From positions 8,455,001 to 8,519,000 of the forward strand of contig NZ_CP146350.1 in assembly GCF_037055355.1 (NCBI RefSeq): a stretch of 64,000 nucleotides of DNA, written 5' to 3'. The notes under the pieces are model-generated. The model was not told where the DNA came from. It made no database searches and was given only the letters and a program-made list of their open reading frames with translations. Each line of letters opens with the position of its first letter. Within the stretch, counting starts at the first letter, position 1. The position numbers were made by a program, and so were the translations under genes. The DNA comes from Streptomyces sp. DG1A-41 (GTDB lineage: Bacteria; Actinomycetota; Actinomycetes; Streptomycetales; Streptomycetaceae). Shown piece by piece: positions 1-64,000 of the stretch.

Positions 1-130
1 CTCACCGCTGCCCTGTGGCCGCTGGTCTGACCTGGCACGCGGACACACGAAGCTGCCCGTCCGGGCCCTCACCGGCCTGGACGGGCAGCGCGCCGCACGG
101 CGACGCCCGCGTCCCGCCGCGTTTCGGTCG

Positions 131-421
131 TCAGTCGACGGAGGCCATGAACTCCGGCATCCCGCGGTTGATGTCCGCCGCGTGGTCGATCTGCGGCCCA
201 TGGCCCGTGCCGGAGATGATCTCGGCTCAAGCGCCGGGGATCATGGGCGGCACACGCTCCACCTGCCGCTGCGGATGCACCAGGAGGCTTCGCTTGCCGA
301 GCACCAGATAGAGCCGGGTCCGGATGGTGGACAGCTCCTTCTCGGACAGGGGAAGCGGCGCCGGGCGGCGTATGCGGTAGGCGCGAACGGCCGTTCTGCC
401 CATCCCGCGCTCTTCCGCACC
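131..421 (-). pseudogene. Alpha/beta hydrolase C-terminal relic with in-frame stop
   Basis: One minus-strand frame reads as the C-terminal part of an alpha/beta hydrolase: a strand with Leu-rich 'RLYLVLGKRSLLVH', then an R-V-P-P-M-I-P-G stretch, then 'SGTGHGPQIDH', which fits the loop carrying the catalytic His, and a final helix ending at the TGA at 131-133. A TGA at 227-229 interrupts this frame between the two conserved blocks. No N-terminal nucleophile-elbow part is visible upstream. I read it as a truncated, inactivated hydrolase; the family call rests on the GHG block and the spacing. Confidence 0.55.
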
Positions 422-545
422 GGTGACGCGGCTGGTTGAGGGCCACCCGCGGCGCCGTTCATCGGAGTTCGTCAGACCCTCCCGTCATCGGCGGGCTACT
501 GTACGAACACGCCGCGCCGCCCTCGGTCAGCTGAGGAGGAACACC

Positions 546-1082
546 GTGTCATCATCCTGCGACCCCCAGCACGCTCCCGCCGGAGATGTGGGCGCAGCAC
601 TCATGATGATCGACTCTCGGCTCAAGGCCATCTACGACGGCAGGTCCGAGACCGACGCCGAACAACAAGCGCTGACCGACCAGTTCGCCGTGTCCCTGGG
701 GCCCCGCGGGGTCGATGACCTGCTGGACGGCGCGTGCACGCTCATCTACATGTTCATGCAGTGGCTGCGGATGGCCTACGAGGATCACGGCAAGGACGTC
801 ATCGAGTGCGTGGTGCCCAACCTCGTGGCCACGATGCGCATGATGCCCAGGAGCGTCCGTCCCGAAGCCATCCCCACCATGGCCGGACTGCTCGTCGCGG
901 CGGGCACCGGCCTGAGCCCCAGCCTGTGGCGCAAGCAGTACGGAGACTGGACCATGGACGAGATGAATCCCCTGGAAGCCACCGCCTTCCTGCTCGCGGA
1001 GCACATAAACCGCATCACCGACGACCGCGACTTCGCCTCCCGCATGATCATGGAAGCCCTGACCAGGGCGGACGAAGGCTGA
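546..1082 (+). CDS. Hypothetical protein, 178 aa
   Basis: Starts at GTG 546, chosen because GAGGAGG lies 5 nt upstream; an earlier in-frame ATG at 423 would add a low-complexity Arg-rich leader. The product is predicted soluble and largely helical. It has a Met-rich stretch near residues 60-105 containing 'YMFMQWLRM' and 'ATMRMMPR', and a charged C-terminus. There is no signal peptide or convincing membrane segment. I do not recognise the family. Third-position GC is that of a real gene. It stands alone between the hydrolase relic and the DM13 gene. Confidence 0.7.
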   Translation: MSSSCDPQHAPAGDVGAALMMIDSRLKAIYDGRSETDAEQQALTDQFAVSLGPRGVDDLLDGACTLIYMFMQWLRMAYEDHGKDVIECVVPNLVATMRMMPRSVRPEAIPTMAGLLVAAGTGLSPSLWRKQYGDWTMDEMNPLEATAFLLAEHINRITDDRDFASRMIMEALTRADEG

Positions 1083-1186
1083 GGGCTCGCGACGTAAGGA
1101 TTCCGTCATCAGCTGAGGGGTGGGAGGCGGCCGCCCGTTGCCGTTGAATCGGAAGGGCTACGGGAACTCTCAGGAGGCGAGCGGGG

Positions 1187-1759
1187 ATGGGGCGTGTGCG
1201 CAAGGTACTGACCGGGCCGTTGGTCATCGCGGTGCTGGTGGTGGCGTTCGGCGGAGCGGGCTTCGGGCTGTACTGGTTCCAGCCGTGGAAGCTGTGGCAG
1301 GACGAGACCGTTCAGGAGGCCCTGCCCGGGGTCGCGGAGACCTCCGCTCCTCCCGTCAAGGCGCCTGCGGAAGAGCCCTCCGAGCCGGCATCCCCGGCCG
1401 CCGGTCCGCAGACGCTGGCGAGCGGTGAGCTGATCAGCCACGAGCACGCGACCTCGGGCACGGTGAAGCTCGTACGGCTGGCCGACGGCTCCCATGTCGT
1501 CCGGCTGGAGAACCTGAACACCAGCAACGGGCCTGACCTGCGCGTCTGGCTGACCGACGCGCCGGTCAAGCAGGGGAAGGCGGGGTGGCACGTCTTCGAC
1601 GACGGAAAGTACGTCAGCCTCGGCAAGCTCAAAGGCAACAAGGGAAGCCAGAACTACGTCCTCCCCGGTGACGCCGATCCATCGAGTTTCAGCAGCGTGA
1701 GCATCTGGTGCGACCGTTTCGACGTGTCGTTCGGCGCCGCGGAGCTGGCCCGGGTCTGA
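1187..1759 (+). CDS. DM13 domain protein with N-terminal membrane anchor
   Basis: 190 aa, with AGGAGG about 10 nt before the ATG. Residues about 8-27 form a hydrophobic anchor followed by 'YWFQPWKLW', so the rest is outside the cell. A Pro/Ala/Glu linker leads to a DM13-type domain (about 80-190) with 'GELISHEHATSGTVKL', 'GPDLRVWLTD', 'LGKLKGNKGSQNYVLP' and a late 'SIWCDRFDVSFGAAEL' block. DM13 domains are proposed to have redox or electron-transfer roles, with the conserved Cys near the end as a candidate redox residue. The function is inferred from family only. It is monocistronic and converges with the LysR gene. Confidence 0.8.
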   Translation: MGRVRKVLTGPLVIAVLVVAFGGAGFGLYWFQPWKLWQDETVQEALPGVAETSAPPVKAPAEEPSEPASPAAGPQTLASGELISHEHATSGTVKLVRLADGSHVVRLENLNTSNGPDLRVWLTDAPVKQGKAGWHVFDDGKYVSLGKLKGNKGSQNYVLPGDADPSSFSSVSIWCDRFDVSFGAAELARV

Positions 1760-1798
1760 CAGCGGTGCGTTGCTGACCATGGCGGCTCCCCAGGCGGG

Positions 1799-2653
1799 TC
1801 ATCCCGTGCCGTACAGCGTCGTGAGCAGTTCGATCGCGGCCTGGGTGGTGGGAGGCGGTTCGTCCCGCCACCAGGCGAGGCGCACCGCGATCGGCTCGGC
1901 GTCGCGCACCGGTCGGTAGACGATGCCGGGGCGCGGGTACTGGTGTGCGGTCGACTCGGCCGTCATGCCCACGTAGCGGCCGATGGAGATTTCGGTCAGC
2001 CAGTCGTCTACGTCGTGGATGTCCTTGGTCGCCGGACGGGAGTCCGGTGGCCACAGCCGCGTCGTGGTGGTGCCCGTCCTCCGGTCGATCAGCAGCGTAC
2101 GCCCGCCGATGTCGGCGAGTCGCACGGAGCGGCGCCGGGCCAAGGGGTCGTCGGACGCCATGGCACACAGTCGCCTTTCCAGGCCCACGATGGCGGAGTC
2201 GAAGCGGCGGTCGTCCAGCGGCCTGCGCACCACGGCCAGGTCGCACGCCCCCTCCGCCAGCCCGGCGGTGGCGGAGTTGACGCGCACGAACTGCACCTCC
2301 GTCTCGGGGTGTGTCTCGGCCCAGCGGCGCTGAAAAGCCAGCGTGTGGCGGCCTACAGCCGACCAGGCGTAACCGATCCGCAGGCAGGCATGACCCGAGG
2401 TCGCCTCCCGCACCAGATCGTCCACCTCGCCGAGCACACGGCGGGCGCGCTGCAACACGCGCAGCCCCGTCGCGGTCGGGCTCACCTCACGGGAGGTCCG
2501 CCGCAGCAGCCGTACCCCGAGGGCGCGTTCGAGCGAGGCCAGGGCGCGGGACACGGCGGCCTGGGAGACGCCGAGAGCGATGGCGGCGTCGGTGAAACTG
2601 CCCTCGTCGACGATCGCGACGAGACAGCGCAACTGCCGCAGCTCCACATCCAT
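1799..2653 (-). CDS. LysR-family transcriptional regulator
   Basis: 284 aa, the usual length for LysR proteins. The N-terminal winged helix (about 1-60) is clear: 'LRQLRCLVAIVDEGSFTDAA', then 'LGVSQAAVSRALASLERALG' and 'LLRRTSREVSPTATG'. A linker helix and a substrate-binding domain beginning near residue 90 ('CLRIGYAWSAVG') follow. It is divergent from an EamA transporter with a 68-bp intergenic gap, the standard arrangement for a LysR protein controlling its neighbour. The inducer cannot be read from sequence. Confidence 0.92.
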   Translation of the reverse strand: MDVELRQLRCLVAIVDEGSFTDAAIALGVSQAAVSRALASLERALGVRLLRRTSREVSPTATGLRVLQRARRVLGEVDDLVREATSGHACLRIGYAWSAVGRHTLAFQRRWAETHPETEVQFVRVNSATAGLAEGACDLAVVRRPLDDRRFDSAIVGLERRLCAMASDDPLARRRSVRLADIGGRTLLIDRRTGTTTTRLWPPDSRPATKDIHDVDDWLTEISIGRYVGMTAESTAHQYPRPGIVYRPVRDAEPIAVRLAWWRDEPPPTTQAAIELLTTLYGTG

Positions 2654-2721
2654 GACTCAAGCGTATAGATCGAGCCGCTGATGCATTTTGCGCAAGGCGT
2701 GTGTCGTCTGAAGATCACGGC
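2654..2721. promoter_or_regulatory. Divergent LysR/EamA promoter with TTGCGCAA palindrome
   Basis: The short gap between the divergent LysR and EamA starts holds a perfect 8-bp palindrome TTGCGCAA at 2688-2695. This is a plausible core for the LysR regulator. Binding by that protein is inferred from position only. Confidence 0.4.
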
Positions 2722-3621
2722 ATGCCCACAGCACCCGCACGCTCGTCAGGACCTGCGCACCCGTCCGTCACGGCGTCCGCCGCCGGACCTGGTCAGCGCC
2801 TGGCCGGTGTCGTCACCATGGTCGGCAGCGGTCTGTCCAATCAGACCGGCGCCGCGATCGGTTCCCTGGCCTTTCCCGTCCTCGGACCTGTCGGTGTCGT
2901 CGCCGTACGCCAGTACGTGGCCGCGATCGTCCTGATGGCCGTCGACCGGCCCCGGCTGCGCACCTTCACCAAGCGGCAGTGGTGGCCGGTCCTGCTGCTG
3001 GCGCTGGTGTTCGCAACGATGAACCTGTCCCTGTACAGCGCCATCGACCGCATCGGCCTCGGCCTCGCGGTGACGCTGGAGTTCCTCGGCCCCCTGAGCA
3101 TCGCCCTCGCCGCCTCGCGCCGCCGGATGGACGCGTGCTGTGCGCTGATCGCCGCGGCGGGCGTCGTCACCCTGATGCGCCCGCAGCCCTCCGCCGACTA
3201 CCTGGGAATGGGCCTGGGGCTGCTGGCCGCCGTCTGCTGGGCGTCGTACATCCTGCTCAACCGCACCGTCGGCCGGCGCATCCCCGGAGTGCAGGGATCG
3301 GCGGCCGCCGCAGGGCTCTCCGCGCTGATGTTCCTGCCGGTCGGGATCGTCCTCGCCGTCGAGCATCCGCCGACCGCCGGGTCCGCCGCGTACGCCCTCG
3401 CAGCCGGCGTCCTCTCGTCAGCCGTCCCGTACCTGGCGGACCTCCTCACCCTGCGCCGCGTCCCGGCCCAGACCTTCGGGCTCTTCATGAGCGTCAACCC
3501 CGTGCTGGCCGCCTTGGTCGGCTGGATCGTCCTCGGCCAGCACCTCGGCTGGACCGAGCTGGCCGCCATCGCGGCCATCGTGGCCGCCAACACGCTCAGC
3601 ATCCTCACGTCACGCGCCTGA
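2722..3621 (+). CDS. EamA/DMT-family membrane exporter (RhtA-like)
   Basis: About 299 aa from ATG 2722; an in-frame GTG at 2701 would add seven residues. The protein is a chain of about ten hydrophobic segments with two repeated EamA halves. Examples are 'GLSNQTGAAIGSLAFPVLGP' near the start, 'LEFLGPLSIALAASRRRMD' closing the first half, and 'FGLFMSVNPVLAALVGWIVL' in the second. Members of this drug/metabolite transporter superfamily, for example RhtA, export amino acids and related metabolites. It is divergent from and probably controlled by the adjacent LysR regulator. The substrate is unknown. Confidence 0.88.
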   Translation: MPTAPARSSGPAHPSVTASAAGPGQRLAGVVTMVGSGLSNQTGAAIGSLAFPVLGPVGVVAVRQYVAAIVLMAVDRPRLRTFTKRQWWPVLLLALVFATMNLSLYSAIDRIGLGLAVTLEFLGPLSIALAASRRRMDACCALIAAAGVVTLMRPQPSADYLGMGLGLLAAVCWASYILLNRTVGRRIPGVQGSAAAAGLSALMFLPVGIVLAVEHPPTAGSAAYALAAGVLSSAVPYLADLLTLRRVPAQTFGLFMSVNPVLAALVGWIVLGQHLGWTELAAIAAIVAANTLSILTSRA

Positions 3622-3638
3622 GGGCACACGCACGTGGG

Positions 3639-4376
3639 TCAGGCCACCAGCCGGAGGACTTCGGCCAGGCCCCGGTCGCCGGTGCGTTGTTCGGCCGGGA
3701 GGACGTAGGCGCGCAGACCGCAGGCGGTGGCGGCGCCGTCGCGAACCGGGTTGTCGCCCACCATGAGGGTGGCGCGGGGGTCGGCGCCGAGGTCGGCACA
3801 GGCTCTGAGGAACAGCTGTGGATCGGGCTTCTCGCGGCCCTGCTCGTAGGAGATGACGCAGACGTCGACCAGCTCCTCCAGCCCGGCGTGGGCCAGGTGG
3901 ACCCGCAGGTCCCAGGCGAAGTCGCTGACGATGCCGACACGCAGGCCGCGGGCGCGCAGCGCGCGGAGTGTGGGCTCGGTGTCGGCGTAGGGCAGCCAGG
4001 CGTCGGGGGCGGTGAGTTCCCGGTAGGCCGTTTCCTCGACGCCTCGCAGGAAGTCCACATGCTCCCACCAGCCCCGCATGGCGCGGCGGTGTTGGTGTGA
4101 GGAGAGGTCGCGGCCCTCCTGGAGGGCCGCGACGGCGGGCAGTCGGAAGGCGTCCCGCAACTGCCGTGCGATCCCGGGCACGGCGCCGTCCTCGTCCAGC
4201 ATGGCCGTACGGCCGCAGGCCGCGCCGACCCGGCGCAGCCACGTCTTCAGGTCGATCATCTGGAAGATCGTGTTGCTGAAATCGAAGAGGACGGCCTCGA
4301 CCGCCGGGACGGGAGCGGCCATCTGCGCGGCGGTGGGGCGGTAGGCGCTCGGGGTTTCGAACAGGGTGTGTATCAC
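3639..4376 (-). CDS. HAD-superfamily hydrolase with DFSNT motif I
   Basis: 245 aa, GTG start overlapping the DeoR-family gene stop by 4 bp, so the two are co-transcribed. HAD motifs are in order: motif I 'LFDFSNTIF' (about 32), motif II 'IVSDF', motif III Lys in 'REKPDP', motif IV 'MVGDNPVRDG'. In motif I the usual second Asp (DxD) is Ser, as it is also not Asp in haloacid dehalogenases and phosphonatase. This may mean a non-phosphatase or altered activity. A sugar-phosphate or dehalogenase-like role is possible; the DeoR partner and nearby sugar operon favour carbohydrate metabolism. Confidence 0.85.
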   Translation of the reverse strand: MIHTLFETPSAYRPTAAQMAAPVPAVEAVLFDFSNTIFQMIDLKTWLRRVGAACGRTAMLDEDGAVPGIARQLRDAFRLPAVAALQEGRDLSSHQHRRAMRGWWEHVDFLRGVEETAYRELTAPDAWLPYADTEPTLRALRARGLRVGIVSDFAWDLRVHLAHAGLEELVDVCVISYEQGREKPDPQLFLRACADLGADPRATLMVGDNPVRDGAATACGLRAYVLPAEQRTGDRGLAEVLRLVA

Positions 4377-5179
4377 TGCGGGTGGTCTCCGGGGTCGACT
4401 GTTTCGACCGGCACACCGAGGCTCTTCAGGGCCGCGATCTCCGTCTCGGGGGTGCCGGTGTCGGTGATGACGGCGTCGTAGTCGGTCACCGTGCCGTACG
4501 CATGGGTGGCGGTCTTGCCGAACTTCGAGTGGTCCACGAGGAGCAGGGCCCGCTCGGCGGAGGCGAGCATGGCCAGCTTCACCTCGACGTACTCGCTCAG
4601 GGGGTGGAAGAGCTGGCCGGAGAGGACGGCGGTGGCGGACATCAGGGCGAGGTCGGCGCGGATACGGGAGAGGGCGCGGGTGACCTCGGGGCCGGTGCAG
4701 GAGTTGAAGTCGCCGTGATACCGCCCGCCGAGCAGGGCGACCTCCACACCGGGGGCGGACCCGAGCCGCTGTGCCAGGCCCACCGAGTTGGTGACGACGG
4801 TGATCCGGTCGAGTTCCGCGAGGGCGGGAGCCAGGGGGAAGAGGGTGGTGGAGTCGTCCATGAGGACCGTGCTGCCGGGCCTGATGCGGGCGATCGCGGC
4901 GCGGCAGACAGCGGCCTTCGCCGAGAGGGCGGTGCTTTCACGGAAACGGGTCGCGGTTTCCATGGTGACCGCCGGATAGGGGACGGCCCGGCCGCGTTCC
5001 TTGCGGAGCAGGGAACGCTGAGCGAGGTCGTCGAGGTCACGGTGCATCGTCATCAGACTGACGCCGAAGTGATCGGCGAGCTCGTCGATGCGGGTCTCGC
5101 CGTGCTCCACGACATGGCGCAGGACGGCCTGGCGCCGCTCCTCCACCGCGGCCTGCGACGACCGAGTCCTGGTGGCCAC
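4373..5179 (-). CDS. DeoR-family transcriptional regulator
   Basis: Start set at GTG 5179 (268 aa) because a purine-rich GGAGAGGGAGAG lies just upstream; the longer open frame adds only low-complexity residues. The HTH is 'IDELADHFGVSLMTMHRDLD' (about 29-48). A DeoR C-terminal sensor follows with 'VLMDDSTTLFPLA', 'VVTNSVGLAQRL' and 'LLVDHSKFGK'. DeoR proteins usually repress sugar genes and are released by sugar phosphates. It forms an operon with the HAD gene and lies beside a sugar/polyol uptake operon, whose promoter has paired TGTTARCA sites (9799-9832), so it is a candidate local repressor. Confidence 0.9.
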   Translation of the reverse strand: MATRTRSSQAAVEERRQAVLRHVVEHGETRIDELADHFGVSLMTMHRDLDDLAQRSLLRKERGRAVPYPAVTMETATRFRESTALSAKAAVCRAAIARIRPGSTVLMDDSTTLFPLAPALAELDRITVVTNSVGLAQRLGSAPGVEVALLGGRYHGDFNSCTGPEVTRALSRIRADLALMSATAVLSGQLFHPLSEYVEVKLAMLASAERALLLVDHSKFGKTATHAYGTVTDYDAVITDTGTPETEIAALKSLGVPVETVDPGDHPQ

Positions 5180-5340
5180 TGCGGCTCTCCCTCTCCTTCG
5201 CGTCCTGTGCCCGGCGCGCGGCTGGTGGCGGGCCGGGCCGCGACTGCCTCGTGGGTGCGTGGCGGCGCCCCGGGGTTTCGACCTCGAAGTCTCGCACACG
5301 GGCGGGGAGCAGCCGGGGGCCGTCGCCCGCCGGCGCCCAC

Positions 5341-5362
5341 CTGCTTGCGCCCGGCGCAGCAG
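5341..5362 (-). terminator. Hairpin after the alcohol dehydrogenase gene
   Basis: CTGCT-T-GCGCC and GGCGC-AGCAG form a near-perfect stem with one bulged base, 18 bp past the dehydrogenase stop codon. A wider GGGAGC/GCTCCC pair (5305-5310 and 5366-5371) encloses it. It is a plausible end of the sugar/polyol operon transcript. Confidence 0.45.
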
Positions 5363-5379
5363 GCCGCTCCCGGCGGTCA

Positions 5380-6414
5380 CTACGGCGCTTCCACGGTGAC
5401 CAGCACCTTGACGTGCTCCGGGGCGAGCGAGGCCGCGAAGGCCTTGGCCGCCTCCTCCAGGGGGAACGTGGCGGTGACGATCTCGCCGGTGTCGACGACG
5501 CCCGAGGAGATCAGGGCGATGGCGGTCCGGTAGTCGTCGGCCGTGTACATCAGCGTGCCCTCGACACTGATCTCGCGGTCCTGGATCAGGTCGAGGCGTA
5601 CGGGGGTGGTTCCGGAGGCCCCGACACCGACGACGATGATCCGGCCGCCCTTGGTGACCAGGTCGGTGGCCTGGGCCATGGACCGTTCGCGGGCCACACA
5701 GTCGAAGACCACGTCGGCCGGTCCGCCGAAGGCCTGACCGACCTGCTCGGTGAGGTCGGCGGCGTCGGCGGGCAAGGCCGCGTCGGCGCCCAGGCGCAGG
5801 GCGCGATCCCGCTTGCCCGGCAGCAGGTCGGTGACGGCGATCGCGGCGGCGCCCGCATGCCGGGCGGCGGCGAGCACGAGCAGACCGATGGGCCCGGCGC
5901 CGAGGACGACGACCCTACGGCCGGTGAGGTCACCTGCCTTGGCCACGGCGTGCACCGGAGTGGCCAGCGGTTCGACGAGGGCGGCCTCGATGTCGGTCAT
6001 GCCCTCGGGGACGCGGTGGACGCGGCCGGCGGGGATGGTGAACAGGTCCGTCATGGCGCCCGGGGTCTGGCAGCCGAAGACCCTCAGTTCCCGGCAGATG
6101 TTGTAACGGCCGCTACGGCACTGGGGGCACCGTCCGCAGAAGAGGTTCGGCTCGACCACCACCCGGTCGCCCGGGGCGAATCCGTCGACGCCCGGGCCCG
6201 TGGCCGCGACGACGCCGACCGCCTCGTGTCCGGGGTGGTAGGGCAGCGGCATGAACGGGTGGTGGCCCTGGGCCGCGTGGGTGTCGGAGCCGCAGACGCC
6301 CACCACGGAGGTGCGGACGAGGAGTTCGCCCTCGTCGGCGGTCGGCGCGGGGATGCGCTCGACGGTGATGTCGTCGATCGACCGGACGAGGACACGGCGG
6401 ATCTGCTGGGACAT
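5380..6414 (-). CDS. Zinc-dependent medium-chain alcohol/polyol dehydrogenase
   Basis: 344 aa from ATG 6414. The catalytic zinc ligands are Cys41 ('VCGSD') and His63-Glu64 ('PGHEAVG'). The structural zinc site is four Cys (93, 96, 99, 107) in 'CGRCPQCRSGRYNIC'. The NAD(P)-binding Rossmann motif is 'VVVLGAGPIGLL'. This is the sorbitol/threonine-dehydrogenase side of the MDR superfamily. As last gene of an ABC sugar-uptake operon (59 bp after the permease) it probably oxidises the imported polyol or sugar to a ketose. The exact substrate is not readable. Confidence 0.9.
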   Translation of the reverse strand: MSQQIRRVLVRSIDDITVERIPAPTADEGELLVRTSVVGVCGSDTHAAQGHHPFMPLPYHPGHEAVGVVAATGPGVDGFAPGDRVVVEPNLFCGRCPQCRSGRYNICRELRVFGCQTPGAMTDLFTIPAGRVHRVPEGMTDIEAALVEPLATPVHAVAKAGDLTGRRVVVLGAGPIGLLVLAAARHAGAAAIAVTDLLPGKRDRALRLGADAALPADAADLTEQVGQAFGGPADVVFDCVARERSMAQATDLVTKGGRIIVVGVGASGTTPVRLDLIQDREISVEGTLMYTADDYRTAIALISSGVVDTGEIVTATFPLEEAAKAFAASLAPEHVKVLVTVEAP

Positions 6415-6473
6415 GGGGTGGTGCTCCGTTTCGGATGCGGTCGGGAGTGCGTGCGGCGCCCCGATGGCCTGTC

Positions 6474-7286
6474 TCACTTCACCGCCCCCAGTGACAGCCC
6501 GCGCACCAGCTTGTCCTGTGCGGCGAACCCGGCGATGAGGACCGGCAGGGAGACCAGCGTGGCCGCCGCGCACAGCCGGGCGAGGAAGAGGCCCTCGTTG
6601 GTGATGAAGCCGACGAGGAAGACGGGTGCGGTGGAGGCCTGGGTGGCGGTGAGGTTGACGGCGAACATGAACTCGTTCCAGCTGAAGATGAAGCAGATCA
6701 GCGAGGTGGCGGCGAGTCCGGGCATGGCGACCGGTGCGACGACCCGCCACAGCACGGTGAGCAGGCCCGCGCCGTCGACCTCGGCCGCCTCCAGGATTTC
6801 CTTGGGGACTTCGGCGAGGAAGGAGCGCATCATCCAGACCGCGATCGGCAGGTTCATGGCGGTGTAGAGGACGATCAGGGTCCAGACGTTGTCCAGCATC
6901 CCGGCGTCCTTGACGATCAGGTAGACCGGCAGCAGGGCCGCGATCGCGGGGAGGAACTTGGTGGACAGGAAGAAGAACATCACGTCGGTCCATTTCTGAA
7001 CCGGCTTGATGGACAGCGCGTAGGCCGCCGGCACCGCGAGGGCGAGTACGAGCAGTGTCGAAAGGACGCTGGCCATTGCCGAGTTGAGGAGGAAAGGGGT
7101 GATGTCCCGGCTGAACAGCAGCTCGTACTGGTCGAAGGTGAGCGGGGCGAACGGGGTCGGCGGGTTGGTCGCCGCGTCGGCCTCCTGGTGGAAGGAGGTG
7201 AGCACCATCCACGCCACCGGTGCGAAGAAGGCCATGGTGGCGAGCCAGGCGACGAAGGTCCACAGAGGGGTGAGCCGGGCGGTCAT
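6474..7286 (-). CDS. Carbohydrate ABC transporter permease (MalG type)
   Basis: 270 aa with six hydrophobic segments. The cytoplasmic EAA loop that contacts the ATPase is 'EAAEVDGAGLLTVLWRVVAP' (about 190). The first extracytoplasmic segment 'FHQEADAATNPP' is typical of CUT1 permeases. It overlaps the upstream permease stop/start by 4 bp (ATGA). With the MalF-type partner it forms the membrane channel of a sugar or polyol importer. No ATPase gene is present in this operon. Confidence 0.93.
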   Translation of the reverse strand: MTARLTPLWTFVAWLATMAFFAPVAWMVLTSFHQEADAATNPPTPFAPLTFDQYELLFSRDITPFLLNSAMASVLSTLLVLALAVPAAYALSIKPVQKWTDVMFFFLSTKFLPAIAALLPVYLIVKDAGMLDNVWTLIVLYTAMNLPIAVWMMRSFLAEVPKEILEAAEVDGAGLLTVLWRVVAPVAMPGLAATSLICFIFSWNEFMFAVNLTATQASTAPVFLVGFITNEGLFLARLCAAATLVSLPVLIAGFAAQDKLVRGLSLGAVK

Positions 7287-8242
7287 CGGGATACCTCCTC
7301 GCGGAACAGCGACGCGATGGTGCGCAGCGCGAAGGTCGCGATCACGATCGACCCGAGGACGACGACCACTCCGGCGGCGGCTGCCTGGCCGTACTCGTAC
7401 TTGCGGAACATGGTCAGGTAGATCTCGTAGGGCAGGTTGGTCGTCTGCGAGCCCGGGCCGCCCTGGGTGATGGTGTAGACCGCGTCGAAGGTCTGCACGA
7501 CGTAGATCGTGCCGAGCAGGATGCCCAGTTCGAGGTACTGGCGCAGGTGCGGCAGGGTGATGTGACGGAAGGTCGCCAGGGCCGACGCTCCGTCCACGCG
7601 GGCCGCCTCCAGCACGTCACCGGGCTGCGCCTGGAGACCGGCCAGGATGATCAGCATCATGAACGGGGTCCACTGCCAGACCAGCGAGACCACCACGGCC
7701 GGCATGGGGTACGAGGACACCCAGTCGACCGTCGGACCGTGGTCGGCGCCGAAGAACCGGTAGACGGCGTTGAGGGTGCCGTTGAGCAGTCCGTAGTCGG
7801 GGTTGTAGATGGCGTGCTTCCACAGCAGCGAGGCCGCGACCGGCATGACGAGGAACGGCGCGATGAGCAGGGTGCGTGCCAGGCCGCGGCCGGGGAAGCG
7901 GCGGTCGAGCAGCATGGCCAGGCCGAGGCCGAGGAGCACGCTGAGCAGGACGACCGAGGCGGTGAGGACGACGGTGTTGAGGACGGCCGCGCGCAGCCGC
8001 TCGTCGGTGAAGACGAACGCGTAGTTGGACAGGCCGGTGAAGTGTCGGTCGCCCGGCCTGAGGATGTTCCACTGGAAGGTGGAGATCACGAGTGTGGCCA
8101 CGAAGGGCAGCTGCGTGACGACGATGGTGAAGACCAGCGCGGGCAGCAGTGGGATGCGGCGCTTCCACTTGGCTGTGCCCGAGGGCTTCCGCGCATGGGC
8201 GGGTGGTGGTGCTGTCCTGGGGGGAGCGGTGAGCGTGGTCAT
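7283..8242 (-). CDS. Carbohydrate ABC transporter permease (MalF/UgpA type)
   Basis: 319 aa. A basic N-terminus is followed by six membrane segments; the EAA loop is 'EAARVDGASALATFRHITLP'. The segment 'YNPDYGLLNGTLNAVYRFFG' and the late 'TQGGPGSQTTNLPYEIYLTM' are hallmark stretches of CUT1 sugar permeases. It lies between the binding-protein gene (112-bp gap with a hairpin) and the second permease (4-bp overlap). Role: one half of the translocation pore. Confidence 0.93.
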   Translation of the reverse strand: MTTLTAPPRTAPPPAHARKPSGTAKWKRRIPLLPALVFTIVVTQLPFVATLVISTFQWNILRPGDRHFTGLSNYAFVFTDERLRAAVLNTVVLTASVVLLSVLLGLGLAMLLDRRFPGRGLARTLLIAPFLVMPVAASLLWKHAIYNPDYGLLNGTLNAVYRFFGADHGPTVDWVSSYPMPAVVVSLVWQWTPFMMLIILAGLQAQPGDVLEAARVDGASALATFRHITLPHLRQYLELGILLGTIYVVQTFDAVYTITQGGPGSQTTNLPYEIYLTMFRKYEYGQAAAAGVVVVLGSIVIATFALRTIASLFREEVSR

Positions 8243-8316
8243 GGAGGTTCCTCTGCCGGATGGGGGTACCTCCCAGGCCCTGAAGGCACTTGGGGGAGGC
8301 CGGGGCCGGGGAAGCG

Positions 8317-8346
8317 GTGCCCGGGGCCAGGGGACCGGCCGGGCAC
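8317..8346 (-). terminator. Intercistronic hairpin after the binding-protein gene
   Basis: GTGCCCGG (8317-8324) and CCGGGCAC (8339-8346) form an 8-bp perfect stem starting 7 nt after the solute-binding protein stop codon. Such hairpins often let the binding protein be made in excess over the permeases by partial termination or mRNA protection. A GGGGGTACCTCCC-containing element lies between it and the permease start. Confidence 0.5.
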
Positions 8347-8353
8347 CGAGGGG

Positions 8354-9706
8354 CTACTTCTGGTGGTTCTTCGCGACGTCCTCGGCGAGCTTCTGGCCGT
8401 CGTCGAGTGCCTTGTCCACACTGGTCTTGCCGGCGATGGCGGCGGAGATCTCCTGGGTGACCTTGGTTCCAAGGTCCTGGAACTCGGGGATGGCCACGTA
8501 CTGGATGCCCACCGTCGGCCGCGGCTGGACGCCCGGGTTGGCCGGGTCGGCCGCCTCGATGGACTTCAGGGTGATGTCACCGAACGACCCGGCGGCCTTG
8601 CGGTACTGGGGGATGTCGTAGGTGCTGGCCCGCTTGCCGGCCGGGACGCGTGCCCAGCCGAGTTTCCCGCCGACCAACTTCTCGTACTTCTTGCTGGACG
8701 CCCACAGCATGAACTTCGAGGCCGCGTCGGCGTTCTTCGTGGTCTTGGGCATGGCCCACGCCCAGGCCCACAGCCAGCCACTGGACTTGGTCTCCACGGT
8801 CGGGGCGTACGCGTAGCCGACATGACCGGCGATCTTGCTGGAGCTGGGGTCCTCCAGGGACCCGGCCGCGCTGGTCGCGTCGTACCACATCGCGACCTTC
8901 TTCTGGCTCATGGCGTTCAGGCACTCGGTGAACCCGGCCTGCGCCGCACCCGCCTCACCGTGCTTGCGGACCAGGTCGACGTAGAAGTCGGTCGCCTTCT
9001 TGAACGCCGGGCTGTTGACCTGGGCCTTCCAGTCCTTGGTGAACCAGGTGCCGCCGAAGGTGTTGACCACACTCGTCAGCGGCGCGCCGAGCTCGCCCCA
9101 GCCGGCCAGACCGCGCAGGCAGATGCCGCGCATGCCGGGTTCGGCGCCGTCGACCTTGGCCGCGATGTCGGCGATCTGCTGCCACGTCGGGTGCTCGGGC
9201 ACGGTGATGCCCTTCGCCTTCATGACGTCCTCGTTGTACATGAGGAAGGACGACTCGCCGTAGAACGGCAGGGCATACAGCTTGCCGTCCGAGCCGGACA
9301 GCGACTGCACCATCGGCTTGAGCAGGTCGGCCTTGTCGAAGCTCGCGTCCTTGTCGGCGTAGGAGCCGAGTTCGTGCAGCCAGCCGTTCTTCTCCCAGAT
9401 GGGTACCTCGTAGGCGCCGATGGTGGCGACGTCGTACTGGCCGGCCTGGGTGGCGACGTCCTGGGTGACCTTGTCACGCAGTTCGTTCTCGGGGAGGACC
9501 GTGAAGTTCACCTTGATGCCGGTGTCCTTCGTGAAGGTGTCCTTGGTCAGCTTCGCGATGTCCTCCATCTGCGGGTTGCCGACCATCAGCACGTTGATGC
9601 TCTTGCCGCCGCCGGCGCTGCCGCTGCCTCCGGCACCGGCGCATCCGGTGGCCATCAGGGTGATGGCGGCGGCGCCCGCGATGACGGTGTATCTGGCTGT
9701 TGGCAT
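8354..9706 (-). CDS. Carbohydrate ABC transporter substrate-binding lipoprotein
   Basis: 450 aa from ATG 9706, with AGAGG upstream. A short signal peptide ends in the lipobox 'LMATGC' (Cys about 21), then a Gly/Ser linker. The rest is a family-1 solute-binding fold: 'INVLMVGNPQMEDIAKL' near the start, 'LYALPFYGESSFLMYNEDVM' in the middle, a typical sugar-binding-protein hinge. It captures an extracellular sugar or polyol for the two permeases. First gene of the operon; its promoter carries paired TGTTARCA sites. Confidence 0.92.
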   Translation of the reverse strand: MPTARYTVIAGAAAITLMATGCAGAGGSGSAGGGKSINVLMVGNPQMEDIAKLTKDTFTKDTGIKVNFTVLPENELRDKVTQDVATQAGQYDVATIGAYEVPIWEKNGWLHELGSYADKDASFDKADLLKPMVQSLSGSDGKLYALPFYGESSFLMYNEDVMKAKGITVPEHPTWQQIADIAAKVDGAEPGMRGICLRGLAGWGELGAPLTSVVNTFGGTWFTKDWKAQVNSPAFKKATDFYVDLVRKHGEAGAAQAGFTECLNAMSQKKVAMWYDATSAAGSLEDPSSSKIAGHVGYAYAPTVETKSSGWLWAWAWAMPKTTKNADAASKFMLWASSKKYEKLVGGKLGWARVPAGKRASTYDIPQYRKAAGSFGDITLKSIEAADPANPGVQPRPTVGIQYVAIPEFQDLGTKVTQEISAAIAGKTSVDKALDDGQKLAEDVAKNHQK

Positions 9707-9798
9707 GGCTGAGGTCCTCTCGTCGAGGGAGTGGTGGGTGGCGACACTTGGCCGGTTCTGCCGGGGGAGCGGGAGGAGCGCAGGTGCGCCGATGGAGA

Positions 9799-9832
9799 GC
9801 ATTGTTAGCAGAGGTTGTCGGCATTGTTAACA
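9799..9832. promoter_or_regulatory. Direct-repeat operator at the sugar operon promoter
   Basis: GCATTGTTA occurs at 9799-9807 and 9821-9829, 22 bp apart (two helix turns). The second copy contains the perfect palindrome TGTTAACA (9825-9832) and the first the near-match TGTTAGCA (9803-9810). The sites are about 95-125 bp upstream of the binding-protein start codon. The adjacent DeoR-family protein is the natural candidate to bind; this is inferred. Confidence 0.55.
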
Positions 9833-9946
9833 CATCTTGCGAGATATTTTTCCGGACTCTATGGTTGATCCGCTCTGACGGAGGCGTGGCGGAGGGACGT
9901 CCGTGCCTGCGTCCCCCTGGTCCCGGAGGCCGGATGACGGCTGCTG

Positions 9947-10036
9947 CCCGAGACGACCCTTTGGACCGGCCGCGACGGCACCCGGCACGAGCGGACGGTG
10001 GAACTCGCGGCCGGGCAGACCGCCGCACTGGGCTGA
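9947..10036 (+). pseudogene. Short C-terminal gene fragment
   Basis: A 29-residue reading with strong Streptomyces codon bias ('ETTLWTGRDGTRHERTVELA...' to TGA at 10034-10036) has no start codon or upstream coding sequence. It looks like the last strands of an enzyme whose 5' part has been deleted. The family is not identified. It marks the left edge of the relic zone before the PKS remnant. Confidence 0.3.
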
Positions 10037-10195
10037 GTGCACGAGTCGCCGTACCGGCGGCATCGGGTCAGCGGCGACGGCACCCCGCGCGGGAGCAGCC
10101 GACCCGAGATGCGTTCGAGCCCGGGCAATCGGTTGGCAGTGAGGTCACCCGGGGGTGTCGGTCGTCGAGGGGTGGGGTGTCGTCCAGCTCGCAGC

Positions 10196-11535
10196 CTGAC
10201 GTTCATCGGCTTCAATCTCGACTCGGTACTGCTGGACCGCGACCGCGACCGCGGCTCCCGCCTCGTCGCCGACGTCGTGTCGCTCATCGAGCGCGGCGTG
10301 TACCGGCCGTTGCCGCACACCGTCTACCCGGCCGCACGGGTGGAGGAAGCCTTCCAGGTCCTCCAGTACTCCCGGCACATCGGCAAGGTCGTGATCTCCC
10401 CCGATCCCGCCGACGGGACCGCGCTGGACGAACCCGGCCCGGTTCGTCCCGCACCCCACCCCGCCACCCTGGACGCCGACGGCACCTACCTGGTGACCGG
10501 CGGGCTGAGGGGATGCGGTGCCGACACCGCACGGTGGCTGGCCGACCAGGGAGCCCGCCATCTGGCGCTGGTCTCCCGCCGCGGCCAGGCCACCCCCGAG
10601 GCGCCCGCCCTCCTCGAAGACCTGGCCGGCGCGGGCGTACACGCCTCCGCTTGCGCCGCCGACGTCACCGACGAGGCGGCGCTGCGCCGGGTCGTCGACG
10701 GTCGATGTCACCGGCCGCCGGCTGCGCGGCGTCGTGCAGGCCGCGATGCACCTCTACGACGCGCCCCTGTCCGAACTCACCGACGACCGGTTCAGCGCCG
10801 TCCTCGCCCCAAGGCACACGGCGCCGCCCAACTCGACCGCCTCACCGCCGGCCACGACCTGGACCTGTTCGTCACCTACTCCTCGATCGCCGCCGCCGTC
10901 GGCAACATCGGCCAGGCCCCCTACGCGGCCGGCCGCCTACCTGGAGGCCCAGGCCCGCGCCCGCCGCGCCCAGGGGCACCCCGCCACCGCCCTCGCCTGG
11001 GGCCCGATCGGCGAGAGCGGCTACGTCGCCCGGCACGCCATCGGCGACGCGATGGCCGAGCGGGGCTTGCAGCCCCTCACCGTCGCCGAAGCCCTCACCA
11101 CCGCCGACGGCCTGCTCCAGCCGGGCACCGACGTGGCAGGCGTCGGCCGCTACCGCTGGAGCCGCGCCCGCCGACTGCTGTCCGCCCTGGCCACCGCCCG
11201 TTTCACGGACCTCGTGCCGGCCGACGCCGGTCCCCGCCCGGAAGGCCGCGCGGACCGCTGCGCGAACTGGCCGCCATGACACCGACGAGGCCCGGGCCGC
11301 GATCACCCACACCCTGACCGGCTGCTCGCCGCCGTGCTGCACAGCGACCCCGAAGAGCTGGACCCCGCCCGGACCGTGACCGACTTCGGCCTCGACTCGT
11401 TGCTGAGCACCGAGTTCCTCCTGCGCGCCGGCGAGCACTTCGGCGTCCGCCTCGCGGCCACCGAGCTGATGGGCAGCGGCCGCACCCTGACCCACTTCAC
11501 CCAACTCGTGCACAGCAGGCTGGGCCTGCCTAGTA
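10196..11535 (+). pseudogene. Type I polyketide synthase remnant (ER-KR-ACP), multiply frameshifted
   Basis: Collinear PKS domains can be read only by switching frames about five times. (1) The C-terminal part of an enoyl reductase ('DVVSLIERGVYRPLP', 'ARVEEAFQVLQYSRHIGKVV'). (2) A ketoreductase with 'GTYLVTGGLRGCG', 'LALVSRRG' and 'FVTYSSIAAAVGNIGQAPYA', broken within the following helix. (3) An acyl carrier protein with 'DFGLDSLLSTEFLL', whose Ser would carry phosphopantetheine. KS, AT and DH are absent. The frame changes fall near 10705, 10815, 10935, 11270 and 11323. It is a non-functional 3' end of a reducing PKS gene. An ABC exporter lies convergently downstream. Confidence 0.85.
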
Positions 11536-11550
11536 CCGGTCCGGCGACGG

Positions 11551-11576
11551 CCGTCTCCTCACGGGCGAGGAGACGG
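11551..11576. terminator. Bidirectional hairpin terminator
   Basis: CCGTCTCCTC (11551-11560) and GAGGAGACGG (11567-11576) form a perfect 10-bp stem with a 6-nt loop. It lies between the PKS remnant and the convergent ABC exporter gene, and could serve both. Confidence 0.8.
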
Positions 11577-11590
11577 TCTCGGCCCGCGTC

Positions 11591-11630
11591 GTGTTCAGAG
11601 CACCTGGGCCGCGCCGTGTTCAGAGCACCT
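11591..11630. repeat. Tandem duplication of the exporter gene 3' end
   Basis: GTGTTCAGAGCACCT occurs at 11591-11605 and 11616-11630, a 25-bp period, with related sequence between. The second copy includes the stop codon of the ABC exporter gene (TCA 11620-11622 on this strand); the first is a spare copy just outside. A small tandem duplication has therefore copied the gene's last codons. Confidence 0.7.
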
Positions 11631-13434
11631 CGGCCCGCCCCGAGGTGTCGTCGAGGAAACCGCCCGACTGGTGCTGCCACAGCTTCGCGTAGGCACCGCC
11701 GATCGCGAGCAACTCCTGGTGCGTGCCCTGCTCGACGATCCGTCCGCGGTCGAGGACGACGAGCTGGTCCATGCCGGCGACCGTGCTCAGCCGGTGCGCC
11801 ACCACCAGTGCGGTCCGCCCCTCCATGAGCCGCCACAGTGCCTCCTGCACGAGGAGTTCGCTCTCCGAGTCCAGGGCGCTGGTCGCCTCGTCGAGCAGCA
11901 GGATCGGCGCGTCGCGCAGGATCGCCCGGGCGAGAGCGACGCGCTGGCGCTGACCGCCGGACAGCTTCACGCCGCGCTCGCCCACCATGGTGTCGAAGCC
12001 GTCCGGCAGCGCGTCGGCGAACTCCGTGACATGGGCCGCCTCGGCCGCCCGGCGGATCTCGGCCTCGGTGGCGTCCGGCCGGGCGAACGCGATGTTGTCC
12101 CGCAGAGTGCGGTGGAACATCGCCGGATCCTGCGGCACGTAGGCGATCTGGCTGCGCAGGTCGGCCTGGCTCAGCCGGCTGATGTCCTGACCACCCACGA
12201 GAATGCGGCCGCCGTCGATGTCCGTCATCCGCAACAGCAGCCGGGTGAGGGAGGTCTTGCCGCCGCCGGAGCGGCCGACCAGGCCGACCCTCGCCCCGCT
12301 CGGCACCTCCAGGTCGAGACCCTCGAACAGCGGCTTGCCGCCCCGGTGCGCGAACGTCACCTTCTCGAAGCGGATGTCGGCGGCCCGGGGCCGCAGCGGT
12401 TCCGGCGACGGCGGGTCGAGCACGGTAGGAGGCGTCAGGAGCAGCTCGGTGAACTGCGCGGCCTCCGTCATCGAGCTCTCCAGCCGGCGGTAGATCTGGT
12501 TGAACTCGAACATGATCCGTGTCGCGTTGCTGTAGTAGGTGAAGGCGACCACGATCGCCTCCACGCCGTGCCCGCCCCCGGCGAGCGTGACCGCGAGCAG
12601 CAGGCCCAGCGCGTTGGTGACCACGAACAGCGGCGCGACCAGCGTGTCGATGCGGAGGTTGCCGTAGTCCCACGACCGCAGCGTGAGCCGGCGTGACGTG
12701 GCGACCCGGGAGCGGTGCTCGGCGGCCTCGCGCTCCTCCGCGGCGAACGCCCGCACGGTGTCCATGTTCATCAGACTGTCGGCGACGTGGCCCGCGACCC
12801 GGGCGATCGCCTCCTCCCGCAGGTCGACCAGCGCCTGGCGGCGCCGGATGAGCGGCACGACCAGCACCCCGGTCAGCGCGATCATCACCAGCAGTCCGAC
12901 CACGAGCAGGGGTTCGTAGCGCCACAGCACCACCGCCCCGAACGCCAGCGGCACGAAGCTGCCCACGATCTGGAACGCCAGCGTGTCCACGAACTGCTCG
13001 AAGCGCGAGGCGAAGCTCAGGACGCGCTTGGTCAGCGAACCGGCGAAGTTGTCGTGGAAGAACACGGCGTCCTTGGCGAACAGTTCGTCCAGCCCGATCA
13101 CGTACAGGTGCTCGATGCCGCGGGCGTCGAGGCGGTTGAGGCAGTGCATCGCTACGCGCCACAGCCCCTCCGCGAGAAGCAGGACCCCGGCGAAACCGAG
13201 GACGTACGGCAGTGCCGAGTCGACCGTGAGGTCTCTGTCGTCTGCGATGTCGCCGACGAGCTTGGCGACGATCAGCGGCGCGATGTAGTTGATGCCGATG
13301 TTGCCCAGCGCCATGAGCAGCATCGCGGGTGCCGTCAGCCGACGGAGCCGGGCCAACTCCCGTCCGTAGTAACGAAGTGCGAGAAGTACCGAGCGTTTGC
13401 CCGGCAAAACCCTCCGCGATTCAGGCGTTTCCAT
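11620..13434 (-). CDS. ABC exporter, fused permease-ATPase (multidrug/lipid type)
   Basis: 604 aa from ATG 13434. The N-terminal half has about six membrane helices beginning near residue 30 ('LTAPAMLLMALGNIGINYIA'). The C-terminal nucleotide-binding domain has Walker A 'GRSGGGKTSL', signature 'LSGGQRQRVALARAIL', Walker B 'ILLLDEATS' and H-loop 'VVAHRLST'. It would work as a dimer exporting a hydrophobic substrate. Longer upstream in-frame starts exist but add a low-complexity Pro/Arg leader. Its position by a PKS remnant hints that it once served that pathway, but nothing in the sequence proves this. Confidence 0.92.
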   Translation of the reverse strand: METPESRRVLPGKRSVLLALRYYGRELARLRRLTAPAMLLMALGNIGINYIAPLIVAKLVGDIADDRDLTVDSALPYVLGFAGVLLLAEGLWRVAMHCLNRLDARGIEHLYVIGLDELFAKDAVFFHDNFAGSLTKRVLSFASRFEQFVDTLAFQIVGSFVPLAFGAVVLWRYEPLLVVGLLVMIALTGVLVVPLIRRRQALVDLREEAIARVAGHVADSLMNMDTVRAFAAEEREAAEHRSRVATSRRLTLRSWDYGNLRIDTLVAPLFVVTNALGLLLAVTLAGGGHGVEAIVVAFTYYSNATRIMFEFNQIYRRLESSMTEAAQFTELLLTPPTVLDPPSPEPLRPRAADIRFEKVTFAHRGGKPLFEGLDLEVPSGARVGLVGRSGGGKTSLTRLLLRMTDIDGGRILVGGQDISRLSQADLRSQIAYVPQDPAMFHRTLRDNIAFARPDATEAEIRRAAEAAHVTEFADALPDGFDTMVGERGVKLSGGQRQRVALARAILRDAPILLLDEATSALDSESELLVQEALWRLMEGRTALVVAHRLSTVAGMDQLVVLDRGRIVEQGTHQELLAIGGAYAKLWQHQSGGFLDDTSGRAEVL

Positions 13435-13803
13435 CCCACCCCTGTGTCGTTCTGTGGCCGCCCGCCACGCGCTGGTGCGGGCAGGGGCCATCGCCGCAAC
13501 GGATGTGTGGAGATTCGGGTCGAGTCCGGAAGTGTCCCGCGACGGCGACCGCGGAGTCCAAGCGTTTTCCGGCCGGGCGGTGGTGCGCAGGGAGCGCCAA
13601 GGGGCACGGTCGGCGGACTCGGGGCGGGGCGGGGCGGTGGTGCGCAGCCGGGCGGGCCATTCAGGACGTGAGGGGCAGGGGTGTCGGTAGGACCCCATCG
13701 CATCGGGTGTCCAGGCCCAGGGAGGGGCCGTGCCGGGGGCGACAGCATGTGAGTCGTCGGCAACGGGCCGACGACCGGTCCCCACCGGACTTCGGGGGAC
13801 CCC
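13435..13803. other. Intergenic stretch without a recognisable gene
   Basis: The 369 bp between the exporter start and the next pseudogene are G-rich. The open frames here lack codon bias and family resemblance. It presumably carries the exporter promoter, but no clear -10 or operator stands out. Confidence 0.4.
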
Positions 13804-14464
13804 ATGACCGAGGCCTTCGCCAGGCGCCTGACGGGCCTCGCCGCCGCGGCCGCCCTGATCGTCGAAGTACCGCTGTACTTCGACGATCAGGGCGGCCGCC
13901 GGACTCGAACGTCCTCACCAGGCCGCTGCTCGCGATCTTCTCGCCGGCGTTCCTGATCGTGTTCGTGACGGCCTTCCGCGAGCTGGTCAAGCGGGTGAAC
14001 CCGGCCTGTGCATGGGTGGGTTCGATGGCCTTCGCCACCGGACTGGTCTACGCGACGGTCACCCTGGTCCCCAGCGGGCTGGAAGCCGGCGCGGTCATCG
14101 CCGCCGACCGTTCGACCGATCCGACCATCACGGTCAGCGGCACCTACATCCCCTACGGGTCGATCGGTCGTGTGCTGCTGGCGCTGTTCCTGGTCGTGGT
14201 GGGCTTCGGCATCTCCCGTACGAACCTGCTGCCGCGCTATGGACCAGCCGCTCCGCCTACGTCCTGGCCGGTGTCAATGTGGCCTTCGTGCCGTCCTCGT
14301 TCTTCGGGAACGACCCGGCGGACTTCTACGCGGCGAACGGCTGGGGCACCACGGCTTCGATGGGCGCGATCCTCAGCTATTGCCTCCTCGCGCTGGGCAT
14401 CTCCACGTACCGCAGCGCCACCCGCCGTAAGCCGTCGGCCGGCTCACCGGACCCGCGGCACTGA
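13804..14464 (+). pseudogene. Integral membrane protein, disrupted by fold-back palindrome and a frameshift
   Basis: The gene begins at ATG 13804 ('MTEAFARRLTGLAAAAALI') and continues after a 25-bp inverted duplication in another frame as 'NVLTRPLLAIFSPAFLIVFV', 'GSMAFATGLVYATVTLVPS' and 'LLALFLVVVGFGIS'. Around 14243 a second frame change leads to 'RSAYVLAGVNVAFVPSSFF' and 'GAILSYCLLALGISTYRS'. Together these give a protein of about 210 aa with six membrane segments and one extracytoplasmic loop. I do not recognise its function. Two independent lesions make it a pseudogene, or the second could be a sequencing error. Confidence 0.75.
13846..13899. repeat. Perfect 25-bp inverted repeat with 4-nt loop
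   Basis: The 25 bases at 13846-13870 (beginning GCGGCCGCCCTGATCG, ending GAAGTAC) are repeated exactly in inverted orientation at 13875-13899, separated by CGCT. The left arm fits the codon frame of the membrane-protein gene and the right arm breaks it. This is what templated strand-switching or fold-back synthesis at a replication fork would leave. Confidence 0.9.
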
Positions 14465-14501
14465 CACCACGGCCGGCCAGGCCCTGCACGTCACCGCTGT
14501 C

Positions 14502-14540
14502 CGCCAGGTCCAGGAGCCGCAAGCGCTCCTGGACCTGGCG
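14502..14540. terminator. Strong bidirectional hairpin terminator
   Basis: CGCCAGGTCCAGGAGC (14502-14517) pairs perfectly with GCTCCTGGACCTGGCG (14525-14540) around a 7-nt loop, giving a 16-bp stem. It sits between two converging units: the membrane-protein pseudogene and the maleylpyruvate-isomerase-family gene. Confidence 0.85.
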
Positions 14541-14560
14541 TGCGAGGGCTGGTAGCCCGC

Positions 14561-15217
14561 TCAGCCCAGGTAGAGCGGGAGCCTCGAGGCCAGTTCGCCG
14601 AGTCCGGCCCGCTCCACGTCGGTCGGCGGTCGCCGCCCGGTGCCCACCAGTAGCGCGTCCCGGTCGGAGAACGACGGGGGGAACGCGCTCCCGGCGATCC
14701 GCTCGAGCATCCCACGGGACCGGGCGAGCCCCACCGCCGGCGGCTGCGCGGCCTCCGGGAGGTGGGCGATCAGGTCGAGGTGGTGCAGCGTCCACTCCAT
14801 GACGTACGTGGAGAGGTAGTCGCCCACGGTGAGAACCTCGTCGCGGGTGCCGACCCTGAGACCCGGGTCGGCGAGTGCCGCGGCACGGTCGGCGGCGGAG
14901 CCGACATCGTCCAGGTGGAACTTGAGCAGGTGCGGTTCCTCGTACGCGGCGGCCAGCCGGACGGTCAGCGCGTCGAGCGGGTCGTCTCCGGTCGGCGGCG
15001 TGTCGGAGAGCTCCCAGTAGGTCAGCGCGTCCCGGGTCGGTTCCCCGTCAGCGGGGGTGGCGAGGGTGATCAGGACGTCCTGCGCGTCGATGACCAGGTG
15101 GCACACCAGGTCCCGCACCAGCCAGCCGGTACAGCCGGACGGCCGGGCGAAGTCCTCGTCGGACAGGTCGGCGACCGCCGCGCGCAACGCCGTCCAGGAG
15201 CGTGAGAAGAGATCCAC
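14561..15217 (-). CDS. Mycothiol-dependent maleylpyruvate isomerase family protein (DinB fold)
   Basis: 218 aa from GTG 15217 ('VDLFSRSWTALRAAV'); upstream in-frame starts would add a basic leader. Conserved features are 'GCTGWLVRDLVCHLVIDAQD' (metal-ligand His in the N-terminal helix) and 'MEWTLHHLDLIAHL' (second His pair). These proteins form a four-helix bundle binding a divalent metal and often use mycothiol, the actinobacterial thiol. The actual reaction is unknown. It stands alone, divergent from the amidinotransferase gene. Confidence 0.85.
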   Translation of the reverse strand: MDLFSRSWTALRAAVADLSDEDFARPSGCTGWLVRDLVCHLVIDAQDVLITLATPADGEPTRDALTYWELSDTPPTGDDPLDALTVRLAAAYEEPHLLKFHLDDVGSAADRAAALADPGLRVGTRDEVLTVGDYLSTYVMEWTLHHLDLIAHLPEAAQPPAVGLARSRGMLERIAGSAFPPSFSDRDALLVGTGRRPPTDVERAGLGELASRLPLYLG

Positions 15218-15384
15218 ATCGGCAACGTAGTGCCGTGCCGCGAGGGCGGACAAGCGTTTTGCGCACGGCCGGACCGCCCGGGCGGACACGCACGACTGTT
15301 GACGGAGACCGTGTCGGCGCGCCACGTTGAGTAACCTGGTAAATCCGGTGCATCACCGAAACCTGCGACCCGAAGGTGGTGAGC

Positions 15385-16521
15385 ATGGCCCTCACGGGGA
15401 GGTCCGGGACACCGGCCGCGACCGACGAGGCCGCGGAGCGCCTCGTCGCGCCGGTCAACTCGCACACCGAGTGGGACCCGCTGGAGGAGATCATCGTCGG
15501 GCGTCTCGAGGGAGCGGCGATCCCCTCCGACCACCCGGTGGTGAGCTGCAACGTACCGCCCTGGGCCGGGCGGTTGCAGGGCCTTGCCGCCGGCTTCCGC
15601 TATCCGCGCCTGCTCGTCGAGCAGGCCCAGCAGGAGATCGACGGGTTCGTCGCCCTGCTGGAGTCCCTCGGCGTCACGGTCAGGCGGCCGGACGCGGTCG
15701 ACCACCGGCGCCGCTTCGGCACCCCGGACTGGACCTCGCGGGGCTTCTGCAACACCTGTCCGCGGGACAGCATGCTCGTGATCGGCGACGAGATCATCGA
15801 AACCCCGATGGCCTGGCCGTGCCGGTACTTCGAGACCCACTCCTACCGCCCGCTCCTCAAGGACTACTTCCGGCGCGGCGCGCGCTGGACGGCGGCACCC
15901 AGGCCGCAGCTCACGGACGAACTGTTCGATCCGGACTTTCGGGTCCCGAAGGACGGCGAGCCCATGCGGTACATCCTCACCGAGTTCGAGCCCGTCTTCG
16001 ACGCGGCGGACTTCGTCCGGGCCGGACGGGACCTGTTCGTCACGCGCAGCAACGTCACCAACCGGATGGGCATCGACTGGCTGCGCCGCCATCTCGGGCC
16101 GGAGTACCGCATCCACGAGATCGAGAGCCGCTGCCGCACGCCCATGCACATCGACACGACGTTCGTCCTGCTCGCGCCAGGAAAGGTGCTGATCAACCCC
16201 GAATACATCGACGTCGACCGGCTGCCGGGCGTCCTGAGCTCCTGGGACGTCCTGATCGCCCCCGAGCCCGACCCGATCGACGAGGTTCTGCTCAAGGTCA
16301 CGTCGCTGTGCGGCAAGTGGCTCAGCATGAACGTCCTCATGATCGACGAGCGGCGTGTGATCGCGGAGCGGCACCACACCGGCATGCTGCGCGCCCTGGA
16401 GAAGTGGGGCTTCGAGCCGATCCCGTGCGACCTGCTCCACTACGCGCCGTTCGGTGGCTCGTTCCACTGCGCGACGCTCGACATCCGGCGTCGCGGCACG
16501 CTCCAGTCCTACGTCGACTGA
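15385..16521 (+). CDS. Glycine/inosamine-type amidinotransferase
   Basis: 378 aa from ATG 15385, preceded by GAAGGTGGTGAG; a GTG at 15376 is possible. It has the amidinotransferase fold: N-terminal 'PVNSHTEWDPLEEIIVGR', His255 in 'TPMHIDTTFVLL', and the nucleophile Cys362 in 'GGSFHCATLDIRRRG'. Such enzymes move an amidino group from arginine to an amine acceptor through an amidino-Cys intermediate. Examples are glycine (AGAT), inosamine phosphate (StrB1) and toxin or antibiotic precursors. There is no aminoglycoside or guanidine biosynthesis neighbour, so the acceptor is open. Its last 13 bp overlap the convergent TetR gene. Confidence 0.92.
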   Translation: MALTGRSGTPAATDEAAERLVAPVNSHTEWDPLEEIIVGRLEGAAIPSDHPVVSCNVPPWAGRLQGLAAGFRYPRLLVEQAQQEIDGFVALLESLGVTVRRPDAVDHRRRFGTPDWTSRGFCNTCPRDSMLVIGDEIIETPMAWPCRYFETHSYRPLLKDYFRRGARWTAAPRPQLTDELFDPDFRVPKDGEPMRYILTEFEPVFDAADFVRAGRDLFVTRSNVTNRMGIDWLRRHLGPEYRIHEIESRCRTPMHIDTTFVLLAPGKVLINPEYIDVDRLPGVLSSWDVLIAPEPDPIDEVLLKVTSLCGKWLSMNVLMIDERRVIAERHHTGMLRALEKWGFEPIPCDLLHYAPFGGSFHCATLDIRRRGTLQSYVD

Positions 16522-17129
16522 CCGACGTCACCCCGCCGCCTCCCGCCGCGGGCGGTGCCGGCGGGTGCGGGCTCTCGGAGCGCCGCCACCACCAGTCCGC
16601 GGATCTCCTGGTCCGACACGGATCCGCCCCCCACCAGGCGGTCGAAGACCAATCCGTCCACACAGGTCAGCAGCGTGACCGTGCGGTCCTCGGCGTCCGA
16701 TACGCCCTGCGCGGCCAGGAAGTCGCGTACGGCTCGCCGCGCCGTGTTCTGGCGCGGCACCAGGATCTCCCGCAGTTCGGGATGGTGCACACTCTCGATG
16801 GCGCACGCGAAGCGCGCGAGGGAGCGTCGCCGTCCGTCCCCCGTGAGCCGCTGCTGGACGAAGGCGGCGATCCCGGCCACCAGTTCCTCGGCATTCCGCG
16901 GCACCGGCGTCCGGTCCCCGATCGCCTGGAGTTCTGCCTGGTCGAGGGCGACAAGGCGCCGGACCAGTGCGGTGAGCAGTGCCTGGCGGGTGCGGTAGTA
17001 GGCGGACGTGGTGCCGGCCGGCAGGTTCGCCGCCCGGTCCACCGCGCGATGGGTCAGTCCCCGGATGCCGGCCTCGGCGAGCACGCCGATGGCCGCGTCG
17101 GCGAGGACGGTACGTCGGTCTGTGGCCAT
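16509..17129 (-). CDS. TetR-family transcriptional regulator
   Basis: 206 aa. The HTH is in 'ADAAIGVLAEAGIRGLTHRA', then 'VDRAANLPAGTTSAYYRTRQ' (about 10-50), followed by a helical ligand-binding domain. It is divergent from an FAD monooxygenase, with two matching inverted repeats (17138-17151 and 17169-17184) between them, the first only 9 bp before its own start codon. It is therefore very likely an autorepressor that also controls the monooxygenase. It converges with and slightly overlaps the amidinotransferase gene. Confidence 0.92.
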   Translation of the reverse strand: MATDRRTVLADAAIGVLAEAGIRGLTHRAVDRAANLPAGTTSAYYRTRQALLTALVRRLVALDQAELQAIGDRTPVPRNAEELVAGIAAFVQQRLTGDGRRRSLARFACAIESVHHPELREILVPRQNTARRAVRDFLAAQGVSDAEDRTVTLLTCVDGLVFDRLVGGGSVSDQEIRGLVVAALREPAPAGTARGGRRRGDVGQST

Positions 17130-17137
17130 CCCCCTTT

Positions 17138-17184
17138 TCTACACCTGTAGAGACTCGGGGTACGCTGTTTCTACATTTGTAGAA
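17138..17184. promoter_or_regulatory. Paired TetR operators TCTACA-N2-TGTAGA
   Basis: TCTACA-CC-TGTAGA at 17138-17151 and TTCTACA-TT-TGTAGAA at 17169-17184 are two perfect inverted repeats of the same half-site. Their centres are 32 bp apart, about three helix turns. They lie between the divergent TetR and monooxygenase starts, so occupancy would block both promoters. Confidence 0.85.
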
Positions 17185-17217
17185 GGATCGTGGCGGGGTG
17201 GACGAGAGAGGGCCGAT

Positions 17218-18375
17218 ATGGCTGGCAGCGCGGTGGTGGTGGGCGGAGGCATCGGCGGGCTGGCCGCCGCACTCGGTCTGCGCCTGATCGGCTGGGAGGT
17301 GACGGTGGTCGAACGCGCCCCCGTCCTGGCCGATGCGGGCGCGGGCATCTCCCTGCACGCCAACGGCATCCGTGCCCTGGACGTCCTCGGCGTCGGCGAG
17401 GCGGTGCGCGCTGCCGCGCGGCCCCAGTACACCGGGGGCACCCGTGTCCCCGGCGGCCGCTGGCTGGCCCGGATGGACGGGACCGCCCTCGAGCGCGAGC
17501 TGGGCACGCCGATCCTCGGCATCCCGCGTGCCGTCCTGCATCACCTGCTGCGCGCGGCGCTGCCGGCCGAGTGCCTGGTGGTCGGGGACGAGGTGACGTC
17601 CGTCGACCGCTCCGACCCCGGCCGGGTACGGATACCGCTCGGGAACACCGTCCTGGACGCGGATCTGGTCGTGGCCGCCGACGGAGTCGGCAGCCGGCTG
17701 CGCGCCCGGCTGTTCCCTCAGCACCCCGGCCCGGCCTACAGCGGGTCCACCGTGTCGCGCGCCCTCACCGAGCGCCCGGTGGAGCTGGACACCGACTTCG
17801 AACTGACCTGGGGGAGGGGCGCCGAGTTCGGACACATCGCGTTCGCCGACGGTCGGGCCGAGTGGCACGCGGTGCTCAACTCGCCACCCGGGATACGGCA
17901 TACGGACACGCTCGCCGAACTGCGCCGACGGTTCGGCACCTGGCACGATCCGGTCCCCGCGCTGCTGGCCGCGACCCGCTCCGACGCCGTCCTGCACCAC
18001 GACATCCACGAACTGGTGACGCCCTTGCCCGCCTTCACCGCGGGCCGGATCGCGCTGCTCGGTGACGCGGCCCACGCCATGACCCCGAACCTCGGCCAGG
18101 GCGCCTGCCAGGCACTGGAGGACGCGGCCGTACTGGCCGCCGCACTCGCCACCGAGCCAAGCGTCGCAGTGGCGCTGGCCCGCTACGACGCCGAGCGCCG
18201 CCCGCGCAGCCAGTCCGTCGCACGCGTCGCCCGCCAGGCCGGCCGGATGGGGCAGCAACTGACGCACCCGCTGGCCGTCGCCGTGCGGAACACCGCTCTC
18301 CGGCTGGCCCCCTCCCGCGCGACCGTCCGCACCATCCTGCGGCACGCCGACTGGACACCGCCGGGCCTGGGCTGA
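17218..18375 (+). CDS. FAD-dependent aromatic-hydroxylase-type monooxygenase
   Basis: 385 aa from ATG 17218 with GAGAGAGGG upstream. The three group A flavoprotein motifs are present: dinucleotide-binding 'VVVGGGIGGLAAALGLRLIG' near the N-terminus, 'VVAADGVGSRLR' (about 160) and 'ALLGDAAHAMTPNLGQGACQ' (about 280), which binds the FAD ribityl chain. These are NAD(P)H-dependent single-component hydroxylases of phenols, antibiotics and similar rings; some inactivate drugs. Control by the divergent TetR protein fits a xenobiotic-response role. Confidence 0.9.
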   Translation: MAGSAVVVGGGIGGLAAALGLRLIGWEVTVVERAPVLADAGAGISLHANGIRALDVLGVGEAVRAAARPQYTGGTRVPGGRWLARMDGTALERELGTPILGIPRAVLHHLLRAALPAECLVVGDEVTSVDRSDPGRVRIPLGNTVLDADLVVAADGVGSRLRARLFPQHPGPAYSGSTVSRALTERPVELDTDFELTWGRGAEFGHIAFADGRAEWHAVLNSPPGIRHTDTLAELRRRFGTWHDPVPALLAATRSDAVLHHDIHELVTPLPAFTAGRIALLGDAAHAMTPNLGQGACQALEDAAVLAAALATEPSVAVALARYDAERRPRSQSVARVARQAGRMGQQLTHPLAVAVRNTALRLAPSRATVRTILRHADWTPPGLG

Positions 18376-18431
18376 CGGCACCGCACCCACTCCACGGCGG
18401 GTCCGACTCCGGTGACGAAGAGGGTCGGCCT

Positions 18432-19286
18432 TCAGCCGCCGGACGCCCCGAGCCGTCCGGTCGCGAGGGCGGCGAGTTCGGCAGGCGTACGAGGCCCCGG
18501 CTCCGCACCGGTCAACCACCCCTGCGCGCGCAGGAGTTCCGCCGCGGCGGCACCCCACGGCAGCCGCAGTCCCGCCTCCCGGAGGAGATCGGTGCGGGCC
18601 AGTGCCTCGGGGGCGGGCCCGGTGCGGACTCCGGACGGGGTGAGGAGCGCCGCGTCGTCGGCCCAGCGCAGGGCGAGGTCGACGTCGTGAGTGGCCATCA
18701 CCACCGTGGTGCCTGCCGCACGGAGTCCGTCGAGCGTGGTGAGGAGCCGTTCCTGGCCGTCGGGGTCGAGTCCGGCCGTCGGCTCGTCGAGGACGAGGAC
18801 ACGGGGCCGCATGGCGACCGCGCCCGCGATGGCGGTGCGTTTGCGCTGCCCGTAGGAGAGCAGATGGGTGGGCCGGTCGGCCAGGGCGGTGATGTCCAGG
18901 GCGGCGAGCGCCTCCGCCACCCGCGCCCGCACCTGCGTGTCGTCCAGGCCGAGGTTCAGCGGCCCGAACGACACGTCCTGCTCGACGGACGCCGCGAAGA
19001 GCTGGTCGTCCGGGTCCTGCACCACCAGCTGGACGGTCGTGCGCAGCCGGGTCAGGCCCTTGCGGTCGTACGTCACCGGCTGCCCGACGACCGTCAACCG
19101 GCCCGCGTCCGGTTTCAGTCCGCCGCTGAGGAGCCGCATCAGCGTGGTCTTGCCGCTGCCGTTGCGGCCGAGCAGCGCGAGCGCGCGCCCCTCGCGGATC
19201 TCGAAGTCGAGGCCGCTGAGCACGGCCGGGCCGTCCTCGTAGGCGAAGGACGCGCCCCGCAGGGCGACGAGGGCGGGCTCGTTCAT
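18432..19286 (-). CDS. cbiO: Cobalt ECF transporter ATPase CbiO
   Basis: 284 aa from ATG 19286, overlapping the CbiQ stop by 4 bp. Walker A 'LLGRNGSGKTTLMRLL', Q-loop 'VVQDPDDQLF' (typical of ECF/CbiO ATPases), signature 'LLSYGQRKRTAIAGAV' (LSYGQ in place of LSGGQ), Walker B 'VLVLDEPTAGLD'. It energises uptake of Co(II) by the CbiMNQ membrane complex. Last gene of the riboswitch-controlled cbiMNQO operon. Confidence 0.95.
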   Translation of the reverse strand: MNEPALVALRGASFAYEDGPAVLSGLDFEIREGRALALLGRNGSGKTTLMRLLSGGLKPDAGRLTVVGQPVTYDRKGLTRLRTTVQLVVQDPDDQLFAASVEQDVSFGPLNLGLDDTQVRARVAEALAALDITALADRPTHLLSYGQRKRTAIAGAVAMRPRVLVLDEPTAGLDPDGQERLLTTLDGLRAAGTTVVMATHDVDLALRWADDAALLTPSGVRTGPAPEALARTDLLREAGLRLPWGAAAAELLRAQGWLTGAEPGPRTPAELAALATGRLGASGG

Positions 19287-20032
19287 GTCAGCGGCCTTTC
19301 CAGTACGAAGGTGAGGACGGCCAGCGCCGCGAGGAGCGCGCAACTGGCGGCCGTGAAGCGGACGGAGACGCGGGCCTCGGGCACCAGGACGCGCAGGGTG
19401 CCGTCGTAGCCGCGCCCGGCGAGACCGGCCTGGAGGCGGACCGCCCGGTCGAAGGCGCGGACGAACGCGGTGGCCGCGAGACCGCCCAGCGAACGCCAGG
19501 CGGCGGCCCGCGTGGTGTGCCCGAGCCGGGCGGCCTGCGCGTCACGGACCCGGCGCACGGAGTCCAGCAGCAGGAAGCTCATGCGGTACGTCACGAGCGC
19601 GACGTCGACGACCGGCGCGGGCACCCCCGCCCGGACCAGCCGCGGCAACAGGTCGGACATGGGCGTGGTGAACGCGAACAGCAGCACCCCCAGGGAGGCC
19701 GCCGAGGTGCGCAGCAGCAACTCCCCGGCCCGGAGCGGCCCGTCACCGGCCAGGGACACGAAGCCCTCCGGCCCGCCGACCTGCACGAGCAGCGTCAGAG
19801 CGCCGGTCACGCAGAAACCCAACGGCACCCGGTAGGCCCGCCACAGCCGGTGCCAGGGCACGCCCGCCGGGCCCAGCAGCACCACCAGGGAGGTCAGCAG
19901 CACCAGGGCAGCGCCCGGCCAGGGCGGCAGCGAGATCGCCAGCAGGGTCAGCCCCAGCCCGAGCACGGCCTTGTCCACGGGATGACGGCGGCGCCAGCGA
20001 CTGCTGTGCGCCGCCGCGTCGATCGGCAGCAC
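19283..20032 (-). CDS. cbiQ: Cobalt ECF transporter transmembrane component CbiQ
   Basis: 249 aa, GTG start 5 bp after the CbiN stop. There are several hydrophobic helices and the coupling-helix motif 'AQAARLGHTTRAAAWRSLGG' (the A-R-G-like segment that meets CbiO). It is the scaffold linking CbiM to the ATPase. Confidence 0.93.
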   Translation of the reverse strand: MLPIDAAAHSSRWRRRHPVDKAVLGLGLTLLAISLPPWPGAALVLLTSLVVLLGPAGVPWHRLWRAYRVPLGFCVTGALTLLVQVGGPEGFVSLAGDGPLRAGELLLRTSAASLGVLLFAFTTPMSDLLPRLVRAGVPAPVVDVALVTYRMSFLLLDSVRRVRDAQAARLGHTTRAAAWRSLGGLAATAFVRAFDRAVRLQAGLAGRGYDGTLRVLVPEARVSVRFTAASCALLAALAVLTFVLERPLT

Positions 20033-20037
20033 GCGGC

Positions 20038-20406
20038 TCAGGCCCTTTCGGCCGTGGACTCCTCGGCGGTGCCGGCCGCCGGGCTCTCGCTGTCCCGCTC
20101 CCGCGCCCGCCGCTCACCCTGCCGCCGGCCCCGGTGCAGGCCGAAGTAGTAGGCGAGGACGCCGGCGCCCAGGGCCGCCTGGAGGGAGAACAGCGCCGAC
20201 TCGATCTCGCCGGACGGCGGTTCGTACAGGGGCGAGAACCAGGGCTCGTAGTCCGGCTCGATCTCGGTGATCGCGGTCTCCGCCTCGCCGTCGGCGCCCG
20301 TGAACGGCTCCTCCTTGTGGTCGCCGAGACCCAGCGCCAGCGGTAGCACGGCGAGCGCGGCCACGGCGAGCAGCAGCAGGACGTTGATCTTCGTGTTCCT
20401 GCTCAT
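20038..20406 (-). CDS. cbiN: Cobalt transporter accessory component CbiN
   Basis: 122 aa with two membrane helices (about 8-27 and 68-88) enclosing an acidic extracytoplasmic loop with '[20 protein letters not shown]', the CbiN hallmark. An Arg/Glu-rich tail extends past the second helix, longer than in enterobacterial CbiN. CbiN is needed to load Co(II) into CbiM. It overlaps cbiM by 4 bp. Confidence 0.93.
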
Positions 20407-21104
20407 CGGGCCACCGCCTCGGTCTCGCTCGGGGACTGCTTCTTGGCGAGGAGCACACCCAGCCGGGTCAGTTCGCCCTTGCTGGACTGCACCAGCAGTC
20501 GCATCACGAGCACCGTCAGCAGCCCCTCGCTCACCGCGAGCGGGATCTGGGTGACGGCGAAGATGGAGCCGAACTTGCCGAGCGCACCCAGGAACCCGCT
20601 GCCCGGGTCGGGGAACGCGAGCGCCAGTTGCACGCTGGTGACGCAGTAGGTGGACAGGTCGGCGACGAACGCCGCGAAGAACACGGCGACCATCAGCGGC
20701 ACGTCGTACCGCCGCAGCAGCCGGTACACCGCGTATCCCGCCCAGGGCCCGACGATCGCCATGGAGAAGACGTTGGCGCCGAGCGTGGTCAGACCGCCGT
20801 GCGCGAGCAGCAGTGCCTGGAAGAGCAGGGTGATGGTGCCCAGCACCGCCATGACGGGCGGCCGGAACAGGATGGCTCCCAGGCCCGTGCCGGTGGGGTG
20901 GGAGCAGCTGCCGGTGACGGACGGCAGTTTCAGAGCGGACAGGACGAACGTGAAGGCGCCGGAGGCGCCGAGGAGCAGGGTGCTCTCGGGGTGCTCGCGC
21001 ACCTCACGGGTGAGCGACCGGACTCCGTGGACGACGAACGGCGCAGACGCGACACCCCAGGCGACCGCGTGCGCCGGAGGCAGGAAACCCTCGGCAATGT
21101 GCAT
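20403..21104 (-). CDS. cbiM: Cobalt ECF transporter substrate-specific component CbiM
   Basis: 233 aa beginning '[16 protein letters not shown]'; the conserved N-terminal Met-His-Ile supplies metal ligands. Seven hydrophobic segments follow, including '[20 protein letters not shown]' with the second conserved His. It binds cobalt at the outer face. First gene of the operon, directly downstream of the cobalamin riboswitch. Confidence 0.95.
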
Positions 21105-21137
21105 GGCTCAGCAGACCCTCTCCAGCACCTCGTGGAT

Positions 21138-21300
21138 GGTTGACGCGCCTTGGCCGGTCTCCTGGCTCACGGGTCCCACCGCCCGTGCTCCGCCTTCCCG
21201 GGTCCGTGAGGACCCAGTGGCTGCCCGTGAGGGCTGGAGCCGGACTTCCCGATCACAGTGGCGAGGGCCGCACCGGCATCACACCGGATTTCCCGTTCAC
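21138..21300 (-). promoter_or_regulatory. Cobalamin (B12) riboswitch upstream of cbiM
   Basis: Read on the minus strand, the leader has the AdoCbl riboswitch signatures in order: a 5' GGTGTGATGCCGGTGCGG segment, CTCGCCACTGTGA, later GCCACTG (the B12-box region), and a 3' AGCCAGGAGACCGGCC segment about 60 nt before the cbiM start. When adenosylcobalamin is abundant this element would shut off cobalt uptake. The boundaries are approximate. Confidence 0.92.
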
Positions 21301-21409
21301 CAAGGCGTGGTGACAGTAATGCCGAGATAAGGGCCATGACAAGCCAGCCGAGGGGGCGCGCGAGGGGGCGCGTGAAGGGGCGACCGCTCGCACACCGGGG
21401 CGGGACGAC

Positions 21410-22795
21410 TCAGTCGTCGGCCTCGTCGCCCTCGTCCTCCCCGTTCTCCCCGGACCGCGGAGGCTGTTCCTGCTTGGGCTTGTCCGCCTTCTCCGGTGGG
21501 CTGCTGCTCGCCTCCGGCGTCGGGCTCGTAGAGCTGGGCGTCGGTTCGGCGAGGGTCGGGGTGTCGGGTGCCGTGGGGGAGGGGGTGACATCGGCCACTG
21601 TGCCGGCGGCTGGAGTCGTGGCGGTCGCCGGGGCGGACGCGAGGTGGCCGGTGGAGTCGGGGGACGAGGTGGCGGCCGGGCTGCTCGCGGACGGGGACGC
21701 GTCGGGCTCCGTGCCCTCCGTCGCGGTGTCGTCGGGCGAGAACCACAGCATGCCGGCGAGCGTCGCGGCGAGGAAGAGCGCCGCCGCGGCCACCGCCGCG
21801 GCCGTTCTCCGGTGGTCGCCGAGGCCGTTGCGGGGTGCGGCGCGACGTGAACGCCCGCCCGGGGCGGTGCGGGACCCCGTGGGCAGCGCGTGCGTGGCCG
21901 TGCTGCCGGTGTCGGTCGCCGCGTAGGGTCCCGGCCCGGAGGACGGCACCGGAGACGCCGCCTCCGGCAGCGGCTCGGGCAGCCCCCGCCAGGCGCCGCC
22001 GGCGAACCACTCGGCGGCCTGCCGCGCCGTGGGCCGGTCATCGGGCTGCTTGGCGAGCAGGGCGAGGAGGTAACTCTCGAAGGCCGGCGGCAGACCGGCG
22101 ACACCGAGGTCGCGGGGCGGTACGGGGGCGTTGTCGAGATGCTGGTGGAGGAGTGCGACGGCGGTGTCGGCCTGGAACGGCGGTCGGCCGCTGAGGAGCT
22201 GGTAGAGCACGCACCCCAGGGAGTACATGTCGGAGGCGGGACCCGCGGGCAGGCCCAGGGCGCGCTCGGGCGCGAGGTAGAGGCCGGTGCCGACGATCTG
22301 GCCGGTGGCGGTGAGCGCGGCGCCCGGGTCGTCGAGGAAGCGCGCGATGCCGAAGTCGCCGATCTTCAGCGTGCCGCCCGCGTCCAGCAGGAGGTTGGCG
22401 GGTTTGACGTCCCGGTGCACGATGCCCTGCTCGTGCGCGGCGGCGAGTCCGGCGGCGGCCTGCGCGGCGAGTTCCGCCACGCGCTCGGCCGGGAGCGCGC
22501 CGGAGACGGACAGCACCCGGGCGAGGCTGTCGCCCTCGACCAGCTCCATCACCAGGTACAGCCGGTGGTCGTACTCGCCGAAGTCCAGGACCCCGACCAC
22601 GTTGGGATGGTTCAGACGCCCGGCCGTCTGGGCCTCCAGGCGGAACCGGGAGGCCGCCGTCGCGTCCGTGTCCTGAGGCAGCAGCAGCTTGACGGCCACC
22701 GCTCTGGCGAGCGTCTCGTCGTACGCACGCCAGACCTCTCCCATTCCGCCGCGCCCGATCTCAACATCCAGCCGGTAGCGGCCCGCTAGCAGCAC
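21410..22795 (-). CDS. Transmembrane Ser/Thr protein kinase
   Basis: 461 aa from GTG 22795, chosen because GAGGACGA precedes it and kinase homology begins at once ('GRYRLDVEIGRGGMGEVW'). Catalytic motifs: VAIK-type 'AVAVKLLL', catalytic loop 'IVHRDVKPANLLL', 'IGDFGIARF', activation-loop end 'GTGLYLAPERAL'. After a Pro-rich linker one membrane helix ('AAAVAAAALFLAATLAGMLW') leads to an outside tail rich in Ser, Thr and Pro and ending acidic, without PASTA repeats. It is a signalling kinase of unknown stimulus. Confidence 0.94.
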   Translation of the reverse strand: MLLAGRYRLDVEIGRGGMGEVWRAYDETLARAVAVKLLLPQDTDATAASRFRLEAQTAGRLNHPNVVGVLDFGEYDHRLYLVMELVEGDSLARVLSVSGALPAERVAELAAQAAAGLAAAHEQGIVHRDVKPANLLLDAGGTLKIGDFGIARFLDDPGAALTATGQIVGTGLYLAPERALGLPAGPASDMYSLGCVLYQLLSGRPPFQADTAVALLHQHLDNAPVPPRDLGVAGLPPAFESYLLALLAKQPDDRPTARQAAEWFAGGAWRGLPEPLPEAASPVPSSGPGPYAATDTGSTATHALPTGSRTAPGGRSRRAAPRNGLGDHRRTAAAVAAAALFLAATLAGMLWFSPDDTATEGTEPDASPSASSPAATSSPDSTGHLASAPATATTPAAGTVADVTPSPTAPDTPTLAEPTPSSTSPTPEASSSPPEKADKPKQEQPPRSGENGEDEGDEADD

Positions 22796-23020
22796 TCGTC
22801 CTCGTCCTATGCTCGTGGGAAGGTCCTCGCCGCAGGCCGTAACTCCCCGCGTCCGAGCGAGGGTTGGTGGGGGTGCCGCAGCCGACCCAGGATACTGGCG
22901 CCGCGTGACCACCGTTCCCCGGTGCGGTGACGCGGGACGGTACGGCTCCGGAAATCGGGGGAGCGGAGAAGTCGCCCGCCGGCGTGATGCTGCGGCGCGC
23001 GTGGTTGCCGGGGCTTCGTC

Positions 23021-24355
23021 TCAGCGCCCGGGCGTGCTGTCAGGCCGCCGCGCCCGCTTCTCCCGGCGCGGCAGCAGCGCCACCGCCAGGGCGGGTATGG
23101 CCGCGAGGACCAGCCAGGGCACCGCGGCCGGGAGGTCCGTGTCGAGCAGGGAGCCGGTGGCCGCGCTGCCGGCGAGGACGATCAGGCCCGAGACGGACGA
23201 CAGGGCGCCCATGTAGAGGCCGATCCGGCCCTCCGCGGCGAGGTCGGGCACCCAGGCGCGGGCGGCGGGCACGACCAGCATCTGCCCCACGGTGAGCAGC
23301 ACGACGAAGCCCGCGGCCGGCAGCAGCCCGGCGGCACCCGTCCAGCCCGCGGGGCGCGCCGCGGCCACCACCGCGAAACCGGATGCGATCAGCAGCAGCC
23401 CGGCGGTCATGGAGCGGCGCAGGTCGAGCCGGTCGCCCACCCAGCGCGTCACGGGTAGTTGAGCGAACACCACCAGCACCGAGGACAGGGCGAACAGCCA
23501 GGACAGCGGAGCCTGGGAGCCCGCCGCGCGCTGTACCTCGTCCGGCAGGGCCAGATACAGCTGGTTGTAGGCCAGCAGGTACGTGCCGTACGCGCAGCAC
23601 AGGGCCAGGAAACGGCGGTTGCGCAGCAGCACGCGCGCCCCGCCCCGCTCCCGGACGCGGACCCTGCCGGGGATGTGCTGCGGCATCAACCACAGGTGCC
23701 CGGCGAGGACGAGCACGAACACCGCGGCACCCGCGAGGCACACGGTGCGGAAGTCGACGGCGAGCAACAGCGCGCCGAGCAGCGGTCCGGCGAAGGCCCC
23801 GATCTGGCCCGCCACGCTGAACAGCGCCAGGACGCGGGTGCGCGAGCCGTGCCCGTCCTCCTCCCAGACCACGGCCTGGCGGGCCACCTCGGACTCCACG
23901 GCGGGCGAGAACAGCGCGGCGGCGAAACCGATCACCAGCACGGCGCCGATCACGGCCCAGCTCGCCGCCGCGTACCCGAGCCATGCGAACCCGGCGATCC
24001 GCAGCACGCAGCCGGCCAGTACGACCGGGCGTACGCCGTAGCGGTCGACGAGCGAGCCGCCGACCACGAACAGGCCCTGCTGGCTGAAGGTGCGCAGGCC
24101 GAGGACGAAGCCGACAAGCCAGCCCGCCATGCCGATCGCGGTGCCGAGGTGTTCGGCGAGGAACGGCAGCACGGCGTAGAAGCCGATGTTGAAGGCGAGC
24201 TGGGTGAGGATCAGCAGCCGCAGCAGCGGGGACAGCTCCTTCCAGAGCCGCCAGGTGCTCTCGCGCGGGGCCTCGGGCGTCCCGCCGTCGGGTGTCTCGT
24301 CGCCGGAGGTACGGGTGGCCCGGCGGGCCAGGACGTGGGATATGAGGCCTGTCAT
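23021..24355 (-). CDS. MFS transporter, 12-TM efflux type
   Basis: 444 aa from ATG 24355, overlapping the fused permease stop by 4 bp. It has about twelve hydrophobic helices, the loop 2-3 motif 'GGSLVDRYGVRPVVLAG' (G-x3-D-R-x-G-x-R) and a matching 'VGDRLDLRRSM' in the second half. This is the drug/metallophore exporter class of MFS. Co-transcription with GNAT and dipeptide/nickel-type permease genes suggests a linked function, perhaps export of a small acylated compound; this is inference. Confidence 0.88.
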   Translation of the reverse strand: MTGLISHVLARRATRTSGDETPDGGTPEAPRESTWRLWKELSPLLRLLILTQLAFNIGFYAVLPFLAEHLGTAIGMAGWLVGFVLGLRTFSQQGLFVVGGSLVDRYGVRPVVLAGCVLRIAGFAWLGYAAASWAVIGAVLVIGFAAALFSPAVESEVARQAVVWEEDGHGSRTRVLALFSVAGQIGAFAGPLLGALLLAVDFRTVCLAGAAVFVLVLAGHLWLMPQHIPGRVRVRERGGARVLLRNRRFLALCCAYGTYLLAYNQLYLALPDEVQRAAGSQAPLSWLFALSSVLVVFAQLPVTRWVGDRLDLRRSMTAGLLLIASGFAVVAAARPAGWTGAAGLLPAAGFVVLLTVGQMLVVPAARAWVPDLAAEGRIGLYMGALSSVSGLIVLAGSAATGSLLDTDLPAAVPWLVLAAIPALAVALLPRREKRARRPDSTPGR

Positions 24356-26256
24356 CGTTCTTCCGTCGGTGAGGGGGACACGGAGGTCAGGAGGGCGTCG
24401 GGGCGGTTCGCCTGCCGCCGCGGGGCCGGCACGACCCGGCCGCCGGGCGGCCCCGCCGGGCTGTCGGCCCTCCCACGGAGCCGGGGCAGTCGTACGCCGC
24501 CGGCGGCCGTCACCGCGAGCGCTCCCAGCAGGGCGAGTACGGCGGCCGGGAAGAGAGCGGCCCACGGGGCGCGCTCGGCGTACGGCTGGTTCTCGGCGAG
24601 CAGCAGGCCCCACTCCGGGGACGGCGGCTGTGCGCCCAGGCCGAGGAAGCCGAGCGCGGCGAGGCTCAGCGCGACGCCGGGCAGCCGGAGCAGGGCGTGC
24701 CGCGTCACCGGCGGCAGCACGGCGGGCAGCAGTTCGTGCCGGAGCAGGTACCAGCGTCCGGCGCCCAGGGCGCGGGTGGCGGCCAGGTGGGTGGTCGCCC
24801 GCTCCTGACGCAGCAGGGAGGACGTGTGGACGGCCAGCGGGGACCAGGCCACGAGACCGACGGCGAGGGCGGGCGTCCAGGGGTTGCTGCCCGTGACGCC
24901 GGTGACGAGGAGCCCGGCCATGACGGGCGGTACGGCACTGACGGTGTCGACCAGCGGCCCGGACAGCCGCGGCAGCAGCCCCAGCAGCAGCCCGGCGACC
25001 AGGGCGGCGGCACTCACCGCGAGTGCCGTGCCCAGGGTGTTCAGCGCGCCGTGGGCGACACGGGCGAGGACGTCCCGGCCCAGCGCGTCCGTCCCGAACG
25101 GGTGCGCCGGGGAGGGGGCTTGCAGCCGGGCGAGGGTGTCCAGGGCGAGCGCGTCGCGCGGCAGGCCGAGGCCGATGACCGCGGTGAGCAGCGCCCCGTA
25201 CAGCAGGGGCAGGGCGCGGGGCGCGGGCGGGGCGGGCCGGTGCAGGGAGGACAGGGCGCCGTCGCGCAGCGCGGGCCCGATCAGCAGCCGGGCCGTCAGC
25301 CGGGCGAGGAGGCCGGCGGCGGCCGCGAGCAGGACGAGGGCGAGCGTGCCGGTCTGCAGGACGGGCAGGTCCTGGGCGAGAGCGGCGTGCAGGGTGAGCC
25401 GGCCCAGGCCGGGGATGTCGAAGATCTGCTCGACGGCGACCGATCCGCCGGTCAGACCGACCACGAACAGGCCCAGGTTCGGCAGCAGTCCGGGCACACA
25501 GCGGCGCACCGCCTGCCGCACCACGGACGTCGGCGGCACACCGCGTGCCGCGGCGGCCAGCGCCCACGGTTCGGCGAACGCGCCGGGCAGCAGGTCGTCC
25601 AGCAGCCGCCCGAGCACCGCGCCGGCGGGCAGGCCGAGGGCCAGCGAGGGCAGCACCATCCACTGCGGCCCGTACCAGCCCAGGGCCGGCAGCCAGCCCA
25701 GCTGCACGCCGATCACCGAGGCGAGCACCGAGGCGACGAGGAACTCGGGCAGCGCGGCCAGCACCGCGGTCGCCGTGCCGCCGGCACCGCGCGTGCCGAG
25801 CCGGCCCCGCGAGCCGAGCCGGAGCGTCCGGGCGCACACGGCCGTCGCCGTGACCGCGGCGACGACAAGGGCGCCGGAGACCAGCAGCAACGACGCGCCG
25901 AGCGCCTGCGTGACGGAGGGCAGGACCTGGGCGCCCGAGACCCAGGACGTGCCCGCGTCCCCGTGCAGCAGCCCGCCCAGCCAGCGGCCCAGCAGGGCCG
26001 ACGGGCCGTCGTCCAGCCCGAGTTGGTCGCGGATGGCGCGCAGCGTCTCGGGTGTCGGGTCACGGTCCGCCGAGCGCGCCTTGAGCACGGTCAGCGCCGG
26101 GTCGGTGCGCGACAGCCACGGCAGCAGGCCGATCGCGCCCACCAGGCCGGCCGTGAGCACGACCCGCCACAGCAGCGTCGGGCCGCCGCCGCGCGCGAGG
26201 ACGCGCAGGGCGGCCAGGCCCTTGGTCAGGGGTGAGATCGAGGTGTTCAGCGTCAT
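24352..26256 (-). CDS. Fused dipeptide/nickel-type ABC permease (DppB-DppC in one chain)
   Basis: 634 aa from ATG 26256, about twice a normal permease. The N-terminal half matches the DppB/NikB type: 'RAIRDQLGLDDGPSALLGRW', 'GDAGTSWVSGAQVLPSV', EAA-like loop 'WALAAAARGVPPTSVVRQAV', 'VEQIFDIPGLGRL'. The C-terminal half matches DppC/NikC: 'HPFGTDALGRDVLARVAHGA', then 'LAATRALGAGRWYLLRHELL', 'LGFLGLGAQPPSPEWGLLLA'. No binding-protein or ATPase genes are adjacent, so partners must be encoded elsewhere. It lies 11 bp after a GNAT gene and overlaps the MFS gene. Confidence 0.9.
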   Translation of the reverse strand: MTLNTSISPLTKGLAALRVLARGGGPTLLWRVVLTAGLVGAIGLLPWLSRTDPALTVLKARSADRDPTPETLRAIRDQLGLDDGPSALLGRWLGGLLHGDAGTSWVSGAQVLPSVTQALGASLLLVSGALVVAAVTATAVCARTLRLGSRGRLGTRGAGGTATAVLAALPEFLVASVLASVIGVQLGWLPALGWYGPQWMVLPSLALGLPAGAVLGRLLDDLLPGAFAEPWALAAAARGVPPTSVVRQAVRRCVPGLLPNLGLFVVGLTGGSVAVEQIFDIPGLGRLTLHAALAQDLPVLQTGTLALVLLAAAAGLLARLTARLLIGPALRDGALSSLHRPAPPAPRALPLLYGALLTAVIGLGLPRDALALDTLARLQAPSPAHPFGTDALGRDVLARVAHGALNTLGTALAVSAAALVAGLLLGLLPRLSGPLVDTVSAVPPVMAGLLVTGVTGSNPWTPALAVGLVAWSPLAVHTSSLLRQERATTHLAATRALGAGRWYLLRHELLPAVLPPVTRHALLRLPGVALSLAALGFLGLGAQPPSPEWGLLLAENQPYAERAPWAALFPAAVLALLGALAVTAAGGVRLPRLRGRADSPAGPPGGRVVPAPRRQANRPDALLTSVSPSPTEER

Positions 26257-26267
26257 GCCCGTGTCGT

Positions 26268-26804
26268 TCAGGCGAAGGGGATCTCGAAGTGCACCGCGCC
26301 GCTGCCCCCGCCGGGCACTTCCTCCCGCTCGTCGCACACCACCTTGCCCAGCGTCCGCCACAGGCCCATCGCCCCGGGCGAGTGCGGATACGTGTGCAGA
26401 TACACGGACCGGTAACCACCGTCGGCCCGCGCGAAGTCCAGCAGACCCTCCACCAGCCGCCGGGCCAGCCCCCGCCGCCGGTGCTCGGGACGCACGTACA
26501 CCCGCCGGAGCTGTGCGGTCTCGCCCGACGGGAAGCGCTCGGCCAGCCAGCGCGGGTTCGGCGGATGCGCCGGGCCGCGCGCGTCCAGTGCCGCCGTGGC
26601 CGCCACCGTCCCGTCCCGCTCGTCCACGGCGACCAGGAGCGTGTGCCGCGGCGGTACGACGTAGAACGGCGCGGGATCGATGATGTCGGCGTGCCAGCGC
26701 GGCACGTATCCCGTCCCGAAGTCGCGGTACACCGCGTCCAGCATCACCACCCGAGCCCCGTCGAGATCCTCCGCCGTGGCTTCCCTGATGATGTAGTCGC
26801 GCAT
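26268..26804 (-). CDS. GNAT-family N-acetyltransferase, probably leaderless
   Basis: 178 aa. Acetyl-CoA-binding motif A is 'LRRVYVRPEHRRRGLARRLV' (about 105-125), preceded by the central strands 'LLVAVDERDGTVAATAAL'. The ATG at 26804 has no Shine-Dalgarno sequence. A TATGAT -10 box ends 6 nt before it, so the transcript probably starts at the A of the ATG. First gene of a GNAT-permease-MFS operon. The substrate is unknown. Confidence 0.88.
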   Translation of the reverse strand: MRDYIIREATAEDLDGARVVMLDAVYRDFGTGYVPRWHADIIDPAPFYVVPPRHTLLVAVDERDGTVAATAALDARGPAHPPNPRWLAERFPSGETAQLRRVYVRPEHRRRGLARRLVEGLLDFARADGGYRSVYLHTYPHSPGAMGLWRTLGKVVCDEREEVPGGGSGAVHFEIPFA

Positions 26805-26821
26805 TTGCGCATCATATGCAA
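26805..26821 (-). promoter_or_regulatory. Leaderless promoter overlapped by a Nur-like inverted repeat
   Basis: On the minus strand TTGCAT-ATGAT-GCGCAA abuts the GNAT start codon. Its 17-bp layout, with TTGC and GCAA at the outer ends, resembles the Streptomyces nickel regulator Nur box (TTGCAA-N5-TTGCAA), though two or three positions per half differ. It contains the -10 hexamer TATGAT (26816 to 26811), so a bound repressor would block the promoter. Confidence 0.4.
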
Positions 26822-26835
26822 GAGGATTTTGCGGC

Positions 26836-27252
26836 TCAGTCGGGGGTTGCCGGTGTGATGTGGCTCAGCACGCACAGCCAGCGGCCGTCCCGCTTCACGA
26901 ACACGTCGGTCGTCCACTCGTCGGCGTCGTACCGCTCGCCCCGGAAATGGGCCGTGTTCGTCACGCGCCCGGTGACCAGGGCCGTGTCGCCGTAGACGCG
27001 GACCCTGGGGCGGGTCCTCAGGTCCATCGCCGAGTGGGTGAGGTCCCCGGACTCGACGAGGGAGAGGAACTTCTCCTTCGGGTCGATCCCCGACTCGGAG
27101 ACGATCCCACTCGTCCGCCATGAAGCGCGCGCTCCGGGCGGGGTCTTCGGCGACGATCGCGGCGGCCCGGTCCGTCGCCAATCGACGAACGCGAGGACGT
27201 CCGCCGAGTCGCCGCCGGATTCCTGAGCCGCCGCGTCGGGACTGTCGTTCAC
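26836..27252 (-). CDS. NTF2/SnoaL-like protein with two compensating frameshifts
   Basis: About 138 aa from GTG 27252. The C-terminal part is a SnoaL/NTF2-like fold ('RVYGDTALVTGRVTNTAHFR', 'WTTDVFVKRDGRWLCVLSHI'). Residues about 22-49 are not family-like, while the next frame over the same bases reads 'TDRAAAIVAEDPARSARFMA'. A one-base loss near 27190 and a one-base gain in a GGG run near 27108 would explain this, leaving a scrambled insert of about 27 residues. This could be real drift or two sequencing errors. A ligand-binding or isomerase-like role is unproven. Confidence 0.6.
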   Translation of the reverse strand: MNDSPDAAAQESGGDSADVLAFVDWRRTGPPRSSPKTPPGARASWRTSGIVSESGIDPKEKFLSLVESGDLTHSAMDLRTRPRVRVYGDTALVTGRVTNTAHFRGERYDADEWTTDVFVKRDGRWLCVLSHITPATPD

Positions 27253-27472
27253 AGCGCGACCGTAGCGCGTCAAGGCCGTGCGGCCCGGAGTTCAGCAGTC
27301 CGGGTGACGCCGCGCGTTCCGGGCGCGGCACTGGGAAAGGGATGCGGTCGTCGTTGCCCGGCGTCCGCCCGTCCGACCGAAGACGATCGCCCGTGTCCCT
27401 CACCGCCCCCGCGCAGTCCGCCGTCGCCCGAAGCGGCACCGGCCCGGCTGTGTCCGGGGAGAGGAGGGCACG

Positions 27473-27891
27473 GTGACGGCCGAGCCGCCGTCCGGTCAGG
27501 AGTGCCTGATGAGCGTCGGCGATCACACCTACCACCTGGAGGACGTCCGCTGGCACGCACCGTCCGAGCACACCGTCGGGGGCGTGGCGTTCCCCGTGGA
27601 ACAGCACCTGAAGTACGCGCGGACCGTCGGGGCCACGGACGCGACGGAGGCGGTTCCGGTGCCAAGGAGTACGCGGCGCTCGCCGTTTTCGTCCACCCGG
27701 GCGAGGCCAACGCCTCCCTGGACCGGCTGCTGGAGTCGGCCCGCCGGTGCGAGGACCCCTGGGACATCCGGTTGCAGGCCTCCGCCGCCGCGCTGGAGCA
27801 CCACCGGGATCTCTTCTTCGAGGTCAACGCCCGTGAGGTGCAGTCGCTCGGCGACCGGCGCATCGCCGGTGACCGCCATCGCCGGTGGTGA
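27473..27891 (+). pseudogene. Alpha-carbonic-anhydrase-like fragment, frameshifted
   Basis: The first frame reads 'YHLEDVRWHAPSEHTVGGVA', then 'FPVEQHLKYA', matching the alpha-carbonic-anhydrase zinc region (HWHxPSEH ... E-x-HLVH). The first of the paired zinc His residues is Arg here (V-R-W-H). Near 27658 coding jumps frame and continues 'EYAALAVFVHPGEANASLDR', then 'FFEVNAREVQSLGDR', the family's late NARPVQPL-like block. The N-terminal third is missing. It is a decayed gene without an intact active site. Confidence 0.6.
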
Positions 27892-27984
27892 CCCACCGGC
27901 CGGGACGTACGCCGGCGCGAGGGTCTCGGCGGGCACGGCGATCTCCGGGTGGCCGCCCGCGTGAGCTGCCGGGCAGGACAGGGC

Positions 27985-28782
27985 TCAGCTCTCGGCGGGG
28001 GTGAGCACCACGAAGTCCGCGTTCGCCGGGTCGAGGCAGACCGCCAGCCGGCCGACGCCCTCCGCGTCCTCGGGCCCCATCTGCACGCTGCCGCCGTTCT
28101 CGGCGACCTGGGCCACCGCGGCGTCGCAGTCCTCCACGGCGAAGACCGGGTGCCAGTACGGCCGGCCGTTCGCCAGCGAGAGGTTCTCCTTGCCGAGCTC
28201 CATGAGGCCGCCGTGCATGCGCTCCTCGGGCTGTCCCTCGGGGGTGATGAGGGTGTACGTGCCCCCGCCGCCGGGCAGCGGCATGTCGCTGAACCGCCAG
28301 CCGAACAGGCCGCCGTAGAACTCCTTCGCGGCCGCCGCGTCGCTCGTGTACAGCTCGGTCCACGACAGCGAGCCCGGCTGGTCGACCAGATCGACGCCCT
28401 TGTTCGTCCCCGGCTGCCAGACGGCGAACTGGCCGCCCAGCGGGTCGCTGTACTGCGCCATCCGGCCCCAGCCGTCGAGATCCATCGGTGCCACCCGGAC
28501 CGTGCCGCCCGCCTGCTGCACGGCTTCCGTCGTGGCGTCCGCGTCGGTGACGCTGAAGTAGAGCATCCAGGCCGAGCGCGCTCCCTCCTCCGTGAGCTTG
28601 CCGAGACCGGCGACGGTCTTGCCGTCCTTCCGGAACATGCCGCCCTCGAAGTCCTCACTCTCGCCCATGGACTCGTAGTCCCACCCGAGCACGGCGCCGT
28701 AGAAGGCCGCGGCGGCCCGGACGTCCGGAGTGCCGAGGTCGAGCCAGCAGGGGGAACCGGGGGCGAAGTCCGTGGTGATCAT
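27985..28782 (-). CDS. Two-domain VOC (glyoxalase/dioxygenase fold) protein
   Basis: 265 aa from ATG 28782 with GGAAGGGAAG upstream. It has two tandem vicinal-oxygen-chelate domains (about 10-125 and 135-262), each opening with a W-x-(D/E)-L-x-T-x-D block ('CWLDLGTPDVRAAAAFYGAV', 'SWTELYTSDAAAAKEFYGGL'). The second domain keeps 'GRPYWHPVFAVEDCDAAV'. Such pairs are annotated as hydroxylases or glyoxalase-like proteins and many lack proven activity. Single gene. Confidence 0.88.
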   Translation of the reverse strand: MITTDFAPGSPCWLDLGTPDVRAAAAFYGAVLGWDYESMGESEDFEGGMFRKDGKTVAGLGKLTEEGARSAWMLYFSVTDADATTEAVQQAGGTVRVAPMDLDGWGRMAQYSDPLGGQFAVWQPGTNKGVDLVDQPGSLSWTELYTSDAAAAKEFYGGLFGWRFSDMPLPGGGGTYTLITPEGQPEERMHGGLMELGKENLSLANGRPYWHPVFAVEDCDAAVAQVAENGGSVQMGPEDAEGVGRLAVCLDPANADFVVLTPAES

Positions 28783-28951
28783 GGTGATGCTTCCCTTCCG
28801 CAGATTCGGTGTGCCCAGCGTGGCACCGGGCACTGACAATCGCCCCTCGGCCGCTGCCCGGCCGGCGGCTCAACGGCCGCCTGCCCCCGGCCGGTTGTCC
28901 GGCCGTGGAATCATCGAGGTCATCGCCCGGCCGGGTGATCGCGGAGCTCTT

Positions 28952-29818
28952 GTGGTGAGGGTGGTGGGCGGAGTGGTGGCCGGTTGGGAGTGGGACGACA
29001 CGTTGTTCTCGGGGACCGCCGCCTACTACGAGCGGGGGCGGCTGCCGTACGCACCCGGGCTGGCGGACGCGCTCGCCGAGGAACTGCGGCCCGACGGGCA
29101 GGGGCGTCTCATCGATGTGGGCTGCGGGCCCGGGACCATCGCCCTGAGCCTCGCGCATCTGTTCGGCGAGATCGTCGGCGTGGACCCAGATCACGGGATG
29201 ATCGCCGAAGCCGGACGCCGGGCCGCCGACCGGGGAGTGGTGAAGGCCCGGTGGGTGCGGGCCCGCGCCGAGGCTCTGCCCGCGGGGCTCGGCACGTTCG
29301 CCGTCGCCACCTTCGCGCAGTCCTTCCACTGGATGGACCAGGACCTGGTCGCGGCGACCGTCAGGGACATGCTCCAGCCGGGCGGCGCCCTGGTGCACAT
29401 CACGGACCTGAAGACAAAACACCGCACCCTCGACGGCCAGCCGCACCCGGCCGTCCCCTACGCGGCGGTGGACGCACTGGTCAAGCGGTACCTGGGGCCC
29501 GTGCGGCGAGCGGGCCGCGGAGTGCTGCCGCAGGGCACACCGGGCGGAGAGGCCGAGGTGTTCGCCCGCGCGGGGTTCTCCGGCCCCCGGCGTCTCGTCG
29601 TCCCCGGCGGGCAGGCGCTGGAGCGGACCTTCGACGATGTCGTCGCCTGGGTGTTCTCCATGTCGTTCTCGGCACCGCATCTTTTCGAGGGACAGCGGGA
29701 CGACTTCGAAGAGGACCTCCGCCGGCTGCTGCGGGAGGCGTCTCCGGCGGGCCGGTTCTCCGAACGTGGCCCGGGCACGGAGGTCTTCGTCTGGCGGAAG
29801 GACCCCTCCGGGCACTGA
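28952..29818 (+). CDS. Class I SAM-dependent methyltransferase
   Basis: 288 aa from GTG 28952, preceded by GGAG at 5 nt spacing; further GTG starts at 28973 and 28976 are possible. SAM-binding motif I is 'LIDVGCGPGTIALSLAHLFG' (about 48), the acidic motif II is 'EIVGVDPDHGMI', and post-I 'ATFAQSFHWMDQD' resembles the UbiE/COQ5 group acting on small molecules. The substrate is unknown. It converges with an SDR gene 21 bp away. Confidence 0.88.
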   Translation: MVRVVGGVVAGWEWDDTLFSGTAAYYERGRLPYAPGLADALAEELRPDGQGRLIDVGCGPGTIALSLAHLFGEIVGVDPDHGMIAEAGRRAADRGVVKARWVRARAEALPAGLGTFAVATFAQSFHWMDQDLVAATVRDMLQPGGALVHITDLKTKHRTLDGQPHPAVPYAAVDALVKRYLGPVRRAGRGVLPQGTPGGEAEVFARAGFSGPRRLVVPGGQALERTFDDVVAWVFSMSFSAPHLFEGQRDDFEEDLRRLLREASPAGRFSERGPGTEVFVWRKDPSGH

Positions 29819-29839
29819 GCGGGCGGCGCCGGCGACGGG

Positions 29840-30637
29840 TCAGTGCACCGACATGCCGCCGTCGACGAAGACCGCCTGCCCGGTGATGTAGGCGGACGCC
29901 GGGCCCGCCAGGAAGACCGCAGCTCCCGCGAAGTCCCCGGCCAGTCCGTTCCGCCCGATCAGTGTGCGCGCGGCGAGGGCGGCCACCTTCTCCGGATCCG
30001 CCGACAGCCGCGCGTTGAGCGGCGTCATGACGAAGCCCGGCACCAGGACGTTGCAGGTGACGCCGTGCGGCGACCACGCCTCGGCCTGGGACCGTGCCAG
30101 CGACTCCAGGCCGCCCTTGGAGGCGCCGTAGGCACCGCTCTGGACGAACGCCCGGTGCGCCTGCTGCGAGCTGATGTGCAGGATCCGCCCGTAACCGCGC
30201 TCCGCCATGCCGGGGCCGAAGCGCTGGCCCAGCAGGAACGGCGCGTCCAGGTTGACGGCCATCGTGAGGTCCCAGACGTCCTCCGTGAGCTCGTCCATCG
30301 GCGGACGCACGTTGATCCCGGCGCTGTTGACGAGGATGTCGGGTTCCCCGAACGCCTCGACGGCCCGCTCGGCGGCCGTCCGCACGCCCTCGCGCGTGCT
30401 CAGGTCCGCGCTGACCCAGGCGGCGCGGCATCCCTCGGCCGTCAGCTCCTCGACCGTCGCGGTCAGCCCGGCCTCGCCGCGTGCCACGACCACCACGCTC
30501 GCCCCGGCGCGCGCGAGGGCACCGGTGATGGCGCGGCCGATGCCGGAACTGCCGCCCGTGACCACCGCGGTCCGGCCGTGCAGGGAGAACAATTCGGCGA
30601 GGTAGGCCTGTGTGGCGGGCGTGGCTGATGTCGTCAT
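29840..30637 (-). CDS. Short-chain dehydrogenase/reductase
   Basis: 265 aa from ATG 30637. NAD(P)-binding 'VVTGGSSGIGRAITGALARA' (about 24), 'DILVNSAGIN' (NSAG in place of NNAG), catalytic Ser-Tyr-Lys in 'HISSQQAHRAFVQSGAYGAS' followed by K, and C-terminal 'YITGQAVFVDGGMSVH'. It is a classical SDR oxidoreductase, gluconate-5-dehydrogenase-like in overall look. The substrate is undetermined. Monocistronic, divergent from the DUF4396 gene. Confidence 0.92.
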   Translation of the reverse strand: MTTSATPATQAYLAELFSLHGRTAVVTGGSSGIGRAITGALARAGASVVVVARGEAGLTATVEELTAEGCRAAWVSADLSTREGVRTAAERAVEAFGEPDILVNSAGINVRPPMDELTEDVWDLTMAVNLDAPFLLGQRFGPGMAERGYGRILHISSQQAHRAFVQSGAYGASKGGLESLARSQAEAWSPHGVTCNVLVPGFVMTPLNARLSADPEKVAALAARTLIGRNGLAGDFAGAAVFLAGPASAYITGQAVFVDGGMSVH

Positions 30638-30699
30638 GACGAGCACTCTAGAACGGCACGTCGAAGCACCGCTCGCTCGTCGTGCCGCCTGTGGCGCTG

Positions 30700-30727
30700 A
30701 TACCCCTGGGGGGTATATAGTCGAGTC
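30700..30727 (+). promoter_or_regulatory. CsoR-like operator and leaderless promoter
   Basis: ATACCCC (30700-30706) and GGGGTAT (30710-30716) form a perfect 7-bp inverted repeat with a 3-bp centre, the G/C-tract palindrome typical of CsoR/RcnR-family copper-type regulators. The -10 hexamer TATAGT (30716-30721) overlaps its right arm and ends 6 nt before the ATG at 30728. No Shine-Dalgarno is present, so the mRNA is probably leaderless and the repressor would cover the promoter. Confidence 0.65.
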
Positions 30728-31213
30728 ATGGATCACATGGATCACTCCACTCATGACCACGAAGGGCGCCACCACGGGACGGCGACCTGGGGGACCGCCG
30801 TGAAGGCGACGCTGCACTGTCTGACCGGATGTGCGATCGGCGAGATCCTCGGCATGGTGATCGGCACCGCGCTGGAGTGGGACAACCTGCCCACGATGGT
30901 CCTGGCGATCGGGCTCGCGTTCCTCTTCGGCTACTCGTTCACCCTGTTCGCGGTCCTGCGGGCCGGCCTGGGCCTCAGGTCGGCGATCCGTATCGCCCTG
31001 GCCGCGGACACGGTCTCGATCACGGTGATGGAATTCGTGGACAACGCGATCATCGCCCTCACCCCCGGCGCGATGGACGCCCATCTGACGGACGGCCTGT
31101 TCTGGTCCGCGCTCCTGGGCGGCTTCGTGGTCGCCTTCCTGGTCACGGCCCCGATCAACAAGTGGATGATCGGCCGGGGCAAGGGTCATGCCGTCGTCCA
31201 CGCCCACCACTGA
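30728..31213 (+). CDS. DUF4396 membrane protein with His-rich N-terminus
   Basis: 161 aa. The N-terminus 'MDHMDHSTHDHEGRHHG' is a run of His, Met and Asp suited to binding copper or a similar metal. Four membrane helices follow, starting 'AVKATLHCLTGCAIGEILGM', where Cys residues within the membrane are notable, and 'FVVAFLVTAPINKWMI' near the end; it closes with 'HAVVHAHH'. The function of DUF4396 is unknown. The CsoR-like operator at its promoter points to metal, probably copper, control. Confidence 0.85.
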   Translation: MDHMDHSTHDHEGRHHGTATWGTAVKATLHCLTGCAIGEILGMVIGTALEWDNLPTMVLAIGLAFLFGYSFTLFAVLRAGLGLRSAIRIALAADTVSITVMEFVDNAIIALTPGAMDAHLTDGLFWSALLGGFVVAFLVTAPINKWMIGRGKGHAVVHAHH

Positions 31214-31339
31214 CTGACGGTCAGGAGCACGCGACGTTCGCGAGTGGTCTGGATCACATGGCGTGGATTGAGTGTCCGGCCCGGGCGATGTCCGTACCCA
31301 TGGGTGACGGAGCGGGGCCGGATGCGAGGATGAGGCGCC

Positions 31340-32020
31340 ATGACAGCTGGGTGGTGTGCTCGCGCGACACGGGCCGCGGTGTTCGCGGCCGTCTGTGTCG
31401 TGCTCGCCGCCCTGGGGCACGTCATGATGTCCGGCGACCATGTGCCCCTCACGACACTGCTCGCCGGCTGGGCCGTGACGGGAGTGGCGGGCTGGTGCCT
31501 GGCGGGCCGCGAACGTGGACTCCGGCTGGTCGTCGCCGTCGCCGTGGCCGTCCAGACGGCCCTGCACTCGGCGTTCTCGCTCACGCCGTCGGGCACATTG
31601 CGTGGCTCATCGGGTGGCGCGCCCTCCCCGCGCATGGACTCCATGGACATGGGGGCCGGCGGTATGGGGTCATGGGGGCATGCCATGGGGCCCACGGATC
31701 CCATGTCCATGTCGGCGCACATGGGGCACGCGGGACACGCCCCCGGCGGTGATTCGTCCCTCGGCATGCTCGCGGCTCACCTGCTCGCCGCCCTGCTGTG
31801 TGGCCTGTGGCTGGGGCACGGGGAGCGGGCCCTCTTCCGGCTCCTGCGTGCCGTGGGCGGCTGGCTGGCCGCGCCGCTGCGGCTCCTGTTCGCCCTGCCC
31901 GCGCCGCCGCCCCCGCCCGTGCGCGTACGGCGGTGGTCCTCGGACCGGGCGCCGCGCCTCCTCCTTCTCGTCCACGCGATCACCTCCAGAGGGCCACCCG
32001 TGAGGACCGCTGCCGTCTGA
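31340..32020 (+). CDS. Met/His-rich membrane protein, candidate copper-binding
   Basis: 226 aa. Membrane helices lie at about 10-30, 38-55, 60-80 and 142-160. Between the third and fourth is a Met/His-rich loop (about 97-137) with 'MDSMDMGAGGMGSWGHAMGP' and 'MSMSAHMGHAGHAPGG', resembling copper-binding segments of PcoB/CopB-type proteins. The C-terminal tail is basic with a Pro run. Start at ATG 31340 with GAGG upstream. A small ACCCATGGGT palindrome (31296-31305) precedes it. The function is inferred from composition and from the neighbouring CsoR-controlled gene. Confidence 0.7.
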   Translation: MTAGWCARATRAAVFAAVCVVLAALGHVMMSGDHVPLTTLLAGWAVTGVAGWCLAGRERGLRLVVAVAVAVQTALHSAFSLTPSGTLRGSSGGAPSPRMDSMDMGAGGMGSWGHAMGPTDPMSMSAHMGHAGHAPGGDSSLGMLAAHLLAALLCGLWLGHGERALFRLLRAVGGWLAAPLRLLFALPAPPPPPVRVRRWSSDRAPRLLLLVHAITSRGPPVRTAAV

Positions 32021-32252
32021 CGGCAGCCGGTAAGCCCCGGGGCAGCCCCTGTGCGCCCCGGTGCCGGTCGTACGTCCGTACACCCCTGGGGGCCGTGTCT
32101 GTGGGCAGCCGTGCCCGCTCAGGCGCCAGGCGCGGTACGGGTACGGCCCCTCCCTCACTCACCGGACCGCGCGGCCACGCGCGCACGCCCGGCATCGCAC
32201 ACGCCCGCGTGCTGGCCCTCCCGTGGTCCCGGAATCCCGAGAAGGACATCAG

Positions 32253-32885
32253 GTGATCACTCCTGCCCTGCCCCTTTCGCACGAGAGAAGAGAGCCCCCG
32301 GCGTCGGCCGACGAGTCGATAACCGCCTGGGCGCTGGCCGCCCGAGGCGGTGACTCCGCCGCCGTCGACCACTTCGTGCGCGCCCTGCACCGCGACGTGA
32401 TCCGCTACGTCGCGCACCTGTGCGCCGATCCGCAGTCCGTGGACGATCTGGCGCAGGACACCTTCCTGCGGGCGCTCGGCAGTCTGCACCGGTTCGAGGG
32501 CCGCTCCTCGGCGCGTGCCTGGCTGCTGGCGATCGCCCGGCGTGCGGTGGCCGACAGCCTCCGGTACACCGCCGTACGTCCCCGCCGGGCCGACCTGCCG
32601 GACTGGGAGCTGGCGGCCGAACTCGCCCAGCCGCGCGGCCTTCCCGGCTTCGACGACGGCGTGGCGCTGCTGGAGCTGCTGGCCTCACTGCCGGACGAGC
32701 GGCGCGAGGCGTTCGTGCTCACGCAGTTGCTCGGCCTGCCGTACGCCGAGGCCGCCGAGCTGAGCGACTGCCCGGTCGGCACCGTCCGCTCCCGGGTGGC
32801 CCGGGCCCGGGCCACCCTCATGGCCCTCCTCGCCGAGGCGGAGCACCCGGCGCCGGCCGCGTCACCCGCCCTGGCCGCGGCCTGA
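32253..32885 (+). CDS. ECF-type RNA polymerase sigma factor
   Basis: 210 aa from GTG 32253 (GAAGGAC upstream). Region 2 is 'VRALHRDVIRYVAHLCADPQ', then 'SVDDLAQDTFLRALGSLHRF' (about 45-85). Region 4 has 'LLASLPDERREAFVLTQLLG' and 'LPYAEAAELSDCPVGTVRSR' (about 145-185), the -35-binding HTH. No anti-sigma gene is adjacent. It follows two metal-linked genes, so a copper or envelope stress role is possible but not shown. Confidence 0.93.
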   Translation: MITPALPLSHERREPPASADESITAWALAARGGDSAAVDHFVRALHRDVIRYVAHLCADPQSVDDLAQDTFLRALGSLHRFEGRSSARAWLLAIARRAVADSLRYTAVRPRRADLPDWELAAELAQPRGLPGFDDGVALLELLASLPDERREAFVLTQLLGLPYAEAAELSDCPVGTVRSRVARARATLMALLAEAEHPAPAASPALAAA

Positions 32886-32898
32886 CGTGTCCCGGCCC

Positions 32899-32932
32899 TC
32901 TGCGCCCGCCGGGTCCATCCGGCGGGCGCAGA
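32899..32932. terminator. Perfect 14-bp hairpin terminator
   Basis: TCTGCGCCCGCCGG (32899-32912) and CCGGCGGGCGCAGA (32919-32932) enclose a 6-nt loop. It starts 13 bp after the sigma factor stop and lies before the convergent decarboxylase relic, so it can act for both strands. Confidence 0.85.
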
Positions 32933-32947
32933 CCGCGTGCGAGCTGC

Positions 32948-33880
32948 TCAGGCAGCCGGGGTGTCGTCCGGCAGGAAGTGGAACCCGGGCCGGGGATGCA
33001 TCAGGCAGTCGTGGTGCGAGATGTTCCACGCATAGGCACCCGCCAGCGAGAACACCACCCGGTCCCCGGCCCTGAGGGCCAGCACGTCCTTCGGTGTGCA
33101 CAGCTGCCCCGCGAGGGTCACCCGGCCGCTTCCGCCGACGGCCGGGGCCAGGGGTGCGGCCAGGTGTCCACCGGCAGGACGGAGCAGGGCTGGTCGTGCC
33201 CCTTCGTCGCCGGAGTGCGCAGATGGTGGGTGCCGCCCCGCAGGACGGCGAACTCCTCGCCGTGGCTGTGCTTCACGTCCAGCACCTCCGTGGCGTACCA
33301 GCCGCAGTACGCGGTGAGCGCCCGCCCGTGCTCGATCCGCAGCGTCAGCTCCGGACGGGCCTCGGAGAGCCGGGCCAGGCCTCGCCGTAGGTGGCCCGGT
33401 CGAAGTGGCGCTCCGGGGCGGCGTGGTCGACGCTCATGCCGCCCCCGACGTTCACCTCCGCGATCGGCGCGCCGAGTCCCGTGGCCCAGCCGACCACGCT
33501 CCCCGCGACCGCCAGCAGCTCGGCCGCTTCCAGCCCGCTCGCCAAGTGGGCGTGCAGGCAGTTGGAGCTGTGGGTAGGTCCCGTCGGCGAGCGCCCGGAG
33601 CACCGGCTCGGCCCGGTCCGGGTCCACGCCGAACGGCGTCGACCGCCCGCCCATCGCCGGCGAGCTCCCCGCCAGTGAGCCGCCGGGCTCCGGCAGATTG
33701 ACGCGCGGCAGCACCGTGATCCGCCGCCGGGGCACCACGCGGCGTGCCAGCTCGGCCAGGACGCGCAGCTCGTGCTCGCTCTCGACGTGGAACCGCCCGA
33801 CGCCCAGCTCCGGCGCGGCCGTCACCTCGTCCGGCGTCTTGCCGGGCCCGCCGAAGGCCAGCGGCCGGCCCGGCACCGCC
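32948..33880 (-). pseudogene. Type III PLP-dependent decarboxylase remnant
   Basis: Reading right to left and changing frame three times gives a DapDC/OrnDC-like barrel: 'GVGRFHVESEHELRVLAELA', 'HLASGLEAAELLAVAGSVVG', 'EVNVGGGMSVDH', 'LRIEHGRALTAYCGWYATEV' (EHGR where EPGR is usual), and the C-terminal 'GDRVVFSLAGAYAWNISHHD'. The N-terminal part with the PLP lysine is missing because the reading stops at about 33880, where an oppositely oriented relic begins. Siderophore and diaminopimelate pathways use such enzymes; this copy cannot be active. Confidence 0.8.
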
Positions 33881-34079
33881 CTACCTGCGCCGCCGCGCCC
33901 AGCCCGCGCTCACGGTCTGGACCTCGGCGGAGGCGGCAGCCTGGGAACGGGGCACCCTGACCGTGCCCGGCTCCCGCGTCGACCACTGGCCGGACAGTGG
34001 GCACTACCTGCACGAGGAGCACGCCGAGCGGACGATCCGGCTGCTGCGCGACTGGGCGGGCCGCGTCAGGCCAACGTGA
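33880..34079 (+). pseudogene. Alpha/beta hydrolase C-terminal relic
   Basis: From about 33880 the plus strand reads 'YLRRRAQPALTVWTSAEAAA', then 'VPGSRVDHWPDSGHYLHEEH' and 'IRLLRDWAGR' to a stop at 34079. The D-S-G-H-Y block fits the catalytic-His loop of alpha/beta hydrolases. The nucleophile and oxyanion parts are absent. Its 5' break coincides with that of the divergent decarboxylase relic, so a single deletion probably removed both 5' ends. Its last 14 bp overlap the P450 gene end. Confidence 0.65.
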
Positions 34080-35352
34080 CCTCGACCGGCAGCTTCTTGA
34101 TGCCGTTGACGAAGTTGGAGCGCACCCGCGGCACGTCGCCCGCCAGGCGGATGTCCGCCAGGCGTGGGATCAGTTCCTCGAACATGATGCGGATCTCGGT
34201 GCGCGCGAGCAGGTTGCCCAGGCACAGATGGGGGCTGCCCTTGCCGAAGGTGACGTGGTCGTTGTCCGCGCGGGCGACGTCGAAGTCGTACGGGTTGCCG
34301 AAGACCTCCTCGTCGCGGTTGCCGGAGGCGAACCACATCACGACCTTGTCGCCCTCCCTGATCCGCTTGCCGCCCAGTTCGACGTCGCGCGTGGCGGTAC
34401 GGCGGAAGTGGTAGACGGGGGAGGCCCAGCGCAGGAACTCCTCCACCGCGACCGGGATCAGGGAGGGGTCCTCCTGGAGGCGGGCCAGCTGTTCGGGGTG
34501 CTGGATGAGGGCCAGCATGGAGTGCGAGATGGTGTGGCGGGTCGTCTCGTTGCCGGCGACGACCAGGAGCAGGAAGTAGTTGTCGAAGTCCTGCGGGGAG
34601 AGCGGGACTCCGTCGCGGGGTGTGGTGTTGACCAGGCGGGAGACCAGGTCGGTGCCGTCGCCGCCGCGTCGCTGCCGCGCCAGTTCCCGTCCGTACTCGA
34701 AGACCTCCAGCGACGCGGGGGAGCGGAAGGGCAGGTCGCGGTACCGCTCGCTCTCCTCGCTGTGCAGCAGGACGTCCGCGTAGTCGGGATCGGTGTGGCC
34801 GATGATGCGGTTGCCCCAGTCGATGAGCTTCTGGTTGTCCTCCGGGGGGACGTCCAGCAGCCGGGCGAGGACGTTGATCGGGAAGTCCGCCGAGACGTCC
34901 GCCACGAAGTCGAGACGGCCCTTGGCGAGGGCGGCGTCGAGGGTCCGGGCGGTCAGGCCGCGCAGGAAGTCGGTGTAACCGCTGATCACGCTCGCGCCGA
35001 ACTGCCGCTGGATCAGGCTGCGCAGCGCCCGGTGCCGGACCCCGTCCAGTTCGAGGATGGAGGCGCGTTTCTTGATCTGGTCGTCGTCGACCTCTTCCAG
35101 GTTGACGAATTTCGTGGAGGTGAAGGTCTCGGAGTCGCGGTCGACCCGGACGATGTCCCGGTGCCGGGTCACCGCCCAGAAACCGGAGTTGGGCGCCTCC
35201 TCGGGCTGCCAGTGCACCGGGTCCTCGTGGCGCAGGGTGTGGAACATCCGCCAGGGTGTGACGCCGTCCGTGAAGCGGTCCAGGTCGGCGAGGTTCACGT
35301 CGGCCAGGGGCAGCGGCTCGCGCACGGCGTCGGGCAGGGTCTCGGTCGTCAT
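34066..35352 (-). CDS. Cytochrome P450 of the amine-catabolism cluster
   Basis: 428 aa from ATG 35352 (GAGGAG 7 nt upstream). I-helix 'VVAGNETTRHTIS' (AGxET, with the acid-alcohol pair Glu-Thr), K-helix ExxR in 'VEEFLRWASPV', heme-binding 'FGKGSPHLCLGNLLAR' with Cys377. The stretch before Cys is one residue longer than the common FGxGxHxC. It is a soluble bacterial class I P450 needing ferredoxin and reductase, both encoded divergently nearby. It lies 29 bp after the glutamine-synthetase-like gene, as P450 and GS-like genes also sit together in the mycobacterial piperidine/morpholine clusters. C-hydroxylation or N-dealkylation of an amine is inferred. Confidence 0.93.
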   Translation of the reverse strand: MTTETLPDAVREPLPLADVNLADLDRFTDGVTPWRMFHTLRHEDPVHWQPEEAPNSGFWAVTRHRDIVRVDRDSETFTSTKFVNLEEVDDDQIKKRASILELDGVRHRALRSLIQRQFGASVISGYTDFLRGLTARTLDAALAKGRLDFVADVSADFPINVLARLLDVPPEDNQKLIDWGNRIIGHTDPDYADVLLHSEESERYRDLPFRSPASLEVFEYGRELARQRRGGDGTDLVSRLVNTTPRDGVPLSPQDFDNYFLLLVVAGNETTRHTISHSMLALIQHPEQLARLQEDPSLIPVAVEEFLRWASPVYHFRRTATRDVELGGKRIREGDKVVMWFASGNRDEEVFGNPYDFDVARADNDHVTFGKGSPHLCLGNLLARTEIRIMFEELIPRLADIRLAGDVPRVRSNFVNGIKKLPVEVTLA

Positions 35353-35381
35353 CGGCAGGCTCCTCGGCGTCACGGGCGGTG

Positions 35382-36731
35382 TCACAGGTGGTAGGCGTAC
35401 TCGGTGAACTCCCAGTCGGTGACGTGCCGGTGGAAGCGTTCGACCTCGTCGCGCTTGTAGGAGAGGAAGGACGAGGTGAAGCCCTTGCCGAGCAGGTCGG
35501 TCAGGGCGGTGTCCGCCTCCAGCGCGTCCAGCGCTGCGGACAGGGTCTGCGGCAGGACGGCGGACCGGGCGGTGTCGTAGCCGTAGCCCTCCAGCGGCGC
35601 GGGCGGCTCCTCGCCGGCCAGGACGCCCAGCAGGGCGGCGGCCGTTGTCGCGGCGATCGCCAGATAGGGGTTGGCGCTCGCGTCGCCCAGCCGCAGTTCG
35701 AGCCGGGCGCCGGAGCCGCGCTCGGGCGGTATGCGCACCATGGCGCTGCGGTTGTCCAGCCCCCAGTCGATCAGCCAGGGCGCCAGGGTGTCCGGGCCGA
35801 AGCGTTTGTAGGAGTTGATCGTGGGGTTGAGCAGCGCGGCGAGGGCGGGCGCGTGGGCGAGGACACCGGCGACGGCGTGCCGGGCGGTCGCGGACAGGCC
35901 GTACGGGCCCGACGGGTCGTCGAAGGTGTTGCGGCCGTCCTCGTCGTCGCAGGACAGGTGGAGGTGGAAGCCGGAGCCGCCCGCGTCGTTGAAGGGCTTG
36001 GCCATGAAGGTGGCCAGGCGGCCCTCCTTGCGGGCCAGCTCCTTGATCGCGGCCTTGAAGCGGAAGGAGCGGTCCGCGGCCGAGACGGCGTCGGAGTGCG
36101 CCAGGTTGATCTCGATCTGGCCGCCGTCGAACTCGTGGTTGCCGCTGATGGCCCCGACCTTCAGATCGCGCACGTGGCGCAGGGTGCGCAGCAGGTGGTT
36201 GTCCGGGTCGGCCCGCAGGCCGGCGGTGTAGACGACCCCGGGGTCGGGAGCGTAGCGGCGCCAGCCGCCCGACGGGTCCGGGTCGCACAGGAAGTACTCG
36301 AGCTCGGGCCCGACGACGGGCCGCAGCCCGTGCTCGGCACACCGGGCGAGGATCGATCGCAGCAGGTCGCGGGGCGACTCGGGGGCCGGCGCGCCGGTCG
36401 CCGGGTCGACGACCTCCCCCAGACAGGCGGCCACCCCCGGCTCCCAGGGCAGCGGCACCAGCGTGTCGAGGTCCGGGCGGACACAGATGTCCGGCAGTCC
36501 CGCGTCCAGCCCGCCGCTGACCGGGACCACGTCGCCCTGCGGGCTGGTGTGGTAGACGGCCCGGCAGAACGCGAGACCGTGCTCACAGGCCCGGGGCAGC
36601 TCCTCCAGCAGCACGTCACGCGCCCGGTCGGTGCCGATGAGGTCGGGATAGGTCACCCGGACCACGTCGATGCCGTCGGCGGCGAGCCGCTCCATGTGGC
36701 GGCGGACTTCTGCAAGGTCGTGAGCGCTCAC
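35382..36731 (-). CDS. Glutamine-synthetase-family gamma-glutamyl-amine ligase
   Basis: 449 aa from GTG 36731, with GAGGAGA 5 nt before it. GS motifs: 'VRVTYPDLIGTDRARDVLLE', metal ligands in 'PVVGPELEYFL' and 'GGQIEINLAHSDAV', 'GSGFHLHLS', 'NPTINSYKRFGPDTLAPW', 'IRPPE'-like 'VRIPPERGSGARLELRL'. This is the PuuA/GlnA3/GlnA4-like branch that joins glutamate to amines other than ammonia using ATP; the adenylylation Tyr region of GlnA is not evident. The PuuC- and PuuD-like genes in the cluster support a gamma-glutamylated intermediate. The substrate amine is unknown. Confidence 0.9.
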   Translation of the reverse strand: MSAHDLAEVRRHMERLAADGIDVVRVTYPDLIGTDRARDVLLEELPRACEHGLAFCRAVYHTSPQGDVVPVSGGLDAGLPDICVRPDLDTLVPLPWEPGVAACLGEVVDPATGAPAPESPRDLLRSILARCAEHGLRPVVGPELEYFLCDPDPSGGWRRYAPDPGVVYTAGLRADPDNHLLRTLRHVRDLKVGAISGNHEFDGGQIEINLAHSDAVSAADRSFRFKAAIKELARKEGRLATFMAKPFNDAGGSGFHLHLSCDDEDGRNTFDDPSGPYGLSATARHAVAGVLAHAPALAALLNPTINSYKRFGPDTLAPWLIDWGLDNRSAMVRIPPERGSGARLELRLGDASANPYLAIAATTAAALLGVLAGEEPPAPLEGYGYDTARSAVLPQTLSAALDALEADTALTDLLGKGFTSSFLSYKRDEVERFHRHVTDWEFTEYAYHL

Positions 36732-36845
36732 CGTTGTCTCCTCGGGCGGACGTCGGGACACCTCCGGGACCAGGGGCGGGGGAGGCGGGTGGCGTGAGGA
36801 ACGAGCGGCCGGGCGCGGCGGAGCCAGGGACCGCCCGGGGGCTTT

Positions 36846-36859
36846 GTTTGACGCCAAAC
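36846..36859. promoter_or_regulatory. Cluster operator copy 1 (GS-like gene promoter)
   Basis: GTTTG-ACGC-CAAAC, 115 bp upstream of the GS-like start. Read on the other strand as CGTTTGGCGTCAAACA it matches the motif found before the other units of this cluster. Confidence 0.7.
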
Positions 36860-36951
36860 GTTAGGGGTGGGCGGGAGGTGCCGCAAGAGGGCGGGGCAAG
36901 AATTTATCCATCCGGATAGCTATTGACCAGACCACCGCCCCTGCCTACCTT

Positions 36952-36965
36952 GTTTGAAGCCAAAC
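36952..36965. promoter_or_regulatory. Cluster operator copy 2 (ferredoxin operon promoter)
   Basis: GTTTG-AAGC-CAAAC, about 106 bp before the ferredoxin start and 106 bp from copy 1. Both copies lie in the 339-bp divergent region (36732-37070), which otherwise holds an AT-rich stretch around 36900-36925 ('AATTTATCC', 'TAGCTATTGACC') likely to contain the promoters. Confidence 0.7.
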
Positions 36966-37070
36966 GAGTTCGGGGTGCGGTCTACCGCACCCCGTTGGCC
37001 GGGGCCCGGCCCTTTCCGGCCGGGCCCCTCTCATCCCGCTTCGACGCCCTCACATCCAGGAGGACCGGCC

Positions 37071-37259
37071 ATGAAGGTCGTCGTCGACATGAACCAGTGC
37101 CAGGACCACGGCCAGTGCGTCTTCGCGGCCCCCGACGTCTTCCAAATGGACGACGACGGCCGCCTGGCCTACGTCCCCGACCCCGACGACGCCCTGCGCG
37201 ACGAGGTCGAGGAGGCCGCGGACGTCTGCCCGCTCCAGGCCATCCGGATCGAGGACTGA
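37071..37259 (+). CDS. Small ferredoxin for the P450 (CxxHxxC type)
   Basis: 62 aa from ATG 37071 with AGGAGG upstream. Cluster ligands: 'NQCQDHGQCVFAAPDVF' (Cys-x2-His-x2-Cys) and a late 'VCPLQAI'. His takes the place of the second Cys of a standard 4Fe-4S motif, as in 3Fe-4S ferredoxins that serve actinobacterial P450s. It ends 1 bp before the reductase gene, so the electron chain NAD(P)H to reductase to ferredoxin to P450 is complete in this cluster. Confidence 0.93.
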   Translation: MKVVVDMNQCQDHGQCVFAAPDVFQMDDDGRLAYVPDPDDALRDEVEEAADVCPLQAIRIED

Positions 37260-37260
37260 C

Positions 37261-38457
37261 ATGCGCGGGCGCATCGTCGTCGCCGGCGCCTCCCTCGGCG
37301 GGCTCCGCGCTGCCGAGCAGCTGCGCGCCGCGGGCTGGACCGGCGGCATCACGGTGATCGGCGACGAGCCGCACCGGCCGTACAACCGGCCCCCGCTGTC
37401 CAAGGAGGTCCTCGCGGGCAAGGCGTCCTTCGCGTCGCTCGCCTTCACGCCGAAGGCGTCAGCGGCCGACGTGGAGTGGCGGCTGGGCACGAGGGTCACC
37501 GCGGTCCGGCTCGCCGAGCGGGCCGTCGAGATCCACGACGGCTCGGTGCTCTCCTATGACGGGCTAGTCGTCGCCACCGGGATGCGGCCCCGGCGGCTGC
37601 GCTGCCCCGGGCCGGTCGAGGGCCGTCACACGGTCCGGACGATCGACGACGCCCAGATCCTGCGGGGCGAGCTGACCCGGCCCGGGGTGCGGGTCGTCGT
37701 GGTCGGCGCCGGGTTCATCGGCTGCGAGGTCGCCGCGACGGCCGTCGGGCTCGGCGCGGCCGAGGTGACCGTCGTCGATCCGTTGCCGTTGCCGATGGTC
37801 GGGCCGCTCGGAGAGATGCTGGCGCGTGTGCTGCTCGCGCGGCACGAGGAGCGCGGGGTCTGCTTCGTGCTGGGGTCGGGCGTGACCGGATTCGAAGGGG
37901 ACGACCGCGTCACCGGTGTCGTGCTGAGCGACGGGTCCGTGCTTCCCGCTGATGTGGTGGTGGAGTCCGTGGGCTCGGTCGCCAACACCGAGTGGCTGGA
38001 CGGCAACGGGCTGGATCTGAGCGACGGGGCCCTCACCGATCGGCACCTGCGGGTCGGAGGCCGGCCGGAAGTCGTCGCGGTCGGCGATGTCGCCCGCTTC
38101 CCGAACGCCCGCTACGACGGTGTGCCGCGGCGGGTCGAGCACTGGTCCGTGCCGGCCGACTCGGCCAAGCACGCCGCGAAGGTGCTGGTCGGTGGGGACG
38201 CCGGCCTGGCGCCCTTCGCACCACTGCCCACTTTCTGGAGCGACCAGCACGACTTCCGGTTGCAGTCCTTCGGTGCGCCGGTCCTGGGGCTCGATGACAT
38301 CCGGGTCCTCGACGGTGACCCCTCAGGGGACGTGCTGGTCGGTTACCACCGCGACGGACGGCTGGTCGGTGTCGTCGCGCTCGGCGGGCCCTCCGCTGCC
38401 CGTGCCGCCGCCCGGTACCGCGCCGACCTGCTGAAGCAGCCCGCTCTCACCGCGTAA
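37261..38457 (+). CDS. FAD-dependent NAD(P)H-ferredoxin reductase
   Basis: 398 aa. FAD-binding 'RIVVAGASLGGLRAAEQLRA' at the N-terminus (GxSxGG in place of GxGxxG), 'PYNRPPLSKEVL' typical of Rhodococcus/Pseudomonas-type reductases, NAD-binding 'VVVVGAGFIGCEVAATAVGL' (about 145), and 'VVAVGDVARFPN' for the second FAD contact. It supplies electrons to the adjacent ferredoxin. It follows the ferredoxin by 1 bp and precedes the acetoacetate-decarboxylase-like gene by 11 bp. Confidence 0.93.
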   Translation: MRGRIVVAGASLGGLRAAEQLRAAGWTGGITVIGDEPHRPYNRPPLSKEVLAGKASFASLAFTPKASAADVEWRLGTRVTAVRLAERAVEIHDGSVLSYDGLVVATGMRPRRLRCPGPVEGRHTVRTIDDAQILRGELTRPGVRVVVVGAGFIGCEVAATAVGLGAAEVTVVDPLPLPMVGPLGEMLARVLLARHEERGVCFVLGSGVTGFEGDDRVTGVVLSDGSVLPADVVVESVGSVANTEWLDGNGLDLSDGALTDRHLRVGGRPEVVAVGDVARFPNARYDGVPRRVEHWSVPADSAKHAAKVLVGGDAGLAPFAPLPTFWSDQHDFRLQSFGAPVLGLDDIRVLDGDPSGDVLVGYHRDGRLVGVVALGGPSAARAAARYRADLLKQPALTA

Positions 38458-38468
38458 GGAGCCCTCGC

Positions 38469-39278
38469 GTGACCAGTCTTCGTGGTTACCTCCACCCCAA
38501 GACGGCGACCGGTGCGTCGTCGCTGATTCCCTCTCCGCCCTGGCGGTACTCCGGTGACCTGTTGACGGTCGAGTACCGGACGGACCCCGAGCGGGTGCGT
38601 GAACTGCTCCCCGAGCCGCTGGAGTTGGCCGACGAGGATCCCGGTGCGGTTGCTCTCATCTGGGCCGACTGGCAGTCGTGCTCGGCATCGGGGGAGGAGC
38701 TGCTGGATCCGGTGCGGGCGCAGTACAAGGAGGCGTTCGCGGTCGTCCGGTGCCGGTTCCGGGGGCGGACGTACTCTCGGTGCGTCTACATCTGGGTGGA
38801 CAAGGACTTCGCGATCGCGCGGGGGCTGCATCAGGGGTATCCGAAGAAGCTCGGCTCCATCCACCAGACGCGACCGCATCCGTACGGGCCCGCTCCGCGG
38901 ATCGAGTCCGGGGCGCGGTTCGGGGCGACGCTGGCGGCTGCGGACCGGCGTATCGCGCAGGCTGTGGTGACGCTGCGCGAGCCTTCTGAGAGCGGCGGGT
39001 TCGTCAATGCGCATCCCATGGCGCATCACCGGTGGCTGCCGTCGATCGAGGGCAAGGGGCTGGCTCTCGACGAGCTGATCGAGTCCGGGGCGGCTTCCTT
39101 CGAAGGAGGTCGACCGTGGGTTGGAGACGCGCAGTTGGAGCTGTTCGAGGCGCCGACCGAGGAATTGGCCCGGCTGGAGGTGCGGGAGCCGATCGCGGCG
39201 TACTACCGGCAGGTCGGGGTGGTCTGGGACGGGGGGCGGCTGCTGGAAGTCGGTACGTCGGAAGCGTCTGCCGAGTAG
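38469..39278 (+). CDS. Acetoacetate decarboxylase-family protein
   Basis: 269 aa from GTG 38469 (AAGGAG upstream). Family features are 'LLTVEYRTDPERVRELLPEP', 'VYIWVDKDFAIARG' and 'GYPKKLGSI', where a Lys would be the Schiff-base residue. In this superfamily some members decarboxylate beta-keto acids and others act as aldolase-dehydratases or hydratases, so it may process a keto acid from ring cleavage. It sits between the reductase and the semialdehyde dehydrogenase in one operon. Confidence 0.82.
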   Translation: MTSLRGYLHPKTATGASSLIPSPPWRYSGDLLTVEYRTDPERVRELLPEPLELADEDPGAVALIWADWQSCSASGEELLDPVRAQYKEAFAVVRCRFRGRTYSRCVYIWVDKDFAIARGLHQGYPKKLGSIHQTRPHPYGPAPRIESGARFGATLAAADRRIAQAVVTLREPSESGGFVNAHPMAHHRWLPSIEGKGLALDELIESGAASFEGGRPWVGDAQLELFEAPTEELARLEVREPIAAYYRQVGVVWDGGRLLEVGTSEASAE

Positions 39279-39374
39279 CGCCGGTAGGCGGATGCGGGTT
39301 CGTCGTGGTTGGTCGCGCAGTTCCCCGCGCCCCTAGGTGAGTGCGATTCTCCTCGTTTGAATGGAACTCTTCTC

Positions 39375-40838
39375 ATGCCTGACACCATCACCGTCGCCGG
39401 CGTTGCCGTCGACACCCGGCACTGGATCGGCGGTCTGCGCGTCGCCTCCGCCGATGCCTTCACCGACCACTCTCCGATCGACGCCAGCGTCCTCGGCGAG
39501 ATCGCCCGGGGCGGCCCAGTCGAAGCCGAGGCCGCCGTCGCCGCCGCCCGGGACGCCTTCCCCGCCTGGGCCGCCACCTCGCGCACCGAGCGCGCCCGCC
39601 TCCTGCACGCCATCGCCGACGGCGTCGAGAAGCGGATCGAGGAGCTGGCGATCGTCGAGACCACCGACAACGGTGCGCTGCTGCGGTCGCACCGGCGGGG
39701 CGTCATGCCCCGCGTCGCCCACAACTTCCGGTTCTTCGCCGACTGGTTGCTCCGGCTCGACCACGAGGACTTCGAGACGCGGGGGTACACCAACCACGTC
39801 AGCTGGGACCCGGCCGGGCCCTGCGTGCTGATCACGCCGTGGAACGCGCCCCTGATGCTGGCCACCTGGAAGGTCGCCCCCGCCCTCGCCGCCGGCAACA
39901 CCGTCGTCCTCAAGCCCGCCGAGTGGTCCCCGCTGACCGCTTCACTGCTGGCCGACATCGCGGCCGAGGCCGGGCTGCCGGCCGGTGTCCTCAACGTCGT
40001 CCAGGGATACGGCTCCGAGATCGGTGACGCCCTCACCTCCCACCCCGACGTGCGCCGCATCAGCTTCACGGGGTCGGTGCCCACGGCGCGGCGGATCGCT
40101 GCCTCGGCCGCCGCCAACCTCACGCCCCTGAGCCTCGAACTCGGCGGCAAGTCACCCCTTCTGGTCTTCGCCGACGCCGATCTCGACCTGGCCGTCGACC
40201 TCGCCGTGGAGCAGTACGACAACGCCGGGCAGGTGTGCCTCGCGGGCACCCGGCTGCTCGTCGAGGAGCCGGTCGCCGAGGAGTTCACCCGCCGGTTCGT
40301 GGAGAAGGCGTCCGCCCTCGCGCAAGGCGATCCCCGCGACGAGGCCACCGACATCGGGCCCACCATCCATCCCCGCCAGCTGGAGAAGATCGACGGTTTT
40401 GTGCAGCGGGCCGTCGCGGCCGGGGCGCGGGCGGTCATCGGGGGGCATCGCAAGGACGGGCAGTACTACGCGCCGACCCTGCTCACCGATGTCGCCCAGG
40501 ACTCCGAGATCGTGCAGGAGGAGGTCTTCGGGCCGGTACTGACCCTCCAGACCTTCGCCGGCGAGGACGAGGCCGTCCGGCTCGCCAACGACACCTGTTT
40601 CGGGCTGGCCGCCACCGTCGCCACCGGCGACCGCGAGCGCGCCGAGCGGGTCAGCGCCCGGCTCGTCGCGGGCACGGTCTGGATCAACTGCTTCTTCGTC
40701 CGCGACCTCCAGGCCCCGTTCGGCGGCTCCCGGCAGTCCGGTGTCGGACGCGAGGGCGGTACCTGGAGCTTCGACTTCTACTGCGACCTGAAGAACACCG
40801 TCACCGCCCCGAAGGGATGGAACCAGGACCATGGGTGA
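39375..40838 (+). CDS. Semialdehyde dehydrogenase (HpaE / hydroxymuconic semialdehyde type)
   Basis: 487 aa from ATG 39375. General base Glu in 'LELGGKSPLLVF', nucleophile Cys288 in 'NAGQVCLAGTRLLVEE', NAD-binding 'ITPWNAPLMLATWKVAPAL' and 'SFTGSVPTARRIA'. The end 'VWINCFFVRDLQAPFGGSRQ', then 'SGVGREGG', is characteristic of 5-carboxymethyl-2-hydroxymuconate semialdehyde and related dehydrogenases. It would oxidise the ring-cleavage aldehyde. The next gene starts inside it (8-bp overlap). A partial operator match (CGTTTG-AATGG-AAC, 39354-39367) is just upstream. Confidence 0.9.
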   Translation: MPDTITVAGVAVDTRHWIGGLRVASADAFTDHSPIDASVLGEIARGGPVEAEAAVAAARDAFPAWAATSRTERARLLHAIADGVEKRIEELAIVETTDNGALLRSHRRGVMPRVAHNFRFFADWLLRLDHEDFETRGYTNHVSWDPAGPCVLITPWNAPLMLATWKVAPALAAGNTVVLKPAEWSPLTASLLADIAAEAGLPAGVLNVVQGYGSEIGDALTSHPDVRRISFTGSVPTARRIAASAAANLTPLSLELGGKSPLLVFADADLDLAVDLAVEQYDNAGQVCLAGTRLLVEEPVAEEFTRRFVEKASALAQGDPRDEATDIGPTIHPRQLEKIDGFVQRAVAAGARAVIGGHRKDGQYYAPTLLTDVAQDSEIVQEEVFGPVLTLQTFAGEDEAVRLANDTCFGLAATVATGDRERAERVSARLVAGTVWINCFFVRDLQAPFGGSRQSGVGREGGTWSFDFYCDLKNTVTAPKGWNQDHG

Positions 40839-41751
40839 GATCACCGGGGCCGGGCTGCTCGCCCACGTCCCCACCATCGTGCTGCCCGAGCAGGAGCGGC
40901 TGGAGCTGAACGAGGGCAAGGAGATCACCCTCGTCACCGGGCTCCGGGAACTCCGCAGGGACGTCTTCGAGCGCGACGACTACGACACCGTGGTCGTGCT
41001 CGACTCGCACTGGGCGACCACCGTCGAGTTCGTCGTGACCGCGCAGGAGCGCCGCGCTGGGCTGTTCACCTCCGAGGAACTGCCGCGCGGCATGTGCCGG
41101 ATGCCGTACGACTTCCCGGGCGACCCCGAACTCGCCCACAACGTTGCGAAGTTCGCGGACCAGCACGGCACGTGGATCACTCCGATCGACGACGCGTACC
41201 TGCCGGTCTACTACGCCACCATCAACCTCTGGAAGTACCTGGGTGAGGGGCTGCCCGACAAGAGGTGGGTCACCATCGGGGTCTGCCAGACCGGCGATAT
41301 GGAGGACCATCTCAGGCTCGGGCGGGCGCTTGCCGACGGTATCGCCGCCACTCCCGGACGCAGGGTCCTCCTCATCGCCTCCGGCGCCCTCTCCCACACC
41401 TTCTGGCCGCTGCGCGAACTGCGCGACCACGAGGCCAGCGACCCGGTGCACATCCGTACGCCCGAGGCCCGCGAGGCCGACCTGGAGCGCATCGCCTGGT
41501 TCAAGGAGGGCCGTCACGACAAGGTCCTCGACACCATGGACGAGTTCTGGAGGGTCAAGCCCGAGGCGAAGTTCTTCCACTACCTGATGATGGCCGGTGC
41601 CCTCGGCGAGCAGGACTGCGTCGCCCGGGCCCGGCAGTACGGCGAGTACGAGAACTCCGTCGGCACCGGCCAGGTCCACCTCTGGTTCGACCGCCCGGCC
41701 GGCGGCTGGACCGCAGACCACACCCCCGCGCAGGAGTCCGCCCATGCCTGA
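40831..41751 (+). CDS. Class III (LigB-type) extradiol dioxygenase, HpaD/HpcB-like
   Basis: 306 aa. Iron-ligand regions of the LigB family are visible: His12 in 'GLLAHVPTIVLPE' and His in 'TVVVLDSHWATTVEF'; 'ELPRGMCRMPYDFPGDPELA', 'LLIASGALSHTFWPLRELRD' and the C-terminal 'ENSVGTGQVHLWF' all resemble the E. coli homoprotocatechuate 2,3-dioxygenase HpcB. It opens a catechol ring next to a hydroxyl using Fe(II) and O2. It overlaps its neighbours on both sides by 8 bp, so the dehydrogenase, dioxygenase and FAA hydrolase are tightly coupled. Confidence 0.9.
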   Translation: MGEITGAGLLAHVPTIVLPEQERLELNEGKEITLVTGLRELRRDVFERDDYDTVVVLDSHWATTVEFVVTAQERRAGLFTSEELPRGMCRMPYDFPGDPELAHNVAKFADQHGTWITPIDDAYLPVYYATINLWKYLGEGLPDKRWVTIGVCQTGDMEDHLRLGRALADGIAATPGRRVLLIASGALSHTFWPLRELRDHEASDPVHIRTPEAREADLERIAWFKEGRHDKVLDTMDEFWRVKPEAKFFHYLMMAGALGEQDCVARARQYGEYENSVGTGQVHLWFDRPAGGWTADHTPAQESAHA

Positions 41752-42589
41752 GTACCGCCGGATCCTCCTCGACGGCGCCGCCGTCCAGGTCACCGTCGAC
41801 GGTGACGAACTCGTCGCCGGCGACGGCCGCCGCGTCAAGGCCGACGACGCCCGGCACCTGCCGCCGGTCGTCCCCTCCAAGGTCATCGCCGTCCACCTTA
41901 ACCACCGCAGCCGGGTGGAGGAGTTCCGGATCGGCCTGCCTGACACGCCGACCTACTTCCACAAGCCGGTCTCCGCCCTCAACGCCCACCGGGGCGCGAT
42001 CGTCCGCCCCGAGGGCTGCAAGTGGCTCAACTACGAGGGCGAGGTCGCCATCGTCATCGGGAAGACCGCCCGGAACATCTCGCCGGCCGAGGCGGGGGAG
42101 TACCTCGCCGGCGACACCGTCGCCAACGACTACGGACTGCACGACTTCCGCGACACCGACGCCGGCTCCATGCTCCGCGTCAAGGGCTCCGACACCCTCT
42201 GCCCGCTCGGCCCCGGGCTGGTCACCGACTGGGACTTCCACGGCAAGCGGCTGCGGACCTATGTCAACGGGCAGGTGGTGCAGGACGGTTCGACCGACGA
42301 GATGACGTGGGACATGCACTACCTCGTCGCCGACATCGCCCGCACCATCACGCTGTACCCGGGAGACGTCCTGCTGTCCGGCACGCCCGCCCACTCCCGC
42401 CCCGTCCAGCCGGGAGACGTCGTGGAGGTGGAGGTCGAGGGGCTCGGGCGGCTCACCAACCACATCGTGACCGGGCCGGCCGCCATCCGTACGGACGTGG
42501 GCGCACAGCCCACCGAGTCGGAGGAGGTGCTGTCGACCGCGCTCGGCGGCGACTGGGAGTTCCGTGGCATCCGGCCGCCGCGTCGCTGA
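41744..42589 (+). CDS. Fumarylacetoacetate hydrolase family (HpaG/HpcE-like decarboxylase-isomerase)
   Basis: 281 aa from ATG 41744. FAH-family metal motif: 'KWLNYEGEVAIVIGK' (E-x-E), preceded by 'TYFHKPVSALNAHRGAIV'; 'GYT'-type block 'TVANDYGLHDFRDTD', 'KGSDTLCPLGPGLVTDWDF', and the late 'GDVLLSGTPAHSRPVQPGDV'. In the homoprotocatechuate pathway this fold decarboxylates and isomerises the ring-cleavage acid; 4-oxalocrotonate decarboxylation is an alternative. Eight-bp overlap with the dioxygenase gene. Confidence 0.88.
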   Translation: MPEYRRILLDGAAVQVTVDGDELVAGDGRRVKADDARHLPPVVPSKVIAVHLNHRSRVEEFRIGLPDTPTYFHKPVSALNAHRGAIVRPEGCKWLNYEGEVAIVIGKTARNISPAEAGEYLAGDTVANDYGLHDFRDTDAGSMLRVKGSDTLCPLGPGLVTDWDFHGKRLRTYVNGQVVQDGSTDEMTWDMHYLVADIARTITLYPGDVLLSGTPAHSRPVQPGDVVEVEVEGLGRLTNHIVTGPAAIRTDVGAQPTESEEVLSTALGGDWEFRGIRPPRR

Positions 42590-42644
42590 CGCGGGCTCCG
42601 GCCGCCGCGTCGCCGAGCGGGGCGCCCCGGGTAGGGTCACGGGC

Positions 42645-43247
42645 ATGACCGAGCCCGCCGGGCGCCGCCCCCGCAAGCGCGTGAACTACGGCACGGGCCG
42701 CGAGGCCCTGCTGGAGGCCGCCGTGCGCGTGGTGGCCCGGGGCGGGCTGCGCAGGCTCACCTACCGGGCGGTCGCGGAGGAGGCCGGCGTCACCCACGGG
42801 CTGGTCGTGCACCACTTCGGATCCCGTGACGCCCTGATCGAAGAGGCCCTCACCCACGCCATCCGGTCCTCCCTGAGCAGCAGCGCCCTGGAACCGGGCA
42901 CAGGCAGGGCCGCCGACTTCTCGGTGGGTCTGACGGACATGGTGGAGTCCGGTCCCGACCTCCAGGCGTTCCAGTACGAACTGCTGCTGGAGTCCCGGCG
43001 CCGCCCCGAGCTCCTGGCCCACCTGCGGTCGCTGTACGACGAGTACTTCGACGCGACCCGGCGCGAGCTCACCCAGATGCTGCCCGGCCCGGTGGACGAG
43101 GGCCTGTCCCGCATGGTCTTCGCCACGCTGGAGGGACTCGTCCTGCACCAGCTGGTCTTCGGCGAACGCGAGGTCATCGAGGACGCCCTCGACGAACTGC
43201 GCTCGGTGCTGCGGCTGCTCGCCGAGAAGCAGGACGGCGGGGCCTGA
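42645..43247 (+). CDS. TetR-family transcriptional regulator
   Basis: 200 aa from ATG 42645. The HTH spans 'ALLEAAVRVVARGGLRRLTY' and 'RAVAEEAGVTHGLVVHHFGS' (about 18-55). The C-terminal domain is helical. It is last in the ferredoxin-to-FAH gene string (55 bp gap) and ahead of the permease gene. It is one of three regulators in the cluster that could bind the shared operator; no operator copy lies directly before its own start. Confidence 0.92.
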   Translation: MTEPAGRRPRKRVNYGTGREALLEAAVRVVARGGLRRLTYRAVAEEAGVTHGLVVHHFGSRDALIEEALTHAIRSSLSSSALEPGTGRAADFSVGLTDMVESGPDLQAFQYELLLESRRRPELLAHLRSLYDEYFDATRRELTQMLPGPVDEGLSRMVFATLEGLVLHQLVFGEREVIEDALDELRSVLRLLAEKQDGGA

Positions 43248-43328
43248 CTCCGTCGGCCACGCGGCCCCGTAAATCGTAGTCCCTCACCCCTTGCCAAACG
43301 GATAGTTCCGTCCCACGATGAGGCAACT

Positions 43329-43344
43329 CGTTTGGCCTGAAACG
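43329..43344. promoter_or_regulatory. Cluster operator copy 3 (APC permease promoter)
   Basis: CGTTTGGCCTGAAACG, a 16-bp imperfect palindrome with CGTTT/AAACG arms, 29 bp before the permease start. It matches the other cluster copies. Confidence 0.7.
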
Positions 43345-43373
43345 ATCCTTCCTCCCCCTGGCAGGTGATCCGA

Positions 43374-44834
43374 GTGGACAGTCAGACGGTCTCCCGGCAC
43401 ACGGCGGCACCGGACGCGCCCACCGCAGGCACGCTCAAGCCCAACGCCCTCGGCGTACTGGGCATCCTCTTCTTCGTCCTGTCCGCCCAGGCCCCGCTGA
43501 CCGGTATCGCCGGCGCCGCCCCCATCGCCGTGGCGCTCGGCAACGGGCCCGGAGTGCCCGCCGCCTATCTGGTGGCGGGGTTGGTGATCCTGCTGTTCTC
43601 GGTGGGCTTCGTCGCCATGGGCCGCCACGTCGTGGACGCGGGCGCCTTCTACACCTACATCGGCAAGGGCCTCGGCCGGACCACCGGCACCGGCAGCGCG
43701 GGCCTCGCGCTCTTCGCGTACTGCACCATCCAGGCCGCCATGTACGGGCTCTACGGATCCATCGTGAGCGGACTGGTCGCGAGCCACGCAGGCCTCGACC
43801 TGCCGTGGTGGGTCTGGACACTGGCCACCATGGCGGTGGTGCAGGCGCTCGGTGCGGCCGGCGTCGAGATGGGCGCCAAGGTGCTGGCCGTCCTCGTCCT
43901 GGCGGAGTTCAGCATCCTGTCGGTCTTCGCCCTGGTCACCCTCGTCAAGGGCGGCGGACCCGAGGGGCTCGGCCTCGCCGACAGCTTCTCCCCGGCCGCC
44001 GCCCTGGACGGCGCTCCGGGCGTGGCCGTGATGTTCGCCGTGGCGTCCATGTTCGGCTTCGAGGCCACCGCCATCTACGGCGAGGAGGCCCGCGAGCCCA
44101 GGAAGACCGTGCCGAGGGCCACGTACCTCGCGGTGGTCGTGGTCACCGGCTTCTTCGCCCTGACCTCCTGGATGCTCATCTCCTCCTACGGCGCCTCCCG
44201 GGCCACCGCGGCCGCGGGCCAGGCCCTGGAGGGCGGTGACGGGGCCGGGTTCGTCTTCGCGCCCATCACCGCGCAGTTCGGCGGCTGGGTCGGCGATGTG
44301 CTGCCGGTCCTGCTCGCCACGTCCCTCTTCGCCGGCATCCTCACCTTCCACAACTCGGCCAACCGCTACCTGTTCTCCCTCGGACGCGACCGCCTGCTGC
44401 CGCTGCGGCTGTGCCGGCTCAACCGCCGTCACGCCCCCTGGGCGGCCGGGTGCGTCCAGACGGTCCTGGCCGTGCTGCTGGTGGTGCCCTTCGCGCTGGC
44501 GGGCAAGGACCCGGTGCTGACGCTGTTCTCCTGGTTCAGCGGGGTCGCCGTCCTGGCGATGATGCTGCTGTACCTGCTGACCTCGGTGTCCGTCGTCGCT
44601 TTCTTCCGCCGCGAGCGGCTCGACGCCCACCCCTGGAACACGCTCATCGCTCCCGTCCTGGGCGCGCTCGGCATCGCGGGGGCGATCTGGCTCATCCTGG
44701 CCAACTTCACCACCCTCATCGGCGGCGAACGCGCCACCGCTCTGTGGCTCACGCTGTCCGTCCCGGTGGTCATGGCGCTGGGCATCGTCGCCGCACGGGT
44801 GCGGGGGAGGGCCCTCGCAGCCGCCGACGGGTGA
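43374..44834 (+). CDS. APC-superfamily amino acid/amine permease
   Basis: 486 aa from GTG 43374, since AGGTGA lies 5 nt upstream; GTG 43365 is an alternative. About twelve membrane helices, the first with the APC signature region 'VLGILFFVLSAQAPLTGIAG' and later 'MFGFEATAIYGEEAREPRKT', the conserved APC helix 6/loop. It imports amino acids, polyamines or other amines (PuuP belongs here). Followed by the PuuC- and PuuD-like genes, it is the likely entry route of the cluster's substrate. Confidence 0.92.
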   Translation: MDSQTVSRHTAAPDAPTAGTLKPNALGVLGILFFVLSAQAPLTGIAGAAPIAVALGNGPGVPAAYLVAGLVILLFSVGFVAMGRHVVDAGAFYTYIGKGLGRTTGTGSAGLALFAYCTIQAAMYGLYGSIVSGLVASHAGLDLPWWVWTLATMAVVQALGAAGVEMGAKVLAVLVLAEFSILSVFALVTLVKGGGPEGLGLADSFSPAAALDGAPGVAVMFAVASMFGFEATAIYGEEAREPRKTVPRATYLAVVVVTGFFALTSWMLISSYGASRATAAAGQALEGGDGAGFVFAPITAQFGGWVGDVLPVLLATSLFAGILTFHNSANRYLFSLGRDRLLPLRLCRLNRRHAPWAAGCVQTVLAVLLVVPFALAGKDPVLTLFSWFSGVAVLAMMLLYLLTSVSVVAFFRRERLDAHPWNTLIAPVLGALGIAGAIWLILANFTTLIGGERATALWLTLSVPVVMALGIVAARVRGRALAAADG

Positions 44835-44872
44835 CCGCGCGCGCCGTCGTCCGCGGACAGCCGTACCCATTT

Positions 44873-44887
44873 CGTTTGAGATCAAAG
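44873..44887. promoter_or_regulatory. Cluster operator copy 4 (PuuC-like gene)
   Basis: CGTTTGAGATCAAAG contains the perfect 12-bp palindrome TTTGAGATCAAA (44875-44886), a typical MarR-type half-site arrangement. It overlaps the Shine-Dalgarno region (AAAGGAGG) of the dehydrogenase, so binding would block the promoter or elongation. Confidence 0.65.
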
Positions 44888-44897
44888 GAGGCCCTCC

Positions 44898-46388
44898 ATG
44901 CCGGCCGTCACCCACGACGAGTGGCTGCGCCGCGCCAAGGCGTTCCAGCTCTCCGGCGCCCACCACATCGCCGGCGCCGACGAGCCCGGAAGCGGGGCGA
45001 CGTTCCCGGTCGTGTCACCGCGTGACGGCCGGGTCCTCGCCGAGGTCCCGGACGCGGGCACCGCCGAGGTGGACGCGGCCGTCGCCGCCGCCCGGCGGGC
45101 CTTCGACACCGGCCCGTGGCCGCGTCTGGCACCCGCCGAGCGCGGCCGGGCCCTGCTCCGCCTCGCCGACCTGCTCGAAAAGCGGCGCGAGGAACTGGCG
45201 TTGACCGTGAGCCTGGAGATGGGCAAACCGGTCACGGACGCCCACGGCATCGAACTGCGCGCCGTCATCAGCACCTTCCGCTGGTACGGGCAGCTCGCGG
45301 ACAAGCTCACCGACTCCGCCCCGCACACCGCCCCGGACGCCCTCGCCCTGGTCACCCGGGAACCCGCCGGAGTGGTCGCGGCGGTCGTCCCCTGGAACTT
45401 CCCGCTGACCCTGGCCGGCTGGAAGATCGCCCCGGCACTGGCCGCGGGCTGCACGGTCGTGCTGAAGCCCTCGGAGAACTCCCCGCTGTCCGCCCTGCTC
45501 CTGGGCCGCCTCGCCACCGAGGCCGGAATCCCGCCCGGCGTGCTCAACGTCGTCACCGGCGACGGCCCCACCGCGGGCCGGGCCCTCGGTCTCCACCCCG
45601 GCGTCGACGTCCTGGCGTTCACCGGCTCCACCGCCGTCGGACGCCACTTCCTGCGCTACGCCGCCGATTCCAACCTCAAGCGCGTCTGGCTGGAACTCGG
45701 CGGCAAGTCGCCCAACATCGTCCTGCCCGACGCCCCCGACCTGGATCAGGCCGCCGCCACGGCCGCCTGGGGCGTCTTCTTCAACCAGGGCGAGATGTGC
45801 ACGGCGCCTTCGCGGCTGCTCGTGCACTCCTCGATCGCCGAGCGGATCACCGAGGCCGTGGTCCGGCGGGCCCGGGAGCTGAAGGTGGGCGACCCTCTCG
45901 ACCCGGAGACGGAGATGGGCGCGCTGGCCGGCCGGGCACACCTGGACCGCGTACGCGACCACGTCCGTCATGGCGTCGAGGAGGGCGCCCGGCTGCGCAC
46001 CGGCGGCGAGCGCCTGCTCGCCGAGACGGGCGGGACGTATCTGGAGCCGACCGTCTTCGACCGCGTGCACCCCGGCTCGCGACTGGCCCGGGAGGAGATC
46101 TTCGGCCCCGTCCTGTCCGTGCTCGCCTTCGACGACCTCGACGAGGCGGTTCGCCTGGCCAACGCCACCGAGTACGGCCTCGCAGCCGGCCTGTGGACCT
46201 CCGACCTGTCCACCGCCCACCGGGTCTCCCGCGCGCTGAAGGCCGGGACGGTGTGGGTGAACTGCTACGAGGAGGGCGACCTGACCGTGCCCTTCGGCGG
46301 CATGAAGCAGTCGGGCAACGGACGTGACAAGTCCGTCCACGCGCTGGAGAAGTACACCGAGCTCAAGACCACCTGGATCCAGTTGTGA
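44898..46388 (+). CDS. Aldehyde dehydrogenase, PuuC-like (gamma-glutamyl-aminoaldehyde type)
   Basis: 496 aa, with AAAGGAGG before the ATG. NAD-binding 'VVPWNFPLTLAGWKIAPALA' and 'AFTGSTAVGRHFLRYAADSN', general base in 'WLELGGKSPNIVL', nucleophile Cys301 in 'NQGEMCTAPSRLLV'. The C-terminal 'VWVNCYEEGDLTVPFGGMKQ', then 'SGNGRDKS', closely resembles E. coli PuuC, which oxidises gamma-glutamyl-gamma-aminobutyraldehyde. It overlaps the PuuD-like gene by 4 bp. Confidence 0.92.
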   Translation: MPAVTHDEWLRRAKAFQLSGAHHIAGADEPGSGATFPVVSPRDGRVLAEVPDAGTAEVDAAVAAARRAFDTGPWPRLAPAERGRALLRLADLLEKRREELALTVSLEMGKPVTDAHGIELRAVISTFRWYGQLADKLTDSAPHTAPDALALVTREPAGVVAAVVPWNFPLTLAGWKIAPALAAGCTVVLKPSENSPLSALLLGRLATEAGIPPGVLNVVTGDGPTAGRALGLHPGVDVLAFTGSTAVGRHFLRYAADSNLKRVWLELGGKSPNIVLPDAPDLDQAAATAAWGVFFNQGEMCTAPSRLLVHSSIAERITEAVVRRARELKVGDPLDPETEMGALAGRAHLDRVRDHVRHGVEEGARLRTGGERLLAETGGTYLEPTVFDRVHPGSRLAREEIFGPVLSVLAFDDLDEAVRLANATEYGLAAGLWTSDLSTAHRVSRALKAGTVWVNCYEEGDLTVPFGGMKQSGNGRDKSVHALEKYTELKTTWIQL

Positions 46389-47077
46389 GGCCCCTGATCG
46401 CGATCCCCGCCCGGTTCTCCGCGCGGACCTCCGCCCTCCGCTACGCCGCCGAGGTCAACGCCCGCGCCCTCATCGAGGCCGTCTGGCGGGCCGGCGGCGA
46501 ACCGGCGGGCATCCACCCGGCGGACAGCGGCACCGCGGCCCGCCTCGCCCGCTTCGACGGCGTCCTGCTCCCCGGCGGCGGCGACCTCGCCCCCTCCTGC
46601 TACGGCGCCGTCGACACCCATGACACCGTCTACGACGTCGACACCCTCCAGGACACCTTCGACCTCGACGTCGCCCGCCACGCCCTGGAGTCCGGCCTGC
46701 CCCTGCTCGCGGTCTGCCGCGGCCTCCAGGTCGTCAACGTGGCCCTCGGCGGCACCCTGGAGCAGGACATGGGCGGCCCGGAACGCGAGCACCGGCACCT
46801 CGTGCACCCCGTCATCCTGGAATCCGGCTCGGTCGTCGCCCGGTCCACCGGCGACGAGAAGACCGACGCGTCCTGTTATCACCACCAACGCGTCGACCGC
46901 CTGGGCACAGACCTCCGCGTCACGGCCCGGGCGGCGGACGGCACCGTCGAGGCCCTCGAACTCGCGGGCGCCAAGGGCTGGTTCACCGCCGTCCAGTGGC
47001 ACCCGGAGGACACCGCCCACGAGGACCCCGCCCAACAGGGCCTGTTCGACGCACTCGTCCGGGCCGCGGCCCGGTGA
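46385..47077 (+). CDS. Gamma-glutamyl amide hydrolase, peptidase C26 (PuuD-like)
   Basis: 230 aa, GTG start in a 4-bp overlap. It has a class I glutamine-amidotransferase fold: 'GVLLPGGGDLAPSCYG', nucleophile Cys111 in 'LLAVCRGLQVVNVALGG', and catalytic His-Glu in 'TAVQWHPEDTAHEDP'. PuuD releases glutamate from gamma-glutamyl products, undoing the ligation made by PuuA-type enzymes. Its presence beside PuuC-like and GS-like genes is the main argument for a gamma-glutamylated pathway. Confidence 0.92.
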   Translation: MRPLIAIPARFSARTSALRYAAEVNARALIEAVWRAGGEPAGIHPADSGTAARLARFDGVLLPGGGDLAPSCYGAVDTHDTVYDVDTLQDTFDLDVARHALESGLPLLAVCRGLQVVNVALGGTLEQDMGGPEREHRHLVHPVILESGSVVARSTGDEKTDASCYHHQRVDRLGTDLRVTARAADGTVEALELAGAKGWFTAVQWHPEDTAHEDPAQQGLFDALVRAAAR

Positions 47078-47091
47078 GGCCGCCGCGGGAG

Positions 47092-47664
47092 TCAGGCCCG
47101 GGGCCGCCGTCCGCTGCGCCGTGGCGCGGGCTCGGCGCCGCCCAGCAGGGACTGCCGCCGCTCCTCGCCGTGCTCCTCGACCTGGAGCACCACACTGCGC
47201 AGCCCCTCGGCGAGGGTGCGGCACTCCGCGTCGCTGAGCCGGGCCGTCACGAACGCCTCCTCCTCGTTGAACGCCGGGAAGACCCGCCGCATGAACGCGT
47301 CGCCCTCCTCGGTGAGGCTCAGCAGCACCAGCCGCCCGTCGCTCGGATGGTCCGCCCGCCGCAACAGCCCCCGCGACTCCAGCGTGCGCGCCACACCCGT
47401 CAGCGTGCCCTTGGAGATCCCCGCCTCCTCCGCCACGTGCCGGGTCTCCGACTCGCCCCACACCCAGACCACCCACAGCACCACGAAGGCCGTCCAGGTC
47501 AGGTCCGAACCGCGCAGCACCGAGTTCTCCAGGTGCTGCCGCACTGCGGACGCGGCCCGGTAGATGTTCGCCACCGCCGCCATCTGCTCCCGGCGGATGG
47601 GAAAACCGCCGAGCTTCGCCGCTGCGAGCTTCTCGGCTTCGGTGATGGATCGGTGGCCCGGCAC
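47092..47664 (-). CDS. MarR-family transcriptional regulator
   Basis: 190 aa from GTG 47664, where GAAGGAG is 6 nt upstream; the longer open frame would give a His/Pro-rich leader. Winged-helix MarR core: 'LTWTAFVVLWVVWVWGESET', 'VAEEAGISKGTLTGVARTLE' (recognition helix), and the wing 'RADHPSDGRLVLLSLTEEGD'. It is divergent from the LLM gene with a cluster-motif copy between them. MarR proteins often bind TTTGA-N2-TCAAA-like palindromes and sense phenolic ligands, so this is my first candidate for the cluster regulator. Confidence 0.9.
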   Translation of the reverse strand: MPGHRSITEAEKLAAAKLGGFPIRREQMAAVANIYRAASAVRQHLENSVLRGSDLTWTAFVVLWVVWVWGESETRHVAEEAGISKGTLTGVARTLESRGLLRRADHPSDGRLVLLSLTEEGDAFMRRVFPAFNEEEAFVTARLSDAECRTLAEGLRSVVLQVEEHGEERRQSLLGGAEPAPRRSGRRPRA

Positions 47665-47756
47665 GGGCGGCTCCTTCGTCTGGTCGCGACGCGTCACGCC
47701 CGGGCGGTGATGCGCGGGCGGTCGCGCTGAGTGCGCGGCCATCCTCGCCGTCCGGT

Positions 47757-47771
47757 CGTTCGGACTCAAAT
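47757..47771. promoter_or_regulatory. Cluster operator copy 5 (MarR/LLM intergenic)
   Basis: CGTTCGGACTCAAAT matches the motif at most positions (T to C at one arm position). It lies between the divergent MarR and LLM starts, 28 bp before the LLM start and about 95 bp from the MarR start. Confidence 0.5.
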
Positions 47772-47798
47772 CGTACGGAGATGGAAGGGAAACCCGAC

Positions 47799-48740
47799 AT
47801 GCCCACCCCTCCCCGCATGCTTCTCGTCCTCAGCGAGAACTGGACGCTGACCGGCGGCCGGGCCGATCTGCCCGCCGCCGTCCGCTGGGCCCGCGAGGCC
47901 GAGGACGCCGGCTTCGACGCGGTCATGGTCAGCGAGCACATCGTCCTCGGCCCCGACGCGGCTGCCGCCGGCATCATGGGCAACCCCCGCGACTACGCCC
48001 TCCCGGGCAACCAGGACCCGTACACCCCCTGGCCCAACTCCCTGCTGCTGCTCGCCGCCATCGCCTCCGTCACCTCCCGGCTGCGCCTGGCCGCCGCGGC
48101 CGTCCTCGCCCCGCTGCGCCACCCCCTGCTGCTCGCGCGCGAGCTCGGCACCCTCGACCTGATCAGCGAGGGGCGCCTCGTCGTGCAGCCGACGGTGAGC
48201 TGGAGCAAGGACGAGTACGACGCCCTCGGCGTGCCCTTCGCCCGGCGGGGGCGGCTCCTCGACGAGCACCTGGAGATCTGGGCGAAGGCCTGGGGCCCGT
48301 CCCCGATCTCCCACGACGGACAGCACTACCCCTTCCAGGACGTCTGGTTCGAGCCCAAGGCCCACCGCCCGGACGGCCCCCGGCTCTGGTTCGGCGGACA
48401 GCGGCTGCACGGCCCCATCCTGCGCCGCCTCGTGCGGTACGGCCACGGCTTCCACCCGCTCGGCCGGCCCTCGCCCGAGGACCTCCAGGCGCTCAAGGAG
48501 GCGATGGCCGCGGCAGGGCGGGACATTGCGGACCTGGAGATGATCGGCGGCACCCGGGCCGTCTTCCCCGACGACCGCTCACCGGCCGACCTCGGCGCGG
48601 CGCTCGCCGTGCTCCCGGAGCAACTGGAGCAGGGCTTCACCACCTTCTGTGTCAAGCCGAACCAGTTCATCGACGATCCCGACGGGGTCGGGGCGTTCTG
48701 CCGGGACGTCATGCGGCGCGTCGAGGCGCTGACCTCCTGA
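47799..48740 (+). CDS. LLM-class flavin/F420-dependent oxidoreductase
   Basis: 313 aa from ATG 47799 (GGAAGGGA 8 nt upstream). Bacterial-luciferase-like barrel: 'ARE-AEDAGFDAVMVSEHIV' region near residue 35, 'LRLAAAAVLAPLRHPLLLAR', 'LDLISEGRLVVQPTVSW', 'YDALGVPFARRGRLLDE', 'LWFGGQRLHGPILRRLVRYG'. Such enzymes are monooxygenases using reduced flavin, or F420-dependent oxidoreductases. The operator copy in front of it ties it to the catabolic cluster. The substrate is unknown. Confidence 0.88.
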   Translation: MPTPPRMLLVLSENWTLTGGRADLPAAVRWAREAEDAGFDAVMVSEHIVLGPDAAAAGIMGNPRDYALPGNQDPYTPWPNSLLLLAAIASVTSRLRLAAAAVLAPLRHPLLLARELGTLDLISEGRLVVQPTVSWSKDEYDALGVPFARRGRLLDEHLEIWAKAWGPSPISHDGQHYPFQDVWFEPKAHRPDGPRLWFGGQRLHGPILRRLVRYGHGFHPLGRPSPEDLQALKEAMAAAGRDIADLEMIGGTRAVFPDDRSPADLGAALAVLPEQLEQGFTTFCVKPNQFIDDPDGVGAFCRDVMRRVEALTS

Positions 48741-48755
48741 CCGCCGTGGCCCGGA

Positions 48756-49778
48756 TCACCGCTCGACGAACCGTCCCAGGTGATCCGGGTCCGGCCGCAG
48801 CAGCCCGTCCCGGACCGCGAGCGCCGTGGCCTGCGCGCGGGAGGCGCAGCCGGTCTTGCGCAGCAGATGCTCGACATGGCTGTGCACCGTCCGCGGGGAC
48901 AGGAACAGCGCTTGTGCGATGGCCTGGTTGGTCTGCCCGGTGGCCGCCCGGGTGAGCACTTCCAGCTCCCGGGGGCTCAGCCCGTACGGCAGCTCCGTGG
49001 GCGTCTCGTGCACCAGCACCGCGTCGGACGCGAGGCCGGGTCCCGCCGGGTGCCGGTGCAGTACGACCCGCCGCCAGTCGCCGCCGGTCGGCCACAGCAG
49101 GCGCAGCCGCCGGCCGCCCGAGCCGGTGAAGGCGTCGAGCAGCGCGCGGAAGCCGCCTTCCTCTCGCAGCACCCGCGGCCGGTCGCGGCCCGGCAGGTCG
49201 ATCACCCCGCCGTCGCCGGTGACCAGGCTCGCCGCGTCCTGAGCTGCCAGACCGTGCAGGTCACCGGCGTGGGCCAGCGGGTCGGCGAGCGCGGCCAGGG
49301 CGGGCATGACGGAGGCGAGGAGCCGGCGGGCGTCGGTGTCGTAGGCGTCCGCGCTCTCGGTGGAGAGGTGGACCAGGCCCACCAGCCGGCTCCGGTGCCG
49401 CAGTGCTCCCGTGACGCCGTCCCGGAAACCGGCCGGGCGGACCCGCTCGGCGTAGAACCAGCCGTGCCGGAAGCGCGGCCCGGCGTCCTCGGCGTCCTCG
49501 GAGATGGAGGGTGGCAGCTCCCGCCGTACGACGTTGCGGTACCACGGCGTCGCGACGAACTCACCGGCCAGGGACTGCGAGGCCGCGGCGGTGTAACCGA
49601 TGCTCGCGACCTGGACGTGGGAGCCGGTCAGCGGGTCGATCGTGAGCAGGGTGGCCGCGTCCAGCGGCAGGGCGCGGGCGAGTTCGCGCAGGGCCTGCGC
49701 GGAGGCCGACGTGGTGTCGCGCTCGCGGGTGAGCATGCCGATGCGCGCTGCTGCCGCGATCTGGTGGTGGCTGGGCAT
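48756..49778 (-). CDS. GAF-type sensor regulator with LuxR HTH
   Basis: 340 aa. The N-terminal two thirds look like a GAF-like ligand-sensing domain ('LPLDAATLLTIDPLTGSHVQ', 'GVTGALRHRSRLVGLVHLST'). The C-terminal LuxR HTH is 'LSPRELEVLTRAATGQTNQA', then 'IAQALFLSPRTVHSHVEHLL' (about 270-320). There is no receiver domain. A cluster-motif copy lies 32 bp before its start, so it is itself under the same control. Confidence 0.88.
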   Translation of the reverse strand: MPSHHQIAAAARIGMLTRERDTTSASAQALRELARALPLDAATLLTIDPLTGSHVQVASIGYTAAASQSLAGEFVATPWYRNVVRRELPPSISEDAEDAGPRFRHGWFYAERVRPAGFRDGVTGALRHRSRLVGLVHLSTESADAYDTDARRLLASVMPALAALADPLAHAGDLHGLAAQDAASLVTGDGGVIDLPGRDRPRVLREEGGFRALLDAFTGSGGRRLRLLWPTGGDWRRVVLHRHPAGPGLASDAVLVHETPTELPYGLSPRELEVLTRAATGQTNQAIAQALFLSPRTVHSHVEHLLRKTGCASRAQATALAVRDGLLRPDPDHLGRFVER

Positions 49779-49809
49779 GGCGAGCCTCCGGGCGGCTCCG
49801 ACGTGATGT

Positions 49810-49825
49810 CGTTTGGGGCCTAACG
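49810..49825. promoter_or_regulatory. Cluster operator copy 6 (GAF-LuxR promoter)
   Basis: CGTTTGGGGCCTAACG, a 16-bp palindrome with CGTT/AACG arms matching the cluster motif, 32 bp upstream of the GAF-LuxR start. The ribose-type ABC operon that starts divergently at 50010 could also be affected. Confidence 0.65.
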
Positions 49826-50009
49826 ATAGGGGGTCGGTCCGGGTCCGACAAGGTGTTCACCGAGTTGTCGAGCGGGAGGCCCGTGATCCGCCGGCTGTCG
49901 TTCGCAGTCGGTATTTGTACGGATGGTGCGGCGGGCCCGGCGGGACTTTCCTGTTCGGCACACCCGGACGCCCGCTCCAGCCGGGCCCGCCCCTCGGAGA
50001 GCCCCCGCC

Positions 50010-51020
50010 ATGACCCCACCCCCGTCCACGGCCTCACGCCGACACTTCCTCGCCCTCTCCGCCGCCACCGCCCTGGCGGCCGCCGGATGCTCCGCACCGC
50101 AGAACGCGTCCGCCTCGGCCAGACCGTCGTCCTCCGGCGGCACCCGCCTGACGAAGATCGGACTCGACTACCCCTTCACCCAACTCCCGCTCTACTCCAC
50201 CCTGGTGAAGCTCTCCACCGCCCAGGCAAAGAAGCACGGCATCTCGCTGCTCACCACCAGCGACAACGCCAGCGCCGACACACAGGCGAGCAACCTCACC
50301 ACCTGGGTCGCCCGCAAGGTCCCGGCGATCGTCTCCTTCCCCATGGTCTTCGAGGCCGCCGAGCCCATCGCCAAGGCGGCCCTGGACGCGGGACTGATCT
50401 GGGTCACCTACGGCGGCTCCCTGCAACACCAGAGCGCCGACATCCAGTTCAGCTTCCGCAAGGGCGGCACCCTGCTCGGCGAGGCGGCGGCGAAGTGGGC
50501 CGAGGAACACCTCGGCGGCAAGGGCAAGATCGCCTTCCTCACCGACAACACCATCGAGCTGGGCCGCGAACGCACCAAGGGCATGATCGACGCCTTCACC
50601 AGGCTGGCACCCGGCGTCGACGTGGTGGCGCGGGAACAGGCCATCGACCCGGACACGGGCCTGTCGAAGACGAAGGCCGTCCTCGCCAAGCACCCCGACC
50701 TCAACCTCGTCCTCGGCGTCACGGACGCCGCCGCGTACGGCGGATTCAAGGCCCTCCAGCAGACGGGCCGCGCCGCCGACGACGCCAAGACGTTCGTCGG
50801 CGGCCAGGACGGCTCCGGGCCCTCCCTCCTCGCCGTCAAGCAGGGCACCTTCTACCGGGCCTCCGCCGCGCTCGCGCCGAAGGACATCGCCGCCGCCATC
50901 GTCGACGTGCCGCGCGCCGTCGCCGCGGGAAAGGCGAACCCCAGCGCCCAGGTGCCGGTCGCGCTCGTCCAGCGCGCCGACACAGCCGAGATCGACGCCC
51001 TGCTCGCCCAGAACGCCTAG
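50010..51020 (+). CDS. Ribose-type ABC substrate-binding lipoprotein
   Basis: 336 aa from ATG 50010. Signal 'SRRHFLALSAATALAAAGCS' combines a twin-Arg start with a lipobox Cys (about 28), suggesting Tat export and lipidation. The mature part is a type I periplasmic binding fold: 'DYPFTQLPLYSTLVKLSTAQ', 'KIAFLTDNTIELGRERTKGM', 'DLNLVLGVTDAAAYGGFKAL', 'TFVGGQDGSGPSLLAVKQGT'. Members bind pentoses, autoinducer-2, nucleosides or other small ligands. It leads an operon of ATPase, permease and amidohydrolase. Confidence 0.9.
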   Translation: MTPPPSTASRRHFLALSAATALAAAGCSAPQNASASARPSSSGGTRLTKIGLDYPFTQLPLYSTLVKLSTAQAKKHGISLLTTSDNASADTQASNLTTWVARKVPAIVSFPMVFEAAEPIAKAALDAGLIWVTYGGSLQHQSADIQFSFRKGGTLLGEAAAKWAEEHLGGKGKIAFLTDNTIELGRERTKGMIDAFTRLAPGVDVVAREQAIDPDTGLSKTKAVLAKHPDLNLVLGVTDAAAYGGFKALQQTGRAADDAKTFVGGQDGSGPSLLAVKQGTFYRASAALAPKDIAAAIVDVPRAVAAGKANPSAQVPVALVQRADTAEIDALLAQNA

Positions 51021-51031
51021 GCCCGGCCGCC

Positions 51032-52579
51032 ATGTCGACCACGAACCTCCGTATCAGCGGCCTGACCAAGGCCTTCGGCGGCGTCAGAGCCCTCGACGGC
51101 GTGGACCTCACCGTGCCCGCCGGGCAGGTGCACGCCCTGCTCGGCCACAACGGCGCCGGCAAGTCCACCCTCATCAAGTGCCTGGGCGGCGCCTACCCGC
51201 CCGACGCGGGCACGATCGAGGTGGGCGGCGCGTCGTACACCCGCCTCACCCCGCGCGAGTCGATCGCGGCCGGCGTGGCGATCATCTTCCAGACGCCGAG
51301 TGTGGTCGACGCTCTGACCGTGGCGGAGAACATCTTCCTCGGCCAGGAGTGGACCCGGTACGGCCGCATCGACCGGCGCGCCCAGGAGGAGGTCGCCGCC
51401 GGGCTGCTTCAGCGGGTCGCGGCCAGGTGTTCCCCGCGCGACCGGGTGGGCGATCTGCCCAGGGGCCAGCGGCAGTTGGTCGAGATCGCCAAGGCCCTCA
51501 GCCGCAGCGCCTCCGTCCTGGTCCTCGACGAGCCGACCGCGGCCCTGTCCGGGGCCGAGACCGACGCCCTGTCCGAACGCGTCGAGGACCTCCGCACGCA
51601 GGGCCTCGCCATCGTCTACGTCACCCACCTGCTGTCGGAGGTGGAACGGCTCGCGGACGCGGTGACCGTACTGCGAGACGGCCGGGTGACCCATCAGGCC
51701 ACGGTGGCGGGACAGACACGGCGTGACCTGGTCGAGGCGATCGCGGGCAGGCCGACGGAGGTCGCGCACGGGCCTCGACACGCCACGGGCACGGACGCGC
51801 CGGAGCCGCCGCGCACCCCGGCCCCGCCCCGGCTGGTCGTCGAAGCCCTGCGCGGCCCCGGCTTCGGGCCCGTCGGTCTCACCGTCGCCGAAGGCGAACG
51901 CGTCGGCCTGTTCGGGCTCATCGGCTCAGGCCGCACCCGCATCCTGGAGACGCTCTACGGCAGGCGCCGAGCCACCGCCGGAACCATCCGGGTCGGCGAA
52001 CGCACCGTCAGCCCCGCCCGCCCGGCCGACGCGCTCGGCGCCGGAATCGCCCTCGTACCGGCGGACCGGCGCGCACAGGGCCTGTTCCCGTCGCTGTCCG
52101 CGCAGGACAACACGCTGCTGCCGGCCGTCCGGACCCTGGCCCGGTACAACGTACGGGCGCTGCGCGCCGAACGGCGGGTGTTCGACTCGCTGGCCACGGC
52201 GGTCGGGCTGCGCCCGGCCCGGCCCGGGCTGCCCGCGGGCGCGTTCTCCGGGGGCAACCAGCAGAAGCTCGTGCTGGGCCGGTGGATTAACGAGGCCCGG
52301 CACGTGGACGTGCTGCTGCTGGACGAGCCGACCCAGGGTGTCGACGTGGGGGCCCGTCAGGAGATCTACCGGGTGGTGTCCGGGCTCGCCGCCGAGCGCG
52401 GCACCGCCGTGCTGTTCGCGTCCAGCGACCCCGAGGAGGTCGTGGCGCTCGCCGACCGCTGCCTGATCGTCGCCCGGGGACGGATCGTCGGCGAGTTCTC
52501 CGGCGCCGGACTCACCGAACAGGCCCTGCTCTCGGCGGTCCACGACGCCGACCCTCTGCCCGCCGAAGGAGCAGCATGA
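51032..52579 (+). CDS. Ribose-type ABC importer ATPase, two nucleotide-binding domains
   Basis: 515 aa from ATG 51032, 11 bp after the binding-protein stop. Domain 1: Walker A 'GHNGAGKSTLIKCL', signature 'LPRGQRQLVEIAKALS', Walker B 'VLVLDEPTAAL'. Domain 2: degenerate Walker A 'GLIGSGRTRILETL', signature 'FSGGNQQKLVLGRWI', Walker B 'VLLLDEPTQGVD'. This RbsA/XylG layout, with an altered second P-loop, is normal for the family. Overlaps the permease start by 4 bp. Confidence 0.94.
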   Translation: MSTTNLRISGLTKAFGGVRALDGVDLTVPAGQVHALLGHNGAGKSTLIKCLGGAYPPDAGTIEVGGASYTRLTPRESIAAGVAIIFQTPSVVDALTVAENIFLGQEWTRYGRIDRRAQEEVAAGLLQRVAARCSPRDRVGDLPRGQRQLVEIAKALSRSASVLVLDEPTAALSGAETDALSERVEDLRTQGLAIVYVTHLLSEVERLADAVTVLRDGRVTHQATVAGQTRRDLVEAIAGRPTEVAHGPRHATGTDAPEPPRTPAPPRLVVEALRGPGFGPVGLTVAEGERVGLFGLIGSGRTRILETLYGRRRATAGTIRVGERTVSPARPADALGAGIALVPADRRAQGLFPSLSAQDNTLLPAVRTLARYNVRALRAERRVFDSLATAVGLRPARPGLPAGAFSGGNQQKLVLGRWINEARHVDVLLLDEPTQGVDVGARQEIYRVVSGLAAERGTAVLFASSDPEEVVALADRCLIVARGRIVGEFSGAGLTEQALLSAVHDADPLPAEGAA

Positions 52580-53559
52580 CCACCGCCGACCGCGTCCTCA
52601 CGCGCCCGCGTCTGATCGCCACGGGCGGGCTGACCACCGTACGCCGCAACCCGCTCCTCGTCGTGCTCGTCGCGATGGTGCTGGTCTTCCAGCTGACCAC
52701 GGGCAGCTTCCTCGACCCCGCCAACCTCGGCGGCATCGCCACCGACGCCGCCACCCTCGCGATCGTCGCCGTCCCGTTGGCCCTGCTCGTCATCAGCGGA
52801 TACCTCGACCTGTCGGTCGGCTCCACGCTCGCCCTCGGCGGTCTTGTCGCGGGCTGGCTGGCCGGGCAGCACCATCAGTCGCCCGCCGTCGCCCTGCTCG
52901 GGGCGCTCGCCGCCGGGGCGGTGGTCGGCGCGGTGAACGGCGTCCTGTGCTGCTACTTCGGCCTGTCCGCGTTCATCGTCACCCTCGGCATGCTGACCGC
53001 CGTACGAGGTCTGGCACAGCAGTTGTTCCCGCTGCCGCTGAGCGGCTTCGGCTCCGGGTTCGCCTGGATCGGCGGGGCGCGGATCGCCGGGATCGCGGCG
53101 CCGGTCGTCATCGCCGCGCTGGTGCTGGCGGCGGGTGCGCTGTTCCTCGCGTTCACCCCGGCCGGACGGCACGTCTTCGCCATCGGCGTCAACCGGGAGG
53201 CCGCCCACCTCTCCGGCATCCAGATCCGCCGCACCCCGTTCGCGCTGTTCGTCGTCACCGGCGTGGCCGCCGCCCTGGCCGGTGCTGTCAAGGCGTCGGT
53301 ACTGGACAGCGTGGTGGCCGGAACCTCAGGGTCCGGTTTTGAGCTGGCCGTGCTCACCGCCGTGTTGGTCGGCGGAGTGGCCCTCACCGGAGGCTCCGGC
53401 TCGATCTTCGGCGTCCTGCTCGGCGTGCTCTTCCTCGGCGGCCTTCAGAACGGCCTGACCCTGCTGAACGTGCCGACGTTCTGGCAGCAGATGGCCCAGG
53501 GCGTCGCGCTGGTGGCCGGCGCGGCCCTGGCGTACTTCGCACCCCGCACGGGGCGCTGA
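52576..53559 (+). CDS. Ribose-type ABC importer permease (RbsC-like)
   Basis: 327 aa with about ten hydrophobic segments. The conserved coupling region is 'FAIGVNREAAHLSGIQIRRT', and 'VLVGGVALTGGSGSIFGVLL' is the family's Gly-rich signature. It forms the homodimeric channel for the double ATPase. The downstream amidohydrolase follows after 28 bp. Confidence 0.93.
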   Translation: MTTADRVLTRPRLIATGGLTTVRRNPLLVVLVAMVLVFQLTTGSFLDPANLGGIATDAATLAIVAVPLALLVISGYLDLSVGSTLALGGLVAGWLAGQHHQSPAVALLGALAAGAVVGAVNGVLCCYFGLSAFIVTLGMLTAVRGLAQQLFPLPLSGFGSGFAWIGGARIAGIAAPVVIAALVLAAGALFLAFTPAGRHVFAIGVNREAAHLSGIQIRRTPFALFVVTGVAAALAGAVKASVLDSVVAGTSGSGFELAVLTAVLVGGVALTGGSGSIFGVLLGVLFLGGLQNGLTLLNVPTFWQQMAQGVALVAGAALAYFAPRTGR

Positions 53560-53587
53560 CCCACCCTCCCCCTGAAAAGAGGTCACC

Positions 53588-55303
53588 GTGAGCGACACCG
53601 CATCCATGAGCGAAAACGCCCCCACCCTCGTCCTGACCGGCGGCCAGGTTCTCACCGTCGACGCCGGCTTCACCGTCGCCGAAGGCGTTGCCGTACGCGG
53701 CCGGGACATTCTGTCCGTCGGCAGCGACGCGGAGATGCGCGCCCTGGCCGGTCCCGGCACTCGGATCGTCGAACTGGGCGGCCGGACCGTGCTGCCCGGC
53801 ATCAACGACTCGCATCTGCACGGAGCCGCCTACGGGATGACGAAGCCGCCGTTCGCCATCGACGTCGGCCATCCGGCGGTGGGTTCCCTCGCCGACATCG
53901 CCGCGGCCGTCGCCCGGGCGGCACGGGACGTCCCGGACGGAGAGTGGATCGTCGGCCTGGGCTGGGACCCCGGTTACCTCGCCGAGTGCCTCGCCGACCC
54001 GGGCCGCTTCCCCCATCGCCGGGACCTGGACGCGGTGGCGCCGGGTCACCCGGTCTGCCTGACCGACTTCTCCTCGCACATGGTGTGGGCCAACTCCGAG
54101 GCGCTGCGCCGCTGCGGCATCGACGCGGACACCACGCCCCCGCCCGGCGGCGTCATCGACCACGACCCCGATGGCCGGCCGACCGGCATCCTGCGCGAGG
54201 CCGCCGGGCGGCTCGTCCAGGCCGCCCTGCCCGCCCCCACGCTCGCCCAGCGCCGCCAGGCCATCCAGGGCGTGATCCGCGAGCTGCACTCCCGCGGCAT
54301 CACCAGCTACACCGAGCCCGGCCTCGGCCCCGGCGGTGCCGGAACCCTCTTCGGCGGCCTGAGCACCGACAACTGGACCGCGTACGCGGACCTCGCGGCG
54401 AGCGGTGAACTCCGGGCGCGCGTCAGCGTCCTGCTGCTGCCCGCCCCCATGGGCGGCTCTGCCGCCGACGTCCGCGAGGGCCTGGCCGAACTGCGCCGCC
54501 CCGAGTCCGCCGACCCCCGGCTGCTGCGGGCCATCGGCGTCAAGATCTTCGGCGACGGAGTGCCGCCCAACCGCACGGCCTGGATGAACGAGCCGTACCC
54601 GGAGGGCGGTCACGGCGCCCTGTGCGTCCACGGCGACACCCCCGCGCTCCAGGCCGACGAACTGCGCGAGATGATCCGGGTCGCCCACGAGGCCGGTTTC
54701 CAGCTCGGCGTGCACGTCACCGGCGACCGCGCCATCGACACGGTGGTGGACGCCTTCGTCGCCGCCGACCGGGCCGCGCCCCGCCCCGACGCCCGTCACT
54801 ACGTCATCCACGGCGACTTCGTCAGCCCCGGCAGCCTGGCCAAGCTCGCCGCGCACGGCTACGGCGTCAACATGAACCCCGCCATCAAGTGGACCGTCTC
54901 CGACCTGATGGACGAGGTCGTGGGCCCCGAACGCTCCGCCTGCCAGTGGCCGGTGCGCTCCGCGCTCGACGCCGGAGTACGGGTCTGCGCCAGCTCCGAC
55001 GCGCCGATCACCGAACCCGACTGGCGACAGGGCGTGGCCTCGATGATGCTCCGCGAGTCCAGGGCCAGCGGACGCCCCAGCGGCCCCGAACAGTGCGTGC
55101 CGCTCGCCGACGCCCTGCGCGCCTATACCGCCACCCCGGCCTGGCAGGACTTCGCCGACGACTGGAAGGGCACCGTCGAGCCGGGCAGGGCAGCCGACCT
55201 GTGCGTCCTGGACCGACCGCTGCTCGGCCTCGACCCGCACGACATCACCAAGGTCCAGGTGGATCTCACGGTGTTCGACGGACGCGTGGTCTTCGAACGC
55301 TGA
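53588..55303 (+). CDS. Amidohydrolase family 3 protein (YtcJ-like)
   Basis: 571 aa from GTG 53588 (AGAGG upstream). N-terminal 'VLTGGQVLTVDAGFTVAEGV', metal His pair in 'VLPGINDSHLHGAAYG', 'IGVKIFGDGVPPNRTAWM' (site of the bridging Lys/Glu), 'QLGVHVTGDRAIDTVVDAF', 'HYVIHGDF', and Asp in 'CASSDAPITEPDW'. YtcJ-type enzymes hydrolyse N-acyl or N-formyl amides and related bonds. Its place after an ABC importer suggests it hydrolyses the imported compound. Confidence 0.92.
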   Translation: MSDTASMSENAPTLVLTGGQVLTVDAGFTVAEGVAVRGRDILSVGSDAEMRALAGPGTRIVELGGRTVLPGINDSHLHGAAYGMTKPPFAIDVGHPAVGSLADIAAAVARAARDVPDGEWIVGLGWDPGYLAECLADPGRFPHRRDLDAVAPGHPVCLTDFSSHMVWANSEALRRCGIDADTTPPPGGVIDHDPDGRPTGILREAAGRLVQAALPAPTLAQRRQAIQGVIRELHSRGITSYTEPGLGPGGAGTLFGGLSTDNWTAYADLAASGELRARVSVLLLPAPMGGSAADVREGLAELRRPESADPRLLRAIGVKIFGDGVPPNRTAWMNEPYPEGGHGALCVHGDTPALQADELREMIRVAHEAGFQLGVHVTGDRAIDTVVDAFVAADRAAPRPDARHYVIHGDFVSPGSLAKLAAHGYGVNMNPAIKWTVSDLMDEVVGPERSACQWPVRSALDAGVRVCASSDAPITEPDWRQGVASMMLRESRASGRPSGPEQCVPLADALRAYTATPAWQDFADDWKGTVEPGRAADLCVLDRPLLGLDPHDITKVQVDLTVFDGRVVFER

Positions 55304-55344
55304 GCTTGCACCTCACAGCGCCGCCGACCGGCGGCCCGCTGTGC

Positions 55345-55510
55345 GTGACGCCACCATGGCGTCACAACGGCGCTGCTGCAAGCCACCTCGCTGTCATGTG
55401 GCGCCACGACACGCCAGATCAAGCAGGAAATGCCAGGCCGGCACCCGTCGTGCCAAGAAAGTGCCAATCTGGCTCGCCGTGATGCCATTTATGTGCCATC
55501 ATGGCGCCAT
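55345..55510. repeat. Phased TGCCA repeats and TGGCG palindromes upstream of the HicB-like gene
   Basis: Five direct TGCCA copies start at 55431, 55451, 55462, 55483 and 55494 (spacings 20, 11, 21, 11 bp), all near multiples of one helix turn. Before them is a perfect palindrome GTGACGCCA-CCA-TGGCGTCAC (55345-55365) and GTGGCGCCAC (55398-55407). At the start codon GCCATCATGGC (55495-55505) and ATGGCGCCAT (55501-55510) continue the same half-site. The array ends exactly at the ribbon-helix-helix gene start. Confidence 0.75.
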
Positions 55511-56036
55511 GGACCTCACGCCCTACGTCGACAACCTCCGGCACGAGCTCGCCGTCGCCGCGGACGCCGGCGGTGACGACGCTCGTGCCCTCGCCGAGCG
55601 GCTCACCGCACCCCTGGAGTCCGCCGCCCGCCTGACCCTCCTCAACGCACTGTCCGCCGCCATGGGCGAGGTCACGCGGGACTTGGCGCCGGGCTCGGTC
55701 GACGTGCGGCTGCGCGGACTCGACCCCGAGTTCGTGGTGACGCCGCCGCCGGCACCCGAGCCGTTCCGTGAGGTGCGGGAGCCGGTCGCGGCCCCCGCCC
55801 CCGCGCCGCCCCCGCCGCCCGCGGACGCCGACGACGGCGCCATGGCTCGGATCAACTTCCGCCTCCCCGCCCACCTCAAGGCCCGCGCCGAGGACGCTGC
55901 GGCGGCGGAGGGCCTGTCGGTCAACGCCTGGCTGGTACGGGCCGTGTCCACCGCCCTCGACGGCGGGGCGCGCACGAGCCCGCAGGGCCGCGGCAAGGAC
56001 TCGGGCAGCCGGGGCTTCACCGGCTGGGTCCGCTAG
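55509..56036 (+). CDS. HicB-like ribbon-helix-helix DNA-binding protein
   Basis: 175 aa from ATG 55509. An N-terminal helical segment and a 'LDPEFVV' region are followed by a Pro/Ala linker (about 82-112). The C-terminal RHH domain is 'ARINFRLPAHLKARAEDAAA' then 'AEGLSVNAWLVRAVSTALDG', the pattern of HicB/Arc/CopG-type repressors. There is no HicA toxin next to it. It precedes a DUF4097 gene and a drug-type ABC pair. It is the obvious candidate to bind the phased TGCCA array around its own start. Confidence 0.85.
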   Translation: MDLTPYVDNLRHELAVAADAGGDDARALAERLTAPLESAARLTLLNALSAAMGEVTRDLAPGSVDVRLRGLDPEFVVTPPPAPEPFREVREPVAAPAPAPPPPPADADDGAMARINFRLPAHLKARAEDAAAAEGLSVNAWLVRAVSTALDGGARTSPQGRGKDSGSRGFTGWVR

Positions 56037-56146
56037 GGCCGCCGGCCCGCCTCACCCTCACCGGCGGATCGCCGATCCCGCCGACGTGACTCATCACCCG
56101 CCCCACCGGCGGAATCACTCACCCAAGCCAGGAGGACGGGACAGTC

Positions 56147-57037
56147 ATGCCTGCTTTCGACACCCCCGAACCGATCTCCGCCATCCTCGAGTTGGACGCC
56201 GGGGCCGCCCGCATCACCGCGGGCAAGCGCACCGACACGGTCGTGGAAGTGCTGCCGCGCAACGGCTCCGACGACAACGACGTACGTGCCGTGCAGCAGA
56301 CCCAGGTCACCTTCTCGGGCGGCCGCCTCACGGTCAGGACACCCAGGAAGCGGGCCCTGTTCGGCAAGCCGGGCGCCGTCGAGGTGAGCGTCGAACTGCC
56401 CGCGGGGTCCGATGTCCGGGCCACGGCGGCCCTGGGCGGGTTCTTCTGCGAGGGCCGATTCGGGGGCGTCACGCTCAAGACCTCGCTCGGCGACATCCAG
56501 GCCGACGAGGTGGCCGGCGCGAACCTCAGGACCGACCTCGGCGACATCCGTCTGGCCCGCTCGACCGGCGACGTCGAGGTCATCGGCTCGGGCCGTATCG
56601 AGATCGGCACCGTCGCCGGCGCGGCGACCGTCAAGAACGCCAACGGCGCGACCGAGATCGGCGAGGTGACCGGAGGCCTGAAGACCAACGCGGCCAACGG
56701 CGAGATCTCCGTCGGCATCGCACACAGCAGCGTCGACGCCAAGTCCGCCAACGGCCGGATCGAGATCGGCGTCGCCCGCGCCGGCGTCGAGGCGATGTGC
56801 TCCAACGGCCGCATCCGCGTCGGCGACGTCACCCGCGGCCGGATCGACCTTCGCACCTCCGTCGGCGACCTCGAAGTGGGCATCCACGAGGGCACCGCGG
56901 CCTGGCTCGACCTGAACACCAAGTACGGCACGGTACGCAACGCGCTCGGCTCCGCCGCCGGCCCCGCGGACTCCGACGAGACCGTCGAGGTGTACGGCCG
57001 GACCTCGACCGGCGACATCATCATCCGCCGCGCCTGA
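56147..57037 (+). CDS. DUF4097-family beta-repeat protein
   Basis: 296 aa, apparently cytoplasmic (no signal). It is built of short repeated beta-strand units with G-x-I/V-x-V/I patterns, for example 'SLGDIQADEVAGANLRTDLG', then 'DIRLARSTGDVEVIGSGRIE', 'KTNAANGEISVGIAHSSVDA' and 'CSNGRIRVGDVTRGRIDLRT', which suggests a right-handed beta-helix. Function unknown. It sits 110 bp after the HicB-like gene and 46 bp before the ABC remnant. Confidence 0.9.
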   Translation: MPAFDTPEPISAILELDAGAARITAGKRTDTVVEVLPRNGSDDNDVRAVQQTQVTFSGGRLTVRTPRKRALFGKPGAVEVSVELPAGSDVRATAALGGFFCEGRFGGVTLKTSLGDIQADEVAGANLRTDLGDIRLARSTGDVEVIGSGRIEIGTVAGAATVKNANGATEIGEVTGGLKTNAANGEISVGIAHSSVDAKSANGRIEIGVARAGVEAMCSNGRIRVGDVTRGRIDLRTSVGDLEVGIHEGTAAWLDLNTKYGTVRNALGSAAGPADSDETVEVYGRTSTGDIIIRRA

Positions 57038-57083
57038 CTGACCGGGCGTACCCCCAACTCCCCATCCGGAGAGGAAAAGCGGC

Positions 57084-57661
57084 ATGACTGCCACCCGGAC
57101 CCCCGCGCCGACCGCCACGCACACGACGGCACCGGCCATCACCGCCACCGGACTGCGCAAGTCCTACGGCGACAAGCTCGTGCTCGACGGCGTCGACCTG
57201 AACATCGCGGAAGGCGCCGTCTTCGCCCTGCTCGGGCCCAACGGTGCCGGCAAGACCACCACGGTGGAGATCCTCTCCACGCTCATCGACGCCGACGCCG
57301 ACGCCGACGCGGGCGAGGCCTGGGTCGCGGGCCGCCATCTGACCCGGGCCGCCGACGCGGTGCGCTCCGCGATCGGCGTCACCGGCCAGTTCTCGGCCGT
57401 CGGCAATCTGCTGACCGCCGAGGAGAACCTGCTCCTCATGGCAGACCTGCACCACCTCGACCGGAGGGAAGGCAAACGGCGGGCCAATAACCTGCTGCGC
57501 CGCTTCGACCTGTCCGACGTCGTGGGCAGGACCGCCGCCACCTTCTGCTCGGCACCGGGATCGGCTCCGGCGCGGCCATCGGACTCGCGTGGTGCGTGGC
57601 GCTCACCGTGGTCGGCCACCTGTGGGCGCGCCGCCCCTTCAAGACCGGCGCCAAGCGGTAA
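57084..57661 (+). pseudogene. DrrA-DrrB ABC exporter collapsed by an internal deletion
   Basis: It starts as a daunorubicin-resistance-type ATPase: 'LRKSYGDKLVLDGVDLNIAE', Walker A 'LLGPNGAGKTTTVEIL', 'IGVTGQFSAVGNLLTAEENL', up to 'RRFDLSDVVGRTAATF' at about 57540. There the sequence changes frame into the tail of an ABC-2 permease, 'GIGSGAAIGLAWCVALTVVG', then 'HLWARRPFKTGAKR' and TAA at 57659-57661. The ATPase signature, Walker B and most of the permease are gone. A 6-bp repeat (GACGCC, almost four copies, 57288-57311) also lengthens the usual 'DAD' turn. Not functional. Confidence 0.85.
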
Positions 57662-57734
57662 CCACACCTGACTTCAGGCCACTTCACCCATCGCACCATC
57701 CACACCACCCGCCCGACGATCGCAGGAGAACCTC

Positions 57735-58964
57735 ATGTCGTACGACCCGACGGCCGCCGACGCCACCGCCGCCGAAGAGCCCCCCACCCTGCCCACCGAC
57801 CGGCATACCGGCTGCCCCTTCGACCCGCCCGCCGGACTCACCGCGCTGAGCGACAAGCCGCTGCGCCGCCTGCGCTACGCCGACGGACACATCGGCTGGC
57901 TGGCCACCGGACACGCCGCGGCCCGCGCGATCCTGGCCGACCCGCGCTTCAGCTCGCGCTACGAACTCATGCACCTGCCGGTACCGATGCCAGGGATGCC
58001 CCAGGAACTGCCACCGGCGCCGGTCGGCGACCTCACCGGCCTCGACGCCCCCGAACACACCCGCTACCGGCGCCTGCTCACCGGCAAGTTCACCGTCCGC
58101 CGCATGCGTCAACTCACCGAGCGTGTCGAGCGGTTAACCACCGAGTGCCTGGACGCCATGGAACAGGCCGGACCCACGGCCGACCTGGTGGAGGCGTTCG
58201 CACAGCCCGTGCCCGCGCTCATGATCTGCGAGCTCCTCGGCGTGCCGTACGCCGGTCGCGAGCGCTTCCAGAGCCAGGTGGCGACCGTCTTCGACCAGAC
58301 GGCGGACGCGGAGGCCAAGGGCGAGGCCTATGCGGCGTTGCTCCAGTACCTGAACGAACTGGTCCTCGCCAAGCGCGCCGAGCCCACCGACGACCTGCTC
58401 AGCGATCTGACCACCTCCGACCTCACCGACGAGGAGCTGGCCGGAATCGGCGCACTGCTGCTCGCCGCCGGGCTGGACACCACCGCGAACATGCTCGGCC
58501 TCGGCACCTTCGCCCTGCTGAGCAATCCCGGCCAACTCGAGGCCCTGCGCGCCGACCCGGGCCTCGCCGAGCAGACCGTGGAGGAGCTGCTGCGCTACCT
58601 CAGCGTGGCCGATCCGATTCCGCGGGCAGCGCTCGAGGACGTCGAGGTGGCGGGCCGGCTCATCAAGGCGGGCGAGACGGTGACCGTTTCCGTGCAGGCC
58701 GCCAACCGCGACCCGCACAGGTTCCCCGACCCCGACCGGCTCGACATCCACCGCAAGGCCACCGGACACCTGGCCTTCGGCCACGGCGCCCACCAGTGCC
58801 TCGGCCAGCAGCTCGCCCGCGTCGAGATGACCGTCGCGTTCCGGGCGCTCTTCGCCCGCTTTCCCACCCTGCGCCTCGCGGTGCCGCCGCAGGAGGTGCC
58901 GCTGCGCGAGCGCTCCAGCATCTACGGCGTGGTCAGCCTGCCCGTCACCTGGGACGAGGAGTAG
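57735..58964 (+). CDS. Cytochrome P450 (CYP105/107-like)
   Basis: 409 aa, AGGAGA before the ATG. I-helix '[17 protein letters not shown]' (AGxDT), K-helix '[13 protein letters not shown]', heme loop '[17 protein letters not shown]' with Cys355. The N-terminal '[13 protein letters not shown]' and substrate-recognition loops are typical of soluble actinobacterial P450s that hydroxylate secondary metabolites or xenobiotics. It is followed after 4 bp by its own ferredoxin. Confidence 0.94.
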
Positions 58965-58968
58965 CCGC

Positions 58969-59202
58969 ATGAGCGACCCACGACAGCCGCTGCGTCTCAG
59001 CGCCGACCGTGACCGCTGCGCGGGCGCCGGCATGTGCGCCCTGACGGCTCCCGAGGTCTTCGACCAGGACGATGAGGAAGGCCTGGTGGTGCTCCTGCAC
59101 CCCGCGCCGGCACCCGAGCACCAGGCCGCCGCCCGGATGGCCGTCGGCCTCTGCCCCGCCGGAGCCATCGCCCTCGACTCGCAGGATTCCACGGCCCCGT
59201 AG
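58969..59202 (+). CDS. Ferredoxin partner of the downstream P450
   Basis: 77 aa. Ligand motif 'RCAGAGMCALTAPEVFDQDD' (Cys-x5-Cys, the 3Fe-4S type common beside Streptomyces P450s) and the late 'GLCPAGAIAL'. It lies 4 bp after the P450 and converges with the zinc transporter operon. No reductase is adjacent. Confidence 0.94.
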   Translation: MSDPRQPLRLSADRDRCAGAGMCALTAPEVFDQDDEEGLVVLLHPAPAPEHQAAARMAVGLCPAGAIALDSQDSTAP

Positions 59203-59223
59203 CGACCGTGGCCGATCAGCGAG

Positions 59224-60105
59224 TCACGCCGCCCGCACCACCGTCCGCCGCGATCCCCACCGCCGGGTCCGGTACCTCCCGGTCACCCGGCACACCGCGT
59301 AGATGCCGAACGAGATCGTCGTGACGTAGGGGCTGATGGGGATGCTGCTGCCCAGCGCGAGCAGGATGCCGCCCTCGATCGAGGCCACGGCGAACAGCAC
59401 GCTCAGCACGGGCAGCAGCACCGGCGACGCGGTGACGCGGGCGGCGGCCGCGGCCGGGGTGACGACCAGCGTGAGCACCAGCAGCGCGCCGACGACCTGC
59501 ACCGACAGGGCGACCGCGAGCCCGAGCACCAGCATGAACGCGAAGGACAGCGTACGCACCGGCACCCCGCGTGCCTCGGCCACGTCCGGGTCCGTGCTGG
59601 CGAAGGTGAGCGGACGCCACATCACCGCCAGGGCGATCAGCACCAGCACGGACGTACCGAGCAGCCACGACATCTGCGGGGTGTCCACGGCAACGATCTG
59701 ACCGGTGAGCAGCCCGAACTTGTTGGCCGCCCGGCCCTTGTAGAGGGCGAGGAAGAGCACGCCGAGACCCAGCCCGAACGGCATGATGATGCCGATCACC
59801 GAGTTGCGGTCCCGGGCCCGTGTCCCCAGCACCCCGATGGCCCCGGCCGCGAGGAGCGAACCGGCGATCGAGCCCACCACGATGTTCGCGCCCAGCAGCA
59901 GCGCGGCCGACGCGCCCGCGAAGGACAGCTCGCTGATGCCGTGCACCGCGAACGGCAGGTCCCGCATCAGGACGAAGACCCCGGCCAGCCCGCCCACGAG
60001 ACCGAGTGCCACGCCGGCGATGAGAGAGTTGCGGACCAGGGTCAGCAGCTCGCCGTAGTCGGTGAAGTCGAAGATCTGCTGCCAGACCCCGTCGGCGAGC
60101 GTCAT
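59224..60105 (-). CDS. Zinc/manganese ABC importer permease (ZnuB-like)
   Basis: 293 aa from ATG 60105. There are eight or nine hydrophobic helices with the ABC-3 family blocks 'NSLIAGVALGLVGGLAGVFV', 'GISELSFAGASAALLLG' (conserved Ser/His helix), 'DPDVAEARGVPVRTLSFAFM' and 'VGALLVLTLVVTPAAAAARV'. It forms the metal channel. It overlaps the ATPase gene by 4 bp. Confidence 0.92.
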   Translation of the reverse strand: MTLADGVWQQIFDFTDYGELLTLVRNSLIAGVALGLVGGLAGVFVLMRDLPFAVHGISELSFAGASAALLLGANIVVGSIAGSLLAAGAIGVLGTRARDRNSVIGIIMPFGLGLGVLFLALYKGRAANKFGLLTGQIVAVDTPQMSWLLGTSVLVLIALAVMWRPLTFASTDPDVAEARGVPVRTLSFAFMLVLGLAVALSVQVVGALLVLTLVVTPAAAAARVTASPVLLPVLSVLFAVASIEGGILLALGSSIPISPYVTTISFGIYAVCRVTGRYRTRRWGSRRTVVRAA

Positions 60106-60950
60106 GCGCGCACTCCGTCCGTCTCGTGAACCTGCCCGGGATGGTGCGGCGGCGCGGCCGGCTCGTCGGGAGCCCCGGCGACGACGACCCGGCCCCGCAC
60201 GCGCACCACGTCGACCTGTGTGCCGTAGAGCCGGGAGAGCGACTCGGAGGTCAGCACCTCGTCCGGGGTGCCGACGCGGTGGCCGCCGGGGGCCAGGTAG
60301 AGCACCCGGTCGACCAGCCCGAGCACCGGGTTGATCTCGTGTGTCACGAAGACCACCGCCGTGCCGTGGGAGCGGCGCCGGGCGTCGATCAGCTCGGTGA
60401 CGGCCCGCTGGTGGTTCAGGTCGAGCGACAGCAGCGGCTCGTCGCACAGCAGGAGGCGCGGGTCGGTCGCCAGGGCCTGCCCGATGCGCACGCGTTGCCG
60501 TTCGCCGCCGGACAGCATGCCGAGCGGGACGCCGGCGTAGGCCGAGGCCCCGACCGACTCGAGGATCTCGTCCACGCGGCGGTGGATTGCGCCGGTGCGC
60601 AGGCGCGGGCCGAAGCGGTGCCCGTCGATGCCGAACCGCACGAGGTCCCGGGCGCGCAGCAGGGCCTGCGCGGACAGCGCCGCCTGTTGCGGGACGTAAC
60701 CGATGTGCCGGGCGGCCTCGCGAGCGGACCGGCCGAGGACGGTCAGCGTCCCGGCGGACAGCGGCCGACGGCCCAGCAGCGCCCGTACGAAACTGGTCTT
60801 GCCCGCTCCGTTCGGCCCCAGTACGGCCAGGAACTCCCCGGGCCGTACGTCGAGGTCGAGACCGCTCCACACCGTGCGGTCGCCGTAGGACAGGGCCGCG
60901 CCGCGCAGACTGACGACAGGAGCGCCGTCCTGCCGGACCGCCGGGGTCAC
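60102..60950 (-). CDS. Zinc/manganese ABC importer ATPase (ZnuC-like)
   Basis: 282 aa, GTG start within a 4-bp overlap of the binding-protein gene. Walker A 'VLGPNGAGKTSFVRALLG', Q-loop 'IGYVPQQAAL', signature 'MLSGGERQRVRIGQAL', Walker B 'LLLCDEPLLSLD', H-loop 'VVFVTHEINP'. It powers metal uptake through the ZnuB-like permease. Confidence 0.93.
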   Translation of the reverse strand: MTPAVRQDGAPVVSLRGAALSYGDRTVWSGLDLDVRPGEFLAVLGPNGAGKTSFVRALLGRRPLSAGTLTVLGRSAREAARHIGYVPQQAALSAQALLRARDLVRFGIDGHRFGPRLRTGAIHRRVDEILESVGASAYAGVPLGMLSGGERQRVRIGQALATDPRLLLCDEPLLSLDLNHQRAVTELIDARRRSHGTAVVFVTHEINPVLGLVDRVLYLAPGGHRVGTPDEVLTSESLSRLYGTQVDVVRVRGRVVVAGAPDEPAAPPHHPGQVHETDGVRA

Positions 60951-61867
60951 TTGGCCAGCGCGCTCGCGAGCGCGTCGACGTTGGCGGTCATCCAGCCGAG
61001 GTAGTCCTTGCCCTTCGGCAGGGTCTCGGTGACGGGCACGACGGGGATGCCGGCCGTCTTGGCCGCCGCCTCGGTCTTCTCGGTCTGCGGGCCGGAGGTC
61101 TGCTCGTTGTAGACGAGTGCCTTGACCTTCCTGCCGCTGAACAGGGCCAGATTCTGCTGGAGGATCCGGGGCGAGACGTCGTCGCCCTCCTCGATCGCCT
61201 CGCTGAACTGCGCGGGTGTCCTGTTCACCAGGCCGCTCGCCTCGATCATGTACAGCGGCACGGGCTCGGTGATAGCCACCGCCTCACCGCCGTGCTCCTT
61301 CTTGATCCGTGCCTCCTTCGCCTCCAGGGGCGCGAGCTCGGCCTTGAAGGCGGTGGCGTTGTTCCTGAAGGCGGCCGCGTCGGCCGGGTCGGCCTTGGCG
61401 AGGGCCGCGGATATGCGGTCGGCGACGCGGGCGATGGTGGGGAAGTCGTACCAGACGTGCTCGTTCAGCTCGCCGCCCTTCGGCGCGGTCCTGCCGGACA
61501 CCCGCACCGCGTCGATCACCTCGGCGGAGTCGTTGTTGCCGCTCTTCAGCATGCGGTCGACGAAGTCGTCGTAGCCGCCGCCGTTCTCGACGACGACCTT
61601 CGCCTTGGACAGGGCCAGCTGGTTCTGGGTGTCGGCCTCGTAGGAGTGCGGGTCCTGGTCGGGGTCGCTGATGACCGAGGTGACGTCGACCCTGTCGGCG
61701 CCGATGCTGCGCACGATGTCGCCGTAGACGTTCGTGGAGGCGACCACGGGCACCTTGGCCGAGGCGCTCTTGGCGTCGGCGGAGTCCGACGAGCTGCCGC
61801 AGCCCGCGAGAAGGGCCAGTGACGCGCTGGTCAGCAGCGCCAGGCGGCGGGACGTGGACAGGGGCAT
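60947..61867 (-). CDS. Zinc ABC importer metal-binding lipoprotein (ZnuA-like)
   Basis: 306 aa. Signal peptide ending in lipobox 'LLAGC' (Cys about 23). Metal-site motifs of cluster A-I binding proteins: 'DPDQDPHSYEAD' (first His), 'ELNEHVWYDFPTIARVADRI' (second His), and 'VPLYMIEASGLVNRTPAQFS'. The His-rich loop of classic ZnuA is absent. Upstream are two Zur-like boxes, so zinc repression is likely. First gene of the operon. Confidence 0.92.
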   Translation of the reverse strand: MPLSTSRRLALLTSASLALLAGCGSSSDSADAKSASAKVPVVASTNVYGDIVRSIGADRVDVTSVISDPDQDPHSYEADTQNQLALSKAKVVVENGGGYDDFVDRMLKSGNNDSAEVIDAVRVSGRTAPKGGELNEHVWYDFPTIARVADRISAALAKADPADAAAFRNNATAFKAELAPLEAKEARIKKEHGGEAVAITEPVPLYMIEASGLVNRTPAQFSEAIEEGDDVSPRILQQNLALFSGRKVKALVYNEQTSGPQTEKTEAAAKTAGIPVVPVTETLPKGKDYLGWMTANVDALASALAK

Positions 61868-61920
61868 GGCTCCTCCATGACGGATGTTCAGAGGGGTTGT
61901 CCGGCAGGCGCCACGCTAGA

Positions 61921-61975
61921 TGGCAATGAATGTCAAGAGCGGGTTCTGGCCGAAGTCATGTGAAAACCATTGCCG
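61921..61975 (-). promoter_or_regulatory. Two Zur-like boxes before the zinc importer
   Basis: TGGCAATGAATGTCA (61921-61935) agrees with the Streptomyces Zur palindrome TGAAAATGATTTTCA at 11 of 15 positions. TGAAAACCATTGCCG (61961-61975) agrees at 10 of 15. They are 40 bp apart and 54-108 bp upstream of the lipoprotein start codon. Confidence 0.55.
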
Positions 61976-61991
61976 ATTATTGACGAAGGCT

Positions 61992-62029
61992 CTGGACTAG
62001 CGGTCCAGCTGCTAGACGTATAGTCTAGC
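61992..62029. promoter_or_regulatory. Twin inverted repeats at the YheO-type regulator promoter
   Basis: CTGGAC-TAGCG-GTCCAG (61992-62008) and GCTAGAC-GTATA-GTCTAGC (62011-62029) are perfect repeats with identical 5-bp spacers, centred 20 bp apart. A -10 hexamer TATAGT (62019-62024) lies in the second and ends 8 nt before the ATG, with no Shine-Dalgarno, so the transcript may be leaderless. Autoregulation is the simplest reading. Confidence 0.7.
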
Positions 62030-62032
62030 TCC

Positions 62033-62725
62033 ATGCGAGAGACTCTGGCCGCGGAACGGGACGCGATCCTGGCCGCGCTGACACCGGTCGTCGACGGGAT
62101 CGCCGCGACCTTCGGGCCGGTCTGCGAAGTCGTGCTGCACGACTACCGGAACCCGGAGAAGTCGGTCGTCGCCGTGGCCGGATCGGTGACCGGGCGGACG
62201 GTGGGCGGTGCGATGAGCGAGATCGGCATGCACGTCCTCGCTCGCGGCGACGCGGCGGCCGACGAACTGAACTACGTCACCCGCACCCGCAACGGGACGC
62301 TGGTGAAGTCCTCCACGATGGTGCTGCGGGACTCCACGGGAGCCGTGTTCGGCGCGCTCTGCGTCAACGTGGACGTCAGCGCCGTCACCCAGGTCCACGG
62401 TCTGCTCGGCACCCTCGCTGGAATCGGCGCGGCCCCCGCGGAGCTGCCGACCACCACCTTCGGCAACGACATCGACTCCGTGGTCGACGCCCTCGTCGAC
62501 GCCCACCAGTCGAAACAGCGCGGCAGCTGGGCGGAGCTCGACCGGGCGGAACGCCTGGAGCTGTTCGGCGGGCTGGACACCCGCGGTGTCTTCGCTGTGC
62601 GCGGCGCGGTCGAGCAGGTCGCCGCCCGGCTCGGCATCTCCCGCGCCTCCGCCTACAACTACCTCTCCCAGGCCCGGGCCGCCCACGACACGACGTCCGA
62701 CACTTCCGCTGGAGGGCAAGCGTGA
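62033..62725 (+). CDS. YheO/DauR-type PAS-HTH transcriptional regulator
   Basis: 230 aa. The N-terminal YheO-like PAS domain is 'ALTPVVDGIAATFGPVCEVV', then 'LHDYRNPEKSVVAVAGSVTG' and 'VLRDSTGAVFGALCVNVDVS' (about 10-125). The C-terminal HTH is 'GLDTRGVFAVRGAVEQVAAR', then 'LGISRASAYNYLSQAR' (about 183-218). DauR-type proteins regulate amino-acid catabolic genes. It overlaps the PLP enzyme gene by 4 bp, so both are one unit, controlled from the twin repeats at its promoter. Confidence 0.92.
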   Translation: MRETLAAERDAILAALTPVVDGIAATFGPVCEVVLHDYRNPEKSVVAVAGSVTGRTVGGAMSEIGMHVLARGDAAADELNYVTRTRNGTLVKSSTMVLRDSTGAVFGALCVNVDVSAVTQVHGLLGTLAGIGAAPAELPTTTFGNDIDSVVDALVDAHQSKQRGSWAELDRAERLELFGGLDTRGVFAVRGAVEQVAARLGISRASAYNYLSQARAAHDTTSDTSAGGQA

Positions 62726-63696
62726 CGACCACCCCACCGGTCACCCTCGACGACGTCCGGGACGCCGCAGCCCGGCTCCAGGGCGTCGCCCACCGCACGC
62801 CCGTCCTGCGCTCCCGCACCCTGGACGCACTCGCCGGTGCCGAGATCCACCTCAAGTGCGAGAACTTCCAGCGTGTCGGCGCCTTCAAGTTCCGCGGCGC
62901 CTACAACGCCGCCTCCCGTCTCGGCCCCGACCAGCTGTCCCGGGGCATCGCCGCCTACTCCTCCGGCAACCACGCGCAGGCCGTCGCCCTGGCCGCCCGC
63001 GAGCTCGGCACCACCGCCGTGATCGTCATGCCGGAGGACGCCCCGCCGTCCAAGCGGGCGGCCACCGCCGGCTACGGCGCCGAGATCGTCACCTACGACC
63101 GCTACACCGGCGACCGCGTCGCCATCGCCGAGGCCCTGGCCGCCGAGCGGGGTCTCGCCGTCATCCCGCCGTACGAGCACCCGCACATCATGGCCGGGCA
63201 GGGCACGGCCGCACTCGAACTCCTCGACGAAGTCGGGGAACTGGGGGCGCTGCTGACGCCGGTCGGTGGCGGCGGGCTCATGGCCGGCAGTGCCACGGCG
63301 GCCAGGGGCCTGCACCCGGACATCCGGATGATCGGCATCGAACCGGAGGCCGGGGACGACACCAAGCGCTCGCTGGAGGCGGGCCGGCGCATCAGCATCC
63401 CGGTGCCGCGCACCATCGCCGACGGACAGGCCCTGCACACTCCCGGCGAACTCACCTTCTCCGTCAACCGGAGGCTCGTCGACGACATCGTCCTGGTCAC
63501 TGACGACGAGATCCGGGACGCTATGCGGTTCGCCTTCGAACGCCTGAAGATCGTCGTCGAGCCGAGCGGCGCCACCCCCCTGGCCGCCCTGCTCACGGGC
63601 CGCGCGGGCCCTCTCCCGCGCCGCGTCGGCGTCATCGTCTCCGGCGGCAACATCGACGCCGAGCGCTTCGCCGAGCTCTGCGGAGGTCGGGCCTGA
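62722..63696 (+). CDS. Threonine dehydratase/serine racemase-family PLP enzyme
   Basis: 324 aa, GTG start. Fold-type II PLP enzyme: the Schiff-base Lys is in 'NFQRVGAFKFRGAYNAASRL' (about 52-54), phosphate loop 'LTPVGGGGLMAGSATAARGL' (about 180), and 'VVEPSGATPLAALLTGR' near the end. There is no C-terminal ACT regulatory domain, as in catabolic threonine dehydratase, serine racemase and threo-3-hydroxyaspartate ammonia-lyase. The YheO-type regulator suggests catabolism of a specific, possibly unusual, hydroxy-amino acid. Confidence 0.9.
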   Translation: MTTTPPVTLDDVRDAAARLQGVAHRTPVLRSRTLDALAGAEIHLKCENFQRVGAFKFRGAYNAASRLGPDQLSRGIAAYSSGNHAQAVALAARELGTTAVIVMPEDAPPSKRAATAGYGAEIVTYDRYTGDRVAIAEALAAERGLAVIPPYEHPHIMAGQGTAALELLDEVGELGALLTPVGGGGLMAGSATAARGLHPDIRMIGIEPEAGDDTKRSLEAGRRISIPVPRTIADGQALHTPGELTFSVNRRLVDDIVLVTDDEIRDAMRFAFERLKIVVEPSGATPLAALLTGRAGPLPRRVGVIVSGGNIDAERFAELCGGRA

Positions 63697-63801
63697 GCGG
63701 GCGTTCCCCCGGTTGGCGGCCCCTGATGGACGGGCGGACGATTGAGGAGTAGGAGGCCGGCCGCCGACGGCGGTGTCCAGGGCCGCCGGGAGACCGGCCC
63801 C

Positions 63802-63821
63802 GGCCGCGGTGCACCGCGGCC
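63802..63821. repeat. 20-bp palindrome before the cupin gene
   Basis: GGCCGCGG-TGCA-CCGCGGCC is a perfect palindrome (63802-63821), 15 bp before the cupin start codon and 105 bp after the PLP enzyme stop. It may terminate the upstream operon or be an operator for the cupin gene. Confidence 0.5.
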
Positions 63822-63836
63822 TGAAGGGAGCGCGTC

Positions 63837-64000
63837 ATGTTGGAAGTGAAGACGCTCGACAAGCCGGACGAGCGACGTGATTTTCCCCGCGGTCACATGG
63901 AAGCCGTCCACATGACGGATCTCGACTTCGCCGTGGCGACGTTCGAGCCCGGCTGGCGCTGGTCCGAGTCCGTGGGCCCGATCGCGGGCACCGAGAGCTG
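63837..64000 (+). CDS. Cupin-domain protein, cut by the window end
   Basis: Starts at ATG 63837 with AAGGGAG upstream and stays open to the last base (54 codons visible). It begins 'MLEVKTLDKPDERRDFPRGH' and continues 'DLDFAVATFEPGWRWSESVG', matching the start of small stand-alone cupins (F-x-P-G-W-R-W-S). Such proteins are single beta-barrels of about 110-120 aa with unknown ligands. Confidence 0.8.
   Translation, partial: MLEVKTLDKPDERRDFPRGHMEAVHMTDLDFAVATFEPGWRWSESVGPIAGTES

Follow-up and report, generated by a model that had tools for sequence, protein, structure and literature searches.

We report a gene cluster of Streptomyces sp. DG1A-41 that probably constitutes one regulon, through which a phenethylamine-type amine, most likely tyramine, would be used for carbon and nitrogen. 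It lies in the window analysed here, a 64,000-nt stretch (NZ_CP146350.1, 8,455,001 to 8,519,000) in whose positions all coordinates are given. We also lean, if only just, towards a wider proposal, that this is an undescribed route widespread in actinobacteria by which tyramine, dopamine, and L-DOPA are converted to GABA; nitrogen would stay gamma-glutamylated through hydroxylation, cleavage, and decarboxylation, a hydratase-aldolase of the acetoacetate decarboxylase (ADC) superfamily would take part, and interchangeable front ends would feed one conserved core. No paper describing a glutamylated tyramine or dopamine route was found in the open-licence literature searched. An earlier sequence-only reading had proposed an amine-catabolic cluster uniting gamma-glutamylation, P450 oxidation, and extradiol cleavage, which our analysis supports, and all of the genes it named are present in the order and on the strands claimed:

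about 34066..35352, minus strand, cytochrome P450, CYP125/CYP124-like (PF00067)
about 35382..36731, minus strand, GS-like ligase (PF00120)
37071..37259, plus strand, ferredoxin, P450 redox partner (PF13370/PF13459)
37261..38457, plus strand, ferredoxin reductase (PF07992, PF14759)
38469..39278, plus strand, ADC-superfamily (ADC-like) protein (PF06314)
39309..40838, plus strand, HpaE-like semialdehyde dehydrogenase (TIGR02299), whose true start may be at 39375
40831..41751, plus strand, LigB-type extradiol dioxygenase (PF02900)
41744..42589, plus strand, FAA-family isomerase/decarboxylase, HpaG-like (PF01557)
42645..43247, plus strand, TetR-family regulator (PF00440, PF17940)
43365..44834, plus strand, APC-family permease, proposed amine importer (PF00324/PF13520)
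44898..46388, plus strand, PuuC-like aldehyde dehydrogenase (best NCBIfam model PuuC)
46385..47077, plus strand, PuuD-like class-I glutamine-amidotransferase-type hydrolase (PF07722)
47092..47769, minus strand, MarR-family regulator (PF01047)
47781..48740, LLM oxidoreductase, within the span first proposed
48756..49778, LuxR, last gene of that span

Eleven key genes (P450, GS, ferredoxin, ferredoxin reductase, ADC, HpaE, LigB, FAA, APC, PuuC, and PuuD) occur together in 61 of the 69 relative loci whose sequence spans 19 kb or more, which excludes a chance neighbourhood. Conservation of the two halves together had been set beforehand as one test of the cluster, and these 61 loci hold both. Five relative loci (L017, L037, L051, L077, and L082) are without PuuC and PuuD within reach. 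The original span, 34066..49778, stands through PuuD and MarR but probably not for its last two genes: close behind PuuD, the LLM oxidoreductase was found in just 10 of 80 relatives and LuxR in 9 (some loci end early), and PuuD or MarR is the most likely last gene of the unit. Of 295 genomes sampled from the genus, 72 have LigB, seven of them solely as a paralogue of 57-60% identity outside such clusters. The proposed route would provide a function for the LigB gene in the remaining 65 of 295, in a minority of which the gene surroundings were read.

In most loci a conserved palindrome, GTTTGN4CAAAC, lies upstream of three genes, those for the GS-like ligase, the ferredoxin, and the permease. 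Four copies occur in the window:

36846..36859, GTTTGACGCCAAAC, divergent region between GS and ferredoxin
36952..36965, GTTTGAAGCCAAAC, 106 bp from the GTTTGACGCCAAAC copy
43329..43342, GTTTGGCCTGAAAC, one mismatch, upstream of the permease gene
44873..44886, GTTTGAGATCAAAG, one mismatch, upstream of the PuuC-like gene

Allowing at most one mismatch, the operator is found upstream of GS in 68/72 loci, ferredoxin in 74/76, APC in 65/69, and PuuC in 31/70, and is absent upstream of the ferredoxin reductase, ADC, LigB, FAA, TetR, and PuuD genes; shuffled windows contain a mean of 0.00 copies (100 shuffles). With the same operator ahead of genes in each, the two halves look like one regulon, and their co-expression is predicted. 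Among 30 LigB loci of other classes just one has an exact copy.

From the observed gene content, conservation, variant swaps, common operator, and alignment of a key lysine we infer a route, in its substrates and every reaction. The APC permease would bring in the amine, and the GS-like ligase would form gamma-glutamyl-tyramine, so that the nitrogen could not cyclise with carbonyls formed in subsequent steps. The P450, with ferredoxin and reductase, would hydroxylate the ring to give gamma-glutamyl-dopamine, and LigB would open this catechol adjacent to the hydroxyls with the side chain still glutamylated. The semialdehyde would be oxidised by the HpaE-like enzyme, followed by isomerisation and decarboxylation by the FAA protein to 7-(gamma-glutamylamino)-2-oxohept-3-enoate, which the ADC-like protein, using a lysine Schiff base, would hydrate and cleave by retro-aldol reaction to pyruvate and 4-(gamma-glutamylamino)butanal. 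The PuuC-like enzyme would convert this aldehyde to gamma-glutamyl-GABA, from which the PuuD-like enzyme would release GABA and glutamate. The homoprotocatechuate route yields pyruvate and succinate semialdehyde because its side chain is CH2COOH; by extension of established hpa and puu chemistry, a CH2CH2NH-gammaGlu side chain should yield pyruvate and gamma-glutamyl-4-aminobutanal, the textbook substrate of PuuC, whose acid is the substrate of PuuD. An aldehyde derived from ring cleavage and retro-aldol reaction, with the ADC-like protein as aldolase, would explain the absence of both PuuB and HpaI.

The E. coli Puu pathway likewise has a GS-like ligase, a permease, a PuuC-like dehydrogenase, and a PuuD-like hydrolase (PuuA/PuuC/PuuD/PuuP), and its last two intermediates, gamma-glutamyl-4-aminobutanal and gamma-glutamyl-GABA, are those of the proposed route; there, however, the aldehyde comes from oxidation of a second amine by PuuB, whereas here it would come from aromatic ring cleavage and retro-aldol reaction. 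Homologues of PuuA (the GS-like ligase), PuuC, and PuuD co-occur in the cluster, each under its equivalog cut-off; none of the NCBIfam scores given here for the window pathway proteins reaches the curated cut-off. The putative gamma-glutamyl-4-aminobutanal dehydrogenase matches the PuuC model with 562 bits (cut-off 850), and the sole NCBIfam match of the putative gamma-glutamyl-GABA hydrolase at E <= 1e-10 is PuuD (68.8 bits, cut-off 266). No PuuB-type flavin oxidase was detected among the called cluster ORFs by Pfam and NCBIfam scans, in line with the earlier claim that it is missing.

The hpa pathway comprises an extradiol dioxygenase, a semialdehyde dehydrogenase, and an FAA-family isomerase/decarboxylase, and Pseudomonas putida U is reported to degrade tyramine and dopamine through a 3,4-dihydroxyphenylacetate catabolon; the three hpa components have counterparts in the present cluster, and the substrates overlap. 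In these known routes the amine is deaminated first and HpaH/HpaI act last, whereas the proposed route would hold the nitrogen until its last steps, and the cluster has the ADC-superfamily protein in place of HpaH/HpaI. If correct, this would be a different logic for the breakdown of catecholamines, in which nitrogen is protected, the ring is cleaved together with its side chain, and GABA is reached, as opposed to deamination first.

The sequence-only reading had ordered the steps differently: glutamylation, oxidation by the P450 in PuuB's place, release of the acid by PuuC and PuuD, and only then cleavage of free homoprotocatechuate. We consider this order highly improbable, although the cluster has HpaD-, HpaE-, and HpaG-like genes, the named public relatives of LigB are, among the matches listed, mostly "3,4-dihydroxyphenylacetate 2,3-dioxygenase", and MarR is weakly similar to HpaR (43.9 bits, cut-off 121). 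With its single nitrogen acylated, a monoamine would leave PuuC without an aldehyde and would offer the P450 no second amine to oxidise; cleavage of the ring with its glutamylated side chain would instead give PuuC a substrate by retro-aldol reaction and make PuuB unneeded. Homoprotocatechuate as ring-cleavage substrate also finds no support in LigB, which scores 127 bits against HpaD (TIGR02298, cut-off 316), or in the FAA protein (200.9 bits against the HpaG C-terminal model, cut-off 276); the HpaE-like protein reaches 528 bits (TIGR02299, cut-off 638). HpaI, correctly noted as missing from the window, has no TIGR02311 match in the genome, in a search whose positive controls were weak (4 of 14 control genomes matched, all under the cut-off). 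Finally, two Streptomyces loci, L040 and L060, retain PuuC and PuuD although no P450 appears in about 20.9 kb of their sequence.

The ADC-like protein is proposed, from its sequence relationships, as the hydratase-aldolase replacing HpaH/HpaI. It matches MppR (TIGR04460) with 179.7 bits (cut-off 380) and shares similarity over most of its length, and the Schiff-base lysine position, with MppR (4jm3) and Sbi00515 (4zbo, 6eej), from which the proposed catabolic role would set it apart. In alignment, its Lys126 falls at the position of Lys156 in the 4jm3 chain and of Lys122 in the 6eej chain, which we take to be the catalytic Schiff-base lysines. Such a role would give a catabolic function to one branch of the superfamily. 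The sole precedent for ADC proteins in a meta-pathway found in the literature searched is itself a proposal, that Sso1221/1222 are the aldolases of Saccharolobus phenol degradation (PMC7820114, in the text available).

The GS-like ligase is a candidate gamma-glutamyl-tyramine synthetase. NCBIfam models gln_synth_III, GlnA, GGputSyn, and PRK09469 all match it under cut-off, and the solved protein 8wwu, which we take to be NpaA1, matches with 144.6 bits, below 19 other GS-family sequences. An alignment with the genome's own top-scoring GS protein (L001) as reference shows that the DGSS motif, presumably the ammonium site, and the flap glutamate, to which we assume a corresponding role, are missing from the window, L040, and L124 GS proteins. 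According to the available text of PMC11335346, the GS-like enzymes AtdA1 and NpaA1 (GoaS family) glutamylate aniline or 1-naphthylamine before ring oxidation, the order also proposed here; there, however, the nitrogen is on the ring and a dioxygenase produces a dihydroxy-aromatic from the glutamylated compound, whereas here the tag would be on an alkyl amine and persist while the ring is cleaved, with a P450 as the oxygenase. The mycobacterial piperidine/morpholine systems (pipA, morA) likewise break down amines with a P450 served by a ferredoxin and a reductase, and a Gulosibacter glutamine synthetase gene (GMOLON4_438/3052) is numbered beside P450 genes, but their substrates are cyclic amines and the available portion of the source mentions neither a ring-cleavage dioxygenase nor an FAA or ADC-like gene (PMC9477822).

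The P450 would be the ring 3-hydroxylase of gamma-glutamyl-tyramine. Its best solved relatives are CYP125MRCA (409 bits), CYP124 (267 bits), and CYP125A1 (226 bits), and these solved relatives are known for hydroxylating sterols and lipids, not phenols. The P450 substrate is unreadable from sequence, and the same enzymology could serve another amine, with the P450 demethylating an ether or hydroxylating a different aryl-alkylamine (3-methoxytyramine, octopamine, phenethylamine, or a benzylamine that would lead to beta-alanine). A second P450 and ferredoxin within the cluster in 12 of 80 relatives, one of which was read, suggests that extra oxygenases widen the substrate range. We nonetheless regard another amine as unlikely, because tyrosine-decarboxylase-like genes in Streptomyces and a tyrosine/DOPA-like one in L124, a locus of another class, point to amino-acid-derived arylethylamines, in support of the tyramine- or dopamine-like substrates suggested earlier, and one family has a GABA-aminotransferase-like gene, which suggests a side chain of two carbons. 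If tyramine and its relatives are the substrates, the cluster would be a source of enzymes for tyramine, dopamine, and L-DOPA conjugates; plant tyramine amides exist, such as suberin-linked feruloyl-tyramine (PMC7981814, in the text available).

Six Streptomyces loci (L040, L060, L086, L180, L185, and L188), which fall at three distinct points of the LigB tree, carry a PLP decarboxylase but, as far as they were read, lack a P450. In these the decarboxylase would replace the P450 set, with L-DOPA as the start and dopamine as the amine. The L060 decarboxylase has tyrosine decarboxylase TIGR03811 as its best model (127.7 bits, cut-off 905). The rest of the set is complete in L040 alone; the L060 GS is a fragment (residues 33-222 of 439), the L086 contig ends before PuuC, the 14.9 kb of L180 contain neither GS nor ADC, and both L185 and L188 lack PuuD as well as any PuuC of more than 45% identity. 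The window MarR is 64-66% identical to proteins in L040, L060, and L086, and in decarboxylase-type clusters the related MarR adjoins HpaE.

In other actinobacterial classes, 30 of the 34 LigB-positive genomes were read. Their loci contain GS (15), P450 (14, at >=38% identity), ADC (16), HpaE (24), FAA (17), and PLP decarboxylase (12), compared with 2, 1, 0, 0, 1, and 0 in 20 control stretches; controls L156 and L167, on cluster contigs, supply both GS matches and two of the three control PuuC matches. The 14 P450s are 41-52% identical to that of the window. Eight loci have both decarboxylase and P450; a P450 front end would serve tyramine, a decarboxylase L-DOPA, and both together tyrosine. 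PuuC and PuuD are near LigB in only 4/30 and 5/30 (many, not all, at contig ends), and the halves can be apart. This, and ring-cleavage operons without nearby PuuC/PuuD (L017, L037, and L082; L185 and L188), would fit two neighbouring but independent systems that share a regulator, one for polyamine catabolism (GS, APC, PuuC, PuuD) and the other a ring-cleavage operon with its own P450. We find this improbable: GS adjoins the P450 and not PuuC/PuuD, the operator precedes both halves, the long relative loci mostly hold both, L040 unites GS, LigB, ADC, PuuC, and PuuD, and PuuB is not seen among the called cluster genes.

A class III aminotransferase occurs in 9 of the 30 other-class loci, all from one family of genomes (f16), and the nine are therefore not independent. 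That of L124 has GABA aminotransferases as its best solved matches and a generic aminotransferase as its best NCBIfam model; Streptomyces loci give weak matches (1/80 and 2/20, 30-31% identity). Solved proteins most similar to the L124 decarboxylase include tyrosine, DOPA, and aromatic-amino-acid decarboxylases (6eei and 7xin among the matches), and the best NCBIfam model for this enzyme is RhbB, diaminobutyrate decarboxylase. The families of these variant decarboxylases also include diaminobutyrate and glutamate decarboxylases.

ORF calling and family searches of the window, which spans bases 8455001-8519000 of a genome assembled as one contig of 8.99 Mb, confirm the presence of every gene listed in the sequence-only reading. 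The P450 and GS-like ligase (GS) genes run leftward, and those for a ferredoxin (Fd), reductase (FdR), acetoacetate-decarboxylase-like protein (ADC), HpaE-like protein, LigB, FAA-family protein (FAA), TetR protein, APC permease (APC), and PuuC-like and PuuD-like proteins run rightward. The ORF coordinates of HpaE and LigB overlap by a few bases, as do those of PuuC and PuuD, which is what genes of an operon show. The cluster brings enzymes of known kinds together in a new combination whose logic is coherent, and is probably a regulon for a glutamylated-amine route for which tyramine is the most likely substrate.

The closest named relatives of the window's LigB are in Streptomyces, and partner genes were counted in the best 80 of 247 loci from a LigB search of named genomes; these are the nearest relatives, and several of the loci end at contig ends. 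The counts are from tblastn because codon-bias gene calling picked wrong frames in several stretches. HpaE is present around LigB in all 80 loci, ADC and FAA in 79 each, Fd and FdR in 76 each, GS in 73, TetR in 71, PuuC and PuuD in 70 each, P450 and APC in 69 each, and MarR in 42. Eleven genes (P450, GS, Fd, FdR, ADC, HpaE, LigB, FAA, APC, PuuC and PuuD) occur together in 61 of the 69 loci of at least 19 kb, a figure that describes the closest-relative set; the loci of this length short of all eleven are L017, L037, L040, L051, L056, L060, L077 and L082.

The palindrome GTTTGN4CAAAC is present in two exact copies, at 36846 and 36952, in the divergent region between GS and Fd, and its expected count in shuffles of the window has a mean of 0.00. 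Further copies lie ahead of the permease (43329) and PuuC (44873) genes, each with one mismatch. Surveyed with at most one mismatch and at most 160 bp upstream of a gene, the motif precedes GS in 68 of 72 loci, Fd in 74 of 76, APC in 65 of 69, and PuuC in 31 of 70, against a background of 45 in 2000 random 170-bp stretches from the same loci, true sites counted in. The PuuC copies are exact in seven relatives (L012, L019, L052, L059, L062, L067 and L076) and carry one mismatch in 24, with none at this threshold in the remaining 39 of 70. No such motif was found upstream of FdR (0/76), ADC (0/79), LigB (0/80), FAA (0/79), TetR (0/71) or PuuD (0/70). It is kept in TetR-bearing and TetR-less loci alike, and the TetR and MarR proteins are both candidates for binding it. 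Because the motif stands ahead of genes in both halves, the P450/GS/ring-cleavage side and the permease/PuuC/PuuD side look like one regulon in Streptomyces. A common regulator could also serve two independent systems, an arrangement that we consider unlikely.

A glutamylated route would unite the two halves chemically, by inference from established pathways. In the hpa pathway homoprotocatechuate undergoes ring cleavage, oxidation, decarboxylation, hydration and retro-aldol cleavage to pyruvate and succinate semialdehyde, and the side chain CH2COOH ends up in the aldehyde product. With CH2CH2NH-gamma-glutamyl as the side chain, the same steps would yield pyruvate and 4-(gamma-glutamylamino)butanal, the substrate of PuuC, which would be oxidised to gamma-glutamyl-GABA, the substrate of PuuD. 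Glutamylation would make sense in that the ring-cleavage products of a free amine, and aminobutanal itself, would cyclise. This single change of side chain would explain why the two gene sets coexist, why PuuB is absent and why one family of relatives has the aminotransferase. The outline of the earlier interpretation stands, but its order of steps, in which the glutamyl group is removed ahead of ring cleavage, is not supported; we regard entry of free homoprotocatechuate into ring cleavage as very improbable for the window cluster. The nearest known route is the Pseudomonas putida U catabolon, which reportedly takes tyramine and dopamine through 3,4-dihydroxyphenylacetate. In titles and abstract starts of papers retrieved from the open-licence PubMed Central literature (few subscription papers, no bioRxiv), we found no catabolism of gamma-glutamylated tyramine or dopamine with ring cleavage, a weak sign that the glutamylated route is novel. 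A GABA aminotransferase scoring above the curated cut-off is encoded elsewhere in the same genome (6652606).

Alignment shows that the GS-like protein lacks the DGSS motif and flap glutamate present in L001, a GS protein of the same genome, and these absences would fit an enzyme that uses an amine, not ammonia, as its acceptor. Precedents acting on aromatic amines are the GoaS-type enzymes NpaA1 and AtdA1 (PMC11335346).

The retro-aldol step would fall to the ADC-like protein. No match to the HpaI model TIGR02311 was found in the genome of the window; the 13 genomes searched, one of which (G145) is not a LigB carrier, gave weak matches in four, all below the cut-off, and control genomes likewise never exceeded it. 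Of the 80 loci, 79 have the ADC-like protein, and the other is a 4.2-kb contig; the protein is similar to MppR and Sbi00515. In alignment, its Lys126 falls on Lys156 of 4jm3 and on Lys122 of 6eej, the Schiff-base lysines of those proteins. Sbi00515 is reportedly an aldolase-dehydratase, and its reaction, reversed, is the step required here. In Saccharolobus (Sulfolobus) solfataricus, two ADC-like proteins are strongly phenol-induced and are proposed, on the basis of MppR, to be meta-pathway aldolases (PMC7820114).

Some Streptomyces loci have a different front end. In L040, L060 and L086, P450, Fd and FdR are all missing within reach, and a PLP decarboxylase lies between FAA and ADC; the decarboxylase is also present in L180, L185 and L188, again with no P450 in the part examined. 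The motif, at up to one mismatch, precedes HpaE in 3 of 79 loci, namely L040, L060 and L086, and MarR in 2 of 42 (L040 and L086). The top model for the L060 decarboxylase is tyrosine decarboxylase TIGR03811 (127.7 bits, under the cut-off of 905), and its best solved matches are 6ebn and two bacterial tyrosine decarboxylases, 5hsi and 7cwx. If L-DOPA is decarboxylated in these loci a ring hydroxylase would be superfluous, and the P450 therefore dispensable. In a tree built from 86 of the 133 LigB proteins collected, the six decarboxylase-type loci occupy three positions, at two of which they are nested within P450-type loci, and front ends thus seem to have been swapped on a shared core; L076 and L183, labelled from 28-29% decarboxylase matches only, were scored as decarboxylase-free. 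The remaining set is complete only in L040: GS is reduced to a fragment in L060 (residues 33-222 of 439), a contig end falls within ADC in L086, GS and ADC were not found in the 14.9 kb of L180, and neither PuuD nor a PuuC above 45% identity was found in L185 and L188. Since only one such locus is complete, we gave less weight to the pathway readings and more to that of two systems. The window's genome has six PLP decarboxylase matches, none within the window, so its version of the glutamylated route would import ready-made tyramine or use another decarboxylase.

Of 396 genomes sampled across the phylum, 37 have LigB; besides the window's own genome these are two from its genus and 34 from other classes. 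Stretches from 30 of the latter were compared with 20 control stretches from genomes of the same set.

Genes in other-class LigB loci and in control stretches; two of the controls (L156 and L167) come from contigs that carry a cluster, which raises the control counts.
HpaE: other-class 24/30; control 0/20
FAA: 17/30; control 1/20
ADC: 16/30; control 0/20
GS: 15/30; control 2/20, both in L156/L167
P450: 14/30 at 38% identity or more, 3 more at 27-28%; control 1/20
APC: 13/30, weak (24-30% identical only); control 0/20
Decarboxylase: 12/30; control 0/20
MarR: 11/30; control 2/20
GABA-aminotransferase-like: 9/30; control 0/20
SSADH-like: 8/30; control 0/20
GAT: 6/30; control 0/20
PuuD: 5/30; control 1/20
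PuuC: 4/30; control 3/20
Fd and TetR: 0/30 each
FdR: 0/30; control 1/20

P450 and decarboxylase occur jointly in eight of the other-class loci, as expected of a route starting at tyrosine. One locus, L124, has SSADH-like, aminotransferase, decarboxylase, LigB, ADC, FAA, HpaE, GS, P450, GAT and PuuC genes within 19.4 kb. Its decarboxylase is just 30% identical to that of L060; the best solved matches include 4obu, tyrosine decarboxylase 6eei and DOPA decarboxylase 7xin, and the top NCBIfam model is diaminobutyrate decarboxylase. The nearest solved structures to its aminotransferase are PuuE/GabT GABA aminotransferases, with a generic top NCBIfam model, and all nine aminotransferase-bearing loci come from genomes of a single family (f16). 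An exact copy of the motif is present in one of the 30 loci (L132), immediately upstream of ADC. We lean slightly towards a widespread route from tyrosine-derived amines to GABA, in which the nitrogen stays glutamylated throughout, front ends are swappable, and an ADC-superfamily protein acts as hydratase-aldolase.

Further genes lie in or near the clusters. A second, GMP-synthase-like amidotransferase, present in 16 of the 80 Streptomyces-set loci and 6 of the 30 other-class loci (L040:5225-5920 and L124:17183-17893), may be an alternative gamma-glutamyl hydrolase. Twelve of the 80 relatives have a second P450 and ferredoxin inserted after TetR and before the permease (L013:12639-14081 and equivalents); the match of the L013 P450 to PDB 8q5j (named P450 107B1) scores 877 bits and covers 397 of 398 residues, so a near-identical protein has already been solved. 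The window also encodes, at 49923-55303, a sugar-type ABC transporter (binding protein, ATPase and permease) followed by an Amidohydro_3 amidohydrolase, which could release amines from amides; a minority of the relatives have homologues of some of these genes close to the cluster, turned the other way in some cases (L044, L056, L071 and L072).

A LigB paralogue, 57-60% identical, was found in seven Streptomyces (L169-L175), at about 9.4-9.9 kb of each stretch. These loci were rejected as cluster members, their sole partner being one P450 match at 28%. In the two examined, L171 and L175, it sits in a different gene set, with look-alikes, by eye, of an HpaB-type hydroxylase, flavin reductase, asparagine synthase, TauD-like dioxygenase and quinone oxidoreductase, a set that may be biosynthetic and draw on DOPA or another catechol.
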